A stretch of DNA of 64,000 bases from Flavobacterium sp. 270 (lineage in GTDB: Bacteria; Bacteroidota; Bacteroidia; Flavobacteriales; Flavobacteriaceae), in assembly GCF_004368785.1 (NCBI RefSeq), contig NZ_SODM01000004.1, forward strand, positions 174,521-238,520. Direction: 5' to 3'. Under the pieces are notes generated by a model. The model was not told the DNA's origin. It saw nothing but the letters and a program-made list of their open reading frames with translations, and ran no database searches. The stretch's first letter is position 1. The number at the start of each line of letters is the position of its first letter. Position numbers and translations under genes: made by a program. Shown here piece by piece: positions 1 through 64,000 of this stretch.

Positions 1-740
1 GCAACCGCAGTTTCTGCTTGTGTTTTTGCTTTGGCAGCATCTACATCAGAAATTCTTAATGCAAGACGTAATCTAAGACTGTTTCCAAATCTTCTCCATT
101 TGTCTACACTTCCCTGGTAAACTCTGTCATTTGCTTGTAATAAACTTACTGTAGCTGTACTGCTTGAAGTTAATGTAGCATTTGCTTCGTCTAACAATTT
201 AAAGAAATCTGCATAAATAACTTCCTGGCTGTCGTATCCTACTTTTTCCTTACCATTTCCAGCTTCTGTATAAGGAATTGGTCCGTAAGCATCTGTCATT
301 TGATTGTACATAAATACTTTCCAGATTTTTAATACTGCACTTGCCTGTGTATCGTCTTTAGCCGCTTTTACAGCGTTGTTTAAAGCAGGAACGGCAACAG
401 TGTAAAATCTTGTCCATCCGCGAGATTCAAAACCGCTGAAATCATTTCTTTCTGTACCATATCCACAGCTTAAATACTGGATAAAAGTAGAAGACAAGAT
501 TCCTGTAGCAATACCCCAAGTTCCCTGATCATCTACACCAGGTGAAGAATAAGATCCGTTATGGATACCTGCGTAAAGCGCTGAAGCAAATGAAGGTCCA
601 GCCAGCGTTGCGTCTAATTGATCTTCTGTAAGCGAATTTGGATCTGTGTTTATTTCATCAAAATCGTTTGTACAGCTCGAAAAAATTGAGACCAATGACA
701 GGACAACTCCTAATGTTTTTATTTTATAACTATTTTTCAT
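1..740 (-). CDS. SusD/RagB-like glycan-binding lipoprotein (partial, C-terminus off window)
   Basis: This is the surface glycan-binding partner of the TonB-dependent receptor just upstream. I translated it by hand from the ATG at 738-740. The product begins MKNSYKIKTLGVVLSLVSIF and has a lipobox SSC with the acylated Cys at about residue 23. The mature start, TNDFDEINTDPNSLT, is typical of the SusD-like nutrient-binding lipoprotein group (PF12771 type). About 246 residues are present and the reading frame is still open at base 1, so the C-terminal half is missing. It starts 16 bases after the SusC stop, the usual susC-susD order, and is surely co-transcribed with it. The ligand cannot be read from sequence; the neighbouring enzymes suggest N-glycan fragments. 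Confidence 0.9.
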   Translation of the reverse strand, partial: MKNSYKIKTLGVVLSLVSIFSSCTNDFDEINTDPNSLTEDQLDATLAGPSFASALYAGIHNGSYSSPGVDDQGTWGIATGILSSTFIQYLSCGYGTERNDFSGFESRGWTRFYTVAVPALNNAVKAAKDDTQASAVLKIWKVFMYNQMTDAYGPIPYTEAGNGKEKVGYDSQEVIYADFFKLLDEANATLTSSSTATVSLLQANDRVYQGSVDKWRRFGNSLRLRLALRISDVDAAKAKTQAETAV

Positions 741-756
741 GATTCTCTTTTTTTAA

Positions 757-3700
757 TTAAAATCCAAATTTCACATTAACTCCATAATCTCTCGTAGAAG
801 GAATGTTGAAAGATTCTATACCTTGTAAGTTTCCTGTCCCTGCTCCTGCTTCTGGATCAAAATATTTTGCTTTATTCACGAAAAAGAATAAATTTCTTCC
901 CACTAATGAGAAATCAATACTAGTGAAACCTGAATTATTCAAGATACGTTTTGGTAATGAATATCCAAATACAAGCTCTCTTAATCTGATGTTTGTAGCA
1001 TCATAAATAAAAGGTTCTGCAATTGGAGTTCTTTGTCCTACAGATGTCCAGTATTGTTCTGCTGTAATATTTGTAGTATTTGGTCTATAAGTTCCGTCTC
1101 CGTTTGCAACAACTCCAGGAACTACAATTCCGCCATCTCTTCCTGCCAATGTAATTTCATTAACTCCTAAACCAGCTTCTCTAGCTTGTGTATAAGAAAT
1201 AACTTCACCACCAATTCTAAAGTCTACTAAGAAACTCAATGAGAAATCTTTGTATTTGAAGTTATTTTTGAAACCTGCAGTCCAATCTGGATTAAAGTTT
1301 CCTGCACGAACATCAAAACTATTTGTAGCAAGCGGTAAACCAGCAGCATTTACAATAACTTGTCCGTCAGGACTTCTTTGGAAACCTTTGATGTATAAAT
1401 CACCATATTCTCCGCCAACAACAACTTTACTTCTTACTAAACGACCTTCTCCAAGAACAAGTTCTTCTCTTTGATCGTAGATAGATTTAACTTCTGATTT
1501 GTAAGATGCGTAGTTTGCTGTAATATCCCAAGAGAAATTTTCTGTTAAGATTGGAGTCGCTGTAAGAACAAACTCGATACCTCTGTTTTCGATTTCACCA
1601 CCATTTACAACTCTTCTGGAATATCCTGAAGCTTCTGGAGTATTGATGTAGAAAATCTGATCTTTTGTATTTGTTTTGAAATATGTGAAATCTAAACCAA
1701 TTCTGTTTTTTAAGAATCTAACATCTGCACCAAACTCTAAAGAGTTAGACATCTCTGGTCTAAGATTAGGATTTGCAGCTGTAGTTTGTCCGTATAACAT
1801 ACCACCGTTACCACCAATATAAGATATTCTAGAACTAGTTTGGTAAGGATCTGTATCGTTACCTACTTTTGCGTAAGAAGCTCTTACTTTTGCAAAACTC
1901 ATTACTTCTGGTAAAGTTACCATATCTGAGATTACACCAGAAAGACCAACTGAAGGATAGAAGAATGATCTGTTGTCTGCTGGTAATGTAGAAGACCAGT
2001 CATTTCTTCCTGTAATATCAAGGAACAAATAGTTTTTGTAACCAATTTGTCCGAAACCGTAAACAGAATTAATTTGTTTATCTGATGCTGTAGAAGTCGA
2101 TTGAATTGTAGCTACATTAGATAATGCAAAATAATTTCTTTTACTTAATACACCGCCAGAACCTAATGAAGAACTGTTTTGCTGTAACATGTTTGCACCA
2201 GCATTAAGACCAATTGTAAAGTCTCCAAATTTCTCATTATAAGAAAGTAATGCATCTGTATTGAACTCGCTTACAGTTTCATAAGATTCACTGTATGAAC
2301 CTAAATTATTATTAAACTGAGCAGTAGCAAATCTGTCTCTTACCGATTTATTTGTCATTTGGTCTAAACCAGCTCTAACTTGTAAACTTAAAGTATTAGT
2401 AAACTCATATTTAAGCGAAGCTAAACCAATAAATCTATTTCTTTTGTCTTTACGAGCATCATCACGTAATGCAGACCAGTATGGGTTACCGCCTGGAGCA
2501 CCTGTTTCATCAAGGAAATAGTTTTTTTGCAATTGTCCTGCAGCGTCAGTGTATTCGAAATCTCTGTAATCATTAAATTTCAAACTACGAGGCATTAAGT
2601 AAACTGATGTACCAATAGACTCCTCACCTGTTCTTAATAAGTTATCGATGTCCTGTACAATGTAGTTTGTTTTTACATCTAATGATAATTTATCCGAAAG
2701 TTTACTTGTCAATCTTAAGTTAAGATTGTGTCTGTCTAAAGCATTTCCGCCAACAATACCTTCTGCACGAGTATTCGTGTAAGAGAAATAACCTTGCGCT
2801 TTTTCATTTCCTGAAGTAATAGTCAATGTATTCGCTAAGTTATATCCTGTTTTAAAGAAATCCATTGCATTATTTGGCTGTGGTGTATAACTTGTAGTTG
2901 CAGGACCAGAATAATTAGGATTACGAACCAACTGCCAAGCCGCAACCTGACGTCCGTCTAATTTTCCTCCCCAGCTTGAGCTAGAATTTGCCACATAGTT
3001 TCCTTGAGTTCCTTGTCCGTACTCATTTTGGAAATTCGTTAAATCATAAGCTGTAGAAGCCATAAAGTTAGATGACAACGAAACCGAAGTTTTACCAGCT
3101 TTTCCAGATTTAGTAGTAATTACAATTACACCATTTGATGCTCTTGTACCATAAAGTGCTGCTGCAGATGGTCCTTTAAGAACCGTCATAGAAGCAATAT
3201 CTTCTGGATTAATGTTAGAAATACCATCAGGTTGTGTAGTTCCTCCTGTATCAATATCAGGATTTGTTGTTGAAGTACCATTACTAATTGGCACACCATC
3301 TACAACATACATTGGCTGATTGTTTCCGTTTAATGATCTATTTCCTCTTAAAGTAATTCTGGAAGAAGAACCTACACCATTTGAAGTAGTAGAAAAGTTA
3401 AGACCCGCAACTTTACCAGATAAAGAGTTGGCAACGTTTAATGATCTTGCTTCAGAAAGCTCGTCTACAGAAATGTTCTGTGCAGAATAGGTAATCGCTT
3501 TTTTCTCTCTTTTTAAACCAAGAGCTGTAACCACAACTTCTCCCAACTGCTGAGCATCTGCTCCTAAAGCTACATTAATAGTAGTTTGTCCCGAAACAGC
3601 AACTTCTTTTGAAGCATTGCCTACATAAGAAAAAACTAAAACTGCCGATTGGCTTGGAACGGTAATACTGTACTTACCATCAAAATCTGTTGATGTACTT

Positions 3701-3852
3701 GTCTTTGTTCCTTTAACAACAACATTGGCTCCTGGAATTGGAATTCCGCTTCCGGCCTCTGTTATCGTTCCTTTTACTGTTGTCTGTGCTTCTAGGTTTT
3801 GGAATCCGAATAAGCATATGACAAACAGTAATTTTAGTACGTCTTTAATCAT
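757..3852 (-). CDS. SusC/RagA-family TonB-dependent outer-membrane transporter
   Basis: This 1031-residue protein should import oligosaccharides through the outer membrane using TonB energy. Residues 1-22 form a signal peptide ending LEAQ. Residues 24-100 are a carboxypeptidase-regulatory-like domain (VKGTITEAG...GANVVVKG). A TonB-box-like EVVVTALG lies at 105-112. The plug at about 115-250 carries the family signatures YVVDGVPI (182-189) and LKGPSAAALYGTRASNG (from 225). The rest is beta-barrel ending in an aromatic residue (VKFGF). It heads a two-gene unit with SusD and is preceded by 255 bp of non-coding DNA rich in dyad symmetry, including a copy of a motif shared with three other promoters. 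It has no N-terminal STN domain, so signalling through a FecR/ECF pair is not expected; the nearby LytTR system is the likelier regulator. Confidence 0.95.
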   Translation of the reverse strand: MIKDVLKLLFVICLFGFQNLEAQTTVKGTITEAGSGIPIPGANVVVKGTKTSTSTDFDGKYSITVPSQSAVLVFSYVGNASKEVAVSGQTTINVALGADAQQLGEVVVTALGLKREKKAITYSAQNISVDELSEARSLNVANSLSGKVAGLNFSTTSNGVGSSSRITLRGNRSLNGNNQPMYVVDGVPISNGTSTTNPDIDTGGTTQPDGISNINPEDIASMTVLKGPSAAALYGTRASNGVIVITTKSGKAGKTSVSLSSNFMASTAYDLTNFQNEYGQGTQGNYVANSSSSWGGKLDGRQVAAWQLVRNPNYSGPATTSYTPQPNNAMDFFKTGYNLANTLTITSGNEKAQGYFSYTNTRAEGIVGGNALDRHNLNLRLTSKLSDKLSLDVKTNYIVQDIDNLLRTGEESIGTSVYLMPRSLKFNDYRDFEYTDAAGQLQKNYFLDETGAPGGNPYWSALRDDARKDKRNRFIGLASLKYEFTNTLSLQVRAGLDQMTNKSVRDRFATAQFNNNLGSYSESYETVSEFNTDALLSYNEKFGDFTIGLNAGANMLQQNSSSLGSGGVLSKRNYFALSNVATIQSTSTASDKQINSVYGFGQIGYKNYLFLDITGRNDWSSTLPADNRSFFYPSVGLSGVISDMVTLPEVMSFAKVRASYAKVGNDTDPYQTSSRISYIGGNGGMLYGQTTAANPNLRPEMSNSLEFGADVRFLKNRIGLDFTYFKTNTKDQIFYINTPEASGYSRRVVNGGEIENRGIEFVLTATPILTENFSWDITANYASYKSEVKSIYDQREELVLGEGRLVRSKVVVGGEYGDLYIKGFQRSPDGQVIVNAAGLPLATNSFDVRAGNFNPDWTAGFKNNFKYKDFSLSFLVDFRIGGEVISYTQAREAGLGVNEITLAGRDGGIVVPGVVANGDGTYRPNTTNITAEQYWTSVGQRTPIAEPFIYDATNIRLRELVFGYSLPKRILNNSGFTSIDFSLVGRNLFFFVNKAKYFDPEAGAGTGNLQGIESFNIPSTRDYGVNVKFGF

Positions 3853-3873
3853 ATTAGTTGTTTTTTTAGAGTT

Positions 3874-4022
3874 AATAACATGTTAAACTTAAGAATACAT
3901 TTTGTTAACAAAATATTATTTCGACAAATGACAATTTTCAAAAGGTGTACGTAATACATTTATTTAAAATTGTCTTTTTTCGACTTAAAATCCTTACTTT
4001 TTCAATAGCTTAACATGTTATT
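3874..4022. promoter_or_regulatory. Dyad-symmetric region upstream of SusC
   Basis: Two nested inverted repeats share nearly one centre. The outer arms are aataacatgttaa (3874-3886) and ttaacatgttatt (4010-4022), each built on a 10-bp palindrome, taacatgtta. The inner 18-bp arms (3921-3938 and 3966-3983, core gacaatttt/aaaattgtc) match at 16 of 18 positions. A separate perfect 16-bp palindrome, attttgttaacaaaat, lies at 3899-3914, next to motif copy A. This is the only sizeable gap between the GH3 stop and the SusC start, so a SusCD-specific promoter or operator here is likely. Confidence 0.5.
3911..3932 (-). promoter_or_regulatory. Shared motif, copy A, upstream of SusC
   Basis: Read on the minus strand this is GTCATTTGTCGAAATAATAT, about 60 nt before the SusC start. 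The same sequence with few changes precedes GH92 (25394-25413), nagB (29777-29796) and GH29 (32050-32069). It contains a short direct repeat, TGTCATT/TGTCGAA, with a 7-bp period. Binding by the LytTR regulator at 26597 is inferred, not shown. Confidence 0.55.
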
Positions 4023-4107
4023 TAATCTCAACCAATTCGTCAAAAATTCAGACGTATTATTTATAAAATACTTAAAACTTTAAACATCTTATTCCTTATT
4101 ACCAAAA

Positions 4108-6768
4108 TCAATCAATAACCTTAAAACCGGCCTTTTGCTGATCTGTAGAATTTCCGCCAACCATCACTTCAAAGTCACCAGATTCTACCACATTTTTCAT
4201 TTCGCGATTCCATAATGCAAGTTCAGCAGCAGTCAAAATAAACTCAACATGTTTTGTTTGTCCTTTTTCGATGAACAACCTTTTAAAACCTCTCAACGTT
4301 TTTTCCGGCGTAGTTACACTGCTGTAAATATCATTTACATACAATTGTACTACTTCATCGCCATCAAAATTCCCAATATTTTTAACATCTACACTTACTT
4401 TAACTTCTCCGTCTTTTTTGATTTCTTTAACATTTAAAGCCAGATTAGAATATTCAAATTTGGTATAACTTAAACCGTAACCAAAAGTATAAAGCGGATT
4501 TTCGCTTTCGCTAACATATCTGTGTATCGCAGATGGTTTTTGGTTATAATATATAGGTAGCTGTCCAACTGATTTTGGAACTGTGATCGGAAGTCTTCCA
4601 CCAGGATTATAATTTCCGAATAAAACATCAGCTACAGCTCTTCCTCCGTTTTCACCTGGAAACCATCCTTCTACAATAGCCGGAATATTATCGGCAATCC
4701 AGTTTGTAGAAAGCGGACGACCGTTTAACAACACACAAACCACAGGAGTTCCTGTTTTCTGAATTGCTTCGATCAATTCTTGCTGCATTCCGTGTAAGTC
4801 TAAAGTTGCCACATCTCTGTTTTCCTCAACCAATTCGTTTGATTCTCCTAAAACTACAATCGCAACATCTGCTTTTTTAGCAATTTCTACAGCCGGCTGT
4901 AAATTCACTCTTTCCAGATTCCAACGTAAGTGCGCTCTGGCTCCCCAACCGCCTTCCCACATTTCTATGCGGACTTTGTATTTTTTACCAGCTTCTATAT
5001 TTTTTGGAGTTGTAACGATACTAGTCGCACCTTTTGTCCAGTTGTCAATAACCAATTGATCGTCAATCCACATTCTTATTCCGTCATCAGAACTTAAACC
5101 TAACCAGCCGTCAAAAGCTTTATCTGATTTTATGTAACCCGTCCAGCGAATAGAAAAATCATCATCATTAACACCAACACCCGGAGACCAAGGCCAGTCA
5201 AACTCTAATTGATTATCAATACGCGTTAATGCAGGAGTTCCTTCAACATTTCTATTATTAAAATATTCTCCTTTTAATCCGTTTTGTGCTTCATCAGGAG
5301 TAAACAAATATTTTGACGGAATTACTTGTCCCATAACGATTAACGGAACTCCTTCTTCGTACATCACATTTGTTTTTGCACCAACAACTTCTTTGATTCC
5401 TTCTAAAACTGTTTTACCCACTTTGTTATGAACTGAATATCCTCCTAAACGTGAAGCATTTGCATTTGGTCCGATAACGGCAATATTCTGAATGTCTTTC
5501 TTTAGCGGCAGCGTATTGTTATCATTCTTCAATAAAATCATAGATTTTTGTGCAGCTTCAAGAGCAATCTGTTGATTTTCTTTGGTATGAAAACGCTCTT
5601 TAATTAAATTTTTATCCGTGTATGGATTTTCAAATAATCCCAATAAAAATTTCAATCTTAAAACTCCTCCCGCAGCACGGTCGATATTTTCCTGCGTTAA
5701 TTTTTTCTCGTTAACTAATTCGATTATCGTGTTTTGCCAGAATTCATTCGTAAAATCATAAAACTGCATATCAACTCCCGCCGTAATCGCTTCTCTGATA
5801 CTTTCTTTTGGAGAATCAGAAACTTTATGTGTAGTCTGAATGTATTTAATAGCACCCAAATCTGAAACTACAATTCCTTTAAAACCCCATTCTTTTCTTA
5901 AAACATCGGTTAATAACCAGTGATTTGCAGCACAAGGAATTCCGTCTAACTCAGAATATGCGCACATTGTTCCCAATGCACCGCCTTTTGTAAATGCTTT
6001 TTGAAAAGAAGGTAAATGATCTTCGCGAGCAGAACGTTCTCCAACCAAAATCGGAGAAGAATTTCCTCCCGCCTGCGGAATCCCGTGTACAGCAAAGTGT
6101 TTTGGCTCTGCAATTATAGAACGGTCTGATTTTAAATCGTCACCTTGTAATCCTTTAATAAAAGCCAAACCAATTTCGCTGTTCAAATAAGCATCTTCAC
6201 CAAAAGTTTCGGCAACTCTTCCCCATCTTGGTTCGCGTCCTAAATCTAAATTCGGACCTAAACCAAAATGAACGCCGTGTGCTCTTGCCTCTTTAGCAAT
6301 AACTTCACCCACTTTTCCAATCATATTCGTGTCCCAGGTTGCGCCAAGACCAATATTCATTGGGAAAGCTGTACTTCCGTCATCCAGATAACCGTGAAGC
6401 ATTTCACACATAATCAATGCCGGAATTCCCCAACGGTTTCCTTTTATAACATCAGTCTGCAAATCATTAATCATTTTCGCCGAACGCGGATAAATGTCAT
6501 GAATCGCTCCAATTCCTAATTTTCCAATTTTCAAAGCCGATTTAGACTTCGAGAAATCTTCTTTTTCTTTAAAGTATTCGCCTTTGTACATATCCATCTG
6601 GCGCACCTTCTCCTCAAGCGTCATTCGGCTTAACAAATCTTTTACTCTTTCTTCTACTGGCAGTTTCGCATCCTGATACGGATATTTTTGCTGCGCCGAT
6701 CCGTGGTTAAAAAAACCTAAAGCCATTATGAAAATAATGGCTTGTTTTTTCATTCTTAATTGTAACAT
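4108..6768 (-). CDS. GH3 family beta-glycosidase with PA14 insertion
   Basis: This 886-residue exo-acting beta-glycosidase (beta-glucosidase or a related activity) has a signal peptide at 6-25 and is probably periplasmic. The start may really be Met6 (MKKQAIIFIM), because residues 1-5 precede a normal signal peptide. The GH3 N-terminal TIM barrel includes LGREPRWGR (176-184), the KHF at 223-225 and the nucleophile motif VSDLGA with Asp303. The GH3 C-terminal domain (NIAVIGPNA) is interrupted by a PA14 domain at about 500-640 (GLKGEYFNN...SSDDGIRMWIDD). A fibronectin-III-like domain closes the protein. It lies 11 nt after the GH92 stop, in one operon with GH92 and GH29. The substrate is uncertain; in this setting it could remove terminal beta-Glc, GlcNAc or Xyl. 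Confidence 0.92.
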   Translation of the reverse strand: MLQLRMKKQAIIFIMALGFFNHGSAQQKYPYQDAKLPVEERVKDLLSRMTLEEKVRQMDMYKGEYFKEKEDFSKSKSALKIGKLGIGAIHDIYPRSAKMINDLQTDVIKGNRWGIPALIMCEMLHGYLDDGSTAFPMNIGLGATWDTNMIGKVGEVIAKEARAHGVHFGLGPNLDLGREPRWGRVAETFGEDAYLNSEIGLAFIKGLQGDDLKSDRSIIAEPKHFAVHGIPQAGGNSSPILVGERSAREDHLPSFQKAFTKGGALGTMCAYSELDGIPCAANHWLLTDVLRKEWGFKGIVVSDLGAIKYIQTTHKVSDSPKESIREAITAGVDMQFYDFTNEFWQNTIIELVNEKKLTQENIDRAAGGVLRLKFLLGLFENPYTDKNLIKERFHTKENQQIALEAAQKSMILLKNDNNTLPLKKDIQNIAVIGPNANASRLGGYSVHNKVGKTVLEGIKEVVGAKTNVMYEEGVPLIVMGQVIPSKYLFTPDEAQNGLKGEYFNNRNVEGTPALTRIDNQLEFDWPWSPGVGVNDDDFSIRWTGYIKSDKAFDGWLGLSSDDGIRMWIDDQLVIDNWTKGATSIVTTPKNIEAGKKYKVRIEMWEGGWGARAHLRWNLERVNLQPAVEIAKKADVAIVVLGESNELVEENRDVATLDLHGMQQELIEAIQKTGTPVVCVLLNGRPLSTNWIADNIPAIVEGWFPGENGGRAVADVLFGNYNPGGRLPITVPKSVGQLPIYYNQKPSAIHRYVSESENPLYTFGYGLSYTKFEYSNLALNVKEIKKDGEVKVSVDVKNIGNFDGDEVVQLYVNDIYSSVTTPEKTLRGFKRLFIEKGQTKHVEFILTAAELALWNREMKNVVESGDFEVMVGGNSTDQQKAGFKVID

Positions 6769-6779
6769 AGTTGTGGTTT

Positions 6780-9032
6780 TTAATTTTGTATCACTTTGAG
6801 TGTCTTTCCATTCACAAAATCATCATGCGAAATAAAATAACCGTTTAGTGTTTTTCCGTCTAATAGAATTTTGTTAATTTTCCCGTCTTTATTGACTTCA
6901 CGTTCAATAACAATATTTTTATTCTTGTAATATTTTGAATCTAACTCAATCGTAACTTTATCAAACATTGGCGTTGTAATGGTATAAAGCGGATCGCCCG
7001 GCGAAATCGGATAAATCCCAATCATAGAATATACCAGCCACGCCGACATTGTTCCCGTATCATCATTGCCGGGAAGTCCGCTTGGTTTATTTTGGAAATA
7101 TTCTCTAACCAGTTTTTTCACCATTTGCTGCGTTTTCCATTCTTCTCCTTTTACATAATTAAATAAATAAGGATTTGCAATGTCCGGCTCGTTTGCCATA
7201 TCAAATTGTTTGATGTCGAAGATTTTCTGCAATTGTGCCGAAAAAGCTTTTTCACCGCCCATTAATTTCATCAAACCTTTAATATCGTGCGGCACCATAA
7301 AATTATACTGCCAAGCATTTCCTTCAATAAAACCAACATTTTCTTCAAAATTAGCTCCAGAAACAGGATCAAATGGTTCGTACCAATTTCCGTTTGCAAT
7401 TCTTGGGCGAAGTAATTTTAGGTTTTTATCGAATAATTTTCTGTACGATAACGAACGGTTTTTAAAACGTTCAGCATCGGCAGTTTTTCCTAACGCTTTC
7501 GCTAAAAGTGAAATCGAATAATCAGACACATTGTATTCCTGAGTGGTAGAAACCGGCCCGCGGTCGTTCGTCGTTAAAAATCCTTTTTCCATATAATCTC
7601 TAAGTCCCGGACGAAGCGGATTATTTTCGATTTGGTCTGCACCTTTCAGCATTGCTTTGTAGGCTTTCTGCACATCAAAATCGCGAATTCCTTTTAAATA
7701 AGTATCTGCAATTACAATACTTGCCGGATCGCCAACCATGGTAAAAGTTTCTGTAGAATTTAATTCCCATTTTGGTAACCAGCCGTTTTCATCATACATT
7801 TCCAACATGCTTTTTACCATATTCGATTGTTGTTTTGGATAAACCAAAGACATCAATTGATGTAAATTTCTGTAGGTATCCCAAAGCGAAAAAACAGTAT
7901 AACGCGTTCCATCGGTTTTGCCAATTTTACTTCTTTTAATTTCCGGATATTCTCCGTTATAATCATTCAAAGTATTAGGGTGAATTAGCGTGTGATACAA
8001 AGCCGTGTAAAAAATCGTTTTGTCTTCTTTTGTACCGCCTTCAACCAAAATTTTAGAAAGTTCTTCGTTCCATTCGTTGTACGTTTCTTTATAAACCGCA
8101 TCAAAAGATTTATTTCCCGTTTCTTTTTCAAGGTTTTCGCGAGCGTTTGCAATACTTACATACGAAACTCCGATTTTTACTTCAACCGTTTCTTCTTTGT
8201 CAAAATCATAAGAAAAATAAGTTCCAATGCTGTCTCCCACAACCGTTTTGATTGTGTTGTCCATCATTCTCGTTTTTCCGTTATAGCCCATCCATTGTGC
8301 TTCTATACCTTCGTATTTTGAGGGCTTTTTCCAAACACCAAATTTGGCTGCAGGTTTAGAAAATTTCGCTACAAAATAAACTGGGTAAGCGTCTTCCGGA
8401 CTGTTATAACAAAACGAACCAACGCTTCTCATTCCTTCAATTTCAGTAGAGGAAACTACTTTTACCATTGCGCCTTCTTCATTTGTTAAGCCCAGTCCCA
8501 GATTTAACAAAATGTTTGATTTCCCTTTCGGGAAAGTGAATTTGCTGACTCCAACTCGTTTTGAAGCCGTAAACGACGCCTTTACATTATATTTATCCAG
8601 CGTTACGCCGTAAAAAGCGGTTTTGGCAATTTCGTTAGAATAAGTCGAACCGTATTTTAAATGATTGGTTTCTACTTCTCCTGTTGTTGGCATTAACAAA
8701 ATAACGCCCAATTCCGGACAACCAACACCGCTTAAATTTACCTGACTAAAACCTGTAATAAATTTATTTTCGTTTACATACGGATTTGATAACCAGCGGC
8801 TGTCTTTTTCTAAAGGCAGATTCTGCGGTCCCGCCACATTAAACGGACTTATACTTGCCATACCGCGTGGCGCAATTGGCCCCGGAAATGCCGCTCCGTA
8901 ATTGGAAGTTCCAATAAACGGATTTACATAATCTGCGGGTTGCTGTGCTGCAACTTTTATATTATTAAAAAACAGCATGAATAAACATGCTGTTTTAAGA
9001 AGTATACTTTTATTTAAAACCATAGGTTTCAT
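6780..9032 (-). CDS. GH92 alpha-mannosidase (first copy)
   Basis: This 750-residue calcium-dependent exo-alpha-mannosidase would trim mannose from N-glycan antennae in the periplasm. The signal peptide ends near residue 28 (VAAQQ), and the mature protein opens with DYVNPFIGTSNYG, a GH92 hallmark. The (alpha/alpha)6 catalytic domain shows LWDTYRNLHQL, EGNAWQYNF and the catalytic-Asp motif GNDDTGTMSAW at 655-665. In the stretch where the second GH92 of this locus reads NEPSHH, this protein reads NEPDIA, so the two probably prefer different linkages. It starts 2 nt after the GH29 stop and ends 11 nt before GH3, a tight operon. Met4 is an equally plausible start. Confidence 0.93.
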   Translation of the reverse strand: MKPMVLNKSILLKTACLFMLFFNNIKVAAQQPADYVNPFIGTSNYGAAFPGPIAPRGMASISPFNVAGPQNLPLEKDSRWLSNPYVNENKFITGFSQVNLSGVGCPELGVILLMPTTGEVETNHLKYGSTYSNEIAKTAFYGVTLDKYNVKASFTASKRVGVSKFTFPKGKSNILLNLGLGLTNEEGAMVKVVSSTEIEGMRSVGSFCYNSPEDAYPVYFVAKFSKPAAKFGVWKKPSKYEGIEAQWMGYNGKTRMMDNTIKTVVGDSIGTYFSYDFDKEETVEVKIGVSYVSIANARENLEKETGNKSFDAVYKETYNEWNEELSKILVEGGTKEDKTIFYTALYHTLIHPNTLNDYNGEYPEIKRSKIGKTDGTRYTVFSLWDTYRNLHQLMSLVYPKQQSNMVKSMLEMYDENGWLPKWELNSTETFTMVGDPASIVIADTYLKGIRDFDVQKAYKAMLKGADQIENNPLRPGLRDYMEKGFLTTNDRGPVSTTQEYNVSDYSISLLAKALGKTADAERFKNRSLSYRKLFDKNLKLLRPRIANGNWYEPFDPVSGANFEENVGFIEGNAWQYNFMVPHDIKGLMKLMGGEKAFSAQLQKIFDIKQFDMANEPDIANPYLFNYVKGEEWKTQQMVKKLVREYFQNKPSGLPGNDDTGTMSAWLVYSMIGIYPISPGDPLYTITTPMFDKVTIELDSKYYKNKNIVIEREVNKDGKINKILLDGKTLNGYFISHDDFVNGKTLKVIQN

Positions 9033-9034
9033 TT

Positions 9035-10519
9035 TTATCTGTTAACAGCGTCGATTTTTAAAGTCCACGCTTCTTTTGATGGAAGGTTATTTCTTAAACT
9101 TTCCGGAATTACCACTTTAAATCCTTCTCCGTCTTTTGTCCATTTTAAAGAAGTTTTAGAACCTAACATGGTAATTTTTGTTCCTTTTTTAGGAGAAATA
9201 GATTTAACCGAAACTTCTGCCGGAATTTTATCTTCTCCGTCTTTTGCTAAATAAAAAGCGTAAACATTTCCCGCTTTATTTTGTGTAAAGCAAATGTTGT
9301 TTTCTTTGTAAGGAGCAATTGGTTTTGTGTTGTAAATTGCAACGCTGTTTACTTTCATCCAGTCGCCGTAAGCCTGCAATAAATCGTAAGCGCCTTTTTG
9401 CCATTCTCCTTCAGGGCTTGGCGCAACATTTAATAATAAGTTACCGCCTTTTGCTACAACATCAATCAACATATGAATACCTTGTCTTCCAGTTAAATAA
9501 GTTGCATCTGGCGTATAAGACCATCCACCTCCAGAAGTAATACAAGATTCCCAAGGATAAGGCAGAGTTTTGTCTGGAACTCTGTTTTCTGGTGTTAAGT
9601 AGTTTTGGTTTTTACCGTGTACAGCTCTGTCCACTACAATTAATCCCGGTTGTTTTTTACGAGCTTCAATAACCAATTCGTCCATTTTAGGATCCTGATC
9701 TACTACTCTGTGTTTTATGAAACCGTTTTTAGCTTCGTTTTCTGTAAACTTCTCATCGTAGTTTTCTTTGATGTTTTTCTGGTCTCTTTTACGAACCCAT
9801 CCTCCGTCTAACCATAAAATATCTACTTTACCGTAATTGGTAAGGATTTCTAAAATTTGGTTGTGTGTAAAATCAACATATTTCTGCCATTTTTCCGGAT
9901 AAAGCGCCGGATCGTAATTTACGTTTCTGTCGAATGGCGGAAAATACGGATCCCAGTAATTTTCGTTATGCCAGTCTGGTTTAGAAAAATAGGCTCCAGT
10001 TGAAATATTTTCTGCTCTAAAAGCATTAAAAACTTCTTTTAAAACGTCTGCTTTTGGGTTTGTGCTAAAAGGACAATCTTTGTCTGTTACTTTATAATCA
10101 GAATATTTAGTATCGTACATATTAAATCCATCATGGTGTTTGGTGGTAAAAACCATGTATTTCATTCCTGCATATTTAGCGGCTTTTGCCCATTTTGCAG
10201 GATCAAATTTTGTTGGATTAAAGGTCTTTTTCAAGCCTTCATAATCTTTTACATATTGATTATAATTAGCAGGATTACTTCCTTTTTTACGTTCGCACCA
10301 TCCATAATCTTCCGGACAGATCGACCACGATTCTACGATTCCCCATTGACTGTAAGTTCCCCAGTGCATCAGCAAACCAAATTTTTTGCCCTGCCATTCG
10401 TCTAAGTTTTTCAATACCAACGGGTCTGTTTCCGGTACGTATCTTTCATCTTCGTAAATTGCCTGGGAAAACATATTTACCGAAAATAAAAGAGCGATTA
10501 TGAATATTCCTGTTTTCAT
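9035..10519 (-). CDS. GH29 alpha-L-fucosidase (single-domain)
   Basis: This 494-residue secreted fucosidase has a signal peptide at 1-19 (MFSQ). The GH29 TIM barrel carries FGLLMHWGTYSQWG (47-60), TKHHDGFNMYD (His128-His129) and the nucleophile in ILWLDGGW (Asp238). A C-terminal beta-sandwich follows (about 400-494). The role proposed is removal of core or antennary fucose from N-glycans. It is the first gene of the GH29-GH92-GH3 unit. The 468 bp upstream are filled with palindromic repeats, and no copy of the shared promoter motif is visible there. Linkage specificity cannot be read from the sequence. Confidence 0.93.
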   Translation of the reverse strand: MKTGIFIIALLFSVNMFSQAIYEDERYVPETDPLVLKNLDEWQGKKFGLLMHWGTYSQWGIVESWSICPEDYGWCERKKGSNPANYNQYVKDYEGLKKTFNPTKFDPAKWAKAAKYAGMKYMVFTTKHHDGFNMYDTKYSDYKVTDKDCPFSTNPKADVLKEVFNAFRAENISTGAYFSKPDWHNENYWDPYFPPFDRNVNYDPALYPEKWQKYVDFTHNQILEILTNYGKVDILWLDGGWVRKRDQKNIKENYDEKFTENEAKNGFIKHRVVDQDPKMDELVIEARKKQPGLIVVDRAVHGKNQNYLTPENRVPDKTLPYPWESCITSGGGWSYTPDATYLTGRQGIHMLIDVVAKGGNLLLNVAPSPEGEWQKGAYDLLQAYGDWMKVNSVAIYNTKPIAPYKENNICFTQNKAGNVYAFYLAKDGEDKIPAEVSVKSISPKKGTKITMLGSKTSLKWTKDGEGFKVVIPESLRNNLPSKEAWTLKIDAVNR

Positions 10520-10656
10520 CTTTAATCTAATTTATGTTTATTTAGTTTTTAGTAGTGTGTTGTTTTTTTGCCACAGATTTAAAGGATTTTTTTAAATCTG
10601 TTTGATCTTTTATAATCTGTAGCTTTATTTTTTTATTCTCAATATTATCCTCATTT

Positions 10657-10762
10657 TTTGTCCTTCTGAGCGTAGTCGAAGAACCGCAAGTAGCTCCGCA
10701 TAGTAATTCTCCAATCTTTGTAGAGTTACTTGCGGTTCTTCGACTCCGCTCAGAAGAACAAA
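10657..10762. repeat. Palindromic intergenic repeat, GAGCGGAGTCGAAG family
   Basis: This is a long hairpin with arms of about 38 bp (tttgtccttctgagcgtagt... and its complement) and a loop containing ccaatctttg. The same family recurs at 20977-21088, 27459-27562 and 63670-63766. It lies between GH20 and GH29 and could separate transcription units or stabilise mRNA. Confidence 0.85.
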
Positions 10763-10813
10763 CTCAACGTGAAACTTTGTCAAAGTTTAAATTCCTAAAA
10801 TTATCCCCAACAG

Positions 10814-10946
10814 TTTGTCATTTCGACTAAAAGGAGACCCGAGCGATAGCGAACAGGCGAAGCAAATCACACGCGTAACCACAATGGTTATCGATTATTG
10901 TTGCGGAGTTTCTAGTGTGATTTCTCCCTCCGGTCGAAATGACAAA
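10814..10946. repeat. Palindromic intergenic repeat, GTCATTTCGAC family
   Basis: The outer arms tttgtcatttcgac and gtcgaaatgacaaa are perfect complements. The inner part is partly complementary (aaatcacac/gtgtgattt). Related elements are at 41583-41682 and 51478-51583, with a half copy near 27412. Together with the repeat at 10657 it fills most of the 468-bp gap at 10520-10987, where I see no gene. Confidence 0.8.
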
Positions 10947-10987
10947 CTAGACTTTCAAACCTTGACAAAACTGCCGTGCGCAATAAG

Positions 10988-13303
10988 TTAATTCACCACA
11001 ACTTCATCCACAAACAACCAAGAACTTTCCCCTTTCGGGCTTTTCTTTAGGTTGCCTACAATTACTTTTACGTATCTCGCGTTTTGTTTCTGAAAATTGA
11101 TTTTAAAATCTTTCAATTCCGGAAGCGGATTTACAGCATAAGCACGAGTAATTTTTCCGACTTGTTTGAAATTAGCTCCATCATTAGAAATCAAAACTTT
11201 TACTTGTATCGGAAAATTAACTCCGGCGCCTTGACTTTCTAAAGCTCCAACACTTACTTGTTCGATGCTTTCTTCTTTTTCAAGATCAACCACCAATTCC
11301 ATATCGTTTACCAGCCACGCCTGCCATTGTCCGTCGTGAAAGTTTTTAGAACCTCTAATCGTATTTACCATTGTATTGGCATCACCTTTATAACTCTGAT
11401 TATAAGGCGTTAAATATTTTACTTTGTGCGCCACCGCTTTGTGGAAAATAATAGTGTCTGTGAAAATTTTTCCAACTGGTTTGTCATTTTGAAATAAAGA
11501 AGCTTTTAAGATTGTAGTTTCTCTAAATGCAATCGGGCTTACATATTTCAATGCATGATGATCCAAAGCTTTATCTCCCAAAACATAACGAATGTCTGGA
11601 TTCGGAAACTCATTTTTTAATTCCACCTTCACTTGCTTATTCGCTAAATCTGCCGTTGAAGCAGCCGTAACCAAATAAGCACTTTTTGCATAATTGATTC
11701 CCAGATAATCGTAACGTTTTAATAATGAAAACAATCTTGTCGTAAAATCATTCCAGTTGCGTGATTCTTTCGGACTCCAGAGTGTTTCTGACAATGCCGC
11801 TAATCTTGGAAAAATCATGTATTCTGAATCTTTTGGCCCTGCAATATGTTCTGCCCACAAATTAGCTTGTCCGCCCAAAACGTGCGTTGCCAGCGTTGGC
11901 GTCATTGAACCCGTAGGATCAAATTCGTAAACTTTATTCAGCGGATTATAAGCGTCAAAAGCTAAAGGTTCTTCGTTTTGAGGGCCTTGATAAAAATTAA
12001 AATAACAAGGAGATTCTGGAGACATAATTACATCGTGTCCTTTTTCTGCCGCTTCAGTTCCAATTTTTTCGCCTCTCCAACTCATAATGGTAGCAGAAGG
12101 ATTTAGACCGCCTTCCAGGATTTCGTCCCAGCCAATTAGTTTTTTACCTTTAGAATTAACATATTTTTCAATTCGTTTAACGAAATAACTCTGCAATTCA
12201 CCAACATCTTTTAAATGTTCGTCTTTGATTCTTTTTTGACAATTTGGACATTTTGCCCAATTGGTTTTCGTAGCTTCATCTCCACCAATATGAATGTATT
12301 TTGAAGGGAAAATTTCCATCACTTCATCCAAAACATTCTGTAAAAATTCAAAAGTCGTTTCTTTTCCAGCGCAGTAAATATCTGTAATTGGCCAAAGTCC
12401 GCCAGACGGAACGCCAATTCTCTGATTGAAACAAGCCAGTTCGGGATACGCTGCAATGGCGCTGCTTACGTGCGCCGGCATTTCGATTTCTGGAATTATT
12501 TCTACATTTTTTGTAGCAGCATATTTTACGATTTCTTTTAATTCTTCCTGAGTCAAAAATCCTCCGTAAGTTCCTTTTTCGTCAGGATTTGTAGTCAGCC
12601 TTGCATTCCAGCTTGTATTTTCCTGATCTACTCTCCAAGCGCCGACTTCTGTTAGTTTTGGATATTTTTTAATTTCGATTCTCCAACCTTGATCGTCAAC
12701 CAAATGCAAATGCAGAACATTCATTTTATGCATTGCCAAACGATCAATCGTTGTCATGATGTAATTTTTATCGAAGAAATGACGTGATAAATCCAGCATA
12801 AAACCTCTCCATTTAAAACGAGGTTCGTCTGTAATCGTTAAGTTTGGAATTTCCCATTTTGCTGTAGAAATCGCAAATTTACTTTCGATAGCATCGGGAA
12901 GTAATTGTCTAAGACTTTCTAAACCATAAAGAAAACCTGCATTTCCTTTGGCAGTAATGGTGATGCTTTTTGGATTTACATCTAATATGTAAGCTTCGTT
13001 TTTTAGGTTTGGATCTGTTTTAAACTGAACAAAATTACTACCCGGAATTTGAGCCGAAATTGCCGGACGAAATCCTGCCGCAACTTCAAATTTGTTAATT
13101 AAAGCTGTTGAAGCCTCTTTTTGAAAATCGCCATTGGCAACAAACTTGGTATCTTTATTAAATTGAAAAACACCCGCTTTCATCAAAATCTGCGACGGTT
13201 TCGGAATAATTTGAATATCCTTTTCTGTATATATCTTTTGACTGTAAGCTGAACTTAAAACCGTTAGAAAGATTACAACAAGAAATGATTTTAATACTTT
13301 CAT
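10988..13303 (-). CDS. GH20 beta-N-acetylhexosaminidase with C-terminal discoidin domain
   Basis: This 771-residue exo-hexosaminidase would release GlcNAc or GalNAc from non-reducing ends of glycans. The signal peptide is 1-22 (AYSQ). A GH20b zincin-like domain (about 30-155) precedes the TIM barrel. The barrel has DDQGWRIEIKKYPKL (203-217) and the catalytic pair Asp342-Glu343 in HIGGDEATKTNW; Asp activates the substrate acetamido group and Glu is the acid/base. A CHB_HEX-like segment follows. A discoidin (F5/8 type C) fold at about 630-771 probably binds carbohydrate. It begins 5 nt after the GH2 stop, so the two act as an exo-galactosidase and hexosaminidase pair able to strip LacNAc antennae. 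Confidence 0.95.
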   Translation of the reverse strand: MKVLKSFLVVIFLTVLSSAYSQKIYTEKDIQIIPKPSQILMKAGVFQFNKDTKFVANGDFQKEASTALINKFEVAAGFRPAISAQIPGSNFVQFKTDPNLKNEAYILDVNPKSITITAKGNAGFLYGLESLRQLLPDAIESKFAISTAKWEIPNLTITDEPRFKWRGFMLDLSRHFFDKNYIMTTIDRLAMHKMNVLHLHLVDDQGWRIEIKKYPKLTEVGAWRVDQENTSWNARLTTNPDEKGTYGGFLTQEELKEIVKYAATKNVEIIPEIEMPAHVSSAIAAYPELACFNQRIGVPSGGLWPITDIYCAGKETTFEFLQNVLDEVMEIFPSKYIHIGGDEATKTNWAKCPNCQKRIKDEHLKDVGELQSYFVKRIEKYVNSKGKKLIGWDEILEGGLNPSATIMSWRGEKIGTEAAEKGHDVIMSPESPCYFNFYQGPQNEEPLAFDAYNPLNKVYEFDPTGSMTPTLATHVLGGQANLWAEHIAGPKDSEYMIFPRLAALSETLWSPKESRNWNDFTTRLFSLLKRYDYLGINYAKSAYLVTAASTADLANKQVKVELKNEFPNPDIRYVLGDKALDHHALKYVSPIAFRETTILKASLFQNDKPVGKIFTDTIIFHKAVAHKVKYLTPYNQSYKGDANTMVNTIRGSKNFHDGQWQAWLVNDMELVVDLEKEESIEQVSVGALESQGAGVNFPIQVKVLISNDGANFKQVGKITRAYAVNPLPELKDFKINFQKQNARYVKVIVGNLKKSPKGESSWLFVDEVVVN

Positions 13304-13308
13304 TTTAT

Positions 13309-16470
<3,162 letters not shown>

Positions 16471-16538
16471 CTATGTGCTTATTTATTAAACACATAGAAA
16501 CATAGATTTTATTTTTGCGTTTAATCATTATTGTTTTC

Positions 16539-16641
16539 AATGGATTAAAATCCGTCGCTACAAAATAATCCGTTCCTCCGGAACTTTTCACAAATGAGCC
16601 TTAGGCTCGAAATATATTGTAGGGATGGATTTTAATCCATC
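16539..16641. repeat. Inverted repeat with ATGGATTAAAATCC arms
   Basis: The left arm (16539-16563, aatggattaaaatccgtcgc) and the right arm (16617-16641) are complementary with few mismatches. The inner part holds two smaller dyads (ttcctccggaa and gagccttaggctc). It lies between glycosylasparaginase and GH2. A short open frame across it (16358-16591) looks spurious. Confidence 0.75.
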
Positions 16642-16669
16642 AATTTTTGTCAAAATTCAAAACGCAATA

Positions 16670-17686
16670 TTATTTATCCCAAGACATTTTAAATTTTGCG
16701 TCTTCCATTCTGTGTCCTTTTTCATCATCAGAAACGGCAAAATTAAAACCCGATCTTAGGCTGTAACCTGCATGTTCTCCGTTTTTATTCAAAGCAATAA
16801 AACCAACTTGCAGGTATTCCATGTCTTTGTGGTTTTTGTGTTTGTTGTAAATACGTTCTGTGATTTCTTTGCAGGCATCAAAAGGCGATTTTCCCTGACG
16901 CATTAATTCGACCACCATTGCGCTTCCGGCAGTTCTAATTACGGCTTCGCCTAAACCAGTTGCAGCAGCTGCACCAACTTCATTATCCAGAAAAAGACCC
17001 GCGCCGATGATTGGGGAGTCACCGACGCGACCGTGCATCTTCCAGGCAGCACCACTAGTGGTACACCCTCCCGAAAGGTTTCCGTCTTGATCCAACATTA
17101 GCATACTTATGGTATCGTGATTTTCTATATTTATTACAGGCTTATATTTGGAGTCTTCCAGCCATTTTTTCCAGTCTTTTTCAGATTCTGGTGTCAATAG
17201 ATTTTCTTCTTTAAATCCTTCTGATAAAGCAAATTGCAATGCACCTTGTCCGGCAAGCATGACGTGCGGTGTATTTTGTAACACTCTTTTGGCAACAGAA
17301 ATCGGATGCATAATTCCTTGCAGAAAACAAACCGAACCGCAATTGCTGTTATGATCCATAATACAGGCATCTAGTGTAACTTTACCTTCACGATCGGGAT
17401 AACCGCCATACCCTACGCTTCTTACGTTTGGATCTGCTTCTGGAATTTTCATTCCGGCTTCGATAGCGTCTAAAGCTGGTTTTCCTGCTTTAAGTTGTTT
17501 CCACGATTCCTGATTTGCAGGCAGACCGTGATTCCATGTTGAAATAATGATCGGCTTTTTTTGCTTTTTTTCAGTGAATTCAACTTCCTCTTCTTTGGTT
17601 TTAGCAAAACCGCTAACGCCTAAAACAGAACTTATTGCAAGGGTTCCTAAAGTTGTTTTTTTGATAAAATCTCTTCTATTTGACAT
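16670..17686 (-). CDS. Glycosylasparaginase (aspartylglucosaminidase, Ntn hydrolase T2), Tat-exported
   Basis: This 338-residue enzyme cleaves the GlcNAc-Asn bond of glycoasparagines. The family matures by self-cleavage before a catalytic Thr. Here that site is Asp191-Thr192 in the motif NHDTISM, followed by DGNLSGGCTTSGAAWKMHGR and VGDSPIIGAGLF, which closely resemble the well-studied flavobacterial enzyme. The N-terminus, MSNRRDFIKKTTLG, is a twin-arginine signal (RRDFIKK) followed by a hydrophobic stretch, so it should be exported folded to the periplasm. It sits between a GHL10-like lipoprotein gene (90 nt upstream) and GH2. This is the strongest sign that the locus attacks Asn-linked glycans. 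The family needs free alpha-amino and carboxyl groups on Asn, so peptide must be trimmed first. Confidence 0.93.
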   Translation of the reverse strand: MSNRRDFIKKTTLGTLAISSVLGVSGFAKTKEEEVEFTEKKQKKPIIISTWNHGLPANQESWKQLKAGKPALDAIEAGMKIPEADPNVRSVGYGGYPDREGKVTLDACIMDHNSNCGSVCFLQGIMHPISVAKRVLQNTPHVMLAGQGALQFALSEGFKEENLLTPESEKDWKKWLEDSKYKPVINIENHDTISMLMLDQDGNLSGGCTTSGAAWKMHGRVGDSPIIGAGLFLDNEVGAAAATGLGEAVIRTAGSAMVVELMRQGKSPFDACKEITERIYNKHKNHKDMEYLQVGFIALNKNGEHAGYSLRSGFNFAVSDDEKGHRMEDAKFKMSWDK

Positions 17687-17776
17687 GTGCTGCTTTTGTT
17701 TTAAAATTTCTGAAATTAATTAGCTTCTTGGCTCTGCTAATTTAATCAGATAAAATTTTTAATCCTGTAAAATCAA

Positions 17777-18889
17777 TTATAAAGATGCTTTTACTGCTTT
17801 TATTGTTTTTAAATTACTGTCTGATAAAGCATTTCCGTCAAAAAAAGAAACGCCTTTTGCTCCGTTATTTTTGGCTTGTAGAATAGCTTCTTTCAATTCT
17901 GCATCTGATTTTAACCCCGGAATGTAAATTCCGGTATTTACTTTCGTTTCTTTTCCCTGCAAATCTGCAACGCCTTGTTTTGTAGCGTAACCAACCCAGT
18001 CCAATTCTTCATCATAAAAACTATGGTAAATCATTGGGTAAACCTCATCGATATTCCATTTGTCCCAACGCTGGCGCACCATGTGATCTGCCATTTCCGG
18101 ATAAGGAAATACGGCTGCAGTTAATTTTACATTATGTTTATGTGCAATTTTGTAAGCGTCGTCAACAACTGCTTTTACAGCATTTAATCTGAAGTTTTTC
18201 CACTCCATATCAATAGAAGTATTGTGGCTGTTTTTTGGATTTTTATGATGTTCTTTTTCAAATTTGCTTACACACGCATCACAATAACAGAAATCAAATT
18301 GTGGCAATTCTGTATCCTGAACTAAATTGTATTTTGGCAATAAACTGATTGGCAAAAAGATATCCGGAAAACGAATGTAATCTAAATGTACACTTTCTAT
18401 TCCTTCAACTTTTGCTAGTCCTTCAACTAAACCTAAAACGTGGTTTCTGGATTCTTTTTTCGTTGGGCAAAGCCATTGATAATAATCGACATACGGACGA
18501 TTATCAAAACAAGATTTTCCTTCTTTGCTTACTTGGTACCAATCTGGATGTTGTAACGCAACTGAATCATTTGGGCGGTTCATCGCCATAATCCAGGCGT
18601 GTACTTTTAGTCCTTCTTTTTTGGCAAGGGGCACTAATCTTGCTAATAATTTTGGATCGGTTTGTGTATTGATTAAAACTTCATCGATACCACCGTCTTT
18701 GTATTTTTTGAATTCTTTTGAATATTCTTCGTTTGATTTTTTAGCATCGGCAGTAGTCCAAACGCCAAAAGTAAATTTTCCATCGGTTTTAGTTTCCTGT
18801 TTTCCACAAGAAAAAAGACTTAATGCCAAAGCTAAAAAAGCAATTTTTGACAACTGCCTAAAACTTTTATTTTGTAATGATTGTACCAT
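17777..18889 (-). CDS. Family-10-like glycosylhydrolase (GHL10) lipoprotein
   Basis: This 370-residue lipoprotein has its lipobox at LFSC (Cys28). The sequence fits the uncharacterised TIM-barrel GHL10 class: FGVWTTADAKKSN (41-53), LKVHAWIMAMNRP (94-106) and VHLDYIRFPD (167-176), where acidic residues at strand ends are likely catalytic. A CDACVSKF segment follows, and KLTAAVFPYPE and VYPMIYHSF lie further on. The first 23 nt overlap the end of the CBM9 gene, which suggests translational coupling. The substrate is unknown. Its place beside CBM9, GH130 and glycosylasparaginase suggests a role on the chitobiose core or on mannose-bearing fragments, but that is inference. Confidence 0.75.
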   Translation of the reverse strand: MVQSLQNKSFRQLSKIAFLALALSLFSCGKQETKTDGKFTFGVWTTADAKKSNEEYSKEFKKYKDGGIDEVLINTQTDPKLLARLVPLAKKEGLKVHAWIMAMNRPNDSVALQHPDWYQVSKEGKSCFDNRPYVDYYQWLCPTKKESRNHVLGLVEGLAKVEGIESVHLDYIRFPDIFLPISLLPKYNLVQDTELPQFDFCYCDACVSKFEKEHHKNPKNSHNTSIDMEWKNFRLNAVKAVVDDAYKIAHKHNVKLTAAVFPYPEMADHMVRQRWDKWNIDEVYPMIYHSFYDEELDWVGYATKQGVADLQGKETKVNTGIYIPGLKSDAELKEAILQAKNNGAKGVSFFDGNALSDSNLKTIKAVKASL

Positions 18890-19940
18890 CTTCTTTTATG
18901 ATTAAGGTTTTGTTTGAAAAAGGACTTTTTACCGAAATATTAAATCCTGATAAATGATTTTCTAATACTGGTTTTATGGTTTTACCTTCAACAACTATAT
19001 TTTTTTTACTGAGGTTTTCCAGTGATTTTGACCACGATTCATTTTTTTCGAAATACTGTTTTTGAGCGCGGTACAAAGCGTATAATTCCCATTTTACATC
19101 TTCTTCTTCCGGAATTGCAAAAGAATCTTTTTGTCCGATTTCTTTTGAAGAAAAGTATACATAAGCCCATTTTTCGGGCTCATGCATATTTATGACTCCC
19201 ATAGGCGACCAAACCCAATTGTATTCTGGGAGAAACTTTCCTTCTTTATCTTTTTTACGCTCGTATTTTCCGTTTACAATATCGTGCTGCCAGTTTACTC
19301 TGGAAAAATTAACCCTCCAGAACTTGTCTTTCGGAACGTTATCATCAAAATAAGATTTTTTATAAACCGACCACGGAATTGCAATTTCTAATGTCCAGCC
19401 TTTATCGGTATCTGATACATTATTTATGGTTCCGTTTACTTTTACAGCAGATCTTAAACCGTCTATATTCCAATCGTTTAAGACTGTATTATTTTCTCGG
19501 TAAGGTTTATTTATAAATAAATCCCAAGCGGTGTTTAGAGCGTTGATTTCTAATTCGTAATAATTCTGAGTATCACCATCCGGATCTATAAAAACCTCAA
19601 AATCGTTATTATAAAAAATAATAGTATCGCGCTGTTTTAGGTTTGCCCAAACATGCGGTTCTTCCATTTTTGCGAGTATGTAGTAATTTTTATCATCCCA
19701 AAGCATTTTTACCTGCGTATTGTACTTTGGTTTTGCAACGCCTTCTATATCAATAAATGGTGTTGTCCACTCCGCTTTTTCCCAAGCCGGATCGGTTTCT
19801 TCTCCATCAATTATTATTTCTTTTGAAGTTTTGTAAGCAACGTAATTTTTGGGTGTTATCTCTTTTACCGATTGAGCAAAACCAGAGAAAGCGAAACACC
19901 CTATAATCACTGATAAAAATTGACTTTTAATTCGCATCAT
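18867..19940 (-). CDS. CBM9-like carbohydrate-binding protein
   Basis: This 357-residue protein has a signal peptide (about 1-22, SGFAQ). Most of its length is one carbohydrate-binding family-9-like domain. It shows IIIDGEETDPAWEKAEWT (48-65), the characteristic start of the fold, then VKMLWDDKNYYILAKMEEP, DFEVFIDPDGDTQNYYELEI, WTLEIAIPW and FWRVNFSRV. No catalytic domain is visible. A C-terminal tail of about 100 residues follows the fold. It lies 2 nt after the GH130 gene and overlaps the GHL10 gene by 23 nt, so the three are one translation-coupled unit. A periplasmic sugar-binding or accessory role is inferred. Confidence 0.8.
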   Translation of the reverse strand: MMRIKSQFLSVIIGCFAFSGFAQSVKEITPKNYVAYKTSKEIIIDGEETDPAWEKAEWTTPFIDIEGVAKPKYNTQVKMLWDDKNYYILAKMEEPHVWANLKQRDTIIFYNNDFEVFIDPDGDTQNYYELEINALNTAWDLFINKPYRENNTVLNDWNIDGLRSAVKVNGTINNVSDTDKGWTLEIAIPWSVYKKSYFDDNVPKDKFWRVNFSRVNWQHDIVNGKYERKKDKEGKFLPEYNWVWSPMGVINMHEPEKWAYVYFSSKEIGQKDSFAIPEEEDVKWELYALYRAQKQYFEKNESWSKSLENLSKKNIVVEGKTIKPVLENHLSGFNISVKSPFSNKTLIIKEDGTIITK

Positions 19941-19942
19941 TT

Positions 19943-20908
19943 TTATAAACTATTATCTTTTGTAAATTGTATTACTTCGCTTAGTTTACCAAAAGCGATC
20001 GCTACAGCTGTATCTGCCGCACCGTAGTAAACTGCTAATTTGTCTTCTTCTGTATTATGAAGCGCTGCACATGGAAAAACTACATTTGGCACGTCTCCTA
20101 CCATTTCGTAGATTTCTGCAGGCCCTAATAAATAAGGCTGTGTTCTAAATTTTACCTGATCTGGCGCATCTGTTTCTAATAATGCTGAACCCATTGCATA
20201 ACGGAAACCGTTGCAAGTATTAATAACTCCGTGGTAGATCATTAACCATCCTTCTTCTGTTAAGATTGGAATTGGCCCTGCTCCTACTTTTGTACACTGC
20301 CATGCACTTTGCTCAAACGGAGACGGTTTCATCACTAATCTGTGTTCTCCCCAATATTTCATGTCCGGACTGTAGCTGATCCAAATATCTCCAAAAGGTG
20401 TGTGTCCGTTGTCACTTGGACGGCTTAACATCGCGTATTTACCGTTTATTTTTTGTGGAAATAAAACCCCGTTTCTGTTGAAAGGAAGGAAGGCATTTTC
20501 ACATTGAAAAAATTCTTTAAAATCAAAAGTATATCCAATTCCGATAGTTGGTCCGTTGTAACCGTTGCACCAGGTAATCCAGTAGCGGTCTTCGATCCAA
20601 ACCACACGCGGATCGTATTTGTATGCAGACTCGATCATTTCTGTGTTACCAGACTGCATTACGATTGGTTCGTGGTTGATGTCCCAATCGATTCCGTTTT
20701 TACTGAAACCAGCAAAAATATTCATTTGTACCGCTTTGTTATCACATCTGAAAACACCTGCAAATCCATCGCCAAAAGGCACAACAGCACTATTAAAAAT
20801 ACTGTTTGAAGTAGGAATTGCATATCTGTCGATAATTGGATTTTCAGAATATCTCCACATTACGTCATTGCTGTTTTCGGGTCTGTCTTGCCAAGGAATA
20901 GTACTCAT
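19943..20908 (-). CDS. GH130 beta-mannoside phosphorylase
   Basis: This roughly 321-residue cytoplasmic enzyme has no signal peptide. I take the start at 20908 ([14 protein letters not shown]). An upstream in-frame ATG at 21037 would add 43 residues translated from a palindromic repeat and a low-complexity leader. The GH130 five-bladed propeller is visible: [33 protein letters not shown] and [19 protein letters not shown] with the catalytic Asp99. Phosphate-binding candidates are the Arg of DPR and the His of IYHGV. The family phosphorolyses beta-1,4-mannosides to alpha-Man-1-P. In a locus with GH92 and glycosylasparaginase, the subgroup acting on Man-beta-1,4-GlcNAc(2) of the N-glycan core is the best guess. 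The adjacent symporter may supply the substrate. Confidence 0.88.
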
Positions 20909-20976
20909 TTTGTTTATTTTTAAATTATTCTGTTTTTTGTTTGTTGTTTTTTGTTTGTTGTTTGTTGTTTCGCCCA

Positions 20977-21088
20977 GTTTTGTCCTTCTGAGCGGAGTCG
21001 AAGAACACGCAAGAAGCTCCTTCTGGATATTCGCCAATCTTTGCAGAATTATCAGCCGATTCTTCGACTCCGCTCAGAAGGACAAAAC
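20977..21088. repeat. Palindromic intergenic repeat, GAGCGGAGTCGAAG family
   Basis: The 28-bp arms (20977-21004 and 21061-21088, starting gttttgtccttctgagcgg) are perfectly complementary. A second, smaller dyad, ctttgtcaaag...cttgacaaag, lies at about 21130-21160. The stretch 20931-20970 is low-complexity TTGTTTG-type sequence in the GH130 leader. This 275-bp gap between the symporter and GH130 holds no gene. Confidence 0.9.
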
Positions 21089-21183
21089 TTTACGAATTCT
21101 TTGCAGATCTCTTTGTGTTTTTTTTGTAAAGCTTTGTCAAAGTTTTAAAACCTTGACAAAGCGGTTGTTGTTGTCATGTTTAG

Positions 21184-23061
21184 TTAATCTTCAATTTTTC
21201 TAACTCTGTCTAACCAAGTAAATTTCAAGGTAGTTGTCGTTACTAAAAAGACGATTAATGCTGTTATTGCTTTTGGATAATCTTTGATAATAAAGAAAAT
21301 CGGAAGCAAGATCATACTTGACTGCCAAACAATTCCGATTACGCAATTGAGCATGTCTCTGTAGAAATCATTATTTTTTTGAAAAGATGAATCTTCTAAT
21401 TTTAATGTTTTATAAACCGGACCCCAGAATCCCCAAGGTCTTACGTTGCTGTAAAAAGATCTTAAAACTTCCATATCAGTTGGTTTGCTCAGGTAAGTTC
21501 CTAAAAGACAACCTAAGATGGAGAAACCAAATATTAACGGGAATAAATAAATCGCCTGCACTTGTGATAAGTCATACAAAAGTGACCCTTCGGTTAAATT
21601 TCCTTTGTTCATTCCCAGAACAAATTGAAGCGATGCGATCAATAATCCGGCGAACATTCCCCAGAAATAACCCCAGCCGTTAAAACGCCACCAAATCCAT
21701 TTTAGGAAATTGGCTGCTACGTAACCTCCGTATAAAGCACTTGTAATCCAAAGTGTTAGCGAGTTGATAGAATCTGCGAAGAATCCCATAAATACACCAA
21801 GGCCAACAACTACAAAAGAAGAAATCTGGCTTACTTTAATATAATGTGCGTTTGTGGCAACTGGTTTGAAGTATTTTTTATAAATATCGTTTACTATATA
21901 TGCTGGTCCTGCATTTACAAAAGCAGAGAATCCAGACATAAAAGCAGCTAAAAGACCCGCTAATAAAATTCCTTTTATCCCAACCGGAATATATAAGTTC
22001 ACGACTTTTGGCATTAATAATTCTAAATCTGCTCCGGTTAATCCTCTGTTTGCATTTAATTCTGGGGCGAGGTTCATTAAAGCGATTACGACAATTCCTG
22101 TAATTAATAAATATCTCGGAATGAATAAAATTAGATTGGTAAAACCACTCATGTACGCAGCTTCTTTTACCGATTTTGTAGAAAGAATTCTTTGTAAATC
22201 GTAACTTGGCGTTGGCCCGGCAACACTCGCAAAAAAGCCTTTGAATAATGTCATTCCGATAAAAGCGCCAAACATTTTGTAACCTTCGGAATCTATTAAA
22301 TTATTGAAGGTTTGAAATTTATCACTCCACTGGGTTTCAAACTGCCATCCGAAGAAAACATTTTTCCATTCTTCTGTAATAACCGAATTTATATCTAGCT
22401 GTGAATAATTGATAAAAGCGTAACCCGCAATTAAAACTCCGGCAATAATCATGATGATATATTGTACAACTTCTGTTGCCACTACAGAAAACATTCCGCC
22501 TTTTACGGTATAAATTGTCGTTAAAAATATGATTAACAAAGCATAAGAACGTTCTGAAGTCAACACAATTAAATCGCCATAATGAAGCGTTAAATCCCAC
22601 GGAAGAATAATGGTTACAAATTTTCCGATTCCTTCAAAAAAGTAGGCGATAAAACCAATTGTAGAAATAATAGCAAAAATAGCAACGATAATATGCGAAG
22701 CTTTTCCGGCTCTGTCGCTTCCAAAACGGGTCAAAATCCATTCTGAACCTGTCATTACTTTTGATCTTCTGATCCAGACTGCGAGGAACATCATCACAAA
22801 AATCTGATTCCAAATTGGCCAAAGCCACATAAACATGAAACTTTTTACGCCGTATAAAAACAAAACTCCAATCATCCAGGAAGTTCCCGAAACATCAAAC
22901 ATTCCAGATCCGTTGCTTAATCCAAGGAAATACCATTTGATCGTTTTTCCCCCAAGGAAATAATCATCTAAACCTTTTGATGCTTTTCTGGAAATCCAAA
23001 TACCAATACCGACCGAGAGGACGATATAGATTAAAATGATTGATACGTCTATTATATTCAT
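21184..23061 (-). CDS. Sodium/solute symporter (SSS family)
   Basis: This 625-residue inner-membrane symporter has about 14 predicted helices. The N-terminus, IILIYIVLSVGIGIW, followed by LDDYFLGGKTIKWYFLGLSN (31-50), is the classic SSS entry motif. SGFSAFVNAGPAYIVNDIYKKY in the C-terminal half is typical of the sugar and carboxylate branch of the family. It starts 35 nt after GH92 and precedes GH130. A symporter next to a cytoplasmic phosphorylase suggests sodium-coupled import of a small mannoside such as Man-GlcNAc; free mannose or GlcNAc are alternatives. Confidence 0.92.
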   Translation of the reverse strand: MNIIDVSIILIYIVLSVGIGIWISRKASKGLDDYFLGGKTIKWYFLGLSNGSGMFDVSGTSWMIGVLFLYGVKSFMFMWLWPIWNQIFVMMFLAVWIRRSKVMTGSEWILTRFGSDRAGKASHIIVAIFAIISTIGFIAYFFEGIGKFVTIILPWDLTLHYGDLIVLTSERSYALLIIFLTTIYTVKGGMFSVVATEVVQYIIMIIAGVLIAGYAFINYSQLDINSVITEEWKNVFFGWQFETQWSDKFQTFNNLIDSEGYKMFGAFIGMTLFKGFFASVAGPTPSYDLQRILSTKSVKEAAYMSGFTNLILFIPRYLLITGIVVIALMNLAPELNANRGLTGADLELLMPKVVNLYIPVGIKGILLAGLLAAFMSGFSAFVNAGPAYIVNDIYKKYFKPVATNAHYIKVSQISSFVVVGLGVFMGFFADSINSLTLWITSALYGGYVAANFLKWIWWRFNGWGYFWGMFAGLLIASLQFVLGMNKGNLTEGSLLYDLSQVQAIYLFPLIFGFSILGCLLGTYLSKPTDMEVLRSFYSNVRPWGFWGPVYKTLKLEDSSFQKNNDFYRDMLNCVIGIVWQSSMILLPIFFIIKDYPKAITALIVFLVTTTTLKFTWLDRVRKIED

Positions 23062-23096
23062 TAATTCTTATTTATTATTAGTTAGTTACGTGGTTG

Positions 23097-25340
23097 TTAG
23101 TTGTTAGTTCCCCAATTTTTATTTGGCTCAGCACCCATTACAAAATGTAATACACCGCCTTGTAAAAGTTGTTTGTGCGAAATTGCCGTTTTATTAAATG
23201 GTTGTCCGTTTAATGTTGCCGACTGGATATAGAAATTTTTGTTTGAAACATTTTGAGCTTCAATTACAAAAGTTTTTCCCCCGTCAAGATTTATAGTTGA
23301 TTTTTCAAAAATCGGACTTCCAATTTCGTATTCTCCAGAAGCTGGATTCATTGGGTATAATCCCATAGAACTGAAAACGTACCACGCCGACATTTGACCG
23401 CAGTCTTCGTTACCGCTCAATCCGTTTGCTGTTGTATTGTATTGTGTATCTAAAATATGACGCACCCAATATTGTGTTCTCCAAGGCTGTCCTGCGTGAT
23501 TAAACAAATACGAAATATGATGACTAGGCTCGTTTCCGTGTGCGTACTGACCAATTAAACCTGAAATATCTGCCGAAACATTGTTTCCTGTAATCTCAGA
23601 ACTTTCGGTAAACAACTGCTCTAAACGGCTTGTAAAAATTTGATTTCCTCCGTGAAGTTTGATAAAATCTTCTACATTCTGTGGTACAAACCAACTGTGC
23701 TGCCAAGCATTTCCTTCTGTATAATCAGTATGTTCTCTGTGGTTAGAATGTTTAGCATCAAATGGTTCGTTCCATGATTTCCCGTCTTCTGATTTTCCTC
23801 TCATGAATCCTGTTTTTGGATCAAATAAATGCTGATACGCTTTAGAACGATTAAAGAAAAATTCATAATCAGCTTGTTTTCCTAAAGCTTTCGCCATTTG
23901 CGCTACACACCAATCATCATAAGCATATTCTAAAGTAATGGTAACCGATTCGTCTAATAAATTGTACGGAATGTATCCGTATTTTTTGTAGAAATTCAGA
24001 CCGCGTTCGTCCTGCATCATGGTGGCTTTCATGGCTTCGAATGCTTTTTCTCCGTCAAAACCTTTTATGCCTTTTAAGTAGGCATCTACAATTACAGGAA
24101 TCGAATGATATCCCGTCATCGTATTGGTTTCGTTGGCATAAAGTGTCCAAACCGGCAATATTTTTTTAGTATTGTAATACGACAGCATAGAGTTTACCAT
24201 ATCTGAAACTCGGTTTGGATCTAAGATCGTCAACAAAGGATTTTCTGCTCTAAACGTATCCCAAAGTGATAATGTAGAATACGCCGTATAATTTTTTGCT
24301 GTAATAATTTTATCGTCTTCTCTTCTAAATTGTCCGTTTTTGTCGCTGTATGTTACGGGCGCAACTTGTGCATGATATAAAGAAGTATAAAAAATTGTTT
24401 TTAGAGAATCGATTGGTGTTTCTACTTTTATTTTACCTAAAACAGAATTCCAGGAAGTTGCTGCCTGAGATTTTACGGCATTAAAGTCTTTATCTCCAAT
24501 ATCAAAATTGTCTTTTGCATTGGCAATACTTACAGATGAAAGCGCCACTTTTACGAATAATTCGTTTGAATTTCCGGCATTAAAAAACAATTGTAAAGCG
24601 GTATTTTCACCTTCGGCTTTATTGCCCGAAACTATTTTTTTATCAGCCGTAATAATAGATTCTGTAATTGGTTTAGAAAATTTGGCTACAAAAAATACTT
24701 TCTGATTTTTTGCCCAGCCCGTGCTGTATCGGTAACCAGAAATGGTATGGTCGTCTTCTATTGTGATCGAAGTTTTTAAAACTTTGTCCCAATTAATGGC
24801 AAAACCTAGATCAACAATTACAGATTGTGTGTCGTTATTATTAAAGGTGTATTTGTGTAAAGCGGTGCGCTGCGAAGACGTTAACTCTACATTGATTTTA
24901 GGATCTTCAAGAAAAACCTGGTAATAACCCGGTACTGTTTTTTCGTTAGCATGACTGTATTTTGATTTATATGGAAGCAAATCTCTCGATGTTGCTTTTG
25001 TGGTTAGATCTACTTTTTTGTTGATTGGCATAAATAAGATGTCTGCCAAATCTCCGATTCCGGTGCCGCTTAAGTGCAAATGGCTGAATCCGGCAACTAT
25101 TGAATCTGAGTGGTGATATCCTGAACACCAGTCCCAGCTGGAAATTCCGTTATCCGGACTTACTTGCAGCATCCCGAAAGGAACAGTTGCGCCAGGGTAC
25201 GTATGACCGTGTCCGCCTGTCCCGATAAACGGGTCTACATAATTTGAAACAAAACTTTGCGGTTTTGTATTTTTATCAGTTTTTATTTTACAACTTGCAA
25301 TAAAAATTACAATCAAAAGAAGCAATGTAATTTTCCTCAT
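23097..25340 (-). CDS. GH92 alpha-mannosidase lipoprotein (second copy)
   Basis: This 747-residue GH92 enzyme is anchored as a lipoprotein: its lipobox is FIASC (Cys17), unlike the signal-peptide-bearing first copy. It shows YVDPFIGTGGHGHTYPGA, LSLWDTFRAENP, EGNAWQHSW, NEPSHH (603-608) and the catalytic-Asp motif GNEDCGQMSAW (643-653). NEPSHH is the form seen in well-studied Bacteroides alpha-1,2-mannosidases. It is the first gene of the long minus-strand run that continues through the symporter and GH130. It diverges from the histidine kinase gene across 130 bp that contain a copy of the shared promoter motif. Confidence 0.94.
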   Translation of the reverse strand: MRKITLLLLIVIFIASCKIKTDKNTKPQSFVSNYVDPFIGTGGHGHTYPGATVPFGMLQVSPDNGISSWDWCSGYHHSDSIVAGFSHLHLSGTGIGDLADILFMPINKKVDLTTKATSRDLLPYKSKYSHANEKTVPGYYQVFLEDPKINVELTSSQRTALHKYTFNNNDTQSVIVDLGFAINWDKVLKTSITIEDDHTISGYRYSTGWAKNQKVFFVAKFSKPITESIITADKKIVSGNKAEGENTALQLFFNAGNSNELFVKVALSSVSIANAKDNFDIGDKDFNAVKSQAATSWNSVLGKIKVETPIDSLKTIFYTSLYHAQVAPVTYSDKNGQFRREDDKIITAKNYTAYSTLSLWDTFRAENPLLTILDPNRVSDMVNSMLSYYNTKKILPVWTLYANETNTMTGYHSIPVIVDAYLKGIKGFDGEKAFEAMKATMMQDERGLNFYKKYGYIPYNLLDESVTITLEYAYDDWCVAQMAKALGKQADYEFFFNRSKAYQHLFDPKTGFMRGKSEDGKSWNEPFDAKHSNHREHTDYTEGNAWQHSWFVPQNVEDFIKLHGGNQIFTSRLEQLFTESSEITGNNVSADISGLIGQYAHGNEPSHHISYLFNHAGQPWRTQYWVRHILDTQYNTTANGLSGNEDCGQMSAWYVFSSMGLYPMNPASGEYEIGSPIFEKSTINLDGGKTFVIEAQNVSNKNFYIQSATLNGQPFNKTAISHKQLLQGGVLHFVMGAEPNKNWGTNN

Positions 25341-25393
25341 ATCAAAACAATATTAATTTAACTTTAAATTTAGATAAACTCAACTTTTATTAA

Positions 25394-25413
25394 AATAAAT
25401 TTAGACGGATGAC
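25394..25413 (-). promoter_or_regulatory. Shared motif, copy B, in the GH92/histidine-kinase divergent region
   Basis: Read on the minus strand this is GTCATCCGTCTAAATTTATT, about 53 nt before the GH92 start. It matches copies A, C and D at GTCAT, GTC and AAAT. Because the kinase gene starts at 25471 on the other strand, one site could control both directions and give autoregulation. Confidence 0.5.
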
Positions 25414-25470
25414 ATTTAAACGGAGTTAAACACCAAAAAATAGTAATAAAATATATTTTAAAATGCCACT

Positions 25471-26529
25471 ATGATTTTCAATTCAAACAATCCTTACAAG
25501 GTGCCGATACGCTATCATGTTTACTTTTGGCTGACTTATTTTTTGTTTAATACTTTCCGTTGGGGAAGTTATTTTAACGATTATCTCTATTCGCTAAAAA
25601 CAAACTTATTGGGGTTTCCAATTCACATGGCTTTGTGTTATTTAAATATTTTAGTTTTGATGCCGTTTTTAGTTTATCGCAAAAAATACATCTTATATGT
25701 ACTCGCTGTTTTGTCGGCCATTTTTGTGATGGTTTTCATCAAATTTAACCTTACTTATTTACTGATTACGCATAACGTCTGGCCAGAAGGACCGGAAACG
25801 ATTACAAAACTTACCTTAAATTATACGATTGATATGATGATGGGCGAACTCTATGTAATTACGTTTGTCACGGCTATAAAAATTACGTTGGATTTCTTGA
25901 AAGAACAAAGAAGGGTTACGGATCTGGAGAAATCACAACTGGAAACAGAATTGCTTTTTTTGAAGTCGCAGATTTCGCCGCATTTCTTCTTTAATACTTT
26001 AAATAATATTTATTCTTTATCGGTAGAAAAATCAAATAAGACTCCAAAAGTTGTTTTAAAGCTTTCTGAATTAATGCGTTATATGCTTTATGAAACTAAA
26101 GGCAAAAAGCAAAGTTTAGAAAATGAAATTATGTGTATTCAGAATTATCTGGATTTGGAGCGCATTAGAAATGATGATCGATTGGAAGTAAATATTTCTA
26201 TTTCGGGCGATATTCACGATAAAGAAATCTCTCCGGTTTTATTGCTGACTTTTGTTGAAAATGCTTTTAAACATGGCGTTAATAAAAACACGGGAAATGT
26301 AACTATAGACATTAGTTTTAAGATAAAAGAGGACTATCTTTATTTTACCATTTCGAACCCAACGCCAGAAATTACCGTACATAAAGACAATTTTAACAAG
26401 TCAAGTGGTATAGGTATTGAGAACGTAAAAAAAAGACTTGAATTAGGTTATAATAAAAGTGACTATAAGCTTTCATTTAAAAATAAAAAGAATATTTTTG
26501 TCGTAAAGCTAGTCATAAAAGTCGCATAA
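25471..26529 (+). CDS. LytS/YehU-type sensor histidine kinase
   Basis: This 352-residue membrane kinase has four hydrophobic segments in the first 140 residues (about 15-30, 47-68, 73-100 and 115-140). A coiled-coil linker follows (about 141-165). The His_kinase domain (PF06580 type) has phospho-acceptor His171 in SQISPHFFFNTLNNI. The ATPase part shows VENAFKHGV and a GIGIENVKKRLEL G-box. There is no obvious periplasmic ligand domain, so the signal may be membrane-borne or intracellular. It diverges from GH92 and is followed after 67 nt by its LytTR response regulator. Controlling the surrounding glycan locus is a reasonable inference. Confidence 0.93.
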   Translation: MIFNSNNPYKVPIRYHVYFWLTYFLFNTFRWGSYFNDYLYSLKTNLLGFPIHMALCYLNILVLMPFLVYRKKYILYVLAVLSAIFVMVFIKFNLTYLLITHNVWPEGPETITKLTLNYTIDMMMGELYVITFVTAIKITLDFLKEQRRVTDLEKSQLETELLFLKSQISPHFFFNTLNNIYSLSVEKSNKTPKVVLKLSELMRYMLYETKGKKQSLENEIMCIQNYLDLERIRNDDRLEVNISISGDIHDKEISPVLLLTFVENAFKHGVNKNTGNVTIDISFKIKEDYLYFTISNPTPEITVHKDNFNKSSGIGIENVKKRLELGYNKSDYKLSFKNKKNIFVVKLVIKVA

Positions 26530-26596
26530 CCCCAATGCTGGCTTTTTCTAAAATTATACCTACAAAAACCTTACCGGCCAATAAAAGTATACAGAA

Positions 26597-27310
26597 ATGA
26601 AAATAAAGTGTTTGATTATCGATGATGAGCCTTTGGCAATAAACGTTATTAAAAGTTATATCGAGCAAATTGAAGATTTAGAATTAATAAACACTTTCAG
26701 TAATTCTATTGAGGGTTTAAATTTCTTAAAAAACAATACGATTGATGTAATCTTTCTGGACATCAATATGCCTGTTCTTGATGGTATAAATTTTATAAAA
26801 AGCTTAGAAAATCCACCTTTATTAGTCATTACAAGTGCTTACGATCAATTTGCTATAGAAACTTACGAGCTGGATGTTCTGGATTATCTGGTAAAACCAA
26901 TTGAGTTTCCGCGTTTAATGAAAGCCGTTAACAAAATCAACAAACGCCTTAATAATACAAGTAAAGCTCCATTAGAAACCAATAAAGAAAATGCTTTTAT
27001 TTTTGTAAAGATTGACAAGAAGAAAATGAAGAAGATTTTTCTAAACGAAATCTTAGTCATCGAAAGCTTAAAGGATTATTTAAAAATAAGCACAACTTCC
27101 GGCAAATTTATCATACACAGCACACTTTCTGATTTTACCAATTTATTACCCGAAAGAGATTTTATAAGAATACACCGATCGTACACAATCGCCATTGACA
27201 AAATTGATGCTGTTGAAGGAAATAGTATTGAAATTGAAGGTCTTCGCTACGTAATTGGAAGATCTTATATTGATGAAGTGAAGCAGAAGATTTTGAATTC
27301 TTCTATATAG
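26597..27310 (+). CDS. LytTR-family response regulator
   Basis: This 237-residue regulator has a receiver domain (1-120) with the acidic pair in IIDDEP, phospho-acceptor Asp55 in IFLDINMP and Lys100 in YLVKPIEF. The C-terminal LytTR DNA-binding domain (about 135-235) shows ILVIESLKDYLKISTTSGK, LPERDFIRIHRSYTI and IGRSYIDEVKQKI. It is the cognate partner of the kinase encoded 67 nt upstream. It is the only transcription factor visible in the window, so it is the prime candidate for the motif found before SusC, GH92, nagB and GH29. Confidence 0.94.
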   Translation: MKIKCLIIDDEPLAINVIKSYIEQIEDLELINTFSNSIEGLNFLKNNTIDVIFLDINMPVLDGINFIKSLENPPLLVITSAYDQFAIETYELDVLDYLVKPIEFPRLMKAVNKINKRLNNTSKAPLETNKENAFIFVKIDKKKMKKIFLNEILVIESLKDYLKISTTSGKFIIHSTLSDFTNLLPERDFIRIHRSYTIAIDKIDAVEGNSIEIEGLRYVIGRSYIDEVKQKILNSSI

Positions 27311-27325
27311 TTTTTTAACCGCAAA

Positions 27326-27666
27326 GTTTTTTTAACCGCAAAGAGCGCTAAGGTTTACGCAAAGCTCGCAAAGTTTTTATTTAAGCTTTGCGATTTTTTT
27401 TGTGGTTTGGTTTGTCATTTCGACTGAATGGAGAAATCACACGCGTAACCATCATGCTTGTCAGGCTGAGCGGAGTCGAAGCCCACGTTAGTAATTCCTT
27501 GTAGAAAGTCGTCAATCTTTGTAGAGCTGCTTGCGTGGGCTTCGACTCCGCTCAGCCTGACAAAAACGAAATAAATCTTTGTGCCCTTGTGTCTTAGTGG
27601 CATTCTTCAAAAAAAAACCTTTGCGAACTTTGCGTAAACCTTAGCGCCCTTTGCGGTTAAAAAAAC
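27326..27666. repeat. Nested inverted repeats between the response regulator and nagB
   Basis: The outer 48-bp arms (27326-27373 and 27619-27666, core ccgcaaagagcgctaaggtt) match with two differences. Inside them lies a perfect 29-bp-arm hairpin of the GAGCGGAGTCGAAG family (27459-27487 and 27534-27562). Between the left arm and that hairpin is a half copy of the GTCATTTCGAC element (about 27412-27445) without its partner. No gene is seen in 27311-27801; a short open frame at 27415-27603 is an artefact of the repeat. Confidence 0.85.
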
Positions 27667-27693
27667 CTTAGCCGTAAAATTTCACAAATAAAT

Positions 27694-27731
27694 AAAAACA
27701 AAAAAAATGCAGCCAACCACGGCTGCATTTT
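27694..27731 (-). terminator. Intrinsic terminator of nagB
   Basis: Perfect 11-bp arms (aaaatgcagcc at 27704-27714, ggctgcatttt at 27721-27731) enclose a 6-nt loop. On the minus strand a long T tract follows (complement of aataaaaacaaaaaaa). It lies about 70 nt beyond the nagB stop and may also end the plus-strand regulator transcript. Confidence 0.75.
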
Positions 27732-27801
27732 CATTCAATATAGGTAACTAACCAAATAAACCATGAATAGTTTATTATCTTTATTGATCAACAAAAATGA
27801 T

Positions 27802-29715
27802 TTAGAAATGATAACGTTTAAAAGCTTCTATAGCCGAGTAATCAGCCAATCCTAAATCGTGGTATTTTTTTGCTGTCAATCTATTTCTGTCTTCAACTCG
27901 TACCCAAAACTCCCTGCTGTCATCACCCTGAAACATTACGCCGTCTTTTTGAGACTGGTGATAAAATATCGCATGACGTTTTTTAAGAACCTGGTCCGGA
28001 CTCATTGGTACAGCCATTTCTATTTGGTACGATTCCCACTCATGCCAAGCGCCTCTGTAAAGCCAAACCCAGCAATCATCCATATAACTATTATGTTTTA
28101 ATCTTTTTAAAGCTTCAAACAAACTATCCAGACAAACTTTATGCGTTCCGTGTGGATCTGCAAGATCTCCGGCAGCATAAATTTGATGTGGTTTTATTCT
28201 CTCGATGATATCGCACATAATTTCAATATCTGCTTCACCAAGATTATTTTTCTTTACCGTTCCAGTTTCGTAAAAAGGAAGATCAAGGAAATTTACATTA
28301 GAATCTGGCAAACCTAAATATCTTGTTGCTGCCAGCGATTCGCTTCTTCTAATTAATCCTTTTAATTTTCTAACTTCTAATAAATCAATATCATTGCTCT
28401 TTTTGTTTTTCAAAAAGTTAATGATCAGTTCAGATTCTGGAGAATTTGTGTTTAATGCTTTCGAAATCTCTGCAAATTTTAAAGCTTCTTCGTTTGAAAC
28501 TGCAATATTTCCAGACGTTTGATATGCAATATGCACATCGTGCCCCTGCTCTACCAAACGGTCAAAAGTACCTCCCATAGAAATAACGTCATCATCTGGG
28601 TGCGGGCTGAAAATAATAATTCTTTTTCTTTCCGGTGTGGAACGTTCCGGTCTGTAAGTATCATCAGCATTTGGTTTTCCGCCCGGCCAGCCAGTGATCG
28701 TCTGCTGCATCTTGTTAAACATCTTAATGTTCAAATCATACGCAGTTCCTTCTTCAGTCAGAAGGCTTGACATTCCATTATCGTTATAATCTTTATCTGT
28801 TAATTTAAGAAAAGGTTTACTCGTAAGTTGACTTAACCACGCCACCGCTTTCAGTTTTAATTCATCCGTCCAAATCACAGATTTTACTAACCAAGGTGTT
28901 TTTACACGCGTTAATTCAGACGAAGCTTCTGTATCTAAAACAAAAGTAGTATTGTTATGTTCTTGCAGATAAGTTGCCGGAACACGAGAAGAAACCTGTC
29001 CTTCTATAGTTTCCTGAATAATGCCCGCTTTGCTGATTCCCCAGCCCAGAAGTACAATTCTTTTGGCATTACGAACCGTTCCAATTCCCATTGTAATGGC
29101 TTTTCTGGGAACATTATCAATTCCTAAAAAAGAAGAAGCAGCATCTATACGCGTTAAGTGATCTAAAGTAATACTTCTTGTACCAGAATTAACGTGAGAT
29201 CCTGGTTCATTAAAACCAATATGTCCAGTCCTTCCAATTCCTAAAAGCTGAAAATCCAGTCCTCCGTAAGACTTAATTTTCATTTCATAATCAATACAAT
29301 ATTGTTGTAATTCCTCTGCGCTTACTTTTCCGTCTGGAATATTAATATTTTCTGGATGAATGTTTACATGATCAAAAAGATGCTCATGCATAAAATGAAA
29401 ATAACTCTGAATGTTATTTTTATCCATCGGATAATATTCATCTAAATTGAAGGTTACTACGTTGGCAAAACTCAGTCCTTCTTCTTTATGCATTCTTACA
29501 AGTTCTTCATACACTTTTACAGGAGAAGATCCTGTTGCAAGACCTAAAACACAAGGTTCGTTTAACTCGTTTTTTCGCTGAATTAAGTTTGCAATTTCCT
29601 GTGCAACTAATAAAGAAGCTTCTTGAGAAGAGTCAAAAATTACGTTGTGGATTTTTTCAAAACGCGTTTCCTCAAATTTCCCAGCTTCTCTAAAACCTAT
29701 ATCTTCTTTAATCAT
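27802..29715 (-). CDS. nagB: Glucosamine-6-phosphate deaminase fused to LmbE/PIG-L-like domain
   Basis: This 637-residue cytoplasmic protein joins two domains. Residues 20-270 are NagB, which converts glucosamine-6-P to fructose-6-P and ammonia. Its motifs are GLATGSSPVKVYEEL (58-72), FNLDEYYPM with Asp92, and LLGIGRTGHIGFNEPGSH (157-174). Residues about 365-600 resemble LmbE/PIG-L zinc deacetylases, with the metal motif SPHPDDDVISMGG and later DPHGTHKVC. Long NagB-LmbE proteins are known in Bacteroidota; the role of the second domain is not established. It feeds GlcNAc freed by the locus into glycolysis. It has its own promoter region with a copy of the shared motif and ends at a good terminator. 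Confidence 0.92.
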   Translation of the reverse strand: MIKEDIGFREAGKFEETRFEKIHNVIFDSSQEASLLVAQEIANLIQRKNELNEPCVLGLATGSSPVKVYEELVRMHKEEGLSFANVVTFNLDEYYPMDKNNIQSYFHFMHEHLFDHVNIHPENINIPDGKVSAEELQQYCIDYEMKIKSYGGLDFQLLGIGRTGHIGFNEPGSHVNSGTRSITLDHLTRIDAASSFLGIDNVPRKAITMGIGTVRNAKRIVLLGWGISKAGIIQETIEGQVSSRVPATYLQEHNNTTFVLDTEASSELTRVKTPWLVKSVIWTDELKLKAVAWLSQLTSKPFLKLTDKDYNDNGMSSLLTEEGTAYDLNIKMFNKMQQTITGWPGGKPNADDTYRPERSTPERKRIIIFSPHPDDDVISMGGTFDRLVEQGHDVHIAYQTSGNIAVSNEEALKFAEISKALNTNSPESELIINFLKNKKSNDIDLLEVRKLKGLIRRSESLAATRYLGLPDSNVNFLDLPFYETGTVKKNNLGEADIEIMCDIIERIKPHQIYAAGDLADPHGTHKVCLDSLFEALKRLKHNSYMDDCWVWLYRGAWHEWESYQIEMAVPMSPDQVLKKRHAIFYHQSQKDGVMFQGDDSREFWVRVEDRNRLTAKKYHDLGLADYSAIEAFKRYHF

Positions 29716-29776
29716 GTTTTCGGTTATTCAATTAATTAATGTAGGATAAAATTAAGTTTTTGTTAAATAGCTGCTA

Positions 29777-29796
29777 TTATAATTTCGACTAATAAC
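29777..29796 (-). promoter_or_regulatory. Shared motif, copy C, upstream of nagB
   Basis: Read on the minus strand this is GTTATTAGTCGAAATTATAA, about 61 nt before the nagB start. It keeps the AGTCGAAAT core of copies A and D. It links the catabolic deaminase to the same putative regulon as the glycosidases. Confidence 0.5.
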
Positions 29797-29859
29797 AAAT
29801 CATCATCGGTAAAAGACAAAATTTTAAACTCAAAATATACTTTCGCTTCCGCTAAAATT

Positions 29860-31956
29860 CTACTCTTCTACAACATTAATCTCGGCAATAGAAACCGACT
29901 GGCCTTTGCTCACTGCGGCAGTCGCAACAAAACGTAAATATCTTGCCTGCACTCCTACAAAAAGTTTAACCTGTTCAATCGGATTATGTTTGATGTTTGA
30001 GAATTCGCCTTCCGATTGTTTCGTCCAATTTACATTATCAGAACTGGTGTAAAATTCGTAGTTAGAAATCAGGTTTAAATTGCTTCCAACCTGCTGCGGT
30101 ATATAGGTAAAACCTTTTATTTTAAGTAAAGTTCCCATATCAATAATTACTTCTTGCGGTAATTTATTGGTTTCGCTTCCAAAACCCCAATCTGTATTTG
30201 GATTACCGTCTATAATTCTATCAGCCGATTTTAAATCTCCGCTAGAAATGGAAATAATTTTCCAGTTTTCTTTAGAAATTCCATACTTCGCCGTTTTCAT
30301 CGCGCTATTTATTTTTTCTTTTGAATTTCTGGCAATTGCTTTAATTTCAACCGCTTTATTATATTGAAATGGTTTTGTATATAAAGTACTTTTTTCTGAA
30401 GGTTTATTTCCATTTAAAGTATAGTAAATCTGATTTCCTTCTTCAGACTTCAAAGTAAATAAACCATTTTTATCTCGCTGAATTTCTGGTATACGCACAA
30501 AAGTTGGTGCATTATAAGCCTGAATATTAGATATTACAATACTTGCTTTAGAATCTGTAATATTAATACGAAGTGCCAAAGCTTTTACCCGATCTAATCG
30601 TAAAATTCTTTTATAACCAATCGTAGTTTCGCTGGCAATAGTTTTCCAGTTTCCATCAACTTTGGCTTCAACAGTAAAAGCTTTTACACGCTGTCCTAAT
30701 TTTATATCTTCCTGAAGTAAAACCCTGTCTATATCTGTTGGTTTTGCAAACTCAAAAGTAATAGAAGCTTTAGTAACATTATCGTCTGTTGCCCAATACG
30801 AGTTTTTATTTCCATCGATAACATTCTTTGGAGCAAATTCAATACTTTTTCCTCTTACATTGTCGGCGCTGACTTTTGTTCCTGCTAATAATTCTTTTTT
30901 GAAATCACTTTTAATAGTTGCAACCAATTCTTTAAGCCTTGCCTCATCATTTTCATTTACCAAGCCGCGTCTATCAACTGGAAGATTCAACAATAAAGTA
31001 GCATTACGGCCAATCGATTCATAATAAATATCGACCATTTCGTCAAGCGAACGCACTTTGTCGTCTTCAACCGAATGATAAAACCATCCCGGTCTAATCG
31101 AAACATCCGCTTCTCCCGGAACCCATTTTTCGCCATCTTCATGTCCCGACATAAATTCGGTATAATGTACTTTTCCGGCCAATTCATCTTTCTGGCGCAG
31201 TAACGACCAATTGGTTTTTCCGGCGCGTCCGTCTTCGTTTCCAATCCATCTGGCTTCAGATGGGCCAACTCCCCAAACTAAGGTTTTTGGGGCTAACTTG
31301 TAGATTAATTTATACGTTTCGTCCCAATTATAATACGTAAGCGTGTTGATTTTTCTGGTTTCGTTTGCACCGCCGTAATAACCATCGCCACCGTTTGCAC
31401 CATCAAACCACATTTCGAAAACATCACCATAATTGGTCAATAATTCTTTTAGCTGATTTCTGAAATAGGTAACATATTCTGGTTTTCCATAATCAGCACT
31501 ATTTCTGTCCCAAGGCGAAAGATATAAACCCAATTTTAAATTGTATTCTTTGCAGGCTGCAGCCAACTCTTTGACCACATCTCCTTTCCCATTTTGCCAA
31601 GGCGAATTCTTAACCGAACGTTCTGTATATGCCGACGGCCATAAACAAAAACCATCGTGATGTTTGGCAACCAGAATAATGCCTTTCATTCCGGCTTCTT
31701 TCACTACACGCGCCCACTGACGAACATCTAATTGCGTTGGATTAAATAATTGCGGAGATTCGTCGCCAAAACCCCATTCTTTATTGGTAAAAGTATTTAA
31801 TGAAAAATGCACAAAAGCATAAAATTCCATTTCCTGCCAATCGACTTGCTTTTGAGTCGGAAGCGGTCCAAAAGGTTTTGGCGCATTGGCTAATTCCTGA
31901 CTATTACTACTTGATATTATGCCGAATAGACATAAAGAAAGGAAAATATATTTCAT
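29860..31956 (-). CDS. GH29 alpha-L-fucosidase with two discoidin domains
   Basis: This 698-residue fucosidase has a signal peptide (1-20, SNSQ). The GH29 barrel (about 25-350) has EFYAFVHFSLNTFTNKEWG (44-62), AKHHDGFCLWPS (97-108) and nucleophile Asp185 in EMWFDGANGG. This is the variant usually linked to alpha-1,3/1,4-fucosidases. After it come a discoidin (F5/8C) domain (about 365-480), a small chitobiase-like beta domain (about 490-550, IYYTLNGNKPSEKSTLY) and a second discoidin domain (about 560-698). Its promoter region bears a copy of the shared motif, so it probably belongs to the same regulon though it lies outside the main operon. Its modular make-up differs from the single-domain GH29 at 9035. 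Confidence 0.92.
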   Translation of the reverse strand: MKYIFLSLCLFGIISSSNSQELANAPKPFGPLPTQKQVDWQEMEFYAFVHFSLNTFTNKEWGFGDESPQLFNPTQLDVRQWARVVKEAGMKGIILVAKHHDGFCLWPSAYTERSVKNSPWQNGKGDVVKELAAACKEYNLKLGLYLSPWDRNSADYGKPEYVTYFRNQLKELLTNYGDVFEMWFDGANGGDGYYGGANETRKINTLTYYNWDETYKLIYKLAPKTLVWGVGPSEARWIGNEDGRAGKTNWSLLRQKDELAGKVHYTEFMSGHEDGEKWVPGEADVSIRPGWFYHSVEDDKVRSLDEMVDIYYESIGRNATLLLNLPVDRRGLVNENDEARLKELVATIKSDFKKELLAGTKVSADNVRGKSIEFAPKNVIDGNKNSYWATDDNVTKASITFEFAKPTDIDRVLLQEDIKLGQRVKAFTVEAKVDGNWKTIASETTIGYKRILRLDRVKALALRINITDSKASIVISNIQAYNAPTFVRIPEIQRDKNGLFTLKSEEGNQIYYTLNGNKPSEKSTLYTKPFQYNKAVEIKAIARNSKEKINSAMKTAKYGISKENWKIISISSGDLKSADRIIDGNPNTDWGFGSETNKLPQEVIIDMGTLLKIKGFTYIPQQVGSNLNLISNYEFYTSSDNVNWTKQSEGEFSNIKHNPIEQVKLFVGVQARYLRFVATAAVSKGQSVSIAEINVVEE

Positions 31957-32348
31957 CTGGTTTTGGTTAGGTTTGTTATCCTGAGCGAAGTTGAATAATC
32001 GCTTATAGAGTCTGGAATATAAATTTATGCTAAATGAATATGTTATCGCATAAAATTTCGACCAATGACGATTATAAACGAGTTTTGGTAAAAAATGTAT
32101 ATTGTTATTATATTTTCGTTATTTTACTTACACACATGCTGGCACGGGCGTCTCGCTCGTGAACGCAAGTTATTCTCGTCCTCAAATAAGTTTACATATT
32201 TGTTTCTATTAAAGTAACAAAGAATAAATAAACCTTAACTATTTTAAAATTGACTTTTATTAATTTTATTGCGGGCACGAGCGGGACGCTCGCGCTAGCG
32301 TAAAGCTGGATGAATTAAAAAATTTCATAATCACTTCATTTTTTCAAT
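31957..32348. other. Divergent intergenic region with GC-rich inverted repeat
   Basis: These 392 bp separate the minus-strand GH29 from the plus-strand metalloprotease gene, and no gene is seen. It holds the shared promoter motif at 32050-32069. An inverted repeat of about 20 bp has arms at 32142-32161 (gcacgggcgtctcgctcgtg) and 32276-32295 and stands out as GC-rich in AT-rich surroundings. Confidence 0.6.
32050..32069 (-). promoter_or_regulatory. Shared motif, copy D, upstream of the modular GH29
   Basis: Read on the minus strand this is GTCATTGGTCGAAATTTTAT, about 93 nt before the GH29 start. It is nearly identical to copy A in front of SusC. Confidence 0.55.
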
Positions 32349-32936
32349 ATGAATAAATTAATCTTAATTTTTCTTTTAATATTTTTTTCATGTCAAAAAG
32401 CAAAAGTCGAAAGAAATTCAAAAGTTATTGTAATTCAGCCTTTAGGTAATTTTCAATCTGATGCCGCACAGGAAGTATTAGAGAAAATTAGAGAAATTAA
32501 TCCAAATGTTGTTCTCAGAAAATCTATAGATTTTCCTTTAGGTTCTTATTATAAGCCACGAAATAGATTTCGAGCAGATAGTATTATCAAATATTTAAAA
32601 TCTCAAGTTGGCACAGATTCTGTAATTGTCGGACTTTCGAGTAAAGATATTAGTACCACAAAAAACGGTCATCAATATTGGGGCATTATGGGACTGGGCT
32701 ATCATCCCGGAAGTGCTTGTGTTGTTTCTGATTTTAGATTATCTGATAAAAATAAAAAAGATCAATTCTATAAAGTTGTTTTACATGAATTAGGCCACAC
32801 CGAAGGTTTACCACATTGTAAAACAAAAACCTGTCTCATGCGAGATGCTGAAGGAGGAAATCCAATTGACGAGGAGAAAAACTTCTGTGAAAACTGTACA
32901 TTTTTTTTAAAATCTAAAAATTGGAAGCTGCAATAA
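32349..32936 (+). CDS. Archaemetzincin-like zinc metalloprotease, lipoprotein
   Basis: This 195-residue predicted lipoprotein has a short signal and the lipobox FFSC (Cys15). The C-terminal half carries the archaemetzincin (peptidase family M54) signature: HELGHTEGLPHC with His146, Glu147, His150 and His156. Cys157 and Cys162 follow, then Met164 (the Met-turn equivalent) and a CxxC pair (Cys180, Cys183) 17 residues after Cys162. That spacing is the diagnostic HExxHxxGxxHCx4CxM-x17-CxxC pattern. Family members are mostly cytosolic and have poorly known substrates; membrane anchoring in a bacterium is notable. It stands alone on the plus strand between the two glycan loci and has no evident link to either. 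Confidence 0.88.
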   Translation: MNKLILIFLLIFFSCQKAKVERNSKVIVIQPLGNFQSDAAQEVLEKIREINPNVVLRKSIDFPLGSYYKPRNRFRADSIIKYLKSQVGTDSVIVGLSSKDISTTKNGHQYWGIMGLGYHPGSACVVSDFRLSDKNKKDQFYKVVLHELGHTEGLPHCKTKTCLMRDAEGGNPIDEEKNFCENCTFFLKSKNWKLQ

Positions 32937-33039
32937 TTGCTTTATCTTATAAAAACACAACATTTTACAAATTGGATATAAAAAATAAAACATTGAAATT
33001 CATAATTTTACTTTCTTATTAATTATAAAAAATGACAAA

Positions 33040-33432
33040 ATGGAAACTAAAATGATATGGGGAAATTTGTCTTCAAATAATCTCCAAACAACACGTGAAT
33101 TTTACACCAAACTCGGTTTCAAATTTAATGGAGAACATGATGATGCAGTAAGTTTTGTGTTTGGAGAAAATAAATTCATTATTAATTTCTTTACAAAAGA
33201 AAGATTAAAAGACGAAACCAATGGCGAAATAGGAAATTGGGAAAAGCAAAGTGAAGTGCTATTTTCTCTTTCTGCCAAAGACAAAGAAGAAGTCGATCAA
33301 TGGCGCGAAAAAATATTAGAAGCCGGAGGAACTATTTTCTCTGAACCTCAAAATTATAAAGAAGGCTATACTTTTTGTTTTTCAGATCCTGATGGTCATA
33401 AGTTTAATGTTTTGTATTGGCCGGGAATGTAA
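33040..33432 (+). CDS. VOC (glyoxalase/bleomycin-resistance-like) family protein
   Basis: This 130-residue small cytoplasmic protein has the paired beta-alpha-beta-beta-beta layout of vicinal-oxygen-chelate proteins. It opens MIWGNLSSNNLQTTREFYTKLGF (5-27) and ends FCFSDPDGHKFNVLYWPG (112-129), the usual second-module metal and substrate segment. The substrate is not predictable. Its stop is 2 nt from the stop of the convergent endonuclease V-like gene, so any termination signal must lie inside the coding sequences. Confidence 0.85.
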   Translation: METKMIWGNLSSNNLQTTREFYTKLGFKFNGEHDDAVSFVFGENKFIINFFTKERLKDETNGEIGNWEKQSEVLFSLSAKDKEEVDQWREKILEAGGTIFSEPQNYKEGYTFCFSDPDGHKFNVLYWPGM

Positions 33433-33434
33433 AC

Positions 33435-33938
33435 TCAGATTTCTTTAGTTAATCTATCCAATTCTTTCAATAAAGTCGGAATTCTAAATTCGCCGTGCAT
33501 CATTTCAATCTTTTTTAAAGCGTCTTCAACTTCAAGACCAACGGCAGTAATGTACAGTGGTTTAATACTTTCTCCGCGAATTAATGCCAATTTATCTTTC
33601 TCTATACTGGCAAAATTTGTTTTGGCAACACCAATAATTGGAATTTCTTTATTTAGTTTTTCATACAAGTACGCACCTAAACCAAACTTCTTTTCATCGT
33701 CAAGATATACAAAGCCATCCACCACTATAGCTTCAGTATTTGTTAAATCAATTTTATCCAGCAGACTCAAAATACAAGGTAATTCGCGTCTGTAAAATTC
33801 TCCCGGAATATATTCTTCTACGTTTTCTATTATTTCTGAATGAATTTTGAAGTTTTCATTATCATTCCAATTATCAAATTCTAAACAAATTGTTTTTGCT
33901 TTATTGTCAAAATAATAGGTATCGAAAGCTAGAATCAT
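33435..33938 (-). CDS. Endonuclease V-like protein, divergent
   Basis: This 167-residue protein is shorter than the usual 210-230. Recognisable endonuclease V elements are a beta strand with Asp6 (LAFDTYY), YIPGEFYRRELP (43-54) with Glu52, VVDGF with Asp74, IIGVAKTNF with Lys106, and FRIP (151-154). Typical enzymes have DGxGxxHPRxxG after the third acidic residue and a GH-x-D segment near the end. Here these read VDGFVYLDDEKKFG and GLEVED, so the catalytic His is missing. It could be a divergent nuclease of a Bacteroidota subgroup or a non-catalytic relative. Its role in the repair of deaminated bases is therefore uncertain. Confidence 0.7.
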   Translation of the reverse strand: MILAFDTYYFDNKAKTICLEFDNWNDNENFKIHSEIIENVEEYIPGEFYRRELPCILSLLDKIDLTNTEAIVVDGFVYLDDEKKFGLGAYLYEKLNKEIPIIGVAKTNFASIEKDKLALIRGESIKPLYITAVGLEVEDALKKIEMMHGEFRIPTLLKELDRLTKEI

Positions 33939-33994
33939 TTTTAAATATTATAAATTTTGTGTTTGAACTTTAGACAAATTAACGGCAAAAATAA

Positions 33995-34552
33995 TTACAA
34001 AACACGTTTTAATTTTTCACTCTCGCTGATGGTTTTTTCCAATCTTGATTGACGTGTTTTTTCCTGCTTGGCACTCATAATCCAATGAATCATTACTTTT
34101 TTGTATGAAGGAGCTTGTTTGTCGAAATATTCCCAAGCTGTTTTATTAGATTTGAATTGTTTCAAATAAACTTCATCAAGCGGAACCGGTTCTTTTTCGT
34201 GTGAATAAATTTTCGATTTATTTTCGGTTCTAAAACTGAAAGCTTTTAAACCGGCATCAGTCATTAAACCGGCTTTAGTTAAATCTTCCATTTTTTGGAT
34301 ATTAATAGCACTCCAGATACTTGAAGTTTTTCTGGGTGTAAAACGAATAGTATAACTTTCCTCGTCAATAGATTTACGAACGCCGTCAATCCATCCAAAA
34401 CAAAGCGCTTGATCTACAGATTCTGACCAGCTCATAGAAGGTTTCTTACTATTGACTTTGTAAAACCCTACCAAAAGTTCTTTCTCTTCTTTGTGGTTTT
34501 TCTCCAGCCATTTTCTGAAGTCTTGCTGGTTTGCGAAGAAAGTCGGTTTCAT
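33995..34552 (-). CDS. YdeI/OmpD-associated family protein
   Basis: This 185-residue cytoplasmic protein has the YdeI-like signature: FFANQQDFRKWLEKNHKEEK at the N-terminus, then LVGFYKVNSKKPSMSWSES (27-45), ALCFGWIDGVRKSID (49-63) and YTIRFTPRKTSSIWSAINI (67-85). The C-terminus is basic and helical. Members are sometimes called bacteriocin-protection proteins, but the biochemical role is not known. It is a single gene on the minus strand with an AT-rich spacer before it. Confidence 0.82.
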   Translation of the reverse strand: MKPTFFANQQDFRKWLEKNHKEEKELLVGFYKVNSKKPSMSWSESVDQALCFGWIDGVRKSIDEESYTIRFTPRKTSSIWSAINIQKMEDLTKAGLMTDAGLKAFSFRTENKSKIYSHEKEPVPLDEVYLKQFKSNKTAWEYFDKQAPSYKKVMIHWIMSAKQEKTRQSRLEKTISESEKLKRVL

Positions 34553-34702
34553 TTTTTTTTATAAATATAAAAAGAATCTCGCAAAGTCGCGAAATCGCAA
34601 AGTTTAAAATAAAAAAAATTAAACCATATAAGTTATATAAGTTCAGTTAAGGGAAAATTTAATTCTGTATTTTTATTTTCAAAATCAATTAATCTCACAC
34701 AG

Positions 34703-35317
34703 ATGAAAAAAATATTTCTCTACATTTTAATGATCATAGCTTTTTGTAATTGTCAAAATAAAAAAGAAAAAACAGGCTTATCTTCTGAGGAAATTAAAGA
34801 TATTAACGACATTGTTGAAGCCATTATAATTCAGGATAGTTTAGATGTTTTTTATAAAAGTGAAGATTCTACTGCATTTTGTGCTGAACTTAGGAAACTT
34901 AATATATACATTCCTGAAATGACAAAAGAAGGAAATATCATTCCACCTCCTCCTCAAGATATTTATATTACTCAAATTTTAAGCAATGAAATAGACAGAA
35001 ATACTTTTTTTACATCTAAAGACTCTTTGTATCTTTTAAAACAAAATTCAAATCCTGATAAACTTGAAATCAATAAAGCTTTAAAAAATAAGTTGAATAC
35101 AACTACATTTGCAAAAGCAGTAATAAAACGTAAAAAAGTAGACAATTATGGATTTTACAATATGACTATTCCGATTTTTTCCCTGGATCGACAAAATTCC
35201 TATATACAATTAGAATATCATTGCAGCGGCCTTTGCGGACATGGAAATGCATTCTATTTGAAAAAAAATAAAGGCAAATGGAAAATAGTTCGAAAACGAG
35301 AAACTTGGATTAGTTAA
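34703..35317 (+). CDS. Uncharacterised lipoprotein with Cys-rich C-terminal motif
   Basis: I do not recognise this 204-residue protein. It has a signal and lipobox (IAFCNC, Cys near residue 16). The middle is polar and helical, and the C-terminus reads YHCSGLCGHGNAFYLKKNKG followed by KWKIVRKRETWIS. This C-terminal pattern of two Cys then Gly-rich and KKxxGKWKIV occurs in many Bacteroidota lipoproteins of unknown role. It is expressed alone on the plus strand and converges on the GH2 gene at 35424. The short gap contains an AT-rich inverted repeat. Confidence 0.65.
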   Translation: MKKIFLYILMIIAFCNCQNKKEKTGLSSEEIKDINDIVEAIIIQDSLDVFYKSEDSTAFCAELRKLNIYIPEMTKEGNIIPPPPQDIYITQILSNEIDRNTFFTSKDSLYLLKQNSNPDKLEINKALKNKLNTTTFAKAVIKRKKVDNYGFYNMTIPIFSLDRQNSYIQLEYHCSGLCGHGNAFYLKKNKGKWKIVRKRETWIS

Positions 35318-35324
35318 AAAAAAT

Positions 35325-35392
35325 AAACCATATAAGTTATATAAGTTCAATTAAGCCAAAACTTAAATTATTTATATAAAACTTATATGTTT
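35325..35392. repeat. AT-rich inverted repeat, AACCATATAAGT family
   Basis: The left arm aaaccatataagttatata and the right arm near 35360-35392 are imperfect complements. It sits between convergent stops and could end both transcripts. The same AACCATATAAGT word occurs near 34623, 37892-37959 and 41527. Confidence 0.6.
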
Positions 35393-35423
35393 AAAAATCT
35401 TTGCGCCTTCGCGAGATTAAATT

Positions 35424-37829
35424 TTACTGTACTTTAACTTCAATTGTAGAAGCTTGTAAATTGGCAGTAGTAGCTTTCAACTGAATTTTGTCTTTCTTTC
35501 CATTCGACTGAATAATTGCAATACATTTTCCATTAAACAATTTACAGGAATTCGCTTTAAAAGATTCCAAATTGGCCTGATAACCGTTATCAACGCCAAC
35601 TAATTTTCCTCCGCCAGAAACTTCAAAATTGATCAAATCCATTGCATTTGGAAGCATATTTCCATCTTTGTCAACTAAAGAAACGGTTACGTAAACCAAA
35701 TCGTAAGTATCATTTTTAATGGTTGTTTTATCCGCTTTTAAATCTATTTTAGAAGCTTCTCCAGCCGTGTGAATTTCCTTTTCTAAAACTACTTTTCCAT
35801 TCTTTCTGGAAATCGCTTTTAAAGTTCCCGGTTCGAATTTTACCTTCCATGAAATGTGTAAATCATCATTTTGTTTGGATTTCTTTCCGAGAGATTTTCC
35901 GTTTAAGAAAAGTTCTACTTCATCGGCATTATTATAATACGCCCAAACATCGATTTCCTGATCTTTTTTCCAGTTCCAATGCGGGAAAATATACAGAACG
36001 TCTTTTTTCGACCATTCGCTTTGGTACATATAATACACATCTTTTGGAAGTCCCGCCAAATCGATGATTCCGAAATACGAACTTCTCGCAGGATACGGAT
36101 ACGGATCTGGTTCGCCTATATAATCGAAACCTGTCCAGATAAAAGTACCCGCCATAAAATCCTGTTTCTTGATCGTTTTCCAGTTTTCTTCGTGCGTTGC
36201 GCCCCAATACGATTTCACCTGATCGTAAGCCGAAACGGTCCAATCTGCATTTCCGTCAAACGGAGCGCCAAATTTTGTAGGCCAAGCTTTAATTACATCC
36301 GATTGATCGTAATGTCCACGCGTTTCTAAAGCCGAAACACTCTCTGATGCCAGTATTTTTTGTCCTTTAAATTTCGTTGGAAAATCTTTATAATCTTCGT
36401 GTTTATAATTGAATCCTAAAAGATCTAAAGCACCCGATTGATAAATGAAGTTTTTCTCAATTACATTTTCCGTCAAAGCGGAAGTTACAGGACGAGTTGT
36501 ATCTAAAGATTTTACGATTTTCGCCAATTCTCTTGTAATTGCAATTCCAGTTGAATCAAATTGCTCACGGATTTCGTTACCAATACTCCACATTATAACC
36601 GACGGATGATTTCTGTCTCTTTTGATAAAATCTTCCAAATCCTGTTTGTGCCATGCATCCCAATCTTTGTGGTAATCATTGGTTACTTTTTTCTTTTTCC
36701 AAACATCAAAAGCTTCGTCCTGAACGATAAAACCCATTTCGTCACACAATTGCATCATTTCCAAAGAATGCGGATTATGAGACATTCTAATCGCATTGGC
36801 TCCCATTTCTTTCAATAAAGTCAGCTTTCTTTTAACGGCATGAATATTTTCTACCGAACCCAAAGCGCCATTGTCATGATGCAGACAAACGCCTAATATT
36901 TTGGTCGGAACTCCATTTAAAGAAAATCCTTTTTCAGCATCAAATTTAAAATATCGAATACCAAGCGGAGTTTCGTAATTATCAACGAGTTTAGATTTCT
37001 CGTAAATTTTTGTAACCACTTTATATAAATATGGATTTTCAGTATTCCACAATTTTGGGTTATTTACATTTAAATTATGAATCTTTATTGCAGATTTTTT
37101 ACTGTCAATTTTTTCAATAGTTTCAATTTTAACAACTTCTTTATTCTTAGCATCTAAAATCAAACTTACCAATTTAAATTCTTTCGCAGTATCAGAATCG
37201 TTTTGAATCTCCGTTTCAATCTTAACAGAAGCTTTTTCAGCAGTAATTTCTGGAGTTGTAACAAAAGTTCCCCATTTTGCAATATGTAGTTTTTCGCTCG
37301 CAACTAATCTTACATTTCTGTAAATTCCAGAACCTGTATACCAACGCGAATTTGGCTGCGCATCGTTATCGACTTTTACGGCAATGCTATTTTCCTTTCC
37401 GAAGTTTAAAAATTGTGATAATTCGTAAGCAAAAGAAATATAACCGTTTGGACGCATTCCTAAAGAATGTCCGTTTATAAATACTTCGCTGTTTTTAAAA
37501 ACCCCATCAAATTCAATTGAAACAATTTTGTTTTTCCAATCAGCAGGAACCGTAAAAACTTTACGATACCAGCCTTTTCCAGCAGGCAAAAATCCTTGTG
37601 CCTGTTTGGTTTTATTGTCTTTATCAAAAGCGCCTTCAATACTCCAATCGTGTGGCAATTGAAGCGTTCTCCAATCTGATGCATTGTAATTTGCATTCAC
37701 AGCTTCTGGATAATCTCCTAATTTGAAGTTCCAGTTTTTATTGAAGTCTTCTATAATTCTGGCTTGTTTTTGTGCCATTATTACTGTTGAAAACAAGATT
37801 GCAAGTGTAAGTGTAATTTTCTTAACCAT
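35424..37829 (-). CDS. GH2 beta-glycosidase with DUF4982 domain
   Basis: This roughly 801-residue protein uses the start at 37829 (MVKKITLTLAILFS). An upstream in-frame ATG at 37898 only adds residues from a repeat and destroys the signal peptide (1-20, IMAQ). The GH2 layout is a sugar-binding jelly roll (about 25-180), an immunoglobulin-like domain (about 185-290) and a TIM barrel. The acid/base is Glu419 in WSIGNE and the likely nucleophile is Glu496 in ILASES. A DUF4982-type domain follows (about 600-690, VDVWAYYNNADEVELFLNG), then an invasin- or Big-like tail. It is the last gene of the second glycan cluster. Beta-galactosidase is the usual activity; alpha-L-arabinopyranosidase or beta-glucuronidase are alternatives in pectin loci. 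Confidence 0.9.
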   Translation of the reverse strand: MVKKITLTLAILFSTVIMAQKQARIIEDFNKNWNFKLGDYPEAVNANYNASDWRTLQLPHDWSIEGAFDKDNKTKQAQGFLPAGKGWYRKVFTVPADWKNKIVSIEFDGVFKNSEVFINGHSLGMRPNGYISFAYELSQFLNFGKENSIAVKVDNDAQPNSRWYTGSGIYRNVRLVASEKLHIAKWGTFVTTPEITAEKASVKIETEIQNDSDTAKEFKLVSLILDAKNKEVVKIETIEKIDSKKSAIKIHNLNVNNPKLWNTENPYLYKVVTKIYEKSKLVDNYETPLGIRYFKFDAEKGFSLNGVPTKILGVCLHHDNGALGSVENIHAVKRKLTLLKEMGANAIRMSHNPHSLEMMQLCDEMGFIVQDEAFDVWKKKKVTNDYHKDWDAWHKQDLEDFIKRDRNHPSVIMWSIGNEIREQFDSTGIAITRELAKIVKSLDTTRPVTSALTENVIEKNFIYQSGALDLLGFNYKHEDYKDFPTKFKGQKILASESVSALETRGHYDQSDVIKAWPTKFGAPFDGNADWTVSAYDQVKSYWGATHEENWKTIKKQDFMAGTFIWTGFDYIGEPDPYPYPARSSYFGIIDLAGLPKDVYYMYQSEWSKKDVLYIFPHWNWKKDQEIDVWAYYNNADEVELFLNGKSLGKKSKQNDDLHISWKVKFEPGTLKAISRKNGKVVLEKEIHTAGEASKIDLKADKTTIKNDTYDLVYVTVSLVDKDGNMLPNAMDLINFEVSGGGKLVGVDNGYQANLESFKANSCKLFNGKCIAIIQSNGKKDKIQLKATTANLQASTIEVKVQ

Positions 37830-37844
37830 GTTTTTATTATTTGG

Positions 37845-37990
37845 CTCGCAAAGTCGCAGTCCCGAGGCTTCGGGAGCAAAGTTTTTTTTCTTAACCATAT
37901 AAGTAATATAAGTTCATTTTAGACAAAACTTAAATTTTCTTATATTACTTATATGGTTTAATTTTCTTTGCGACTCTGCGACTTTGCGAG
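37845..37990. repeat. Nested inverted repeats between two GH2 genes
   Basis: The outer perfect 15-bp arms are ctcgcaaagtcgcag (37845-37859) and ctgcgactttgcgag (37976-37990). The inner 21-bp arms (37892-37912 and 37939-37959, aaccatataagtaatataag) are perfect. This is the same AACCATATAAGT family as at 35325. Confidence 0.85.
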
Positions 37991-38003
37991 AGTATTTTTT
38001 TAT

Positions 38004-41000
38004 TTATTGAAACTCAAAATTATCAATCAACAACCCTTTCAAATCTTCACCTTCCAAAGTAATTTTATACGTTCCGGCATTGATATAACCTCCCGAAGTC
38101 GTATTCAAAACCTTCCATTTTTCTGGTGAAGGAAAAAATTCAATCGTGTCATTTCGCATTAAAATTCCGTAAGCATCTTCCATTTTGAATTTTACTTTTA
38201 ATGGATTTTCGTTTCGATTCATAAAACGGAAACGCATTAAATAAATTCCCGCAACTCCTGGTTTTACTTCAAACTCGATGCTGTTATTTGTCTTTTTTGT
38301 GAATTCGATATAATCGGCTTTTTTGAAATTTCCCTTTTCGATTCCGTCTCCCGATGTTTTGGCTTTTTCAGCTTCGATAATTACAACAGGTCTTGAATCG
38401 TCTTTTTCACCCATATCATAAGTTGGAACGACTGCAATCGAAGTTATTGTTTCTGAATTATCAAAAGAAATCTTCTCGCCTTTTTTTACTTTTTTAGTGA
38501 AAACATCAAATGAAATTCCATTGCTATTTTTCCCTTTTTCATCTATTTTTTTATAATCCGAAAGCCAGTTTAAAGATTTAATTTTATTATCAACTAAAAC
38601 ATAAATATTCGATTCTTCTTTTGCTGTAAACGAACCTGAACTTTTCGAATCTGTTGAAAATTGAATGAAATCAGCGCCAAAAACTTCCGAAGGTAATTCG
38701 GTAAAAAGAACTTCTGAGTTTACGAATTGTTTTGAATTGATATCCAACCACGAAGCAATTTTAAAATCTCTGGAATCTAAACTTACATTCTGAATATTTC
38801 TAGCCGATTCTTCAGACGGTCTTGCGTGATAATTTTTTGTTCCAATCGCAATTGCCGAAATTATTGCTTCCCCTGCTTTTGTATTTGGAAACGAAATTTT
38901 AATTTTTCCGTTACTGCTTTTTACTGTGAAAGTTTTCTTCAGAGCATTATCGTGTCCGGCTTCTGCCCAAATATCAAAATCTTTAAGAACTACATTATCG
39001 TTTATGGCAACGTCAAACAAACGCCAGCCTTTGCAGTCTAAACCTCCGCCAGTTCCGTACCACGGTTCTGTAAAATATAATTCTACTAAATATTCTCCGT
39101 CTGGAGCAGGAAATTCATAACTTAATTTATCAACTCCGTATCTAAAAGTTTGAAATAAAGTCTGGTCTTTTGTTCCGTTAATTGGATCAAAAGTACTTCT
39201 TTGGCTTGCATAAAAATCTGGAAGTTTTTCAAATTTATCGGTCCAAGATAATGAGCCCCAAGTATTTTGTCCGTTTTTGTGTGTATCGGTTAACCAGGTA
39301 TTTCCGTTGCTGTCTGTCAATTCAGAACCACCGCAATTTACTCTGTAAATATAATTATAACCTTTTTTAGCTTGTAAAATATCGGTTTTATTCGGAGTTA
39401 AAGCTTCTAAATTTGGTGCTTTCGGAAGAGTATTCAAAACAATATAATCTTTTGCAACCGCTTTTCCGTTTACATATCCAACCGCGTATAAAACATTGTA
39501 TTGAACGTTTACATTATTAAACTGAAAATGATTTCCAACTCCCGGATTTTTTAGTTTTCCTAATGACGTTTTATTCACGTCATTAAACAATTCTACTTCG
39601 TCACAATTGGAGTAAATATCGATTCCGCTTTTAATTCCGGCTTTTTCCCAACGACTTGGCCAGGTATGCGAAACGATATACACCATAGGATTGGTTTTGT
39701 TCGAAACATAATTGGCGCGGTACATATAATACGCATCCAGAGGTTCGCCCCAAATCGTAAAAAGTCCTTTGTAATTTACGGGTCCAACTTTGTCTATATC
39801 TCTAAATCCTTCTCCGTTTTGTACGCGTCCAGGATTTTCGTGTGAAGCAAAAATCCAGTTGAATTGTCCGGCGATTTTATCTTTTACCGATTCTGCTTCA
39901 CGGACTTTAATTTCCATTAATTGTGAAAATCTGTTCTCGCTTAAAGTCCCTTTTTGATCAAATTCGCCTTCTGTATGTAAATCTGCAGAACGCCAAGCGC
40001 CGTACTCGCCGTTTAATAACTGCGTGCTCATTTCGAGATGATATTTTAACGGATCTCCTCCATACGTTCCGGACCAGTTTTGTACGACATTCCAATCTGT
40101 TCCTTCTCCACCATTGCAAGTCGTTACGATTCTTTGTGAAGCCGATAACGGATCCATTTCGCGAATGATTTTAGTGCATTCTTCCGCAAATTCTTTCGGA
40201 ATTGTACTTTCATTCTGTAATCCCCACATTACAACCGACGGACTGTTTCTGCGTTCTTTAATCCATTCGCGCAAAAGGGTTTTGAAATTTTCTTTGAATT
40301 CTGGTGTATCGTACCAAATATGCGCCGAAAACTGACTCCAAAATAAGATTCCGTTTTCGTCTAATTCTTTCTGATATGATAAATTATGAGGCTGATGCGC
40401 TTCTCTAAAAGCATTAAATCCAGCCGCTTTGATTTCTTCAATTCGAGCGTGGATTTGTTCGTCTGAAAATGAATGGCTGTTTCCAATTTGATGTTCGTAT
40501 TCACAAACGCCGTTAATAAAAACAGGTTCGTCATTGATGAAAAAACGATTGTCTTTTCCGTCGCGACTTACTGGCCAGCTTACCCAACGGATTCCGTAAG
40601 GCGTTGTTAGTTGATCTATTATTTTTCCGTTCTCAGAAATTGATGTTACAAGTTTATATAAATACGGATTTGCCGGAGACCACAAATTTGGTTTTGCGAT
40701 TTCGGGAAGTGTTAAAGCTATTTCTTTTGTTTCGCCAGAATTGCTTTTGGTTTCTGTTTTTATAGATGAAACTTTTTTTCCTGAAGCGTCAAAAAGAGTA
40801 TTTTCAATAGTTAAGTTTTGGGTTGAAGTTCCGTAATTTTTGATTTCGGTTGTGGTAAGAAGTATTGCTTTTTCTTTAGAAACCGATTTGTCATTCCAGA
40901 TATGAACACCAAATGGTTCTATTCTAATATCGTTTGTAATCATTAAAGAAACAGGTCTGAAAATCCCCATTGGCTGAGAACCTTCTGAAAATCCCCATTC

Positions 41001-41519
41001 GCCGGAACAGCCTCCGCAAACCCAAGGAAGATCTGCAATAAAAGATGGATGTGAGGCTTTTACCAAAATCTGGTTTTCTTTATCGAAAGAAACGGCTTTG
41101 GTAATCTCTAAGGTAAAAGTCGTTCTTCCGCCTTTGTGTTGACCTACTTTTTTGCCGTTTACCCAAACATCTGCATAAGAACTTACGCCTTCAAAAAAAA
41201 GGAAAAGTTTTTTACCAACCGCAGATTTGTCAAGTTTTAAAGTTTTTTTGTACCACGCAGTCCCGTGTAAATTTCCATGTTTTGTTCTTCTGAAACCATA
41301 ATACTGATCCCAATTGTGAGGCACACTTACCTTTTGCCAATTGGAATCAGTTTTTGGATTTTCTACAAAATCTTCTTCTTTCAGCGGAAGATTATCCAGC
41401 ATTACGGTCTCCCAAGATGAGTTCAGCGAAATTTCTTTACGTACAGAACTTTTGCCCTGACTCCAAACAGTGCAAAAACTTGAGAAAAAACAAAAAATAA
41501 AAAAAACTATTCTGTTCAT
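38004..41519 (-). CDS. Large modular GH2 beta-glycosidase with malectin-like and CBM-like domains
   Basis: This 1171-residue protein has a signal peptide (1-20, TVWS). The GH2 core is a jelly roll (25-200), an immunoglobulin-like domain (205-315) and a TIM barrel. Acid/base Glu437 is in VMWGLQNESTIP and nucleophile Glu505 is in LLNGEYGAWR. A DUF4982-like domain (about 610-700) follows. Then comes a malectin-like domain (about 735-885, YRVNCGG...YLVELYFTEPWYG) and, at the C-terminus, a CBM6-like beta-sandwich (about 1030-1171, IEAEKAK...GEDLKGLLIDNFEF). It is the upstream GH2 of a tandem pair with low mutual similarity. The two C-terminal lectin-like modules suggest a branched or bulky substrate. 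The exact sugar (Gal, GlcA or Ara) is open. Confidence 0.9.
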   Translation of the reverse strand: MNRIVFFIFCFFSSFCTVWSQGKSSVRKEISLNSSWETVMLDNLPLKEEDFVENPKTDSNWQKVSVPHNWDQYYGFRRTKHGNLHGTAWYKKTLKLDKSAVGKKLFLFFEGVSSYADVWVNGKKVGQHKGGRTTFTLEITKAVSFDKENQILVKASHPSFIADLPWVCGGCSGEWGFSEGSQPMGIFRPVSLMITNDIRIEPFGVHIWNDKSVSKEKAILLTTTEIKNYGTSTQNLTIENTLFDASGKKVSSIKTETKSNSGETKEIALTLPEIAKPNLWSPANPYLYKLVTSISENGKIIDQLTTPYGIRWVSWPVSRDGKDNRFFINDEPVFINGVCEYEHQIGNSHSFSDEQIHARIEEIKAAGFNAFREAHQPHNLSYQKELDENGILFWSQFSAHIWYDTPEFKENFKTLLREWIKERRNSPSVVMWGLQNESTIPKEFAEECTKIIREMDPLSASQRIVTTCNGGEGTDWNVVQNWSGTYGGDPLKYHLEMSTQLLNGEYGAWRSADLHTEGEFDQKGTLSENRFSQLMEIKVREAESVKDKIAGQFNWIFASHENPGRVQNGEGFRDIDKVGPVNYKGLFTIWGEPLDAYYMYRANYVSNKTNPMVYIVSHTWPSRWEKAGIKSGIDIYSNCDEVELFNDVNKTSLGKLKNPGVGNHFQFNNVNVQYNVLYAVGYVNGKAVAKDYIVLNTLPKAPNLEALTPNKTDILQAKKGYNYIYRVNCGGSELTDSNGNTWLTDTHKNGQNTWGSLSWTDKFEKLPDFYASQRSTFDPINGTKDQTLFQTFRYGVDKLSYEFPAPDGEYLVELYFTEPWYGTGGGLDCKGWRLFDVAINDNVVLKDFDIWAEAGHDNALKKTFTVKSSNGKIKISFPNTKAGEAIISAIAIGTKNYHARPSEESARNIQNVSLDSRDFKIASWLDINSKQFVNSEVLFTELPSEVFGADFIQFSTDSKSSGSFTAKEESNIYVLVDNKIKSLNWLSDYKKIDEKGKNSNGISFDVFTKKVKKGEKISFDNSETITSIAVVPTYDMGEKDDSRPVVIIEAEKAKTSGDGIEKGNFKKADYIEFTKKTNNSIEFEVKPGVAGIYLMRFRFMNRNENPLKVKFKMEDAYGILMRNDTIEFFPSPEKWKVLNTTSGGYINAGTYKITLEGEDLKGLLIDNFEFQ

Positions 41520-41582
41520 ATTTTTTTAAACCATATAAGTGATTATAAGGTTGTTTTTTGGTTTAATTTTTATGCTCACTTT

Positions 41583-41682
41583 TTGTCATTTCGAGGAACG
41601 AGAAATCGCACTCGGGATTCGACAAAGATTGTCTCTACTTTGCGGAGCTTCTAGTGTGATTTCTCCTTCGTCGAAATGACAA
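41583..41682. repeat. Palindromic intergenic repeat, GTCATTTCGAC family
   Basis: The arms ttgtcatttcgaggaacgag... and its partner ending gtcgaaatgacaa match with about four differences over 29 bp. It lies in the 255-bp gap before the modular GH2. Confidence 0.8.
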
Positions 41683-41694
41683 GATTGTGTTATT

Positions 41695-41727
41695 AAACCT
41701 GACGGGTTTTGAAAACCCGTCAGGTTT
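41695..41727. repeat. Perfect 33-nt palindrome (AAACCTGACGGGTTTT arms)
   Basis: The 16-bp arms aaacctgacgggtttt and aaaacccgtcaggttt flank a single central g. It lies 48 nt after the stop of the 909-residue glycosidase gene, so a terminator or attenuator role on the minus strand is possible, although no long T tract follows. Confidence 0.8.
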
Positions 41728-41774
41728 AACGTAATCTTGGTTCGCGTGAGGGACACGCCCAAAATACTATTATT

Positions 41775-44504
41775 TTAATAAAACAACCAATCTATAGCCG
41801 CTTTTTCTCCTTCGTCTATATAACCAACATCGCGCGTTGTAATGGTTTGATCTGCGTCTATAAAGCCTAAAATCAATACTTTTCCTTTGCCTAAATCGAG
41901 TTTATTTTCGCCCGGTTGGAAAGTGTAGGTATGAATGTTTACACGTGGTAATTCTTTCAAATTCATGGCACTTGCTAAAATAACTTCGGCCTGACCGTAA
42001 GCATTTCCGGCTGCGTCTGTTTCTAAACTTGGCGGTAATAAAAATCTCTTTTGATCTGAATTAAAATAACCTACAACCAGTTTTACAGCTTTGTTATTTT
42101 TGAATTTCAGATGTGTTCCTTTTTCATTTTGATCGTTTTCTGCAAAAGTGAAACCTTTTAGATTCTGAAGTTCTGGTGCTAATTTCGTGATTTCAGAAAT
42201 ATCGGTTCCATAAATTTTTGTTCCTTTTTTAACTAAATACGATCCTGGTTTTTCATCTATAAAAGCTACATCAGCAGTTTTCCAAGGTTTTCCTTCTACA
42301 GTTTCGATTTTACCATCTTTAGACGATTTCAGCTTTTCTAAATTTCTTTTAAAGTTAGCCAATTCACGTTCGTAATGTGGTAATAATTCAATCCATGTTT
42401 TATTGTTTCCATCATCGCCACCAATCGGGATTCTACGTTGAGCGGTTTGCATACTATTGGCATACAAGTAATTATCTTTGGTTAAATTTACCAATAATTC
42501 GTAATGTTTGATGCTTTCTTCCAGATGCGGAATCGCTTTGTCCAGATCTGAAATATCATTAGAATAGCTGTATCTCAAAACCAATAACGCTGCTTTTACT
42601 TTTTCTGAAAAGAAATCGGCGAAAGCTTTATAACAATGTACATCGTTTTTAAGGCGTAAAAATTCTTCTTTATCTTTTGTTACACTTGGTTCTGCTTTGT
42701 CGATGGCTTCAACAGCTAATCTTCCGTGTTCTGTGATTTCAGCTATAATCTGTGTTGGAAGTTCACCTGAATGCGGCTCGTGATTCCACTCTTTTTTAGC
42801 ATATTCCAAAAGCAATTCGCCCGCAGGTCCGCAAGATTCATGGAATCCTGGATAAACTCTCCATTTTGCCGGATTTACCAATTGACTTTCGAACATTCCT
42901 AACAATAAGGTTTGACGGTTTCCTTCTGTAATTCCGAAACGTCTTAATGTTTTTGGAGCGATTTCTCCTGTTTCTTCGTAGGCTTTTAAAATATTGTTTG
43001 CAGCTTCCTGATCAGTTCCATATTTTGTCGCTAAATCATTATCCCAATATTTAACTTCTTCATTACGATCTCTTTTGCTGTCCCAAGCATATCTTGCCCA
43101 AGCTTTGTACCAAATCCAGTCGCGATCCATTTCTAACAATCTTTCGCCAGTTTTGGTTTTATCGGCAGAATATGGCCAATCCCAATAGGAAGCTTGCGGA
43201 TATAAGTGTAATGCATTGGCTCCGTGTGCGCTGTGCATCGCTTTTACCGTTTTCTGAATAAAATCTGGTGAACCGTACCTGAAAGGTTCTAAATTGGCCA
43301 AAATGTGAACATTCTCAATATGGATTGATTTTAAAGCGCTTAATTGTCTGTGCGTTTCTCCCCAAGGTCCCCCCGGCGTATAAGTCGTTAGAGATTCTCC
43401 TGTATATTTACTTTCTGTGTAAAGGTTTTTGTATAACGGAAGTGATTTTTCCATAACCAAAGGCCCGTCTGTATCGTGAGAACGCAGGATAATTGGTGGT
43501 TCATCTGTTTTCCCGATAGCTTGCAAACCATCGCGCACGCCTGGAATAATTGTTTTAGTAAACCATTCTACGTCGTCATCAACTGTATTTATGGCTTCGC
43601 CAAGGCAAACCATTAAACCTACATTTGGATATTTTTCGATAAATGCTGCAATTGATTTTCTGGTATAATCTGATAATAAAGGCGTAATTGGTCTTGAACG
43701 ATCTTGCGTTTTAATGTTATAATGTTCTGCAAAAGGTTTAGAAACGATAATATTATAAAACATCTGAATTACCCAAATTCCTCTTTTATTGGCTTCTACG
43801 GTTAGGAATTTATAAACTTCTTCGTTTTTTTTGAAATCTTCGTCGCTTACTTCTACCGCAAATGGATATTCTTTTAGTTTTACTAATGAAGCAAAAGGAT
43901 GGCCATTCCATAAATACAAGGAATTCATTCTGTTATCGACCATCATATCTAAATACTTAATCCATAGTTTTTTATCGTAAAACCACGGAAAAGTTTCTGG
44001 TGTATACGGATATTCGTAAACATCACGACCCGGAAGATAAACCGGTTTTTGCATTCCGATGCAGGCACCGCGCAAAACCATTTCCGGACTGTCTTCGATA
44101 TTAATTTCTGAAGGAACTGCGCCCGAAGTTTTAATACGCCCTACTAATTCCAAAGCGCCATACAACGCTCCAGTCGCATCTGCTCCTTCAATAAAAATGA
44201 TATTATTTTGCGTACGAATCTGAAAACCTTCTTTTTTACTGAGTTTACTATCGTCGATTTTGGCACTTTTGGCGTTTTTTTTCCAAAAGTCTGTTCCTTT
44301 TTCACCTATAACAATTACTTGCTCTTTTGACTTTTTAAATTTATCCGAAGAAATAACTTTGATTCCTTTTGAAATTAAAGTTTCTGATAATTTTTCTGCA
44401 CCAAATTTTGCTCTAGGCGAATTTGCATCACTAACAATTGTGATATTTTGCGCTGTCGCGAAACTGACATAAAAACTTAAAAAAAGTAAACTTAGGTATT
44501 TCAT
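41775..44504 (-). CDS. Putative glycosidase with GH20b/GH67N-like domain and TIM barrel (candidate GH138-type)
   Basis: This 909-residue protein has a signal peptide (1-19, FATAQ). Residues about 20-125 form a zincin-like alpha/beta domain shared by GH20, GH67 and related families (GALYGALELVGRI at 112-124). The barrel then starts at LRGACIGMQKPVY. Conserved-looking acidic sites are Glu303 (MVCLGEAINTVDDD), Glu370 (YTGESLTTY), Glu383 and Glu406 (ILANLEPFRYG). Aromatic clusters (YPQASYWDWPYS) are typical of sugar binding. A helical region (about 560-740) and a C-terminal beta domain follow. I cannot assign it firmly. The length, layout and RG-II-like neighbours make an alpha-galacturonidase of GH138 type a reasonable candidate; a GH67/GH115-like glucuronidase is an alternative. 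Confidence 0.65.
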   Translation of the reverse strand: MKYLSLLFLSFYVSFATAQNITIVSDANSPRAKFGAEKLSETLISKGIKVISSDKFKKSKEQVIVIGEKGTDFWKKNAKSAKIDDSKLSKKEGFQIRTQNNIIFIEGADATGALYGALELVGRIKTSGAVPSEINIEDSPEMVLRGACIGMQKPVYLPGRDVYEYPYTPETFPWFYDKKLWIKYLDMMVDNRMNSLYLWNGHPFASLVKLKEYPFAVEVSDEDFKKNEEVYKFLTVEANKRGIWVIQMFYNIIVSKPFAEHYNIKTQDRSRPITPLLSDYTRKSIAAFIEKYPNVGLMVCLGEAINTVDDDVEWFTKTIIPGVRDGLQAIGKTDEPPIILRSHDTDGPLVMEKSLPLYKNLYTESKYTGESLTTYTPGGPWGETHRQLSALKSIHIENVHILANLEPFRYGSPDFIQKTVKAMHSAHGANALHLYPQASYWDWPYSADKTKTGERLLEMDRDWIWYKAWARYAWDSKRDRNEEVKYWDNDLATKYGTDQEAANNILKAYEETGEIAPKTLRRFGITEGNRQTLLLGMFESQLVNPAKWRVYPGFHESCGPAGELLLEYAKKEWNHEPHSGELPTQIIAEITEHGRLAVEAIDKAEPSVTKDKEEFLRLKNDVHCYKAFADFFSEKVKAALLVLRYSYSNDISDLDKAIPHLEESIKHYELLVNLTKDNYLYANSMQTAQRRIPIGGDDGNNKTWIELLPHYERELANFKRNLEKLKSSKDGKIETVEGKPWKTADVAFIDEKPGSYLVKKGTKIYGTDISEITKLAPELQNLKGFTFAENDQNEKGTHLKFKNNKAVKLVVGYFNSDQKRFLLPPSLETDAAGNAYGQAEVILASAMNLKELPRVNIHTYTFQPGENKLDLGKGKVLILGFIDADQTITTRDVGYIDEGEKAAIDWLFY

Positions 44505-44538
44505 TGTATTTTGGTTTTGTATTCTAAAAAATCAGCTT

Positions 44539-44587
44539 AATCTGCCAGATCTGCGGGAAAAATTTACTCTCGCAGATCTGGCAGATT
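44539..44587. repeat. Inverted repeat, AATCTGC family
   Basis: Perfect 17-bp arms (aatctgccagatctgcg at 44539, complement at 44571-44587) enclose gggaaaaatttactct. Sister copies lie at 45605, 49780, 54181, 58732, 60810 and about 63533, all within the second glycan cluster. Confidence 0.85.
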
Positions 44588-44647
44588 TGGCAGATATAAA
44601 TATGATCAATTGGAATGTTTAACTTTTACAGATGATCATTATTTTAT

Positions 44648-45535
44648 TTAATTCTGAAAAATCTTCTTTAAATAAGCAACATTTGCTCCATAATTGGCTT
44701 TTACATCATGCACTTGTGTAACATCTCTGGAACGTTCTACAATCAGCCAGCCACTCCATTTCATTTCGTCAAGCGTTTGTTTTATTTTTGGCATATCGAT
44801 CGCCGGATCTTTTTCTAACCAAAATTTATCGGTGTTTGAAGCGTGAATCTGTGCTATATATTTTTTGCCTAGAATTTTTAATTCAGCCGAAATATCTCTT
44901 CCGTTATCAACCGCATTTGCAAAATTGAACGAACTTTTAATGTATTTTGAATCGATTTCTTCTAATAACTTTTTCTCGTCTGTAGCATTCAAAGAGGTTT
45001 CTATTGCAATTACACCGCCAATTTTACCAACTTGTTTTCCCGCCCATTTTAATCTTTCAATCACAATTGGACGCAATTCTGGATTTTTAGTCAAATCACT
45101 TTGAGTTCCTAAAGGCAAATAAGCTACTTTTACTTTCATGTTTTTCATTGCCAAAACACAATCATTAACCATTTGTTCGATGCTTTCTCTTTTAGCAAAA
45201 GACTGCGCATAAAAACCAGACATCGCAATTGAGCTGATTCCAACATTTACTTCTTTCGATTTATCTAAGAATTTTTGTCTTTCTACAGGATCGCCCAGTT
45301 TGCTGTCGAAAGTTGGTCTGTTTCCTAAACCGCCCATATCGAGTTCTATACCGTCTGCTTTTATTTCTGATGCTAATCCGAAAGCGCCTAATTTTTGTCT
45401 TTTTAAAATCATCCAGTCGCAAACCGCAACTTTATATTGTTGTTTATTTTTTGATGCCTGAGCTGTAGCACAGCTATTAAATGTTGCCGATAAAACAACA
45501 AGTAGTGCAATTAATAAATTTCTTTTAGATTTCAT
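44648..45535 (-). CDS. Xylose-isomerase-like TIM barrel lipoprotein
   Basis: This 295-residue protein resembles sugar-phosphate isomerases/epimerases (AP endonuclease 2 superfamily): KADGIELDMGG (60-70), KVAYLPLGTQ, GGVIAIETSLN, IAQIHASNTDKFW and GWLIVERSRD near the end. It has a signal peptide with the lipobox FNSC (Cys22), so it should act outside the cytoplasm, unlike classical isomerases. Periplasmic members of this group are common in Bacteroidota glycan loci and their reactions are largely unknown. It lies between the BNR protein gene and the 909-residue glycosidase gene, separated from both by AATCTGC-type repeats. Confidence 0.82.
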   Translation of the reverse strand: MKSKRNLLIALLVVLSATFNSCATAQASKNKQQYKVAVCDWMILKRQKLGAFGLASEIKADGIELDMGGLGNRPTFDSKLGDPVERQKFLDKSKEVNVGISSIAMSGFYAQSFAKRESIEQMVNDCVLAMKNMKVKVAYLPLGTQSDLTKNPELRPIVIERLKWAGKQVGKIGGVIAIETSLNATDEKKLLEEIDSKYIKSSFNFANAVDNGRDISAELKILGKKYIAQIHASNTDKFWLEKDPAIDMPKIKQTLDEMKWSGWLIVERSRDVTQVHDVKANYGANVAYLKKIFQN

Positions 45536-45555
45536 ATTGGTATTTTTTTGCCACT

Positions 45556-45716
45556 CCCGATAGCTATCGGGATTAAAGGATTATATGGATTAAAAAATCT
45601 GCTAAATCTGCTAAATCTGCGGGAAAAATTTACTCTCGCAGATTTAGCAGATTATGGAGATTAAATTAGAATAAAAAAAATCCTTTTTAATCCTTTTAAT
45701 CTGTGGCATTATATTT
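45556..45716. repeat. Nested inverted repeat with CCCGATAGCTATCGGG core and AATCTGC arms
   Basis: The palindrome cccgatagctatcggg (45556-45571, also at 54142-54157) is followed by perfect AATCTGC-family arms (45605-45621 and 45637-45653). Outer flanks are taaaggatta and taatccttttaatctgtggc. Confidence 0.8.
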
Positions 45717-46862
45717 TTACTCTTCTTCTGCTTTTACGGCCGTTACGACTTTGTTTTCATCGCCTGGCCAGATTCCGTTTTTGATTGGAATTGCTTTCAG
45801 TTTACTTGGATCGATTTTTACATATTTCAGTTTTTCTCTTCTCCAAGTATAAACGACATGCACCATTCCGTCTGAACTTTGAATTATTGAAGGATAAGAA
45901 TACTGGCTGATTTTTGAATCTTCTAAAACCAAAGCCGCATTCCAATTAATTCCGTCTTTAGAAACCGAAACATTCAACGGTGTTCTTGGTCCTTTTGCTT
46001 CTTTTCCCGGAGGTAAAACGTGATTGTAAACTAAAAGATGTCTTCCGTCTTTAAGTGTTACAGCGTCAGTTCCTGAATTGTTATTTGGAAGTCCGATTAA
46101 TTCTACATCCGACCATGTTTTTCCGTTGTCTTTGGAGAAAGTACTATAAATCGCTCTGTTTCTGGTTCTACCGATTGCCTGAATACTTCCATCTTTGTGG
46201 AATAAAATACTTGGCTGAATAGCGTTGATTTTTTCTTTTCCTCTCGAAAGCGTATCGCCCATTACCCAGGTTTTTCCGAAGTCTGGCGTAGATTCCATAC
46301 GAAGTCTCCAGCCGTCGCCTTCTATACTTGACGGACAAAGTAAAGTTCCGTTGCTTAATAAAACAGGTTTATTTTTGATTGGCCCTAAGAAACCGTCTGG
46401 CATTTTTTCTGCTTCAGACCATGTTTTTCCGCCATCAGAAGATCTTCTGATTACGCCCCACCATTCTGATGGTTTTGGTCCGATTTTGTAGAAAAGCATT
46501 AAATCGCCACCCGGAATTTGATATAAAACGGGATTCCAAGTTGGTAATCTTGGGCCTTCTTTCATCACTCCGTCAGCAACTTTTACACCTTCGTTCCATT
46601 TATCACTTCCTTTTGGTTTGATGGCCACATAAATACAAACATCAGGATTTCTTTCTGCAGTTCCTCCAAACCACGATGATACTAAATCGCCATTGGTTGC
46701 TTCTACAATTGTTACGGCATGACAAGACGGATAAGGCGCTTTGTCGTAGATAAATTGGTCTACTAAAATTCCCTCTTTCCAGGTCTTTTTCTCCAAAGCC
46801 GATTTACAGCTTCCGAAAAGGATTAAACTAAACAGGATAAATGTTACTTTTAAAATCTTCAT
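45717..46862 (-). CDS. BNR-repeat (sialidase-like) beta-propeller lipoprotein
   Basis: This 381-residue lipoprotein has its lipobox at LFGSC (Cys19). It is a six-bladed propeller with Asp-box repeats SSDGGKTW, TPDFGKTW and SKDNGKTW plus less perfect copies. It is annotated as sialidase-like on this basis. No FRIP motif is visible and nothing else in the cluster handles sialic acid. Proteins of this BNR type recur in rhamnosidase-rich pectin and arabinogalactan loci, where some propellers are lyases or rhamnosidases rather than sialidases. It lies downstream of GH78. An inverted repeat, tttttacac/gtgtaaaaa, precedes it at 46918-46950. Confidence 0.8.
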   Translation of the reverse strand: MKILKVTFILFSLILFGSCKSALEKKTWKEGILVDQFIYDKAPYPSCHAVTIVEATNGDLVSSWFGGTAERNPDVCIYVAIKPKGSDKWNEGVKVADGVMKEGPRLPTWNPVLYQIPGGDLMLFYKIGPKPSEWWGVIRRSSDGGKTWSEAEKMPDGFLGPIKNKPVLLSNGTLLCPSSIEGDGWRLRMESTPDFGKTWVMGDTLSRGKEKINAIQPSILFHKDGSIQAIGRTRNRAIYSTFSKDNGKTWSDVELIGLPNNNSGTDAVTLKDGRHLLVYNHVLPPGKEAKGPRTPLNVSVSKDGINWNAALVLEDSKISQYSYPSIIQSSDGMVHVVYTWRREKLKYVKIDPSKLKAIPIKNGIWPGDENKVVTAVKAEEE

Positions 46863-46917
46863 TCTTAGGTTTTATTTTTGAATTACAATTTCTGATATTA
46901 AATGCATTCTCAATAAT

Positions 46918-46950
46918 TTTTTACACAAAATTATTTATTAAGTGTAAAAA
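46918..46950 (-). promoter_or_regulatory. Possible operator upstream of the BNR protein
   Basis: Perfect 9-bp inverted arms tttttacac (46918-46926) and gtgtaaaaa (46942-46950) lie 56-88 nt before the BNR gene start in an AT-rich gap. This differs from the bulky repeat elements nearby and is not seen elsewhere in the window. Function is inferred only from position. Confidence 0.35.
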
Positions 46951-47007
46951 TGACACTAATTTTTTAAATATCTATCCTGCACTGTCCCGAATTAACAGAA
47001 AACCCGA

Positions 47008-49761
47008 TTATTTAACATTTAAAACATAAGATCCCGATGTAAGTGTAAGTACAAGATTACCTTTTTCGGTTTTAAATGTATTTGAAGTCTTATTTAGTTT
47101 TTGATTATTGATGGTAACGTTAGAAGCATTTTCTGTTGGCAGATAAACAATCGCTGTTGTATTTGCAGGGATTGAAACATTCCAACTTAAGGCATTTTTA
47201 CTTTTCTTCCAGTCACTTTTTATAGTTCCGTGAATCGATTCATATGATGCATTTACAAAAGTCAATCCAGCATTAAAATCTGGTTTCATGATAATTTCTT
47301 TGAAACCCGGAGTTTCTGGATTGCTTTTAATTCCAGCCATGTTTTCGTAATACCAAATCAATAAATCTCCTAAAAGCATTACGTGGTTTTGCGAATTCAT
47401 TTTAGGATCTGCGGTGTTTCCGTTCCATAATTCCCAAATTGTTGTCGCTCCGTTTTTGGCCATGTAACCCCAACTCGGATAGGTGTTGTTGGATGCCAAT
47501 TTATAAGATAAATCAGGTCGTCCGAACTGCGATAAAGTTCGCATCAAAAACTGAGTTCCGATTACACCCGTACTAATGTGACCTTTGTACGTAACTTCTA
47601 CTTCGTGAGTAATATTCTCAAAAACTTTATCTTCAAGATTCTCAGGAACCATTCCGAAAGTCAATGGCAAAAGATTTGCCGTTACTGTATTATTAGCGTA
47701 ATTATTTGTTTTTGAATTGAAAAACTTAGCATTAAAAGCTGTTTTTATTTTCTGCGAAAGAGTATCGTAATACTGAATATCTTCTTTTCCGGAGTTATTA
47801 ATCGTGGCAAACTTTTTCATTTTTTGTAATAAATGATAATAGAAAGCACTTGCAATCAATTCGCCATTTGTAGTTCTGGCCGAATCTTTAGAATGAATTA
47901 ACTCCAGAGATTCTGGCGGAACACACCAATCGCCGTATTTATCTTTGGTCATTAAATCTTTAACCAAATAATTTTTCTCCATATACACTACCCATTTTTT
48001 CATTGACGGATAATGTTTTTCGATCACTTTTTTATCGGCAAATTGCTGGTACAACATATCGGCAACCGTAATATATGTTCCAGGCCATGTTACATTATCG
48101 CCATAATAACGCCAGAAAGCAGGCGCAACATCAGGGATTCCGCCATCGGCAGTCTGCGCATTTTTAATATCGTCTAGCCATTTTGCGTACAAAGTCTGAT
48201 TATCAAAAATAAAACTTTCGCCATAAGCGCCCGTTGTACGATCTCCCAGCCATGGCTGACGCTCATTTCGTTGTGGACAATCAATCGGCATTCCTTTATA
48301 ATTACTTCTGATTCCCCAATAGGCATTTTTGAAAATCTGATTCATCGTTGCGTCAGAAGATTCAAAAGTTCCCGTTGTTTTGATATCGTCGTAAACTACT
48401 TTTCCAACGAAACTATCCAAAGTTGGTTTTGTTGGAAATCCTGTAACTTCTACAAATCTAAATCCGTGGAAAATAAATTTTGGTTCCCAGATTTCTTCGC
48501 CTTCACCTTTTAAAATATAATGATCGGTTGTTCTGGCGTCGCGTAAATTTTCAATATATAAAGAACCATTAGCCTGCAAAGATTCAGCAAATTTTAAAGT
48601 GATTTTGTCACCGCTTTTTCCTTTAACTTTCAATTGCAACCAGCCGACCATATTCTGACCCATATCAAGAATATAAGTGCCACGCGGAGTTTGTTTAATC
48701 GAAATTGGTTTTACTTCGCCCATGATTTTCATGTTTGGTGTCATTTGCGCTTCGTAAAATCCGCCCGGTTCCTGAACATATTCTGCGTTCAGCCAGTTTT
48801 TATCGTCGTAATTTATGGTGTTCCAGTTTTTTAATTCTTTGCGCGCATCATAATCTTCACCGTCATATTCGTTATTAGATAAAATTGGGCCGTTTGTAGT
48901 AACTTTCCAAGTATCGTCAGTTCTGATAACGTCTTTACTTCCATCTGTATATTCTACAAACAATTGCAAAGCCATTTTTGGGTAACCAAAAGTTTTAATT
49001 TTATAAGGTTTAAAATCCTGACGCATGGTAAAAAAACGGCCGTTTCCGAGAATTGTTCCCAACATATTTTTGCCTTCTTTTAACTGTGAAGTCACATCAA
49101 AAACATTGTATTTTACATTCTTCGTATAATCCGTAGGAACGGGCGCCAAAACCTGATTGCCGATTTTATTTCCGTTAATGTACAATTCATACATTCCTAA
49201 ACCCATTAAATATACTTTCGCACTTTTAACTTGTTTTTTAAGATCAATTTCTTTTCGTAAATATCTTGCTGATAATCTCGAAAACTGCGAAATGCTATCT
49301 CCAGCCGAAGCTTTTTCATAACCAATCCAACGCGTAGATTTCCAATCCGCATAATTCAAAATTCCCATGCTGAAAAATGTCTTTTCTTCAGATTGAAATT
49401 CGCCTTTATTAGTCCAGATTTTTACTTTCCAAAATGCATTTTGTCTGTTTTCTAATATTTTCCCGTTGTAAATAATATTGACAGATTCGTTGCTTGCTAC
49501 TTTTCCGCTGTCCCATAAATCAGCAGTATTTGCATTTAAATTCTCCTCTGTAGAAGCAACAATAATTTGGTAAGCTGTTTGTTTTACATCGCTTACATTT
49601 GCATTTATCTGCCAGCTCAATCGCGGTTGCAACACATCAATTCCTTCGGGATTGTTCAGCATTTCGCATTGCAGATTGTTTACACTGATTTTGTTTTGGG
49701 CTTTCGCCGAAAATGTAAACAATGTGATGATTAATGTAAGGTGTAAAAAAAACTTTTTCAT
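47008..49761 (-). CDS. GH78 alpha-L-rhamnosidase (first copy)
   Basis: This 917-residue protein has a signal peptide (1-22, AKAQ). It follows the GH78 layout: an N-terminal beta-sandwich (LQCEMLNNPEGIDVLQPRLSW, 30-50), the Bac_rhamnosid_N domain (about 180-340, YELYINGNKIGNQVLAP), a concanavalin-like domain, and the (alpha/alpha)6 barrel. The barrel carries the catalytic signature GMPIDCPQRNERQPWLGD (490-507) and the downstream TTIWELWNG. A C-terminal beta domain closes the protein. It should release terminal alpha-L-rhamnose. It lies between the BNR protein and the (alpha/alpha)6 lipoprotein. The full DCPxRxE...WxGD motif is kept, unlike in the second GH78. Confidence 0.94.
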   Translation of the reverse strand: MKKFFLHLTLIITLFTFSAKAQNKISVNNLQCEMLNNPEGIDVLQPRLSWQINANVSDVKQTAYQIIVASTEENLNANTADLWDSGKVASNESVNIIYNGKILENRQNAFWKVKIWTNKGEFQSEEKTFFSMGILNYADWKSTRWIGYEKASAGDSISQFSRLSARYLRKEIDLKKQVKSAKVYLMGLGMYELYINGNKIGNQVLAPVPTDYTKNVKYNVFDVTSQLKEGKNMLGTILGNGRFFTMRQDFKPYKIKTFGYPKMALQLFVEYTDGSKDVIRTDDTWKVTTNGPILSNNEYDGEDYDARKELKNWNTINYDDKNWLNAEYVQEPGGFYEAQMTPNMKIMGEVKPISIKQTPRGTYILDMGQNMVGWLQLKVKGKSGDKITLKFAESLQANGSLYIENLRDARTTDHYILKGEGEEIWEPKFIFHGFRFVEVTGFPTKPTLDSFVGKVVYDDIKTTGTFESSDATMNQIFKNAYWGIRSNYKGMPIDCPQRNERQPWLGDRTTGAYGESFIFDNQTLYAKWLDDIKNAQTADGGIPDVAPAFWRYYGDNVTWPGTYITVADMLYQQFADKKVIEKHYPSMKKWVVYMEKNYLVKDLMTKDKYGDWCVPPESLELIHSKDSARTTNGELIASAFYYHLLQKMKKFATINNSGKEDIQYYDTLSQKIKTAFNAKFFNSKTNNYANNTVTANLLPLTFGMVPENLEDKVFENITHEVEVTYKGHISTGVIGTQFLMRTLSQFGRPDLSYKLASNNTYPSWGYMAKNGATTIWELWNGNTADPKMNSQNHVMLLGDLLIWYYENMAGIKSNPETPGFKEIIMKPDFNAGLTFVNASYESIHGTIKSDWKKSKNALSWNVSIPANTTAIVYLPTENASNVTINNQKLNKTSNTFKTEKGNLVLTLTSGSYVLNVK

Positions 49762-49779
49762 GGTATTATTTTATTGTTT

Positions 49780-49853
49780 CTCGCAGATTTTGCAGATTTA
49801 GGAGATTTTTTAAATTGAAAAAAATAATCTGCTCAATCTGCAAAATCTGCGAG
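49780..49853. repeat. Inverted repeat, AATCTGC family
   Basis: Perfect 19-bp arms: ctcgcagattttgcagatt (49780-49798) and aatctgcaaaatctgcgag (49835-49853). It occupies most of the gap between the MGH1-like gene and GH78. Confidence 0.85.
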
Positions 49854-49883
49854 AGTAATTTTTTATTTCAACGTTAAGAATAG

Positions 49884-51452
49884 CTATTCAGAAATCACAC
49901 GCTCCAATTTCTCAGAAAACGCAATTTCTTTTCCGTTTTTAAAGATTCTGAAACCTTTTCCTTTATGATATTTTTCTCCGGTTTTATCCCAAAGAATCGT
50001 AATAATATTACCGTGATACAAAACATTATCCAGACAAAACCAATCCCATTTTTCCTGTGGAATCAACGGATTTACTTCTATTTTTTCATCCGCTCTAGGG
50101 CGTAATCCAACCAAACCCGTAATCACTAAATCGTTAAAAGTCGAATGATTATAATAGCGACTTCTTTCGCGGTCGCCCATTAACCAATATCCTGTAGTTT
50201 CATCTAAATATTCACCAAGATAAGGTTTTCCTCTGTAATACTGCGACTGAACGTACAAATCCAACTGCTTGAAATAATCTGGTTTAGCCACATTATTTTG
50301 ATTGTAATTGTTCAAAACATTTGCCATTGCGGTCAAAGTCTGCGAAGTTGCAAAAGGCCAAATCGCACCGTCCCATTCGCAAGTTCCGGTTCCGTGAGTT
50401 CTAAAACGGGGACTTCTTCTTTCTGCCGTTGTCAATCCAAAAGGTGCCGAAAATCCTTTTTCGTCTTTCACTTGTTCCCAGGCTTTTTCAAATCCTTTAT
50501 TTTTTTCAGGTAAATTAAAATACCACGGAATAAATCCGATTGCTTCTCTAACCTGCGCTAAAGTATCTTTTTCTGTAAAAGTTTCAAAAAACTCATCTTT
50601 AGGATTCCATAATTTTGTTTCCACTAATTTTTGAAGCGTGTCCGCTTTAGCAGTAAAATAATTTTCTTTTGCAGTATCGCCTTTTAGTTTTGCTATTTTA
50701 GACAAAGCTTCGGCATTTCCAAACATATAACTGTTAATCGTTACGCGCGCATTTCTAAACTTTCTCGCACCGCTCAACGATTCTTCCATTCCGTCTTTTA
50801 CATCAGACTGCCAGAATAAACCGTCTTTACGTTTTCTGTCGCCTTCCCAGGCTGCATATTCATTAATTAAATCCGGATACATATCCAATAAAAACTTGTC
50901 ATCTTTATTTACTAAATATCTGTTGTATAATGCATCAGCTGTCCAAGAACTGAACGTACGTAATTTTTTCATTGGTTTACCATCATTTCCTCTAAACCAC
51001 AAATGAACGTCCTGCTCAATATATTTCGGATCATGAACCCATCTAAATTCGTTGATATGATGTCCTAAAGCACAACTAATCATATTGTATTTATCTGCAT
51101 ACGAACGATCTACTAAAAACTCGGTAATCCCAAATCCCTGCGGCGTATTTATAATATGCTTTCGCGCGCTCCACCAACGGAAATAATAGATTTCTTCGAA
51201 ATTCTGCTGTGGACATTCAAACAACGGAATATTCTTTTCCATCCAACTCCAAGCACTGTCATTCGGAATCGCAAATTTTAAATTCTCATCTTCCATCGTG
51301 TTGAAATAATCGACATAATGTTTGAAGTTATTTTCTTTTAAAACAACCGATTTTCCTTTGTTTGAAACATTTACACCCGATTTACAACTGCTGTTTAAAC
51401 AAGCAATTATAATTGAAAGGGTTATTATTTTATGTTTGAGATTTTTTAACAT
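49884..51452 (-). CDS. (alpha/alpha)6-barrel glycosidase-like lipoprotein (MGH1/GH63-like)
   Basis: This 522-residue lipoprotein has its lipobox at NSSC (Cys23). The helical-toroid fold is suggested by EIYYFRWWSARKHI (66-79), a signature of MGH1/GH63-type clan GH-G enzymes, and by TFSSWTADALYNRYL, FWQSDVKDGMEESLSG, GTCEWDGAIWPFATSQTL and STFNDLVITGLVGLRP. Candidate catalytic acids lie in SDVKDGMEES and CEWDGAIWPF, but I cannot assign them. A short C-terminal beta segment follows. It is 122 nt upstream of GH78. The linkage it cuts is unknown; homologues in pectin clusters are mostly uncharacterised. Confidence 0.72.
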   Translation of the reverse strand: MLKNLKHKIITLSIIIACLNSSCKSGVNVSNKGKSVVLKENNFKHYVDYFNTMEDENLKFAIPNDSAWSWMEKNIPLFECPQQNFEEIYYFRWWSARKHIINTPQGFGITEFLVDRSYADKYNMISCALGHHINEFRWVHDPKYIEQDVHLWFRGNDGKPMKKLRTFSSWTADALYNRYLVNKDDKFLLDMYPDLINEYAAWEGDRKRKDGLFWQSDVKDGMEESLSGARKFRNARVTINSYMFGNAEALSKIAKLKGDTAKENYFTAKADTLQKLVETKLWNPKDEFFETFTEKDTLAQVREAIGFIPWYFNLPEKNKGFEKAWEQVKDEKGFSAPFGLTTAERRSPRFRTHGTGTCEWDGAIWPFATSQTLTAMANVLNNYNQNNVAKPDYFKQLDLYVQSQYYRGKPYLGEYLDETTGYWLMGDRERSRYYNHSTFNDLVITGLVGLRPRADEKIEVNPLIPQEKWDWFCLDNVLYHGNIITILWDKTGEKYHKGKGFRIFKNGKEIAFSEKLERVISE

Positions 51453-51477
51453 TATTTATTTTATTTTTTTACACAAT

Positions 51478-51583
51478 TTTGTCATTTCGACGAAGGAGAA
51501 ATCTCCGCAAGTAACTCCGTAAAGTGAATCGCCAATCTTTGTCGAGCTTCTAACGGAGATTTCTCCTTCGTCGAAATGACAAA
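51478..51583. repeat. Palindromic intergenic repeat, GTCATTTCGAC family
   Basis: This is the best-preserved copy in the window, with perfect 30-bp arms at 51478-51507 and 51554-51583 (tttgtcatttcgacgaagga and onward). The loop contains gccaatcttt, like the GAGCGGAGTCGAAG family. Confidence 0.9.
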
Positions 51584-51601
51584 TATGGCGTTTATTATCT
51601 T

Positions 51602-54052
<2,451 letters not shown>

Positions 54053-54069
54053 GTTGATATATTTTTTTT

Positions 54070-54313
54070 GCCACGAATTACACGAATGGCACTAATTTCT
54101 TTTTTAATTTTTATTTCAATTTCTCTAATTGTTTTGCCACTCCCGATAGCTATCGGGATAAAGGATTTTCACAGATTAAAAATCTGCTCGATCTGCTAAA
54201 TCGGCTTGAAAAAATTTTACTCTCGCAGATTTAGCAGATTAGGGAGATAAAAAATCCATTTAATCTTTTTAATCTGTGGCAAAAAAATTAGTGCAATTCG
54301 TGTAATTCGTGGC
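54070..54313. repeat. Onion-like nested inverted repeats before GH95
   Basis: Three concentric layers are seen. The outer 29-bp arms (54070-54098 and 54285-54313, gccacgaattacacgaat...) differ at one base. The middle layer is tttgccac/gtggcaaa with flanking taaaggatttt/aaaaatccattta. The inner AATCTGC family (about 54190-54205 and 54224-54240) lies inside. A cccgatagctatcggg palindrome sits on the left side only. The right outer arm ends in the esterase stop codon. Confidence 0.85.
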
Positions 54314-55731
54314 TATTTTTTAGTTTCGTAAACCTTCAGATTTTTCTCGCCAAACATTTCATATAATTTGTTGATGTCTTTTACGGCGTTCGCAGGAAGT
54401 TTTTCGCCTTTGTCTCCAAAGACAAACAACTTTTCTTTTGGCTCGATTACACAAGTCGATTCGTCGATTTCACCTTTTTCGTTTTGCACTTTTTTCAAAT
54501 CCAAACCTAAATATTTTGCCATAAATGGATACATCGCCATTCTTTTAGAAACGCCGTAATCATGTCCTTCTTTTGCAAAATGAGCATTTTCTACCAAATC
54601 TTTTTTGCCGTATAATTCATAAGTTCTTTGAATGAACGGAAATTCCAATTCCGGAACTGCTAATGTCCAGTCTTTTCCGTCTGAAACAATCAATTGTGGT
54701 TTTGGCGCCATCATGGCTGAGATTTCAGCATTGTTTGTTCCGTTTCCACAAAGGTGAATTCCGCGTCCGCTTTCACAAGGACAACCACCTGAGAAATGCG
54801 ATGAAACCATTACAACCGGAGCCGTAACTTTTACTCTTTCATCAATCGCTCCCAAAAACATAGTGTGTGAACCTCCGCCAGAACCTCCAGTTACGCCAAC
54901 TCTAGACATATCGGCATTTTTAACGGTCGATAGATAATCCAATAATCGGATTCCGCTTAAAATCTGCACTGTCGATGCAATACTGTTTCTGTGCGTTTCT
55001 TCCGGAAACTGAAGCAATGATTCTCCCCACGCAAACAAATCGTAACTTACTACAATCGCGCCCATTTTGGCTAAAATTGCACAACGTAATTGTTCGTCTT
55101 TTCTATATCTTCCGTCTCCAAAATGTCCGTCCGGAGTTAAAATTACAGCCGATTTTTTATTCAACGGATACGGTTTGTAAATCGATCCTGTCACGTAAAC
55201 TCCCGGCAGAATTTCTAACCCAATATTTTCAATACTATAATCTTTATAAATTCTTTTAGGAGTTAAAAGTGGCTTAGATTTTGGCATTGGGGGAGCCTTG
55301 TCTAAACCAAATGAGGTTATCATACATGCTTTTAACTCCTTTTTACGTTTCTCCCATTCGTCTTTTGTTGAATACTGGCTTTCTAAATAGAACAGACGTT
55401 CTTTTCCTTTATCAACTGAAACTTTATGGTTTTCATATTTACGAATAATGTAGGTTCCGTCGGGTTGTTTAAAATACATCAATTCAAAGGGCGCTAGTAT
55501 ATTAGTCAGCGAAACAGCTAAATTTCCCGGTTCAATTCTCCAGTCAGCATAATCCAGTTCTTTTCCTTTTAATAAACCTCGGTCGTCGTTGATGGTAATA
55601 TTAAAAATAGTTCCGATTTTTTGAATTGTTTCTGAAACTGGTTTTCTAAAATTTTCATCAGAAGTGATCTGCGCATTTGAAATGGTCAATGCGAAAATTG
55701 AAAGTAAGATTGTGTATTTTAAATTTTTCAT
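54313..55731 (-). CDS. Secreted alpha/beta-hydrolase (acetyl-esterase-like) with N-terminal STN-like domain
   Basis: This roughly 472-residue protein uses the start at 55731 (MKNLKYTILLSIFALTIS, signal to about residue 20), not the in-frame ATG 15 codons upstream. Residues about 28-100 (SETIQKIGTIFNITINDDRG and on to DGTYIIRKY) resemble the short STN domain normally found in TonB receptors and secretins. The alpha/beta-hydrolase domain (about 165-425) has the nucleophile elbow VGVTGGSGGGSHT (Ser284) and the catalytic His390 in AKEGHDYG. It resembles large acetyl-xylan/cephalosporin-C esterases. Removal of acetyl or methyl esters from pectin is the likely role. An STN-like module on an esterase is unusual. 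Confidence 0.75.
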   Translation of the reverse strand: MKNLKYTILLSIFALTISNAQITSDENFRKPVSETIQKIGTIFNITINDDRGLLKGKELDYADWRIEPGNLAVSLTNILAPFELMYFKQPDGTYIIRKYENHKVSVDKGKERLFYLESQYSTKDEWEKRKKELKACMITSFGLDKAPPMPKSKPLLTPKRIYKDYSIENIGLEILPGVYVTGSIYKPYPLNKKSAVILTPDGHFGDGRYRKDEQLRCAILAKMGAIVVSYDLFAWGESLLQFPEETHRNSIASTVQILSGIRLLDYLSTVKNADMSRVGVTGGSGGGSHTMFLGAIDERVKVTAPVVMVSSHFSGGCPCESGRGIHLCGNGTNNAEISAMMAPKPQLIVSDGKDWTLAVPELEFPFIQRTYELYGKKDLVENAHFAKEGHDYGVSKRMAMYPFMAKYLGLDLKKVQNEKGEIDESTCVIEPKEKLFVFGDKGEKLPANAVKDINKLYEMFGEKNLKVYETKK

Positions 55732-55747
55732 TTTGATATTTTTTTGA

Positions 55748-55878
55748 ATTGCCTCCTGCTTTAGCTGGAGGAACACAAATTGATTTTTTTTAATATTGGC
55801 TTTAGCCTAACTTATTTATTTGGCTAAAGCCCTCTGACGTTGTATATTTATAACCTTCAGTTAAAACTGGAGGCAATT
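55748..55878. repeat. Inverted repeat, GCCTCCAGTTTTAACTG family
   Basis: The outer arms aattgcctcctgctttagct and the partner ending ggaggcaatt match imperfectly (about 19 of 24). An inner ggctttagcc/ggctaaagcc dyad is better preserved. It lies between GH78 and the esterase. Confidence 0.65.
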
Positions 55879-55925
55879 GATTTTATTTGCTAATTGCTAT
55901 GAACTAAGGACTATTGACTAAGAAC

Positions 55926-58700
55926 TCATAACCTACACTCAATTGTATATTTTCCAGAACCAAATTCTAAAGTTGGTTTCTTTCCATCAAAACCTGTTTT
56001 CACTTTTTTATTATCAATTCTAATTTCAGAATTTTTAGCAACAGGAAGTTTTATTGTAGCTGATGTGTTTACAGGAATTTCAACTTTCAAAATAAATTTT
56101 CCGTCTTTCTTTTCCCAAGATGATACAATTTTTCCGTAAACCGATTGATAATCCGCTTCCGCGAAAGTCATATCGCCCACCATTTCCGGTTGAATGAAGA
56201 AATGTTTGAATCCCGGTTTTTCAGGATCGGCCATAATTCCAGCCAAACTTTGGTAAAACCATTCTTCAATTTGCCCCATCATAAAATGGTTGTATGAGTT
56301 CCCTTTTCTTGGATCCCATTGTTCGGTCAGAGTTGTTACGCCATATTTAATTTGAAAACCGTAACCCGGCGCATCGTAATGATTGTTCATTTTAAACATC
56401 GTTTCGTTTTCTCCATTTCGTGCCAAAGCCTGAAATAAATAGCGGTTTCCAACATCTCCCGTTGTCAGTCGATCGCCTTTTGCTTTTATATCTGCAATTA
56501 AATTTTGCATTACCGCTTCTTTATATTGCGGTTCTACAAGATCCATAAAAACCGGAACGGCATTACTAAACTGACTGCTTGTGCCGTATTGTTTAGTTTC
56601 TTCGTTGAAGAACTCTTTGTTGAAAGCTGTTTTAATATCAGCCGTTAAAGTTTCGTACTTTTCAATATCTTCTCTTTTATTCAACAATTTAGCCGATTTA
56701 GCGACCAAACTTGCTCCGTAATAAAAGTGAGAAGTTGCCGAAAGCGCAATCGGACTATTTTTTGAATATCCCGCCGGATGCGTTCCATAATCGTACCAAT
56801 CGCCCAATCCGTGAGAAACGATGTGATTTTTAGATTTAGATTCTAAATAATCTACATAGTTTTTCATTACCGAATAATATTTTTCGATTAAAGAGGCATC
56901 ACCATAATATTCATAATACATCCAAGGCAGAATTACGCCGGTTACACCCCATTCCGGAGAATCGGTAAAGTCGCCTCCAAAAACCACATATTCTGGAACA
57001 ATTGTCGGAATCAATCCGTTTTCTCTTTGCGAATCTGAAATATTCTGCATCGTTGCCGGAATGAAATTTTCCAAATTATAATTGAACATTAAGCCCGGAC
57101 CATTCAAATGAATTTCTTCCAGCCAGCCCAATTTTTCACGTTGCGGACAATCGGTAAAAACGCTTTGGAAATTACTTTTTATCGCGTTATTAATCAGTTC
57201 ATGCGTTTTATTGAAAAGCTCGTTTGAAGATTTAAAACTTCCTGCTTCTCCCGCCGAATTATAAATGAAATTAGATTTTAAATCGACAAGTGTCGGCAGA
57301 CTTTTATCCTTCGTTTCTTTATAATTGATGTTTTCAATCTGAACAAATTGAAATCCGTAATAGCTGAATTTCGGTGTCCATTCTTCAACGTCTTTCCCTT
57401 TTAAAGTATAATCGTAATAATATGGTTTTCCAGATTTTCCTTGTCCGACAGTTCCGTCTTCATTTAAACTTTCCCCAACCCAAACACGAACTGTTTGTCC
57501 TTTTTTTCCTTTTACTTTAATGGTTGGAAATCCCGAAAGATTCTGCCCCATATCAAAAACATAAAAATTCGGTTTCAGCTCTTTCGAAGTTTTCACTTCA
57601 TATTGTCTCTGAATTGTAATTGGAGTTGCAGTCTGCGGTCGTAAAGTCCCTTTTGGCGCTTCCTGAATCACTACTTTTTTCCAGTTTGAATCTTTGAAAT
57701 CTTTAGTGTTCCAGCCTTTTTGTTCTAAGTTGGCATTGTAATCTTCGCCACCAAAAATACTATTGTACGTAATCGGACTTTTACTGTATTTCCAGCTTTC
57801 ATCTGACTTTATAATTTCTTCTGAACCGTCATTATACCTGATTTTCATTTTGAAGAATAAAGTCGGCGGACCAAAACTCACAAAGAATTTCGTATATCTT
57901 TCGGCAAGCGTGTTGTACATTCCGTTTCCTAATAAAACGCCAATTACATTTTCGCCCTTTTGAAGTTCTTTGGCAGTTAATTCGTAAGTATTGTAATTAA
58001 CCGTTTTATCATAATCTGTCCACAAAGGCGCAAATTGATTGTTCCCTACTTTTTTTCCGTTGATAGTCAATTCGTAATGTCCTAAACCTGAAATGTAAAC
58101 AACCGCTTCTTTGATTTCTTTTTTTACTTCGAAAGGTTTACGCAACATAATGCTTCTGCGTGAAAGAGAATCTGAAGCATTGATAATCCCATCTTTCTTT
58201 TCTCTTTTGTAAGTCGCACTATGAAAGTTTCTCCCTTCCGGCAAATGGCTGTCTGCTTTTGTAATGGCGCCAATCCAAACCGGATTTAATTCTGATTCTA
58301 AAGGTGCTGTTCTAAAAAAAGCTGTTCTGCTCCATTTTAAAATTTTGCCTTCCTGATTCCATACTTTTACTTTCCAGTAATATTTGGTTTCGTTTTTTAG
58401 TGGACTTCCGCTATAAGAATTTTGAAGGTTTTTTTCAGAATTTATTCTTCCGCTATTCCAGATATCTCCATAGTCGTTTTTTAGTTTTTCTTCCGAAGAA
58501 GCAACTAAAATCTGATAGCCAATTTGCGATGAATTGGATTCTTTTGAAATTAACTGCCAGCTAAATCTTGGTTGATTCTGAACGACCGTTAAAGGGTTTT
58601 CGGCCATTTCTGTCGTGAGATGTACAGGCAGAATTTGTCCATTCGAAATGAAAGTTGCTAAAAGGCAAAATAGGAATAATATGTTTTTAAAGTTCTTCAT
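55926..58700 (-). CDS. GH78 alpha-L-rhamnosidase (second copy)
   Basis: This 924-residue protein has a signal peptide (about 1-21, ISNGQ). It shares the order of the first GH78: an N-terminal sandwich (ENPLTVVQNQPRFSWQL), Bac_rhamnosid_N (VYISGLGHYELTINGKKVGN, 201-220), a concanavalin-like domain and the (alpha/alpha)6 barrel. The signature here is FTDCPQREKLGWLEE (515-529), so the WxGD seen in the first copy is WLEE. The C-terminal part keeps TTLTEQWDPRKGNSYNH with the likely catalytic Glu. The two GH78s are clearly different subfamilies and probably cut different Rha linkages. Inverted repeats flank the gene on both sides. Confidence 0.93.
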   Translation of the reverse strand: MKNFKNILFLFCLLATFISNGQILPVHLTTEMAENPLTVVQNQPRFSWQLISKESNSSQIGYQILVASSEEKLKNDYGDIWNSGRINSEKNLQNSYSGSPLKNETKYYWKVKVWNQEGKILKWSRTAFFRTAPLESELNPVWIGAITKADSHLPEGRNFHSATYKREKKDGIINASDSLSRRSIMLRKPFEVKKEIKEAVVYISGLGHYELTINGKKVGNNQFAPLWTDYDKTVNYNTYELTAKELQKGENVIGVLLGNGMYNTLAERYTKFFVSFGPPTLFFKMKIRYNDGSEEIIKSDESWKYSKSPITYNSIFGGEDYNANLEQKGWNTKDFKDSNWKKVVIQEAPKGTLRPQTATPITIQRQYEVKTSKELKPNFYVFDMGQNLSGFPTIKVKGKKGQTVRVWVGESLNEDGTVGQGKSGKPYYYDYTLKGKDVEEWTPKFSYYGFQFVQIENINYKETKDKSLPTLVDLKSNFIYNSAGEAGSFKSSNELFNKTHELINNAIKSNFQSVFTDCPQREKLGWLEEIHLNGPGLMFNYNLENFIPATMQNISDSQRENGLIPTIVPEYVVFGGDFTDSPEWGVTGVILPWMYYEYYGDASLIEKYYSVMKNYVDYLESKSKNHIVSHGLGDWYDYGTHPAGYSKNSPIALSATSHFYYGASLVAKSAKLLNKREDIEKYETLTADIKTAFNKEFFNEETKQYGTSSQFSNAVPVFMDLVEPQYKEAVMQNLIADIKAKGDRLTTGDVGNRYLFQALARNGENETMFKMNNHYDAPGYGFQIKYGVTTLTEQWDPRKGNSYNHFMMGQIEEWFYQSLAGIMADPEKPGFKHFFIQPEMVGDMTFAEADYQSVYGKIVSSWEKKDGKFILKVEIPVNTSATIKLPVAKNSEIRIDNKKVKTGFDGKKPTLEFGSGKYTIECRL

Positions 58701-58731
58701 TATTATTTGTTTGTCTGCAAATTTTGTTTCA

Positions 58732-58824
58732 CGCAGATTTTGCAGATTGAGCGGATTTATTGTTTTGCCACAGATTAAAATGATTATTTGGATTTCTTTA
58801 TCTCCATAATCTGCTAAATCTGCG
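58732..58824. repeat. Inverted repeat, AATCTGC family, with nested flanks
   Basis: The arms cgcagattttgcagatt (58732-58748) and aatctgctaaatctgcg (58808-58824) match at 16 of 17 positions. The gap up to 58917 contains further half-elements (tttgccacagatt, atccgtggc, attagtgcaattcgtggc) that resemble the layers at 54070-54313. Confidence 0.75.
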
Positions 58825-58917
58825 AGAGCATTTTTTTAACAGATTTGAATCAGTAAAAATCCTTTAATCCGTGGCTAAAATAATTCGAGAAATTAGTGCA
58901 ATTCGTGGCAAAACTTT

Positions 58918-60783
58918 TTATAATTTTTTCGTAATTAAAGACTCTATATTAAATACCGCTTCAGGAATTAATTTTCCGGTTTGAGGCAGGTCGTCGTAAT
59001 CGTCTGTGTCTGGCGCTGTGTCCGGATTTGGTGAATATCTTTGTTCTCCTGTTCTGAACATGATTCTTTCAAATCCGTCTGTTGGCGCATAGAATATCTT
59101 TGTTGATTCTTTTTCGTCGTTTACTTTTACCGTGTATGAACGGTTTTTGGCATCTAATTTAACTGTTATTTTATAAGCTTTGTTGGCTTCATATTTGCCA
59201 ATTCCATTAGAACGTGCTCCGGTTTTTATTTTAATCTGACCGTCTGAATCAAAAGTTAATCTTACGGATGGCAAACCTTGTTTATTTTGAAATTCGATCT
59301 GCAATAAACCATGATTATTTTGTTCTGGTTTTACTGTAAAAACAGCTTCCATTTTTGAGGCAAACGGAATTACTCTTTCTGCTCTTGAATAATCAAAATA
59401 ATCCTGATCTCTCAAAGTCAGCCATTTTTTGCCATCGGCTTTCTTTTCAATTTTTGTCGATGCCCAGGAAAGATCGTACGTATTCCAAAATTTCAATTCT
59501 TCTCCGTTTGGCAGATCATTAAAAACGTCATTTACATTTTCTGTCACCACCGAAGTTACTGGAACAGGAACCGAAGCCACCCAAATATCTTCTTTATTCA
59601 TACTATAACCCACCCAGATTTTTCCGTCTGGCGGAGTTCCGTTTTTTTCTGTGATTCCGCGTACGTATTGTGGGCCGGCAGATTTGTAGTTTCCGCCGTA
59701 ACGCATCGGACTTACTTCTCCGTGAACTAGTAATAAATCTTTGTAATTCAATCCGTCATCGCTGGTTGAAATTGCCAGAGGCCAACGGTATTCTGACGGA
59801 TTGTACAATGTCGCATAACGATTATCAGACGTTTTTTGTCCCCAGATTTTGGCGTTACTGTTTACAAATCCCGGCGCGCGTAAAGGCATATAATCCCAGG
59901 ATTTACCGCCATCTTTACTTATTGAAGTTAAGGCGTGTTTCCATAAACCAACCACATTCCCGTTTGGTAAATGATAATAACTAAACGCTTTATAAGGTTT
60001 CTGTAAAGGAATTAATTCGTCATCACGATCGGCTTCTTCAACCCATTGTTGTAAAACCAATGGTTCTGATAGAATTTCTTCGCAGGCTTTGATCAAACCT
60101 TTGTCTTTTGCTTTGGTATAAAATGGAAATGCCGATTTTGACTTGTCCCAGGTTTTATTGTATCTTATGAAATAGATTTCACCAAAACTTCCGTCTTTTT
60201 TGATTTCGCGAATTACACGTCCAATTCCTTTTCCGTCGTTTGGATCGTCTTTTTCATCCATTGCGATTCCGTAATAACCTAAAGCAAAAAGTCGTTTGTC
60301 TTTTGAAGCATAAAATCCCATTCTCTGGTGCATAATGGCATCCAGATTTTTAGAAACTCCTTCTACGCCTTCTTTTTTCCAGCCATCAGGAATGCGATAA
60401 ATCGGGAAAATTACGGTTGGTTTTGTCCAGGTTTGGCCATCTTTGGAAGTCATTAATAAAGTCTGGCTCGGCGGAATATGTTCTCCTGACGGATCGCTTA
60501 AATAATGCAGGTAAAAGGTATTGTTCCAATACGCCATCATGGGTTGGTGATTGTACGTCCATCCAAAACCATCGGCTTTTTCGGGATGTTCACGGCTGGC
60601 ACGCATGATTTGTGTGGCGTGAACTCCAACCGCCGGACTTAACTGTCCGTGGTGATAATCGATGTTTGAAAGTGTTTTACCAACATAACGCACGGTGTCG
60701 TTTTGGGCGTTTACAGTTGTGCAAGCCAAAAGGATTGTGGCTGTAACGGCGATGTTGGTTTTAATATTTTTGAAAGTATTCAT
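58918..60783 (-). CDS. BNR-type beta-propeller with C-terminal jelly-roll, putative carbohydrate-active enzyme
   Basis: This 621-residue protein has a signal peptide (about 1-26, TVNAQ). The propeller (about 30-430) shows TSKDGQTWTKP and SISKDGGKSWDYMP Asp-box-like repeats, conserved RASREHPEKADGFGWTYNHQ, an aromatic and His-rich PMMAYWNNTFYLHYLSDPSG, and KSAGPQYVRGI. A C-terminal concanavalin-like domain (about 445-600, FWNTYDLSW...RVIPFASKMEAVFTVKPE) follows. It is sialidase-like in fold but not in context. Propellers of this size in rhamnose-rich loci include Rha-GlcA lyases and rhamnosidases, so a related activity is possible; I cannot assign it. It begins 82 nt after the GH43 gene. Confidence 0.7.
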   Translation of the reverse strand: MNTFKNIKTNIAVTATILLACTTVNAQNDTVRYVGKTLSNIDYHHGQLSPAVGVHATQIMRASREHPEKADGFGWTYNHQPMMAYWNNTFYLHYLSDPSGEHIPPSQTLLMTSKDGQTWTKPTVIFPIYRIPDGWKKEGVEGVSKNLDAIMHQRMGFYASKDKRLFALGYYGIAMDEKDDPNDGKGIGRVIREIKKDGSFGEIYFIRYNKTWDKSKSAFPFYTKAKDKGLIKACEEILSEPLVLQQWVEEADRDDELIPLQKPYKAFSYYHLPNGNVVGLWKHALTSISKDGGKSWDYMPLRAPGFVNSNAKIWGQKTSDNRYATLYNPSEYRWPLAISTSDDGLNYKDLLLVHGEVSPMRYGGNYKSAGPQYVRGITEKNGTPPDGKIWVGYSMNKEDIWVASVPVPVTSVVTENVNDVFNDLPNGEELKFWNTYDLSWASTKIEKKADGKKWLTLRDQDYFDYSRAERVIPFASKMEAVFTVKPEQNNHGLLQIEFQNKQGLPSVRLTFDSDGQIKIKTGARSNGIGKYEANKAYKITVKLDAKNRSYTVKVNDEKESTKIFYAPTDGFERIMFRTGEQRYSPNPDTAPDTDDYDDLPQTGKLIPEAVFNIESLITKKL

Positions 60784-60809
60784 TGCAATTTATTTCTTTT
60801 TATCTGCTC

Positions 60810-60858
60810 AATCTGCCAAATCTGCGGGAAAAATTTACTCTCGCAGATTTGGCAGATT
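60810..60858. repeat. Inverted repeat, AATCTGC family
   Basis: Perfect 17-bp arms: aatctgccaaatctgcg (60810-60826) and cgcagatttggcagatt (60842-60858). The loop gggaaaaatttactct is identical to that of the 44539 and 45605 copies. Confidence 0.88.
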
Positions 60859-60865
60859 TTACGGA

Positions 60866-61783
60866 TTATTTTTTATCAATTAATCCTTTTAGAACTTCTT
60901 TTGAAATTGTTGTAATCGTTCCGTGTTTATGTCCTTCCGGAAGTTTTATTTTGGATGAGACATCTTCAAAATGAACAAAGTCTGAAGTGCTTAAAGCTTT
61001 ATAGTTTTTGGATCCGTAATTGTCATAATACAAGAGCCAGTTTTTACCGACTTTTACCACCGTTGGGCCTTCTGATAAATATTCTGTCAAAGGTTCTGAA
61101 CTTTTCTCAAACGGACCTAAAGGTGATTTTCCGAACGCTACTTTTATGTTTCGCATCGGTCTTGTATTGTCTTTCAAAACCAAAACATATTCCTTTTTGC
61201 TTTTCTTTACAATCACACAGTCAATGACGCTGAAACCGGGATCGTAATATAATTTGGTATCCGAGAACGTTTTGAAATCTTTTGTCGTTACGTAATACAT
61301 TCTGTGGTTATTTTTCTCTTCTTCAACTCCTTTTTCAAATCGAAACGGAATGGTTGATGCCCAGATAATAATGTATTCGTTTTTCACATCATCATAAAAA
61401 ATTTCCGGCGCCCAAACGTTTACTACTTCCGGTTCGTTTTTCATTACGGAAATATATTGCTGTTCAGACCAATGTATTAAGTCTTTTGAACTGGCATATC
61501 CAAAACCGTTTCCGCCTTTCCAGTCTGTTGTCCAAACTAAATGATACGTTCCGTCTGCTCCTTTTGTGATTGATGGGTCGCGCATGATTTTGCTTGCTCC
61601 GATTTCCGGTTTTAAGAATGATCCTTCCAATCCTTTCCAGTTGTAACCGTCTTCGCTGTAGGCTAAATATAAACCTTCTGTTGCGGGTTCTCTAAAAGAC
61701 GTAAACAGATAAAGTTCTTTCTTTTTTTGAGAATAGCTTAACGTGCAAATTGCGATTAATATGATTATAAAAAATTTCTTCAT
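60866..61783 (-). CDS. GH43-like glycosidase
   Basis: This roughly 305-residue protein uses the start at 61783 (MKKFFIIILIAICTLSYS). A longer frame from 61855 would translate a palindromic repeat and bury the signal peptide. The five-bladed propeller has the GH43 triad: base Asp69 in IMRDPSITK, pKa-modulating Asp188 in FSVIDCVIV and acid Glu238 in YLSEGPTVV. WAPEIFYDD (124-132) is the usual conserved blade. It is a compact single-domain enzyme. Family activities include arabinofuranosidase, xylosidase and galactosidase; in this cluster removal of L-Ara or beta-Gal from pectin side chains is most likely. Confidence 0.85.
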   Translation of the reverse strand: MKKFFIIILIAICTLSYSQKKKELYLFTSFREPATEGLYLAYSEDGYNWKGLEGSFLKPEIGASKIMRDPSITKGADGTYHLVWTTDWKGGNGFGYASSKDLIHWSEQQYISVMKNEPEVVNVWAPEIFYDDVKNEYIIIWASTIPFRFEKGVEEEKNNHRMYYVTTKDFKTFSDTKLYYDPGFSVIDCVIVKKSKKEYVLVLKDNTRPMRNIKVAFGKSPLGPFEKSSEPLTEYLSEGPTVVKVGKNWLLYYDNYGSKNYKALSTSDFVHFEDVSSKIKLPEGHKHGTITTISKEVLKGLIDKK

Positions 61784-61794
61784 TCTTTCTCTTT

Positions 61795-61881
61795 CCTGCA
61801 AGGTTTCCAAAACCTTGTAGGTATATTTTTTTACGTTGATGTTAAACTTAAACACCTACAAGGTTTTGGAAACCTTGCAGG
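61795..61881. repeat. Perfect 28-bp-arm inverted repeat, CCTGCAAGGTTTCCAAAACC
   Basis: The arms at 61795-61822 and 61854-61881 are exact complements around a 31-nt AT-rich loop. It lies between GH28 and GH43. In one frame the right arm creates a false N-terminal extension of GH43. Confidence 0.92.
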
Positions 61882-61897
61882 AGTACAAAACAGCTGA

Positions 61898-61932
61898 AAT
61901 CTTTGTCAAAGTTTTAAACTTTGACAAAGATT
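61898..61932 (-). terminator. Perfect palindrome just after GH28
   Basis: The 17-bp arms aatctttgtcaaagttt and aaactttgacaaagatt flank one central t, 13 nt beyond the GH28 stop on the minus strand. A strong hairpin is certain; without a clear T tract its role as terminator or processing site is inferred. A weaker relative is near 21130-21160. Confidence 0.5.
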
Positions 61933-61945
61933 ACTATCGTTGCTT

Positions 61946-63514
61946 TTACTCTACAATTGCTTTTTTATCTAAGTCTTTTCCTTTTTTAATTGGAGTCGAA
62001 ACGTTATTAAAAACATTATTTTTTACAAATACATTTTTGGTTTCTTTTCCATCAGCTTCGATAAAAATATCGGTTGCATTAAAAGGGAAATTATTATTAA
62101 TCATCAAATTAGAAACATTATTCAGTTTAATAACCGGAACTGCTTTTATTGGTGTTGATGAACCAACATTATCCAAAATCAGGTTTTTAGAATCTGAAAT
62201 TTTAAAAGAAGAACCAACTGAAGCATTTACTTTTACATCGTGAAATTCAACATCTGTCGCGGTATTTACTTCAAAACCTTCTTTTCCGTCAATGTTTATA
62301 TTTGAAAACGAAATGTTCTGAACCGGCATTTCTGCAATTCCTAAAATCGCTCCGGCTTTATTGACATTAGTTCCTGTGATATTACTCATGTGAATGTTTC
62401 TGAAAATTGGCGTTTTCTCCGTTACAGGTTCTTGTTTGGTATCTTTATCATAGAAAAGACTCAAAACAAAAGCTTCTTCTTTGATGTTTTTCATGACGAT
62501 ATTATCGACACGAATATCTTCTACAACTCCGCCTCTTCCACGCGCCGATTTGATTCTGATTCCGCGGTCAGTTCCGTCAAAAACACAATTTGAAATCGTG
62601 ATTTTTTTGATTCCGCCTGACATTTCACTTCCAATAACAACTCCACCGTGACCGCTTAGCATCGTGCAGTTTGTGATCGTAACATTTTCTGTTGCAATTC
62701 CATATTTTCGTCCGTCGGCATCTCTTCCAGATTTAATTGTAATACAATCATCTCCAACACTAATATGACAATTTGAAATATGCACGTTTTTACAAGAAGA
62801 AGGATTTATTCCGTCTGTATTTGGTGAATGTGGATTAAAAATTGAAATTCCTGTTATAGTAACATTATCACAAAACTCCGGATTGATCGTCCAGAAAGGA
62901 GAATTTTGAAATGTAACGCCTTCAATCAAAATATTTTTGCAATTTAAAACCTGAAAGAAAGCAGGTCTGAAAAACTTTTTGTCCATCGTTCTTTTATAGT
63001 AAGGCTCGTAAACAATTCCGGGATTTTGCTCGCCCCACATTTTTTGGTATTTCGTTTCCGGAATCGGACCTTTTGCAGATTCGATTCTGTAGACTTCATT
63101 CCACCATGCTTTTCCTTGTCCGTCGATTACGCCTCTTCCTTTTATGGTGATATTTTCGGCATCTTTTGCATAGAATAATGGCGAAAAAGTTTTCATCATT
63201 AATCCTTCATAACGCATTTCTACGAAAGGTAAATAATCATCAAAATTCTCTGAAAATTTCAAAAGCGCACCCGAATCTAAATGAATTGTGATGTTACTTT
63301 TTAATTTTAAAGCTCCGGTTAAATATTCTCCGGCAGGGAAAAAGATTGTTCCTCCGCCATTTTTTGATGCTTTTTCAATTGCATTCTGAATGGCTTCGGT
63401 GCATTTAATTCCTTTGTTGTTTCCTCCTTCGTTTAGGATATTCAGCCAGCCGTCATTCGCGAAAGCGGTGTTTAGTCCTGTTATGAAGCAGAGTATGATT
63501 AGTATGTTTTTCAT
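61946..63514 (-). CDS. GH28 polygalacturonase family protein
   Basis: This roughly 522-residue protein uses the start at 63514 (MKNILIILCFITGLNTAFAN, signal peptide to about 19); the in-frame ATG seven codons upstream lacks support. It is a right-handed parallel beta-helix with all GH28 catalytic motifs: NTD (232-234), GDD (254-256, Asp255/Asp256), SGHG (287-290, His289) and RIK (320-322). The N-terminal part has the pectate-lyase-like GGGTIFFPAGEYLTG. It cleaves alpha-1,4-GalA linkages or related rhamnogalacturonan bonds, and exo action is typical of Bacteroidota members. It anchors the cluster to pectin. It is followed by two strong hairpins. Confidence 0.94.
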   Translation of the reverse strand: MKNILIILCFITGLNTAFANDGWLNILNEGGNNKGIKCTEAIQNAIEKASKNGGGTIFFPAGEYLTGALKLKSNITIHLDSGALLKFSENFDDYLPFVEMRYEGLMMKTFSPLFYAKDAENITIKGRGVIDGQGKAWWNEVYRIESAKGPIPETKYQKMWGEQNPGIVYEPYYKRTMDKKFFRPAFFQVLNCKNILIEGVTFQNSPFWTINPEFCDNVTITGISIFNPHSPNTDGINPSSCKNVHISNCHISVGDDCITIKSGRDADGRKYGIATENVTITNCTMLSGHGGVVIGSEMSGGIKKITISNCVFDGTDRGIRIKSARGRGGVVEDIRVDNIVMKNIKEEAFVLSLFYDKDTKQEPVTEKTPIFRNIHMSNITGTNVNKAGAILGIAEMPVQNISFSNINIDGKEGFEVNTATDVEFHDVKVNASVGSSFKISDSKNLILDNVGSSTPIKAVPVIKLNNVSNLMINNNFPFNATDIFIEADGKETKNVFVKNNVFNNVSTPIKKGKDLDKKAIVE

Positions 63515-63532
63515 TGTTGTTGTTTTTGGTTT

Positions 63533-63653
63533 CACGCAGATTTTTTAGATTTTAGCTGATTTATGCGGATTATTATTTTTAAAATCTGTTAAATCTGCTT
63601 TGATTTTTTTTAAATCTGAGTGAAAATTTACTCTCGCAGATCTGGCAGATTAT
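63533..63653. repeat. Imperfect inverted repeat, AATCTGC family
   Basis: Left cgcagattttttagatttta and right ctctcgcagatctggcagat share AATCTGC-type words with complementary inner segments (aaaatctgttaaatctgc). It is degraded relative to other copies. It and the next repeat fill the 262-bp gap between the GH140-like gene and GH28. Confidence 0.6.
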
Positions 63654-63669
63654 GCGGGATTTTATTCTC

Positions 63670-63766
63670 ATTTTTGTCCCCCTGAGCGAAGTCGAAGGGC
63701 GCATGCTATATCAAAAATTGTGTCCAATCTTTGCGGTGCTTCGACTTCGCTCAGCATGACAAAAAT
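63670..63766. repeat. Palindromic intergenic repeat, GAGCGGAGTCGAAG family
   Basis: The arms (atttttgtccccctgagcga... and its complement ending tcagcatgacaaaaat) match at about 25 of 29 positions, and the loop has ccaatctttg. It is the only member of this family in the second cluster. Confidence 0.85.
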
Positions 63767-63776
63767 GGGTTACGTA

Positions 63777-64000
63777 TTAAATAGATTTCAAAATCAAAAC
63801 CCAGTCATTACCATCTTCTTTTTTTCCTGACGGTTGAAATTCTTTAGTTCCTTTATTATCAAATGTTCCGATTTTTGTTTTTTGCCCATTTCTTGGATTA
63901 TACCAAGTTGCTGTAACTTTATCTCCTGAAATTTTACCCATGTTCACTTCGATTTTTTTTCCATTGTATGTGTACATCAGAGCATATTTTTCTCCTTTAA
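63777..64000 (-). CDS. C-terminal fragment of a GH140/DUF4038-like glycosidase (partial, start off window)
   Basis: The frame is open to the window edge, so the ATG at 63975-63977 is probably internal. The 74 visible residues read KGEKYALMYTYNGKKIEVNM, then GKISGDKVTATWYNPRNGQK, TKIGTFDNKGTKEFQPSG and a DWVLILKSI end. This is the pattern of the putative collagen-binding beta domain that closes DUF4038/GH140 proteins, the family that includes apiosidases acting on rhamnogalacturonan-II. It would be upstream of GH28 in the same transcriptional direction. Confidence is limited because the catalytic domain is not in view. Confidence 0.72.
   Translation of the reverse strand, partial: KGEKYALMYTYNGKKIEVNMGKISGDKVTATWYNPRNGQKTKIGTFDNKGTKEFQPSGKKEDGNDWVLILKSI

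Follow-up and report, generated by a model that had tools for sequence, protein, structure and literature searches.

N-glycan utilization loci combine SusC/D with a mannosidase, a beta-mannosyl phosphorylase, a hexosaminidase, a fucosidase and an amidase of the Asn-GlcNAc type, and in the Bacteroidetes their control is usually discussed in terms of regulators other than LytTR proteins. LytTR regulators of the AgrA/ComE type recognize paired half-sites that precede the promoter and are spaced about two turns of the helix. They differ from the system described here in half-site sequence, and at two of the four promoters treated below the distal copy is degenerate or looks inverted.

CusS/CusR of the Flavobacterium johnsoniae chitin locus (PMC5127042) resembles the locus analyzed here in its LytS/LytTR build (by Pfam, via the copy of the system in our genome), the company of SusC/D and nagB, related half-sites and a TAnnTTTA box at a distance of 26 bp (14 of 26 last copies). 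When cusS-cusR is deleted, F. johnsoniae no longer grows on chitin and lacks ChiA (excerpts of PMC5127042), which fits activation by a CusR-type regulator; the words promoter, motif and LytTR are absent from the main text of that paper. The two regulators are 48% identical, their half-sites read GYYGTTnGTWTAA (CusR-type) and GTYRTYnGTCKAA (here), and the CusR-type system has clear 21-bp tandem copies and chitin enzymes, whereas our locus encodes N-glycan enzymes. YpdB of Escherichia coli, the regulator of yhjX, is likewise a LytTR response regulator and activator with two tandem half-sites, and its half-site GGCATTTCAT resembles the GTCATTnG of our core; it differs in having a single direct target gene and a pyruvate signal (excerpts of PMC4847170, in which we met no link to a polysaccharide locus). 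A limited search of the open-access literature yielded no paper describing the motif or a LytTR-controlled N-glycan locus.

The predicted N-glycan locus and its putative regulators

The window, a 64,000-nucleotide stretch of the Flavobacterium sp. 270 genome, and the DNA at its left edge hold a gene set of the N-glycan kind (two GH92, GH130, GH20, two GH29, GH2, GH3, asparaginase_2, SusC, SusD and BNR_2), and we infer that N-glycan is the substrate of the locus (Table 1). The SusD gene, downstream of SusC, extends past the left edge of the window, and genes for a BNR_2 sialidase-like protein and an M28 peptidase come after it, at or beyond that edge. The enzyme run led by GH92b may be a single transcript, for which the GH92b promoter is a possible source of transcription. 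A GH2/GH78/GH95/GH43/GH28 cluster, distinct from this locus, makes up the second half of the window, and Pfam found no regulator genes in it.

Receiver and LytTR domains are joined in one regulator and the gene of a LytS-type kinase adjoins it, the build expected of a LytTR regulon. Pfam was run on 34 of the 44 listed ORFs of the window (the other 10 overlap these in other frames), and the LytS/LytTR pair, which the preliminary description had taken to be the only regulator in the window, is indeed the only one among the 34. No hybrid two-component or ECF-sigma/anti-sigma gene was found among these ORFs or among 6 ORFs left of the window. LytTR proteins are common in the genome, with 20 PF04397 matches, 19 of them above the family cut-off; when the LytTR domain was compared with the PDB, a single match emerged, weak and partial.

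Table 1. Genes, predicted promoter elements and half-sites of the N-glycan locus (window coordinates).
Feature	Position	Strand	Remark
SusC-like receptor	757..3852	-	Pfam
-7 box TAAGTTTA, SusC promoter	3884..3891	-	26 bp after core
Core half-site GTCATTTGTCGAAAT, upstream of SusC	3918..3932	-	0 mismatches to GTCATTnGTCGAAAT
Same-strand run GH92b, SSF symporter, GH130, CBM9, GHL10, asparaginase_2, GH2, GH20, GH29a, GH92a, GH3	4108..25340	-	Pfam
-7 box TAAATTTA, GH92b promoter	25365..25372	-	26 bp after core
Core half-site GTCATCCGTCTAAAT, upstream of GH92b	25399..25413	-	2 mismatches to GTCATTnGTCGAAAT; in divergent GH92b/lytS gap
Candidate distal half-site, GH92b promoter	25422..25434	-	direct copy 21 bp upstream of core; modest score
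LytS-type histidine kinase	25471..26529	+	Pfam His_kinase PF06580
LytTR response regulator	26597..27310	+	Pfam Response_reg + LytTR; proposed to activate the four promoters
nagB, glucosamine-6-phosphate deaminase fused to PIG-L domain	27802..29715	-	Pfam
-7 box TAATTTTA, nagB promoter	29747..29754	-	27 bp after core
Core half-site GTTATTAGTCGAAAT, upstream of nagB	29782..29796	-	1 mismatch to GTCATTnGTCGAAAT
Candidate distal half-site GTCTTTTACCGAT, nagB promoter	29805..29817	-	direct repeat 21 bp upstream of core; offset -21 best in both sets, by a wide margin
GH29b alpha-fucosidase	29860..31956	-	Pfam; with carbohydrate-binding domains
-7 box TAAATTTA, GH29b promoter	32020..32027	-	27 bp after core
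Core half-site GTCATTGGTCGAAAT, upstream of GH29b	32055..32069	-	0 mismatches to GTCATTnGTCGAAAT

A core sequence confined to the locus

A 15-bp core with the consensus GTYRTYnGTCKAAWW lies upstream of SusC/D, GH92, nagB and GH29, and the four near-identical minus-strand promoter sites of the preliminary description were recovered at the same places. When up to 2 mismatches are allowed, 8 matches to the core occur in the window, against 0.74 expected from shuffles; of the 4 outside these promoters, 3 belong to a dispersed repeat, CTCCTTCGTCGAAAT, and the fourth (685-699) falls within the SusD coding frame. The repeat copies are the only such matches in the second cluster, before whose genes the preliminary description had not found the motif.

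The 5.73-Mb genome contains two exact core matches, which are the SusC and GH29b sites, 7 matches at up to 1 mismatch (3 for a reversed-pattern control) and 95 at up to 2 (76 for the control), so that the GH92b site would not stand out by pattern alone. Because that 2-mismatch scan contained many copies of the CTCCTTCGTCGAAAT repeat, it was replaced by searches with flanked models, each confined to the 150 best of about 14,800 first-look candidates (14,850 for the second model). A sequence-only model of 37 sites gave E ≤ 4.5e-9 for the four sites of the locus and 0.0115 for the next candidate; with a model of 33 sites taken from other genomes only, the four had E values of 5.7e-11 to 5.6e-8 and the next 0.0108. 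The preliminary description had allowed that the motif might prove common in this genome, which neither the pattern scan at up to 1 mismatch nor the model searches bear out: in this genome it is confined to the locus. Further candidate members were rejected. The best of them (C1:494166, E 0.011) has no ORF of at least 120 aa on its strand within a 3-kb locus, and C4:87955 (E 0.11-0.14) lacks a -7 box; among the 1-mismatch sites, C1:4512, C1:1020366 and C2:617662 lie inside coding frames, and C7:222650 is intergenic but without a -7 box.

Conservation in Flavobacterium and the Flavobacteriaceae

Close orthologues of the LytTR regulator (84-97% identity) occur in 16 of 80 other sampled genomes of the genus, and about 40 kb was fetched around each (30 kb for one). 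Gene order is mostly kept, with a rearranged locus in G024. Wherever orthologues of SusC, nagB, GH29b and GH92b fell in the fetched stretch (SusC of G073 and GH29b of G056, G050 and G024 did not), the motif precedes them, and its absence from orthologous loci that have the regulator, envisaged earlier, is not what we see. The SusC core has 0 mismatches to GTCATTnGTCGAAAT in 15 of 16 SusC matches, and the sixteenth (30% identity, G024) has its own site further upstream. Most orthologues conserve the GH92b core variant GTYRTCCGTCTAAAW, and this conservation is what secures the GH92b site.

Of 81 genus genomes, the 17 with a LytTR orthologue all contain a composite pattern of core, spacer and box, and 0 of the 64 others do; its reversed control matched once across the 81 genomes. 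This association between motif and regulator is confounded, since the orthologues of regulator and targets co-occur: nagB orthologues of at least 87% identity are likewise found solely in genomes of the sample that have the LytTR orthologue. The confounding is partly relieved by sites that travel with relocated genes. In G050 a GH29 gene (Pfam) retains its site at a distance of over 100 kb from the locus; in G024 a sulfatase gene has a site about 265 bp upstream, and a SusC gene in a different position has one about 325 bp upstream of its ORF. The Tamlana-type loci L204 and L209 likewise have differently placed SusC genes that carry the motif (distances in G024, L204 and L209, 237 to about 325 bp).

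For a broader view we took named Flavobacteriaceae loci, the best 80 of 443 confirmed LytTR relatives (57-99% identity), from Flavobacterium, Tenacibaculum, Wenyingzhuangia, Tamlana, Maribacter, Gelidibacter, Aquimarina, Sinomicrobium, Leeuwenhoekiella and other genera; some species are common to this set and the genus set, and the two are therefore not independent. In the 1.62 Mb of these best 80 of 443 loci a degenerate core has 174 matches (4, 4 and 4 in shuffles), spread over 78 loci, with none in L203 and L221; the genes downstream are GH92b (66), nagB (48), GH29b (36), SusC (11), SSF (7), LytS (1) and GH3 (1), with none for 4 sites. There were 0 matches in 349 kb (some overlapping) of neighborhoods of other LytTR genes and nagB paralogues. 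A stricter test requiring core, TAnnTTTR and start was passed by only 55 of the best 80 of 443 loci, in which the -7 box often deviates from TAnnTTTA outside Flavobacterium; many of these other genera have AAAATTTA or AATTTTTA as the GH92b box, at an unchanged distance.

Promoter layout

In 60 of 62 orthologous promoters from the four gene classes, TAnnTTTA follows 26-27 bp past the end of the core (49 at 26, 11 at 27), with GH29b of G051 and GH92b of G024 as the exceptions, while the background frequency is 27 in 11,538 strand-positions of intergenic DNA in the window. The 62 leave out nagB of G024 (a 57-61% paralogue without a site) and its 30% SusC match. Sites were chosen by motif resemblance, which makes presence of the motif a matter of construction, but the -7 box stood outside the selection; orthologues within a class are not independent. 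Since the four classes seem unrelated elsewhere in sequence, the spacing from core to box is strong evidence of a shared promoter architecture. This box and the upstream half-site treated below are two features that the preliminary description had missed.

The -7 element of primary-sigma promoters in the Bacteroidetes is TAHHTTTG, with a G at -5 that is nearly invariant in F. johnsoniae promoters (excerpts of PMC6847099). Our boxes read TAnnTTT in 60 of 62 promoters, with A in place of G at the last position. If the box is taken as -12 to -5, as in those excerpts, the core spans roughly -53 to -39 and the distal half-site roughly -74 to -62, transcription is predicted to start near 3879, 25360, 29742 and 32015, and there would be leaders of 27, 20, 27 and 59 nt for SusC, GH92b, nagB and GH29b, respectively. 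The near-fixed distance to the start region would also suit a motif that is no operator but part of the promoter proper, recognized by an alternative or ECF sigma factor. We regard this as highly improbable: a box resembling that of the primary sigma factor is already present downstream in 60 of the 62 promoters, and no sigma factor was found among the 34 window ORFs scanned.

A sister motif in the chitin locus

The nearest other LytTR protein in the genome (48% identity) lies in a chitin locus (transporter, LytTR, LytS, SusC, SusD and GH18), the GH18 of which matches PDB 6XYZ (E 4.5e-166); this entry comes from work on the chitin utilization locus of F. johnsoniae (excerpts of PMC7426924), and we take its protein to be FjChiB. 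Across 13 CusR-type loci the sister half-site, at up to 1 mismatch, has 39 copies against 10 for a reversed control, and all 13 neighboring pairs less than 60 bp apart are spaced 21 bp. The 14 last copies mentioned above have TAnnTTTA at +26, and the other 12 have none within 50 bp. Our genome contains two exact sister doublets, both in the chitin locus. Their confinement to it rests on exact matches, as the scan at up to 2 mismatches gave these 2 against 4 for the reversed control.

A candidate distal half-site

The nagB promoter has a second copy of 13 bp in direct orientation, 21 bp ahead of the core (e.g., GTCTTTTGCCGAA...GTTATTAGTCGAA). Among the best 80 of 443 loci, -21 is the best direct offset for nagB (48 distinct sequences, score 7.6), for GH92b (61 distinct upstream sequences, score 0.9; third in the smaller genus set), for the SSF class (7 sites, score 2.7) and for unclassified sites (4, score 2.3), while SusC (11) and GH29b (36) score best, weakly, with an inverted copy at -24 (-0.6 and -1.5). 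Summed over classes in the genus set, inverted -24 beat direct -21. With a stringent matrix the direct repeat was not significant (1267 of 5000 permutations reached it); with a softer matrix and two more sites, 9 of 5000 permutations reached the direct copy at -21 and 0 of 5000 the inverted copy at -24 (all classes summed), exploratory values because settings changed between the two. These comparisons point to a distal half-site that we consider partly demonstrated.

In published LytTR sites, repeats of 9-11 nt, direct or inverse, occur in pairs with a gap of 11-13 nt (excerpts of PMC4847170), a geometry by which a spacing of about 21 bp is ordinary. The preliminary description had seen an unusual site, with a 7-bp period unlike the longer-spaced repeats of AgrA-like LytTR proteins, and this part of it is not supported: a candidate half-site about 21 bp upstream, clearest at nagB, and the 21-bp direct repeats of the chitin paralogue fit the usual spacing, and the 7-bp tandem is a feature within one half-site. 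That LytTR would bind the 15-bp core alone, through two GTC steps 7 bp apart, seems unlikely to us. In its favor, conservation is far stronger in the core than in the distal half, a degenerate element at SusC and GH29; against it stand the direct half-sites 21 bp apart at nagB, modestly at GH92 and plainly in the chitin-locus paralogue. What we see looks like a known regulator family with a new regulon, not like a novel type of site.

A probable LytS/LytTR-activated regulon

The shared core is very probably read by the neighboring LytS/LytTR pair. The tie between site and LytTR is sequence-based, and with regulator and targets co-occurring throughout the sample, another regulator encoded elsewhere (e.g., a GlcNAc-responsive repressor) might read the sites, the LytTR pair being a mere neighbor. 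We judge this quite unlikely, given that the chitin locus with the closest LytTR paralogue has a sister motif of the same geometry, that the position of the sites suits an activator and that the motif is confined to the locus. The earlier proposal of a locus-confined regulon tied to LytS/LytTR gains support from the rarity of the motif in the genome and its presence at orthologous loci bearing the regulator.

An N-glycan regulon activated by LytS/LytTR, with canonical LytTR geometry, is the most likely explanation. LytS/LytTR would sense a product or intermediate of N-glycan breakdown, and phosphorylated LytTR would bind two half-sites upstream of each of the four promoters, on the same face of the helix as they are about 21 bp apart. 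The proximal core would lie directly upstream of the usual -33 region. As the almost invariant G at -5 is missing from the boxes, each promoter should be weak unless the activator is bound, and LytTR next to the -33 region would rescue it. SusC/D, the GH92-led enzyme run, nagB and GH29 would then be switched on together. Taken as a whole, sensing of N-glycan breakdown by the pair and activation of the four promoters through paired half-sites is an explanation in which we have high confidence.

Implications for LytTR regulons

Flavobacterial LytTR regulators might share a promoter grammar, in which paralogue-specific 13-bp half-sites stand 21 bp apart before a -7 box, the proximal one from about -53, and each paralogue would recognize a half-site word of its own. 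Near 18 further LytTR genes in the genome (chitin locus excluded), 13-mers at the corresponding position upstream of -7-like boxes are most alike at a spacing of 21 bp, with a mean score of 0.09 (other spacings, -2.09 or lower) and 7 of 94 boxes over threshold (0 to 4 at other spacings). For 55 control boxes elsewhere there is no peak at 21 (mean -3.14; other spacings up to -0.85), and a second control, the window beyond 32.5 kb, has 6 boxes and is too small to judge. The scan is exploratory, its settings having been picked after a first look, and we hold the general rule tentatively, at somewhat short of an even chance.

For an N-glycan locus with a LytS/LytTR pair, these results give a concrete operator and promoter layout, with control by the pair as the probable reading, and link the locus to CusR, a chitin regulator already studied by genetics. 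If the shared grammar is true, many of the LytTR proteins found in this genome, roughly 20 in all, could have their regulons read directly from sequence, which suggests a route to decoding LytTR regulons across the Flavobacteriaceae.

LytTR-associated repeats elsewhere in the genome and the genus

The chitin utilization locus of the source genome carries 21-bp tandem half-sites of the CusR type (that of the paralogous LytTR regulator, 48% identical), one set before SusC and one before a further gene, with TAnnTTTA (the -7 box of the N-glycan locus promoters) following the last half-site copy at 26 bp. Another LytTR gene is flanked by an almost perfect doublet (GGCGTTGGTATAA / GCCGTTGGTATAA) with a spacing of 20 bp, and this doublet is followed downstream by TACATTTG and a gene start. 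The 21-bp direct repeats of two other LytTR neighbourhoods consist of quite different words (TCAGAACA; ACAAYTCAGT), and their distance to a -7 box is the same.

Coordinates of the features described
Feature	Location	Remark
nagB fused to PIG-L deacetylase-like domain	window 27802-29715	
Second cluster	window 35424-63535	GH2, GH78, GH95, GH43, GH28, BT_1020-like protein
CTCCTTCGTCGAAAT repeat	window 41663-41677, 51484-51498, 51563-51577	
Chitin utilization locus	L093 (G000:C3:604039-624038)	CusR-type tandem half-sites at 11918-11951, 18118-18151
Doublet	L275 near 6150-6240 (G000:C6:186000-195000)	
21-bp direct repeats	L279 near 2060-2145; L264 near 310-400	
Sulfatase gene	L085 14891-16522 (G024)	motif near 16788

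A dispersed repeat containing CTCCTTCGTCGAAAT occurs in the window and at several dozen places in the genome, frequently as inverted pairs spaced about 75-80 bp apart; it resembles part of the motif and raises the match counts of loose scans.

Gene content of the window and possible regulon members

By its appearance the second cluster of the window is a locus for pectin or rhamnogalacturonan, and no regulator was found within it. Paralogues of the nagB-PIG-L fusion (about 70% identity) lie near a CusR-type regulator in several genomes. In the rearranged N-glycan locus of G024, a genome of the genus, the motif stands about 265 bp before a sulfatase gene, its distal half inverted, and this gene is possibly an extra member of the regulon.
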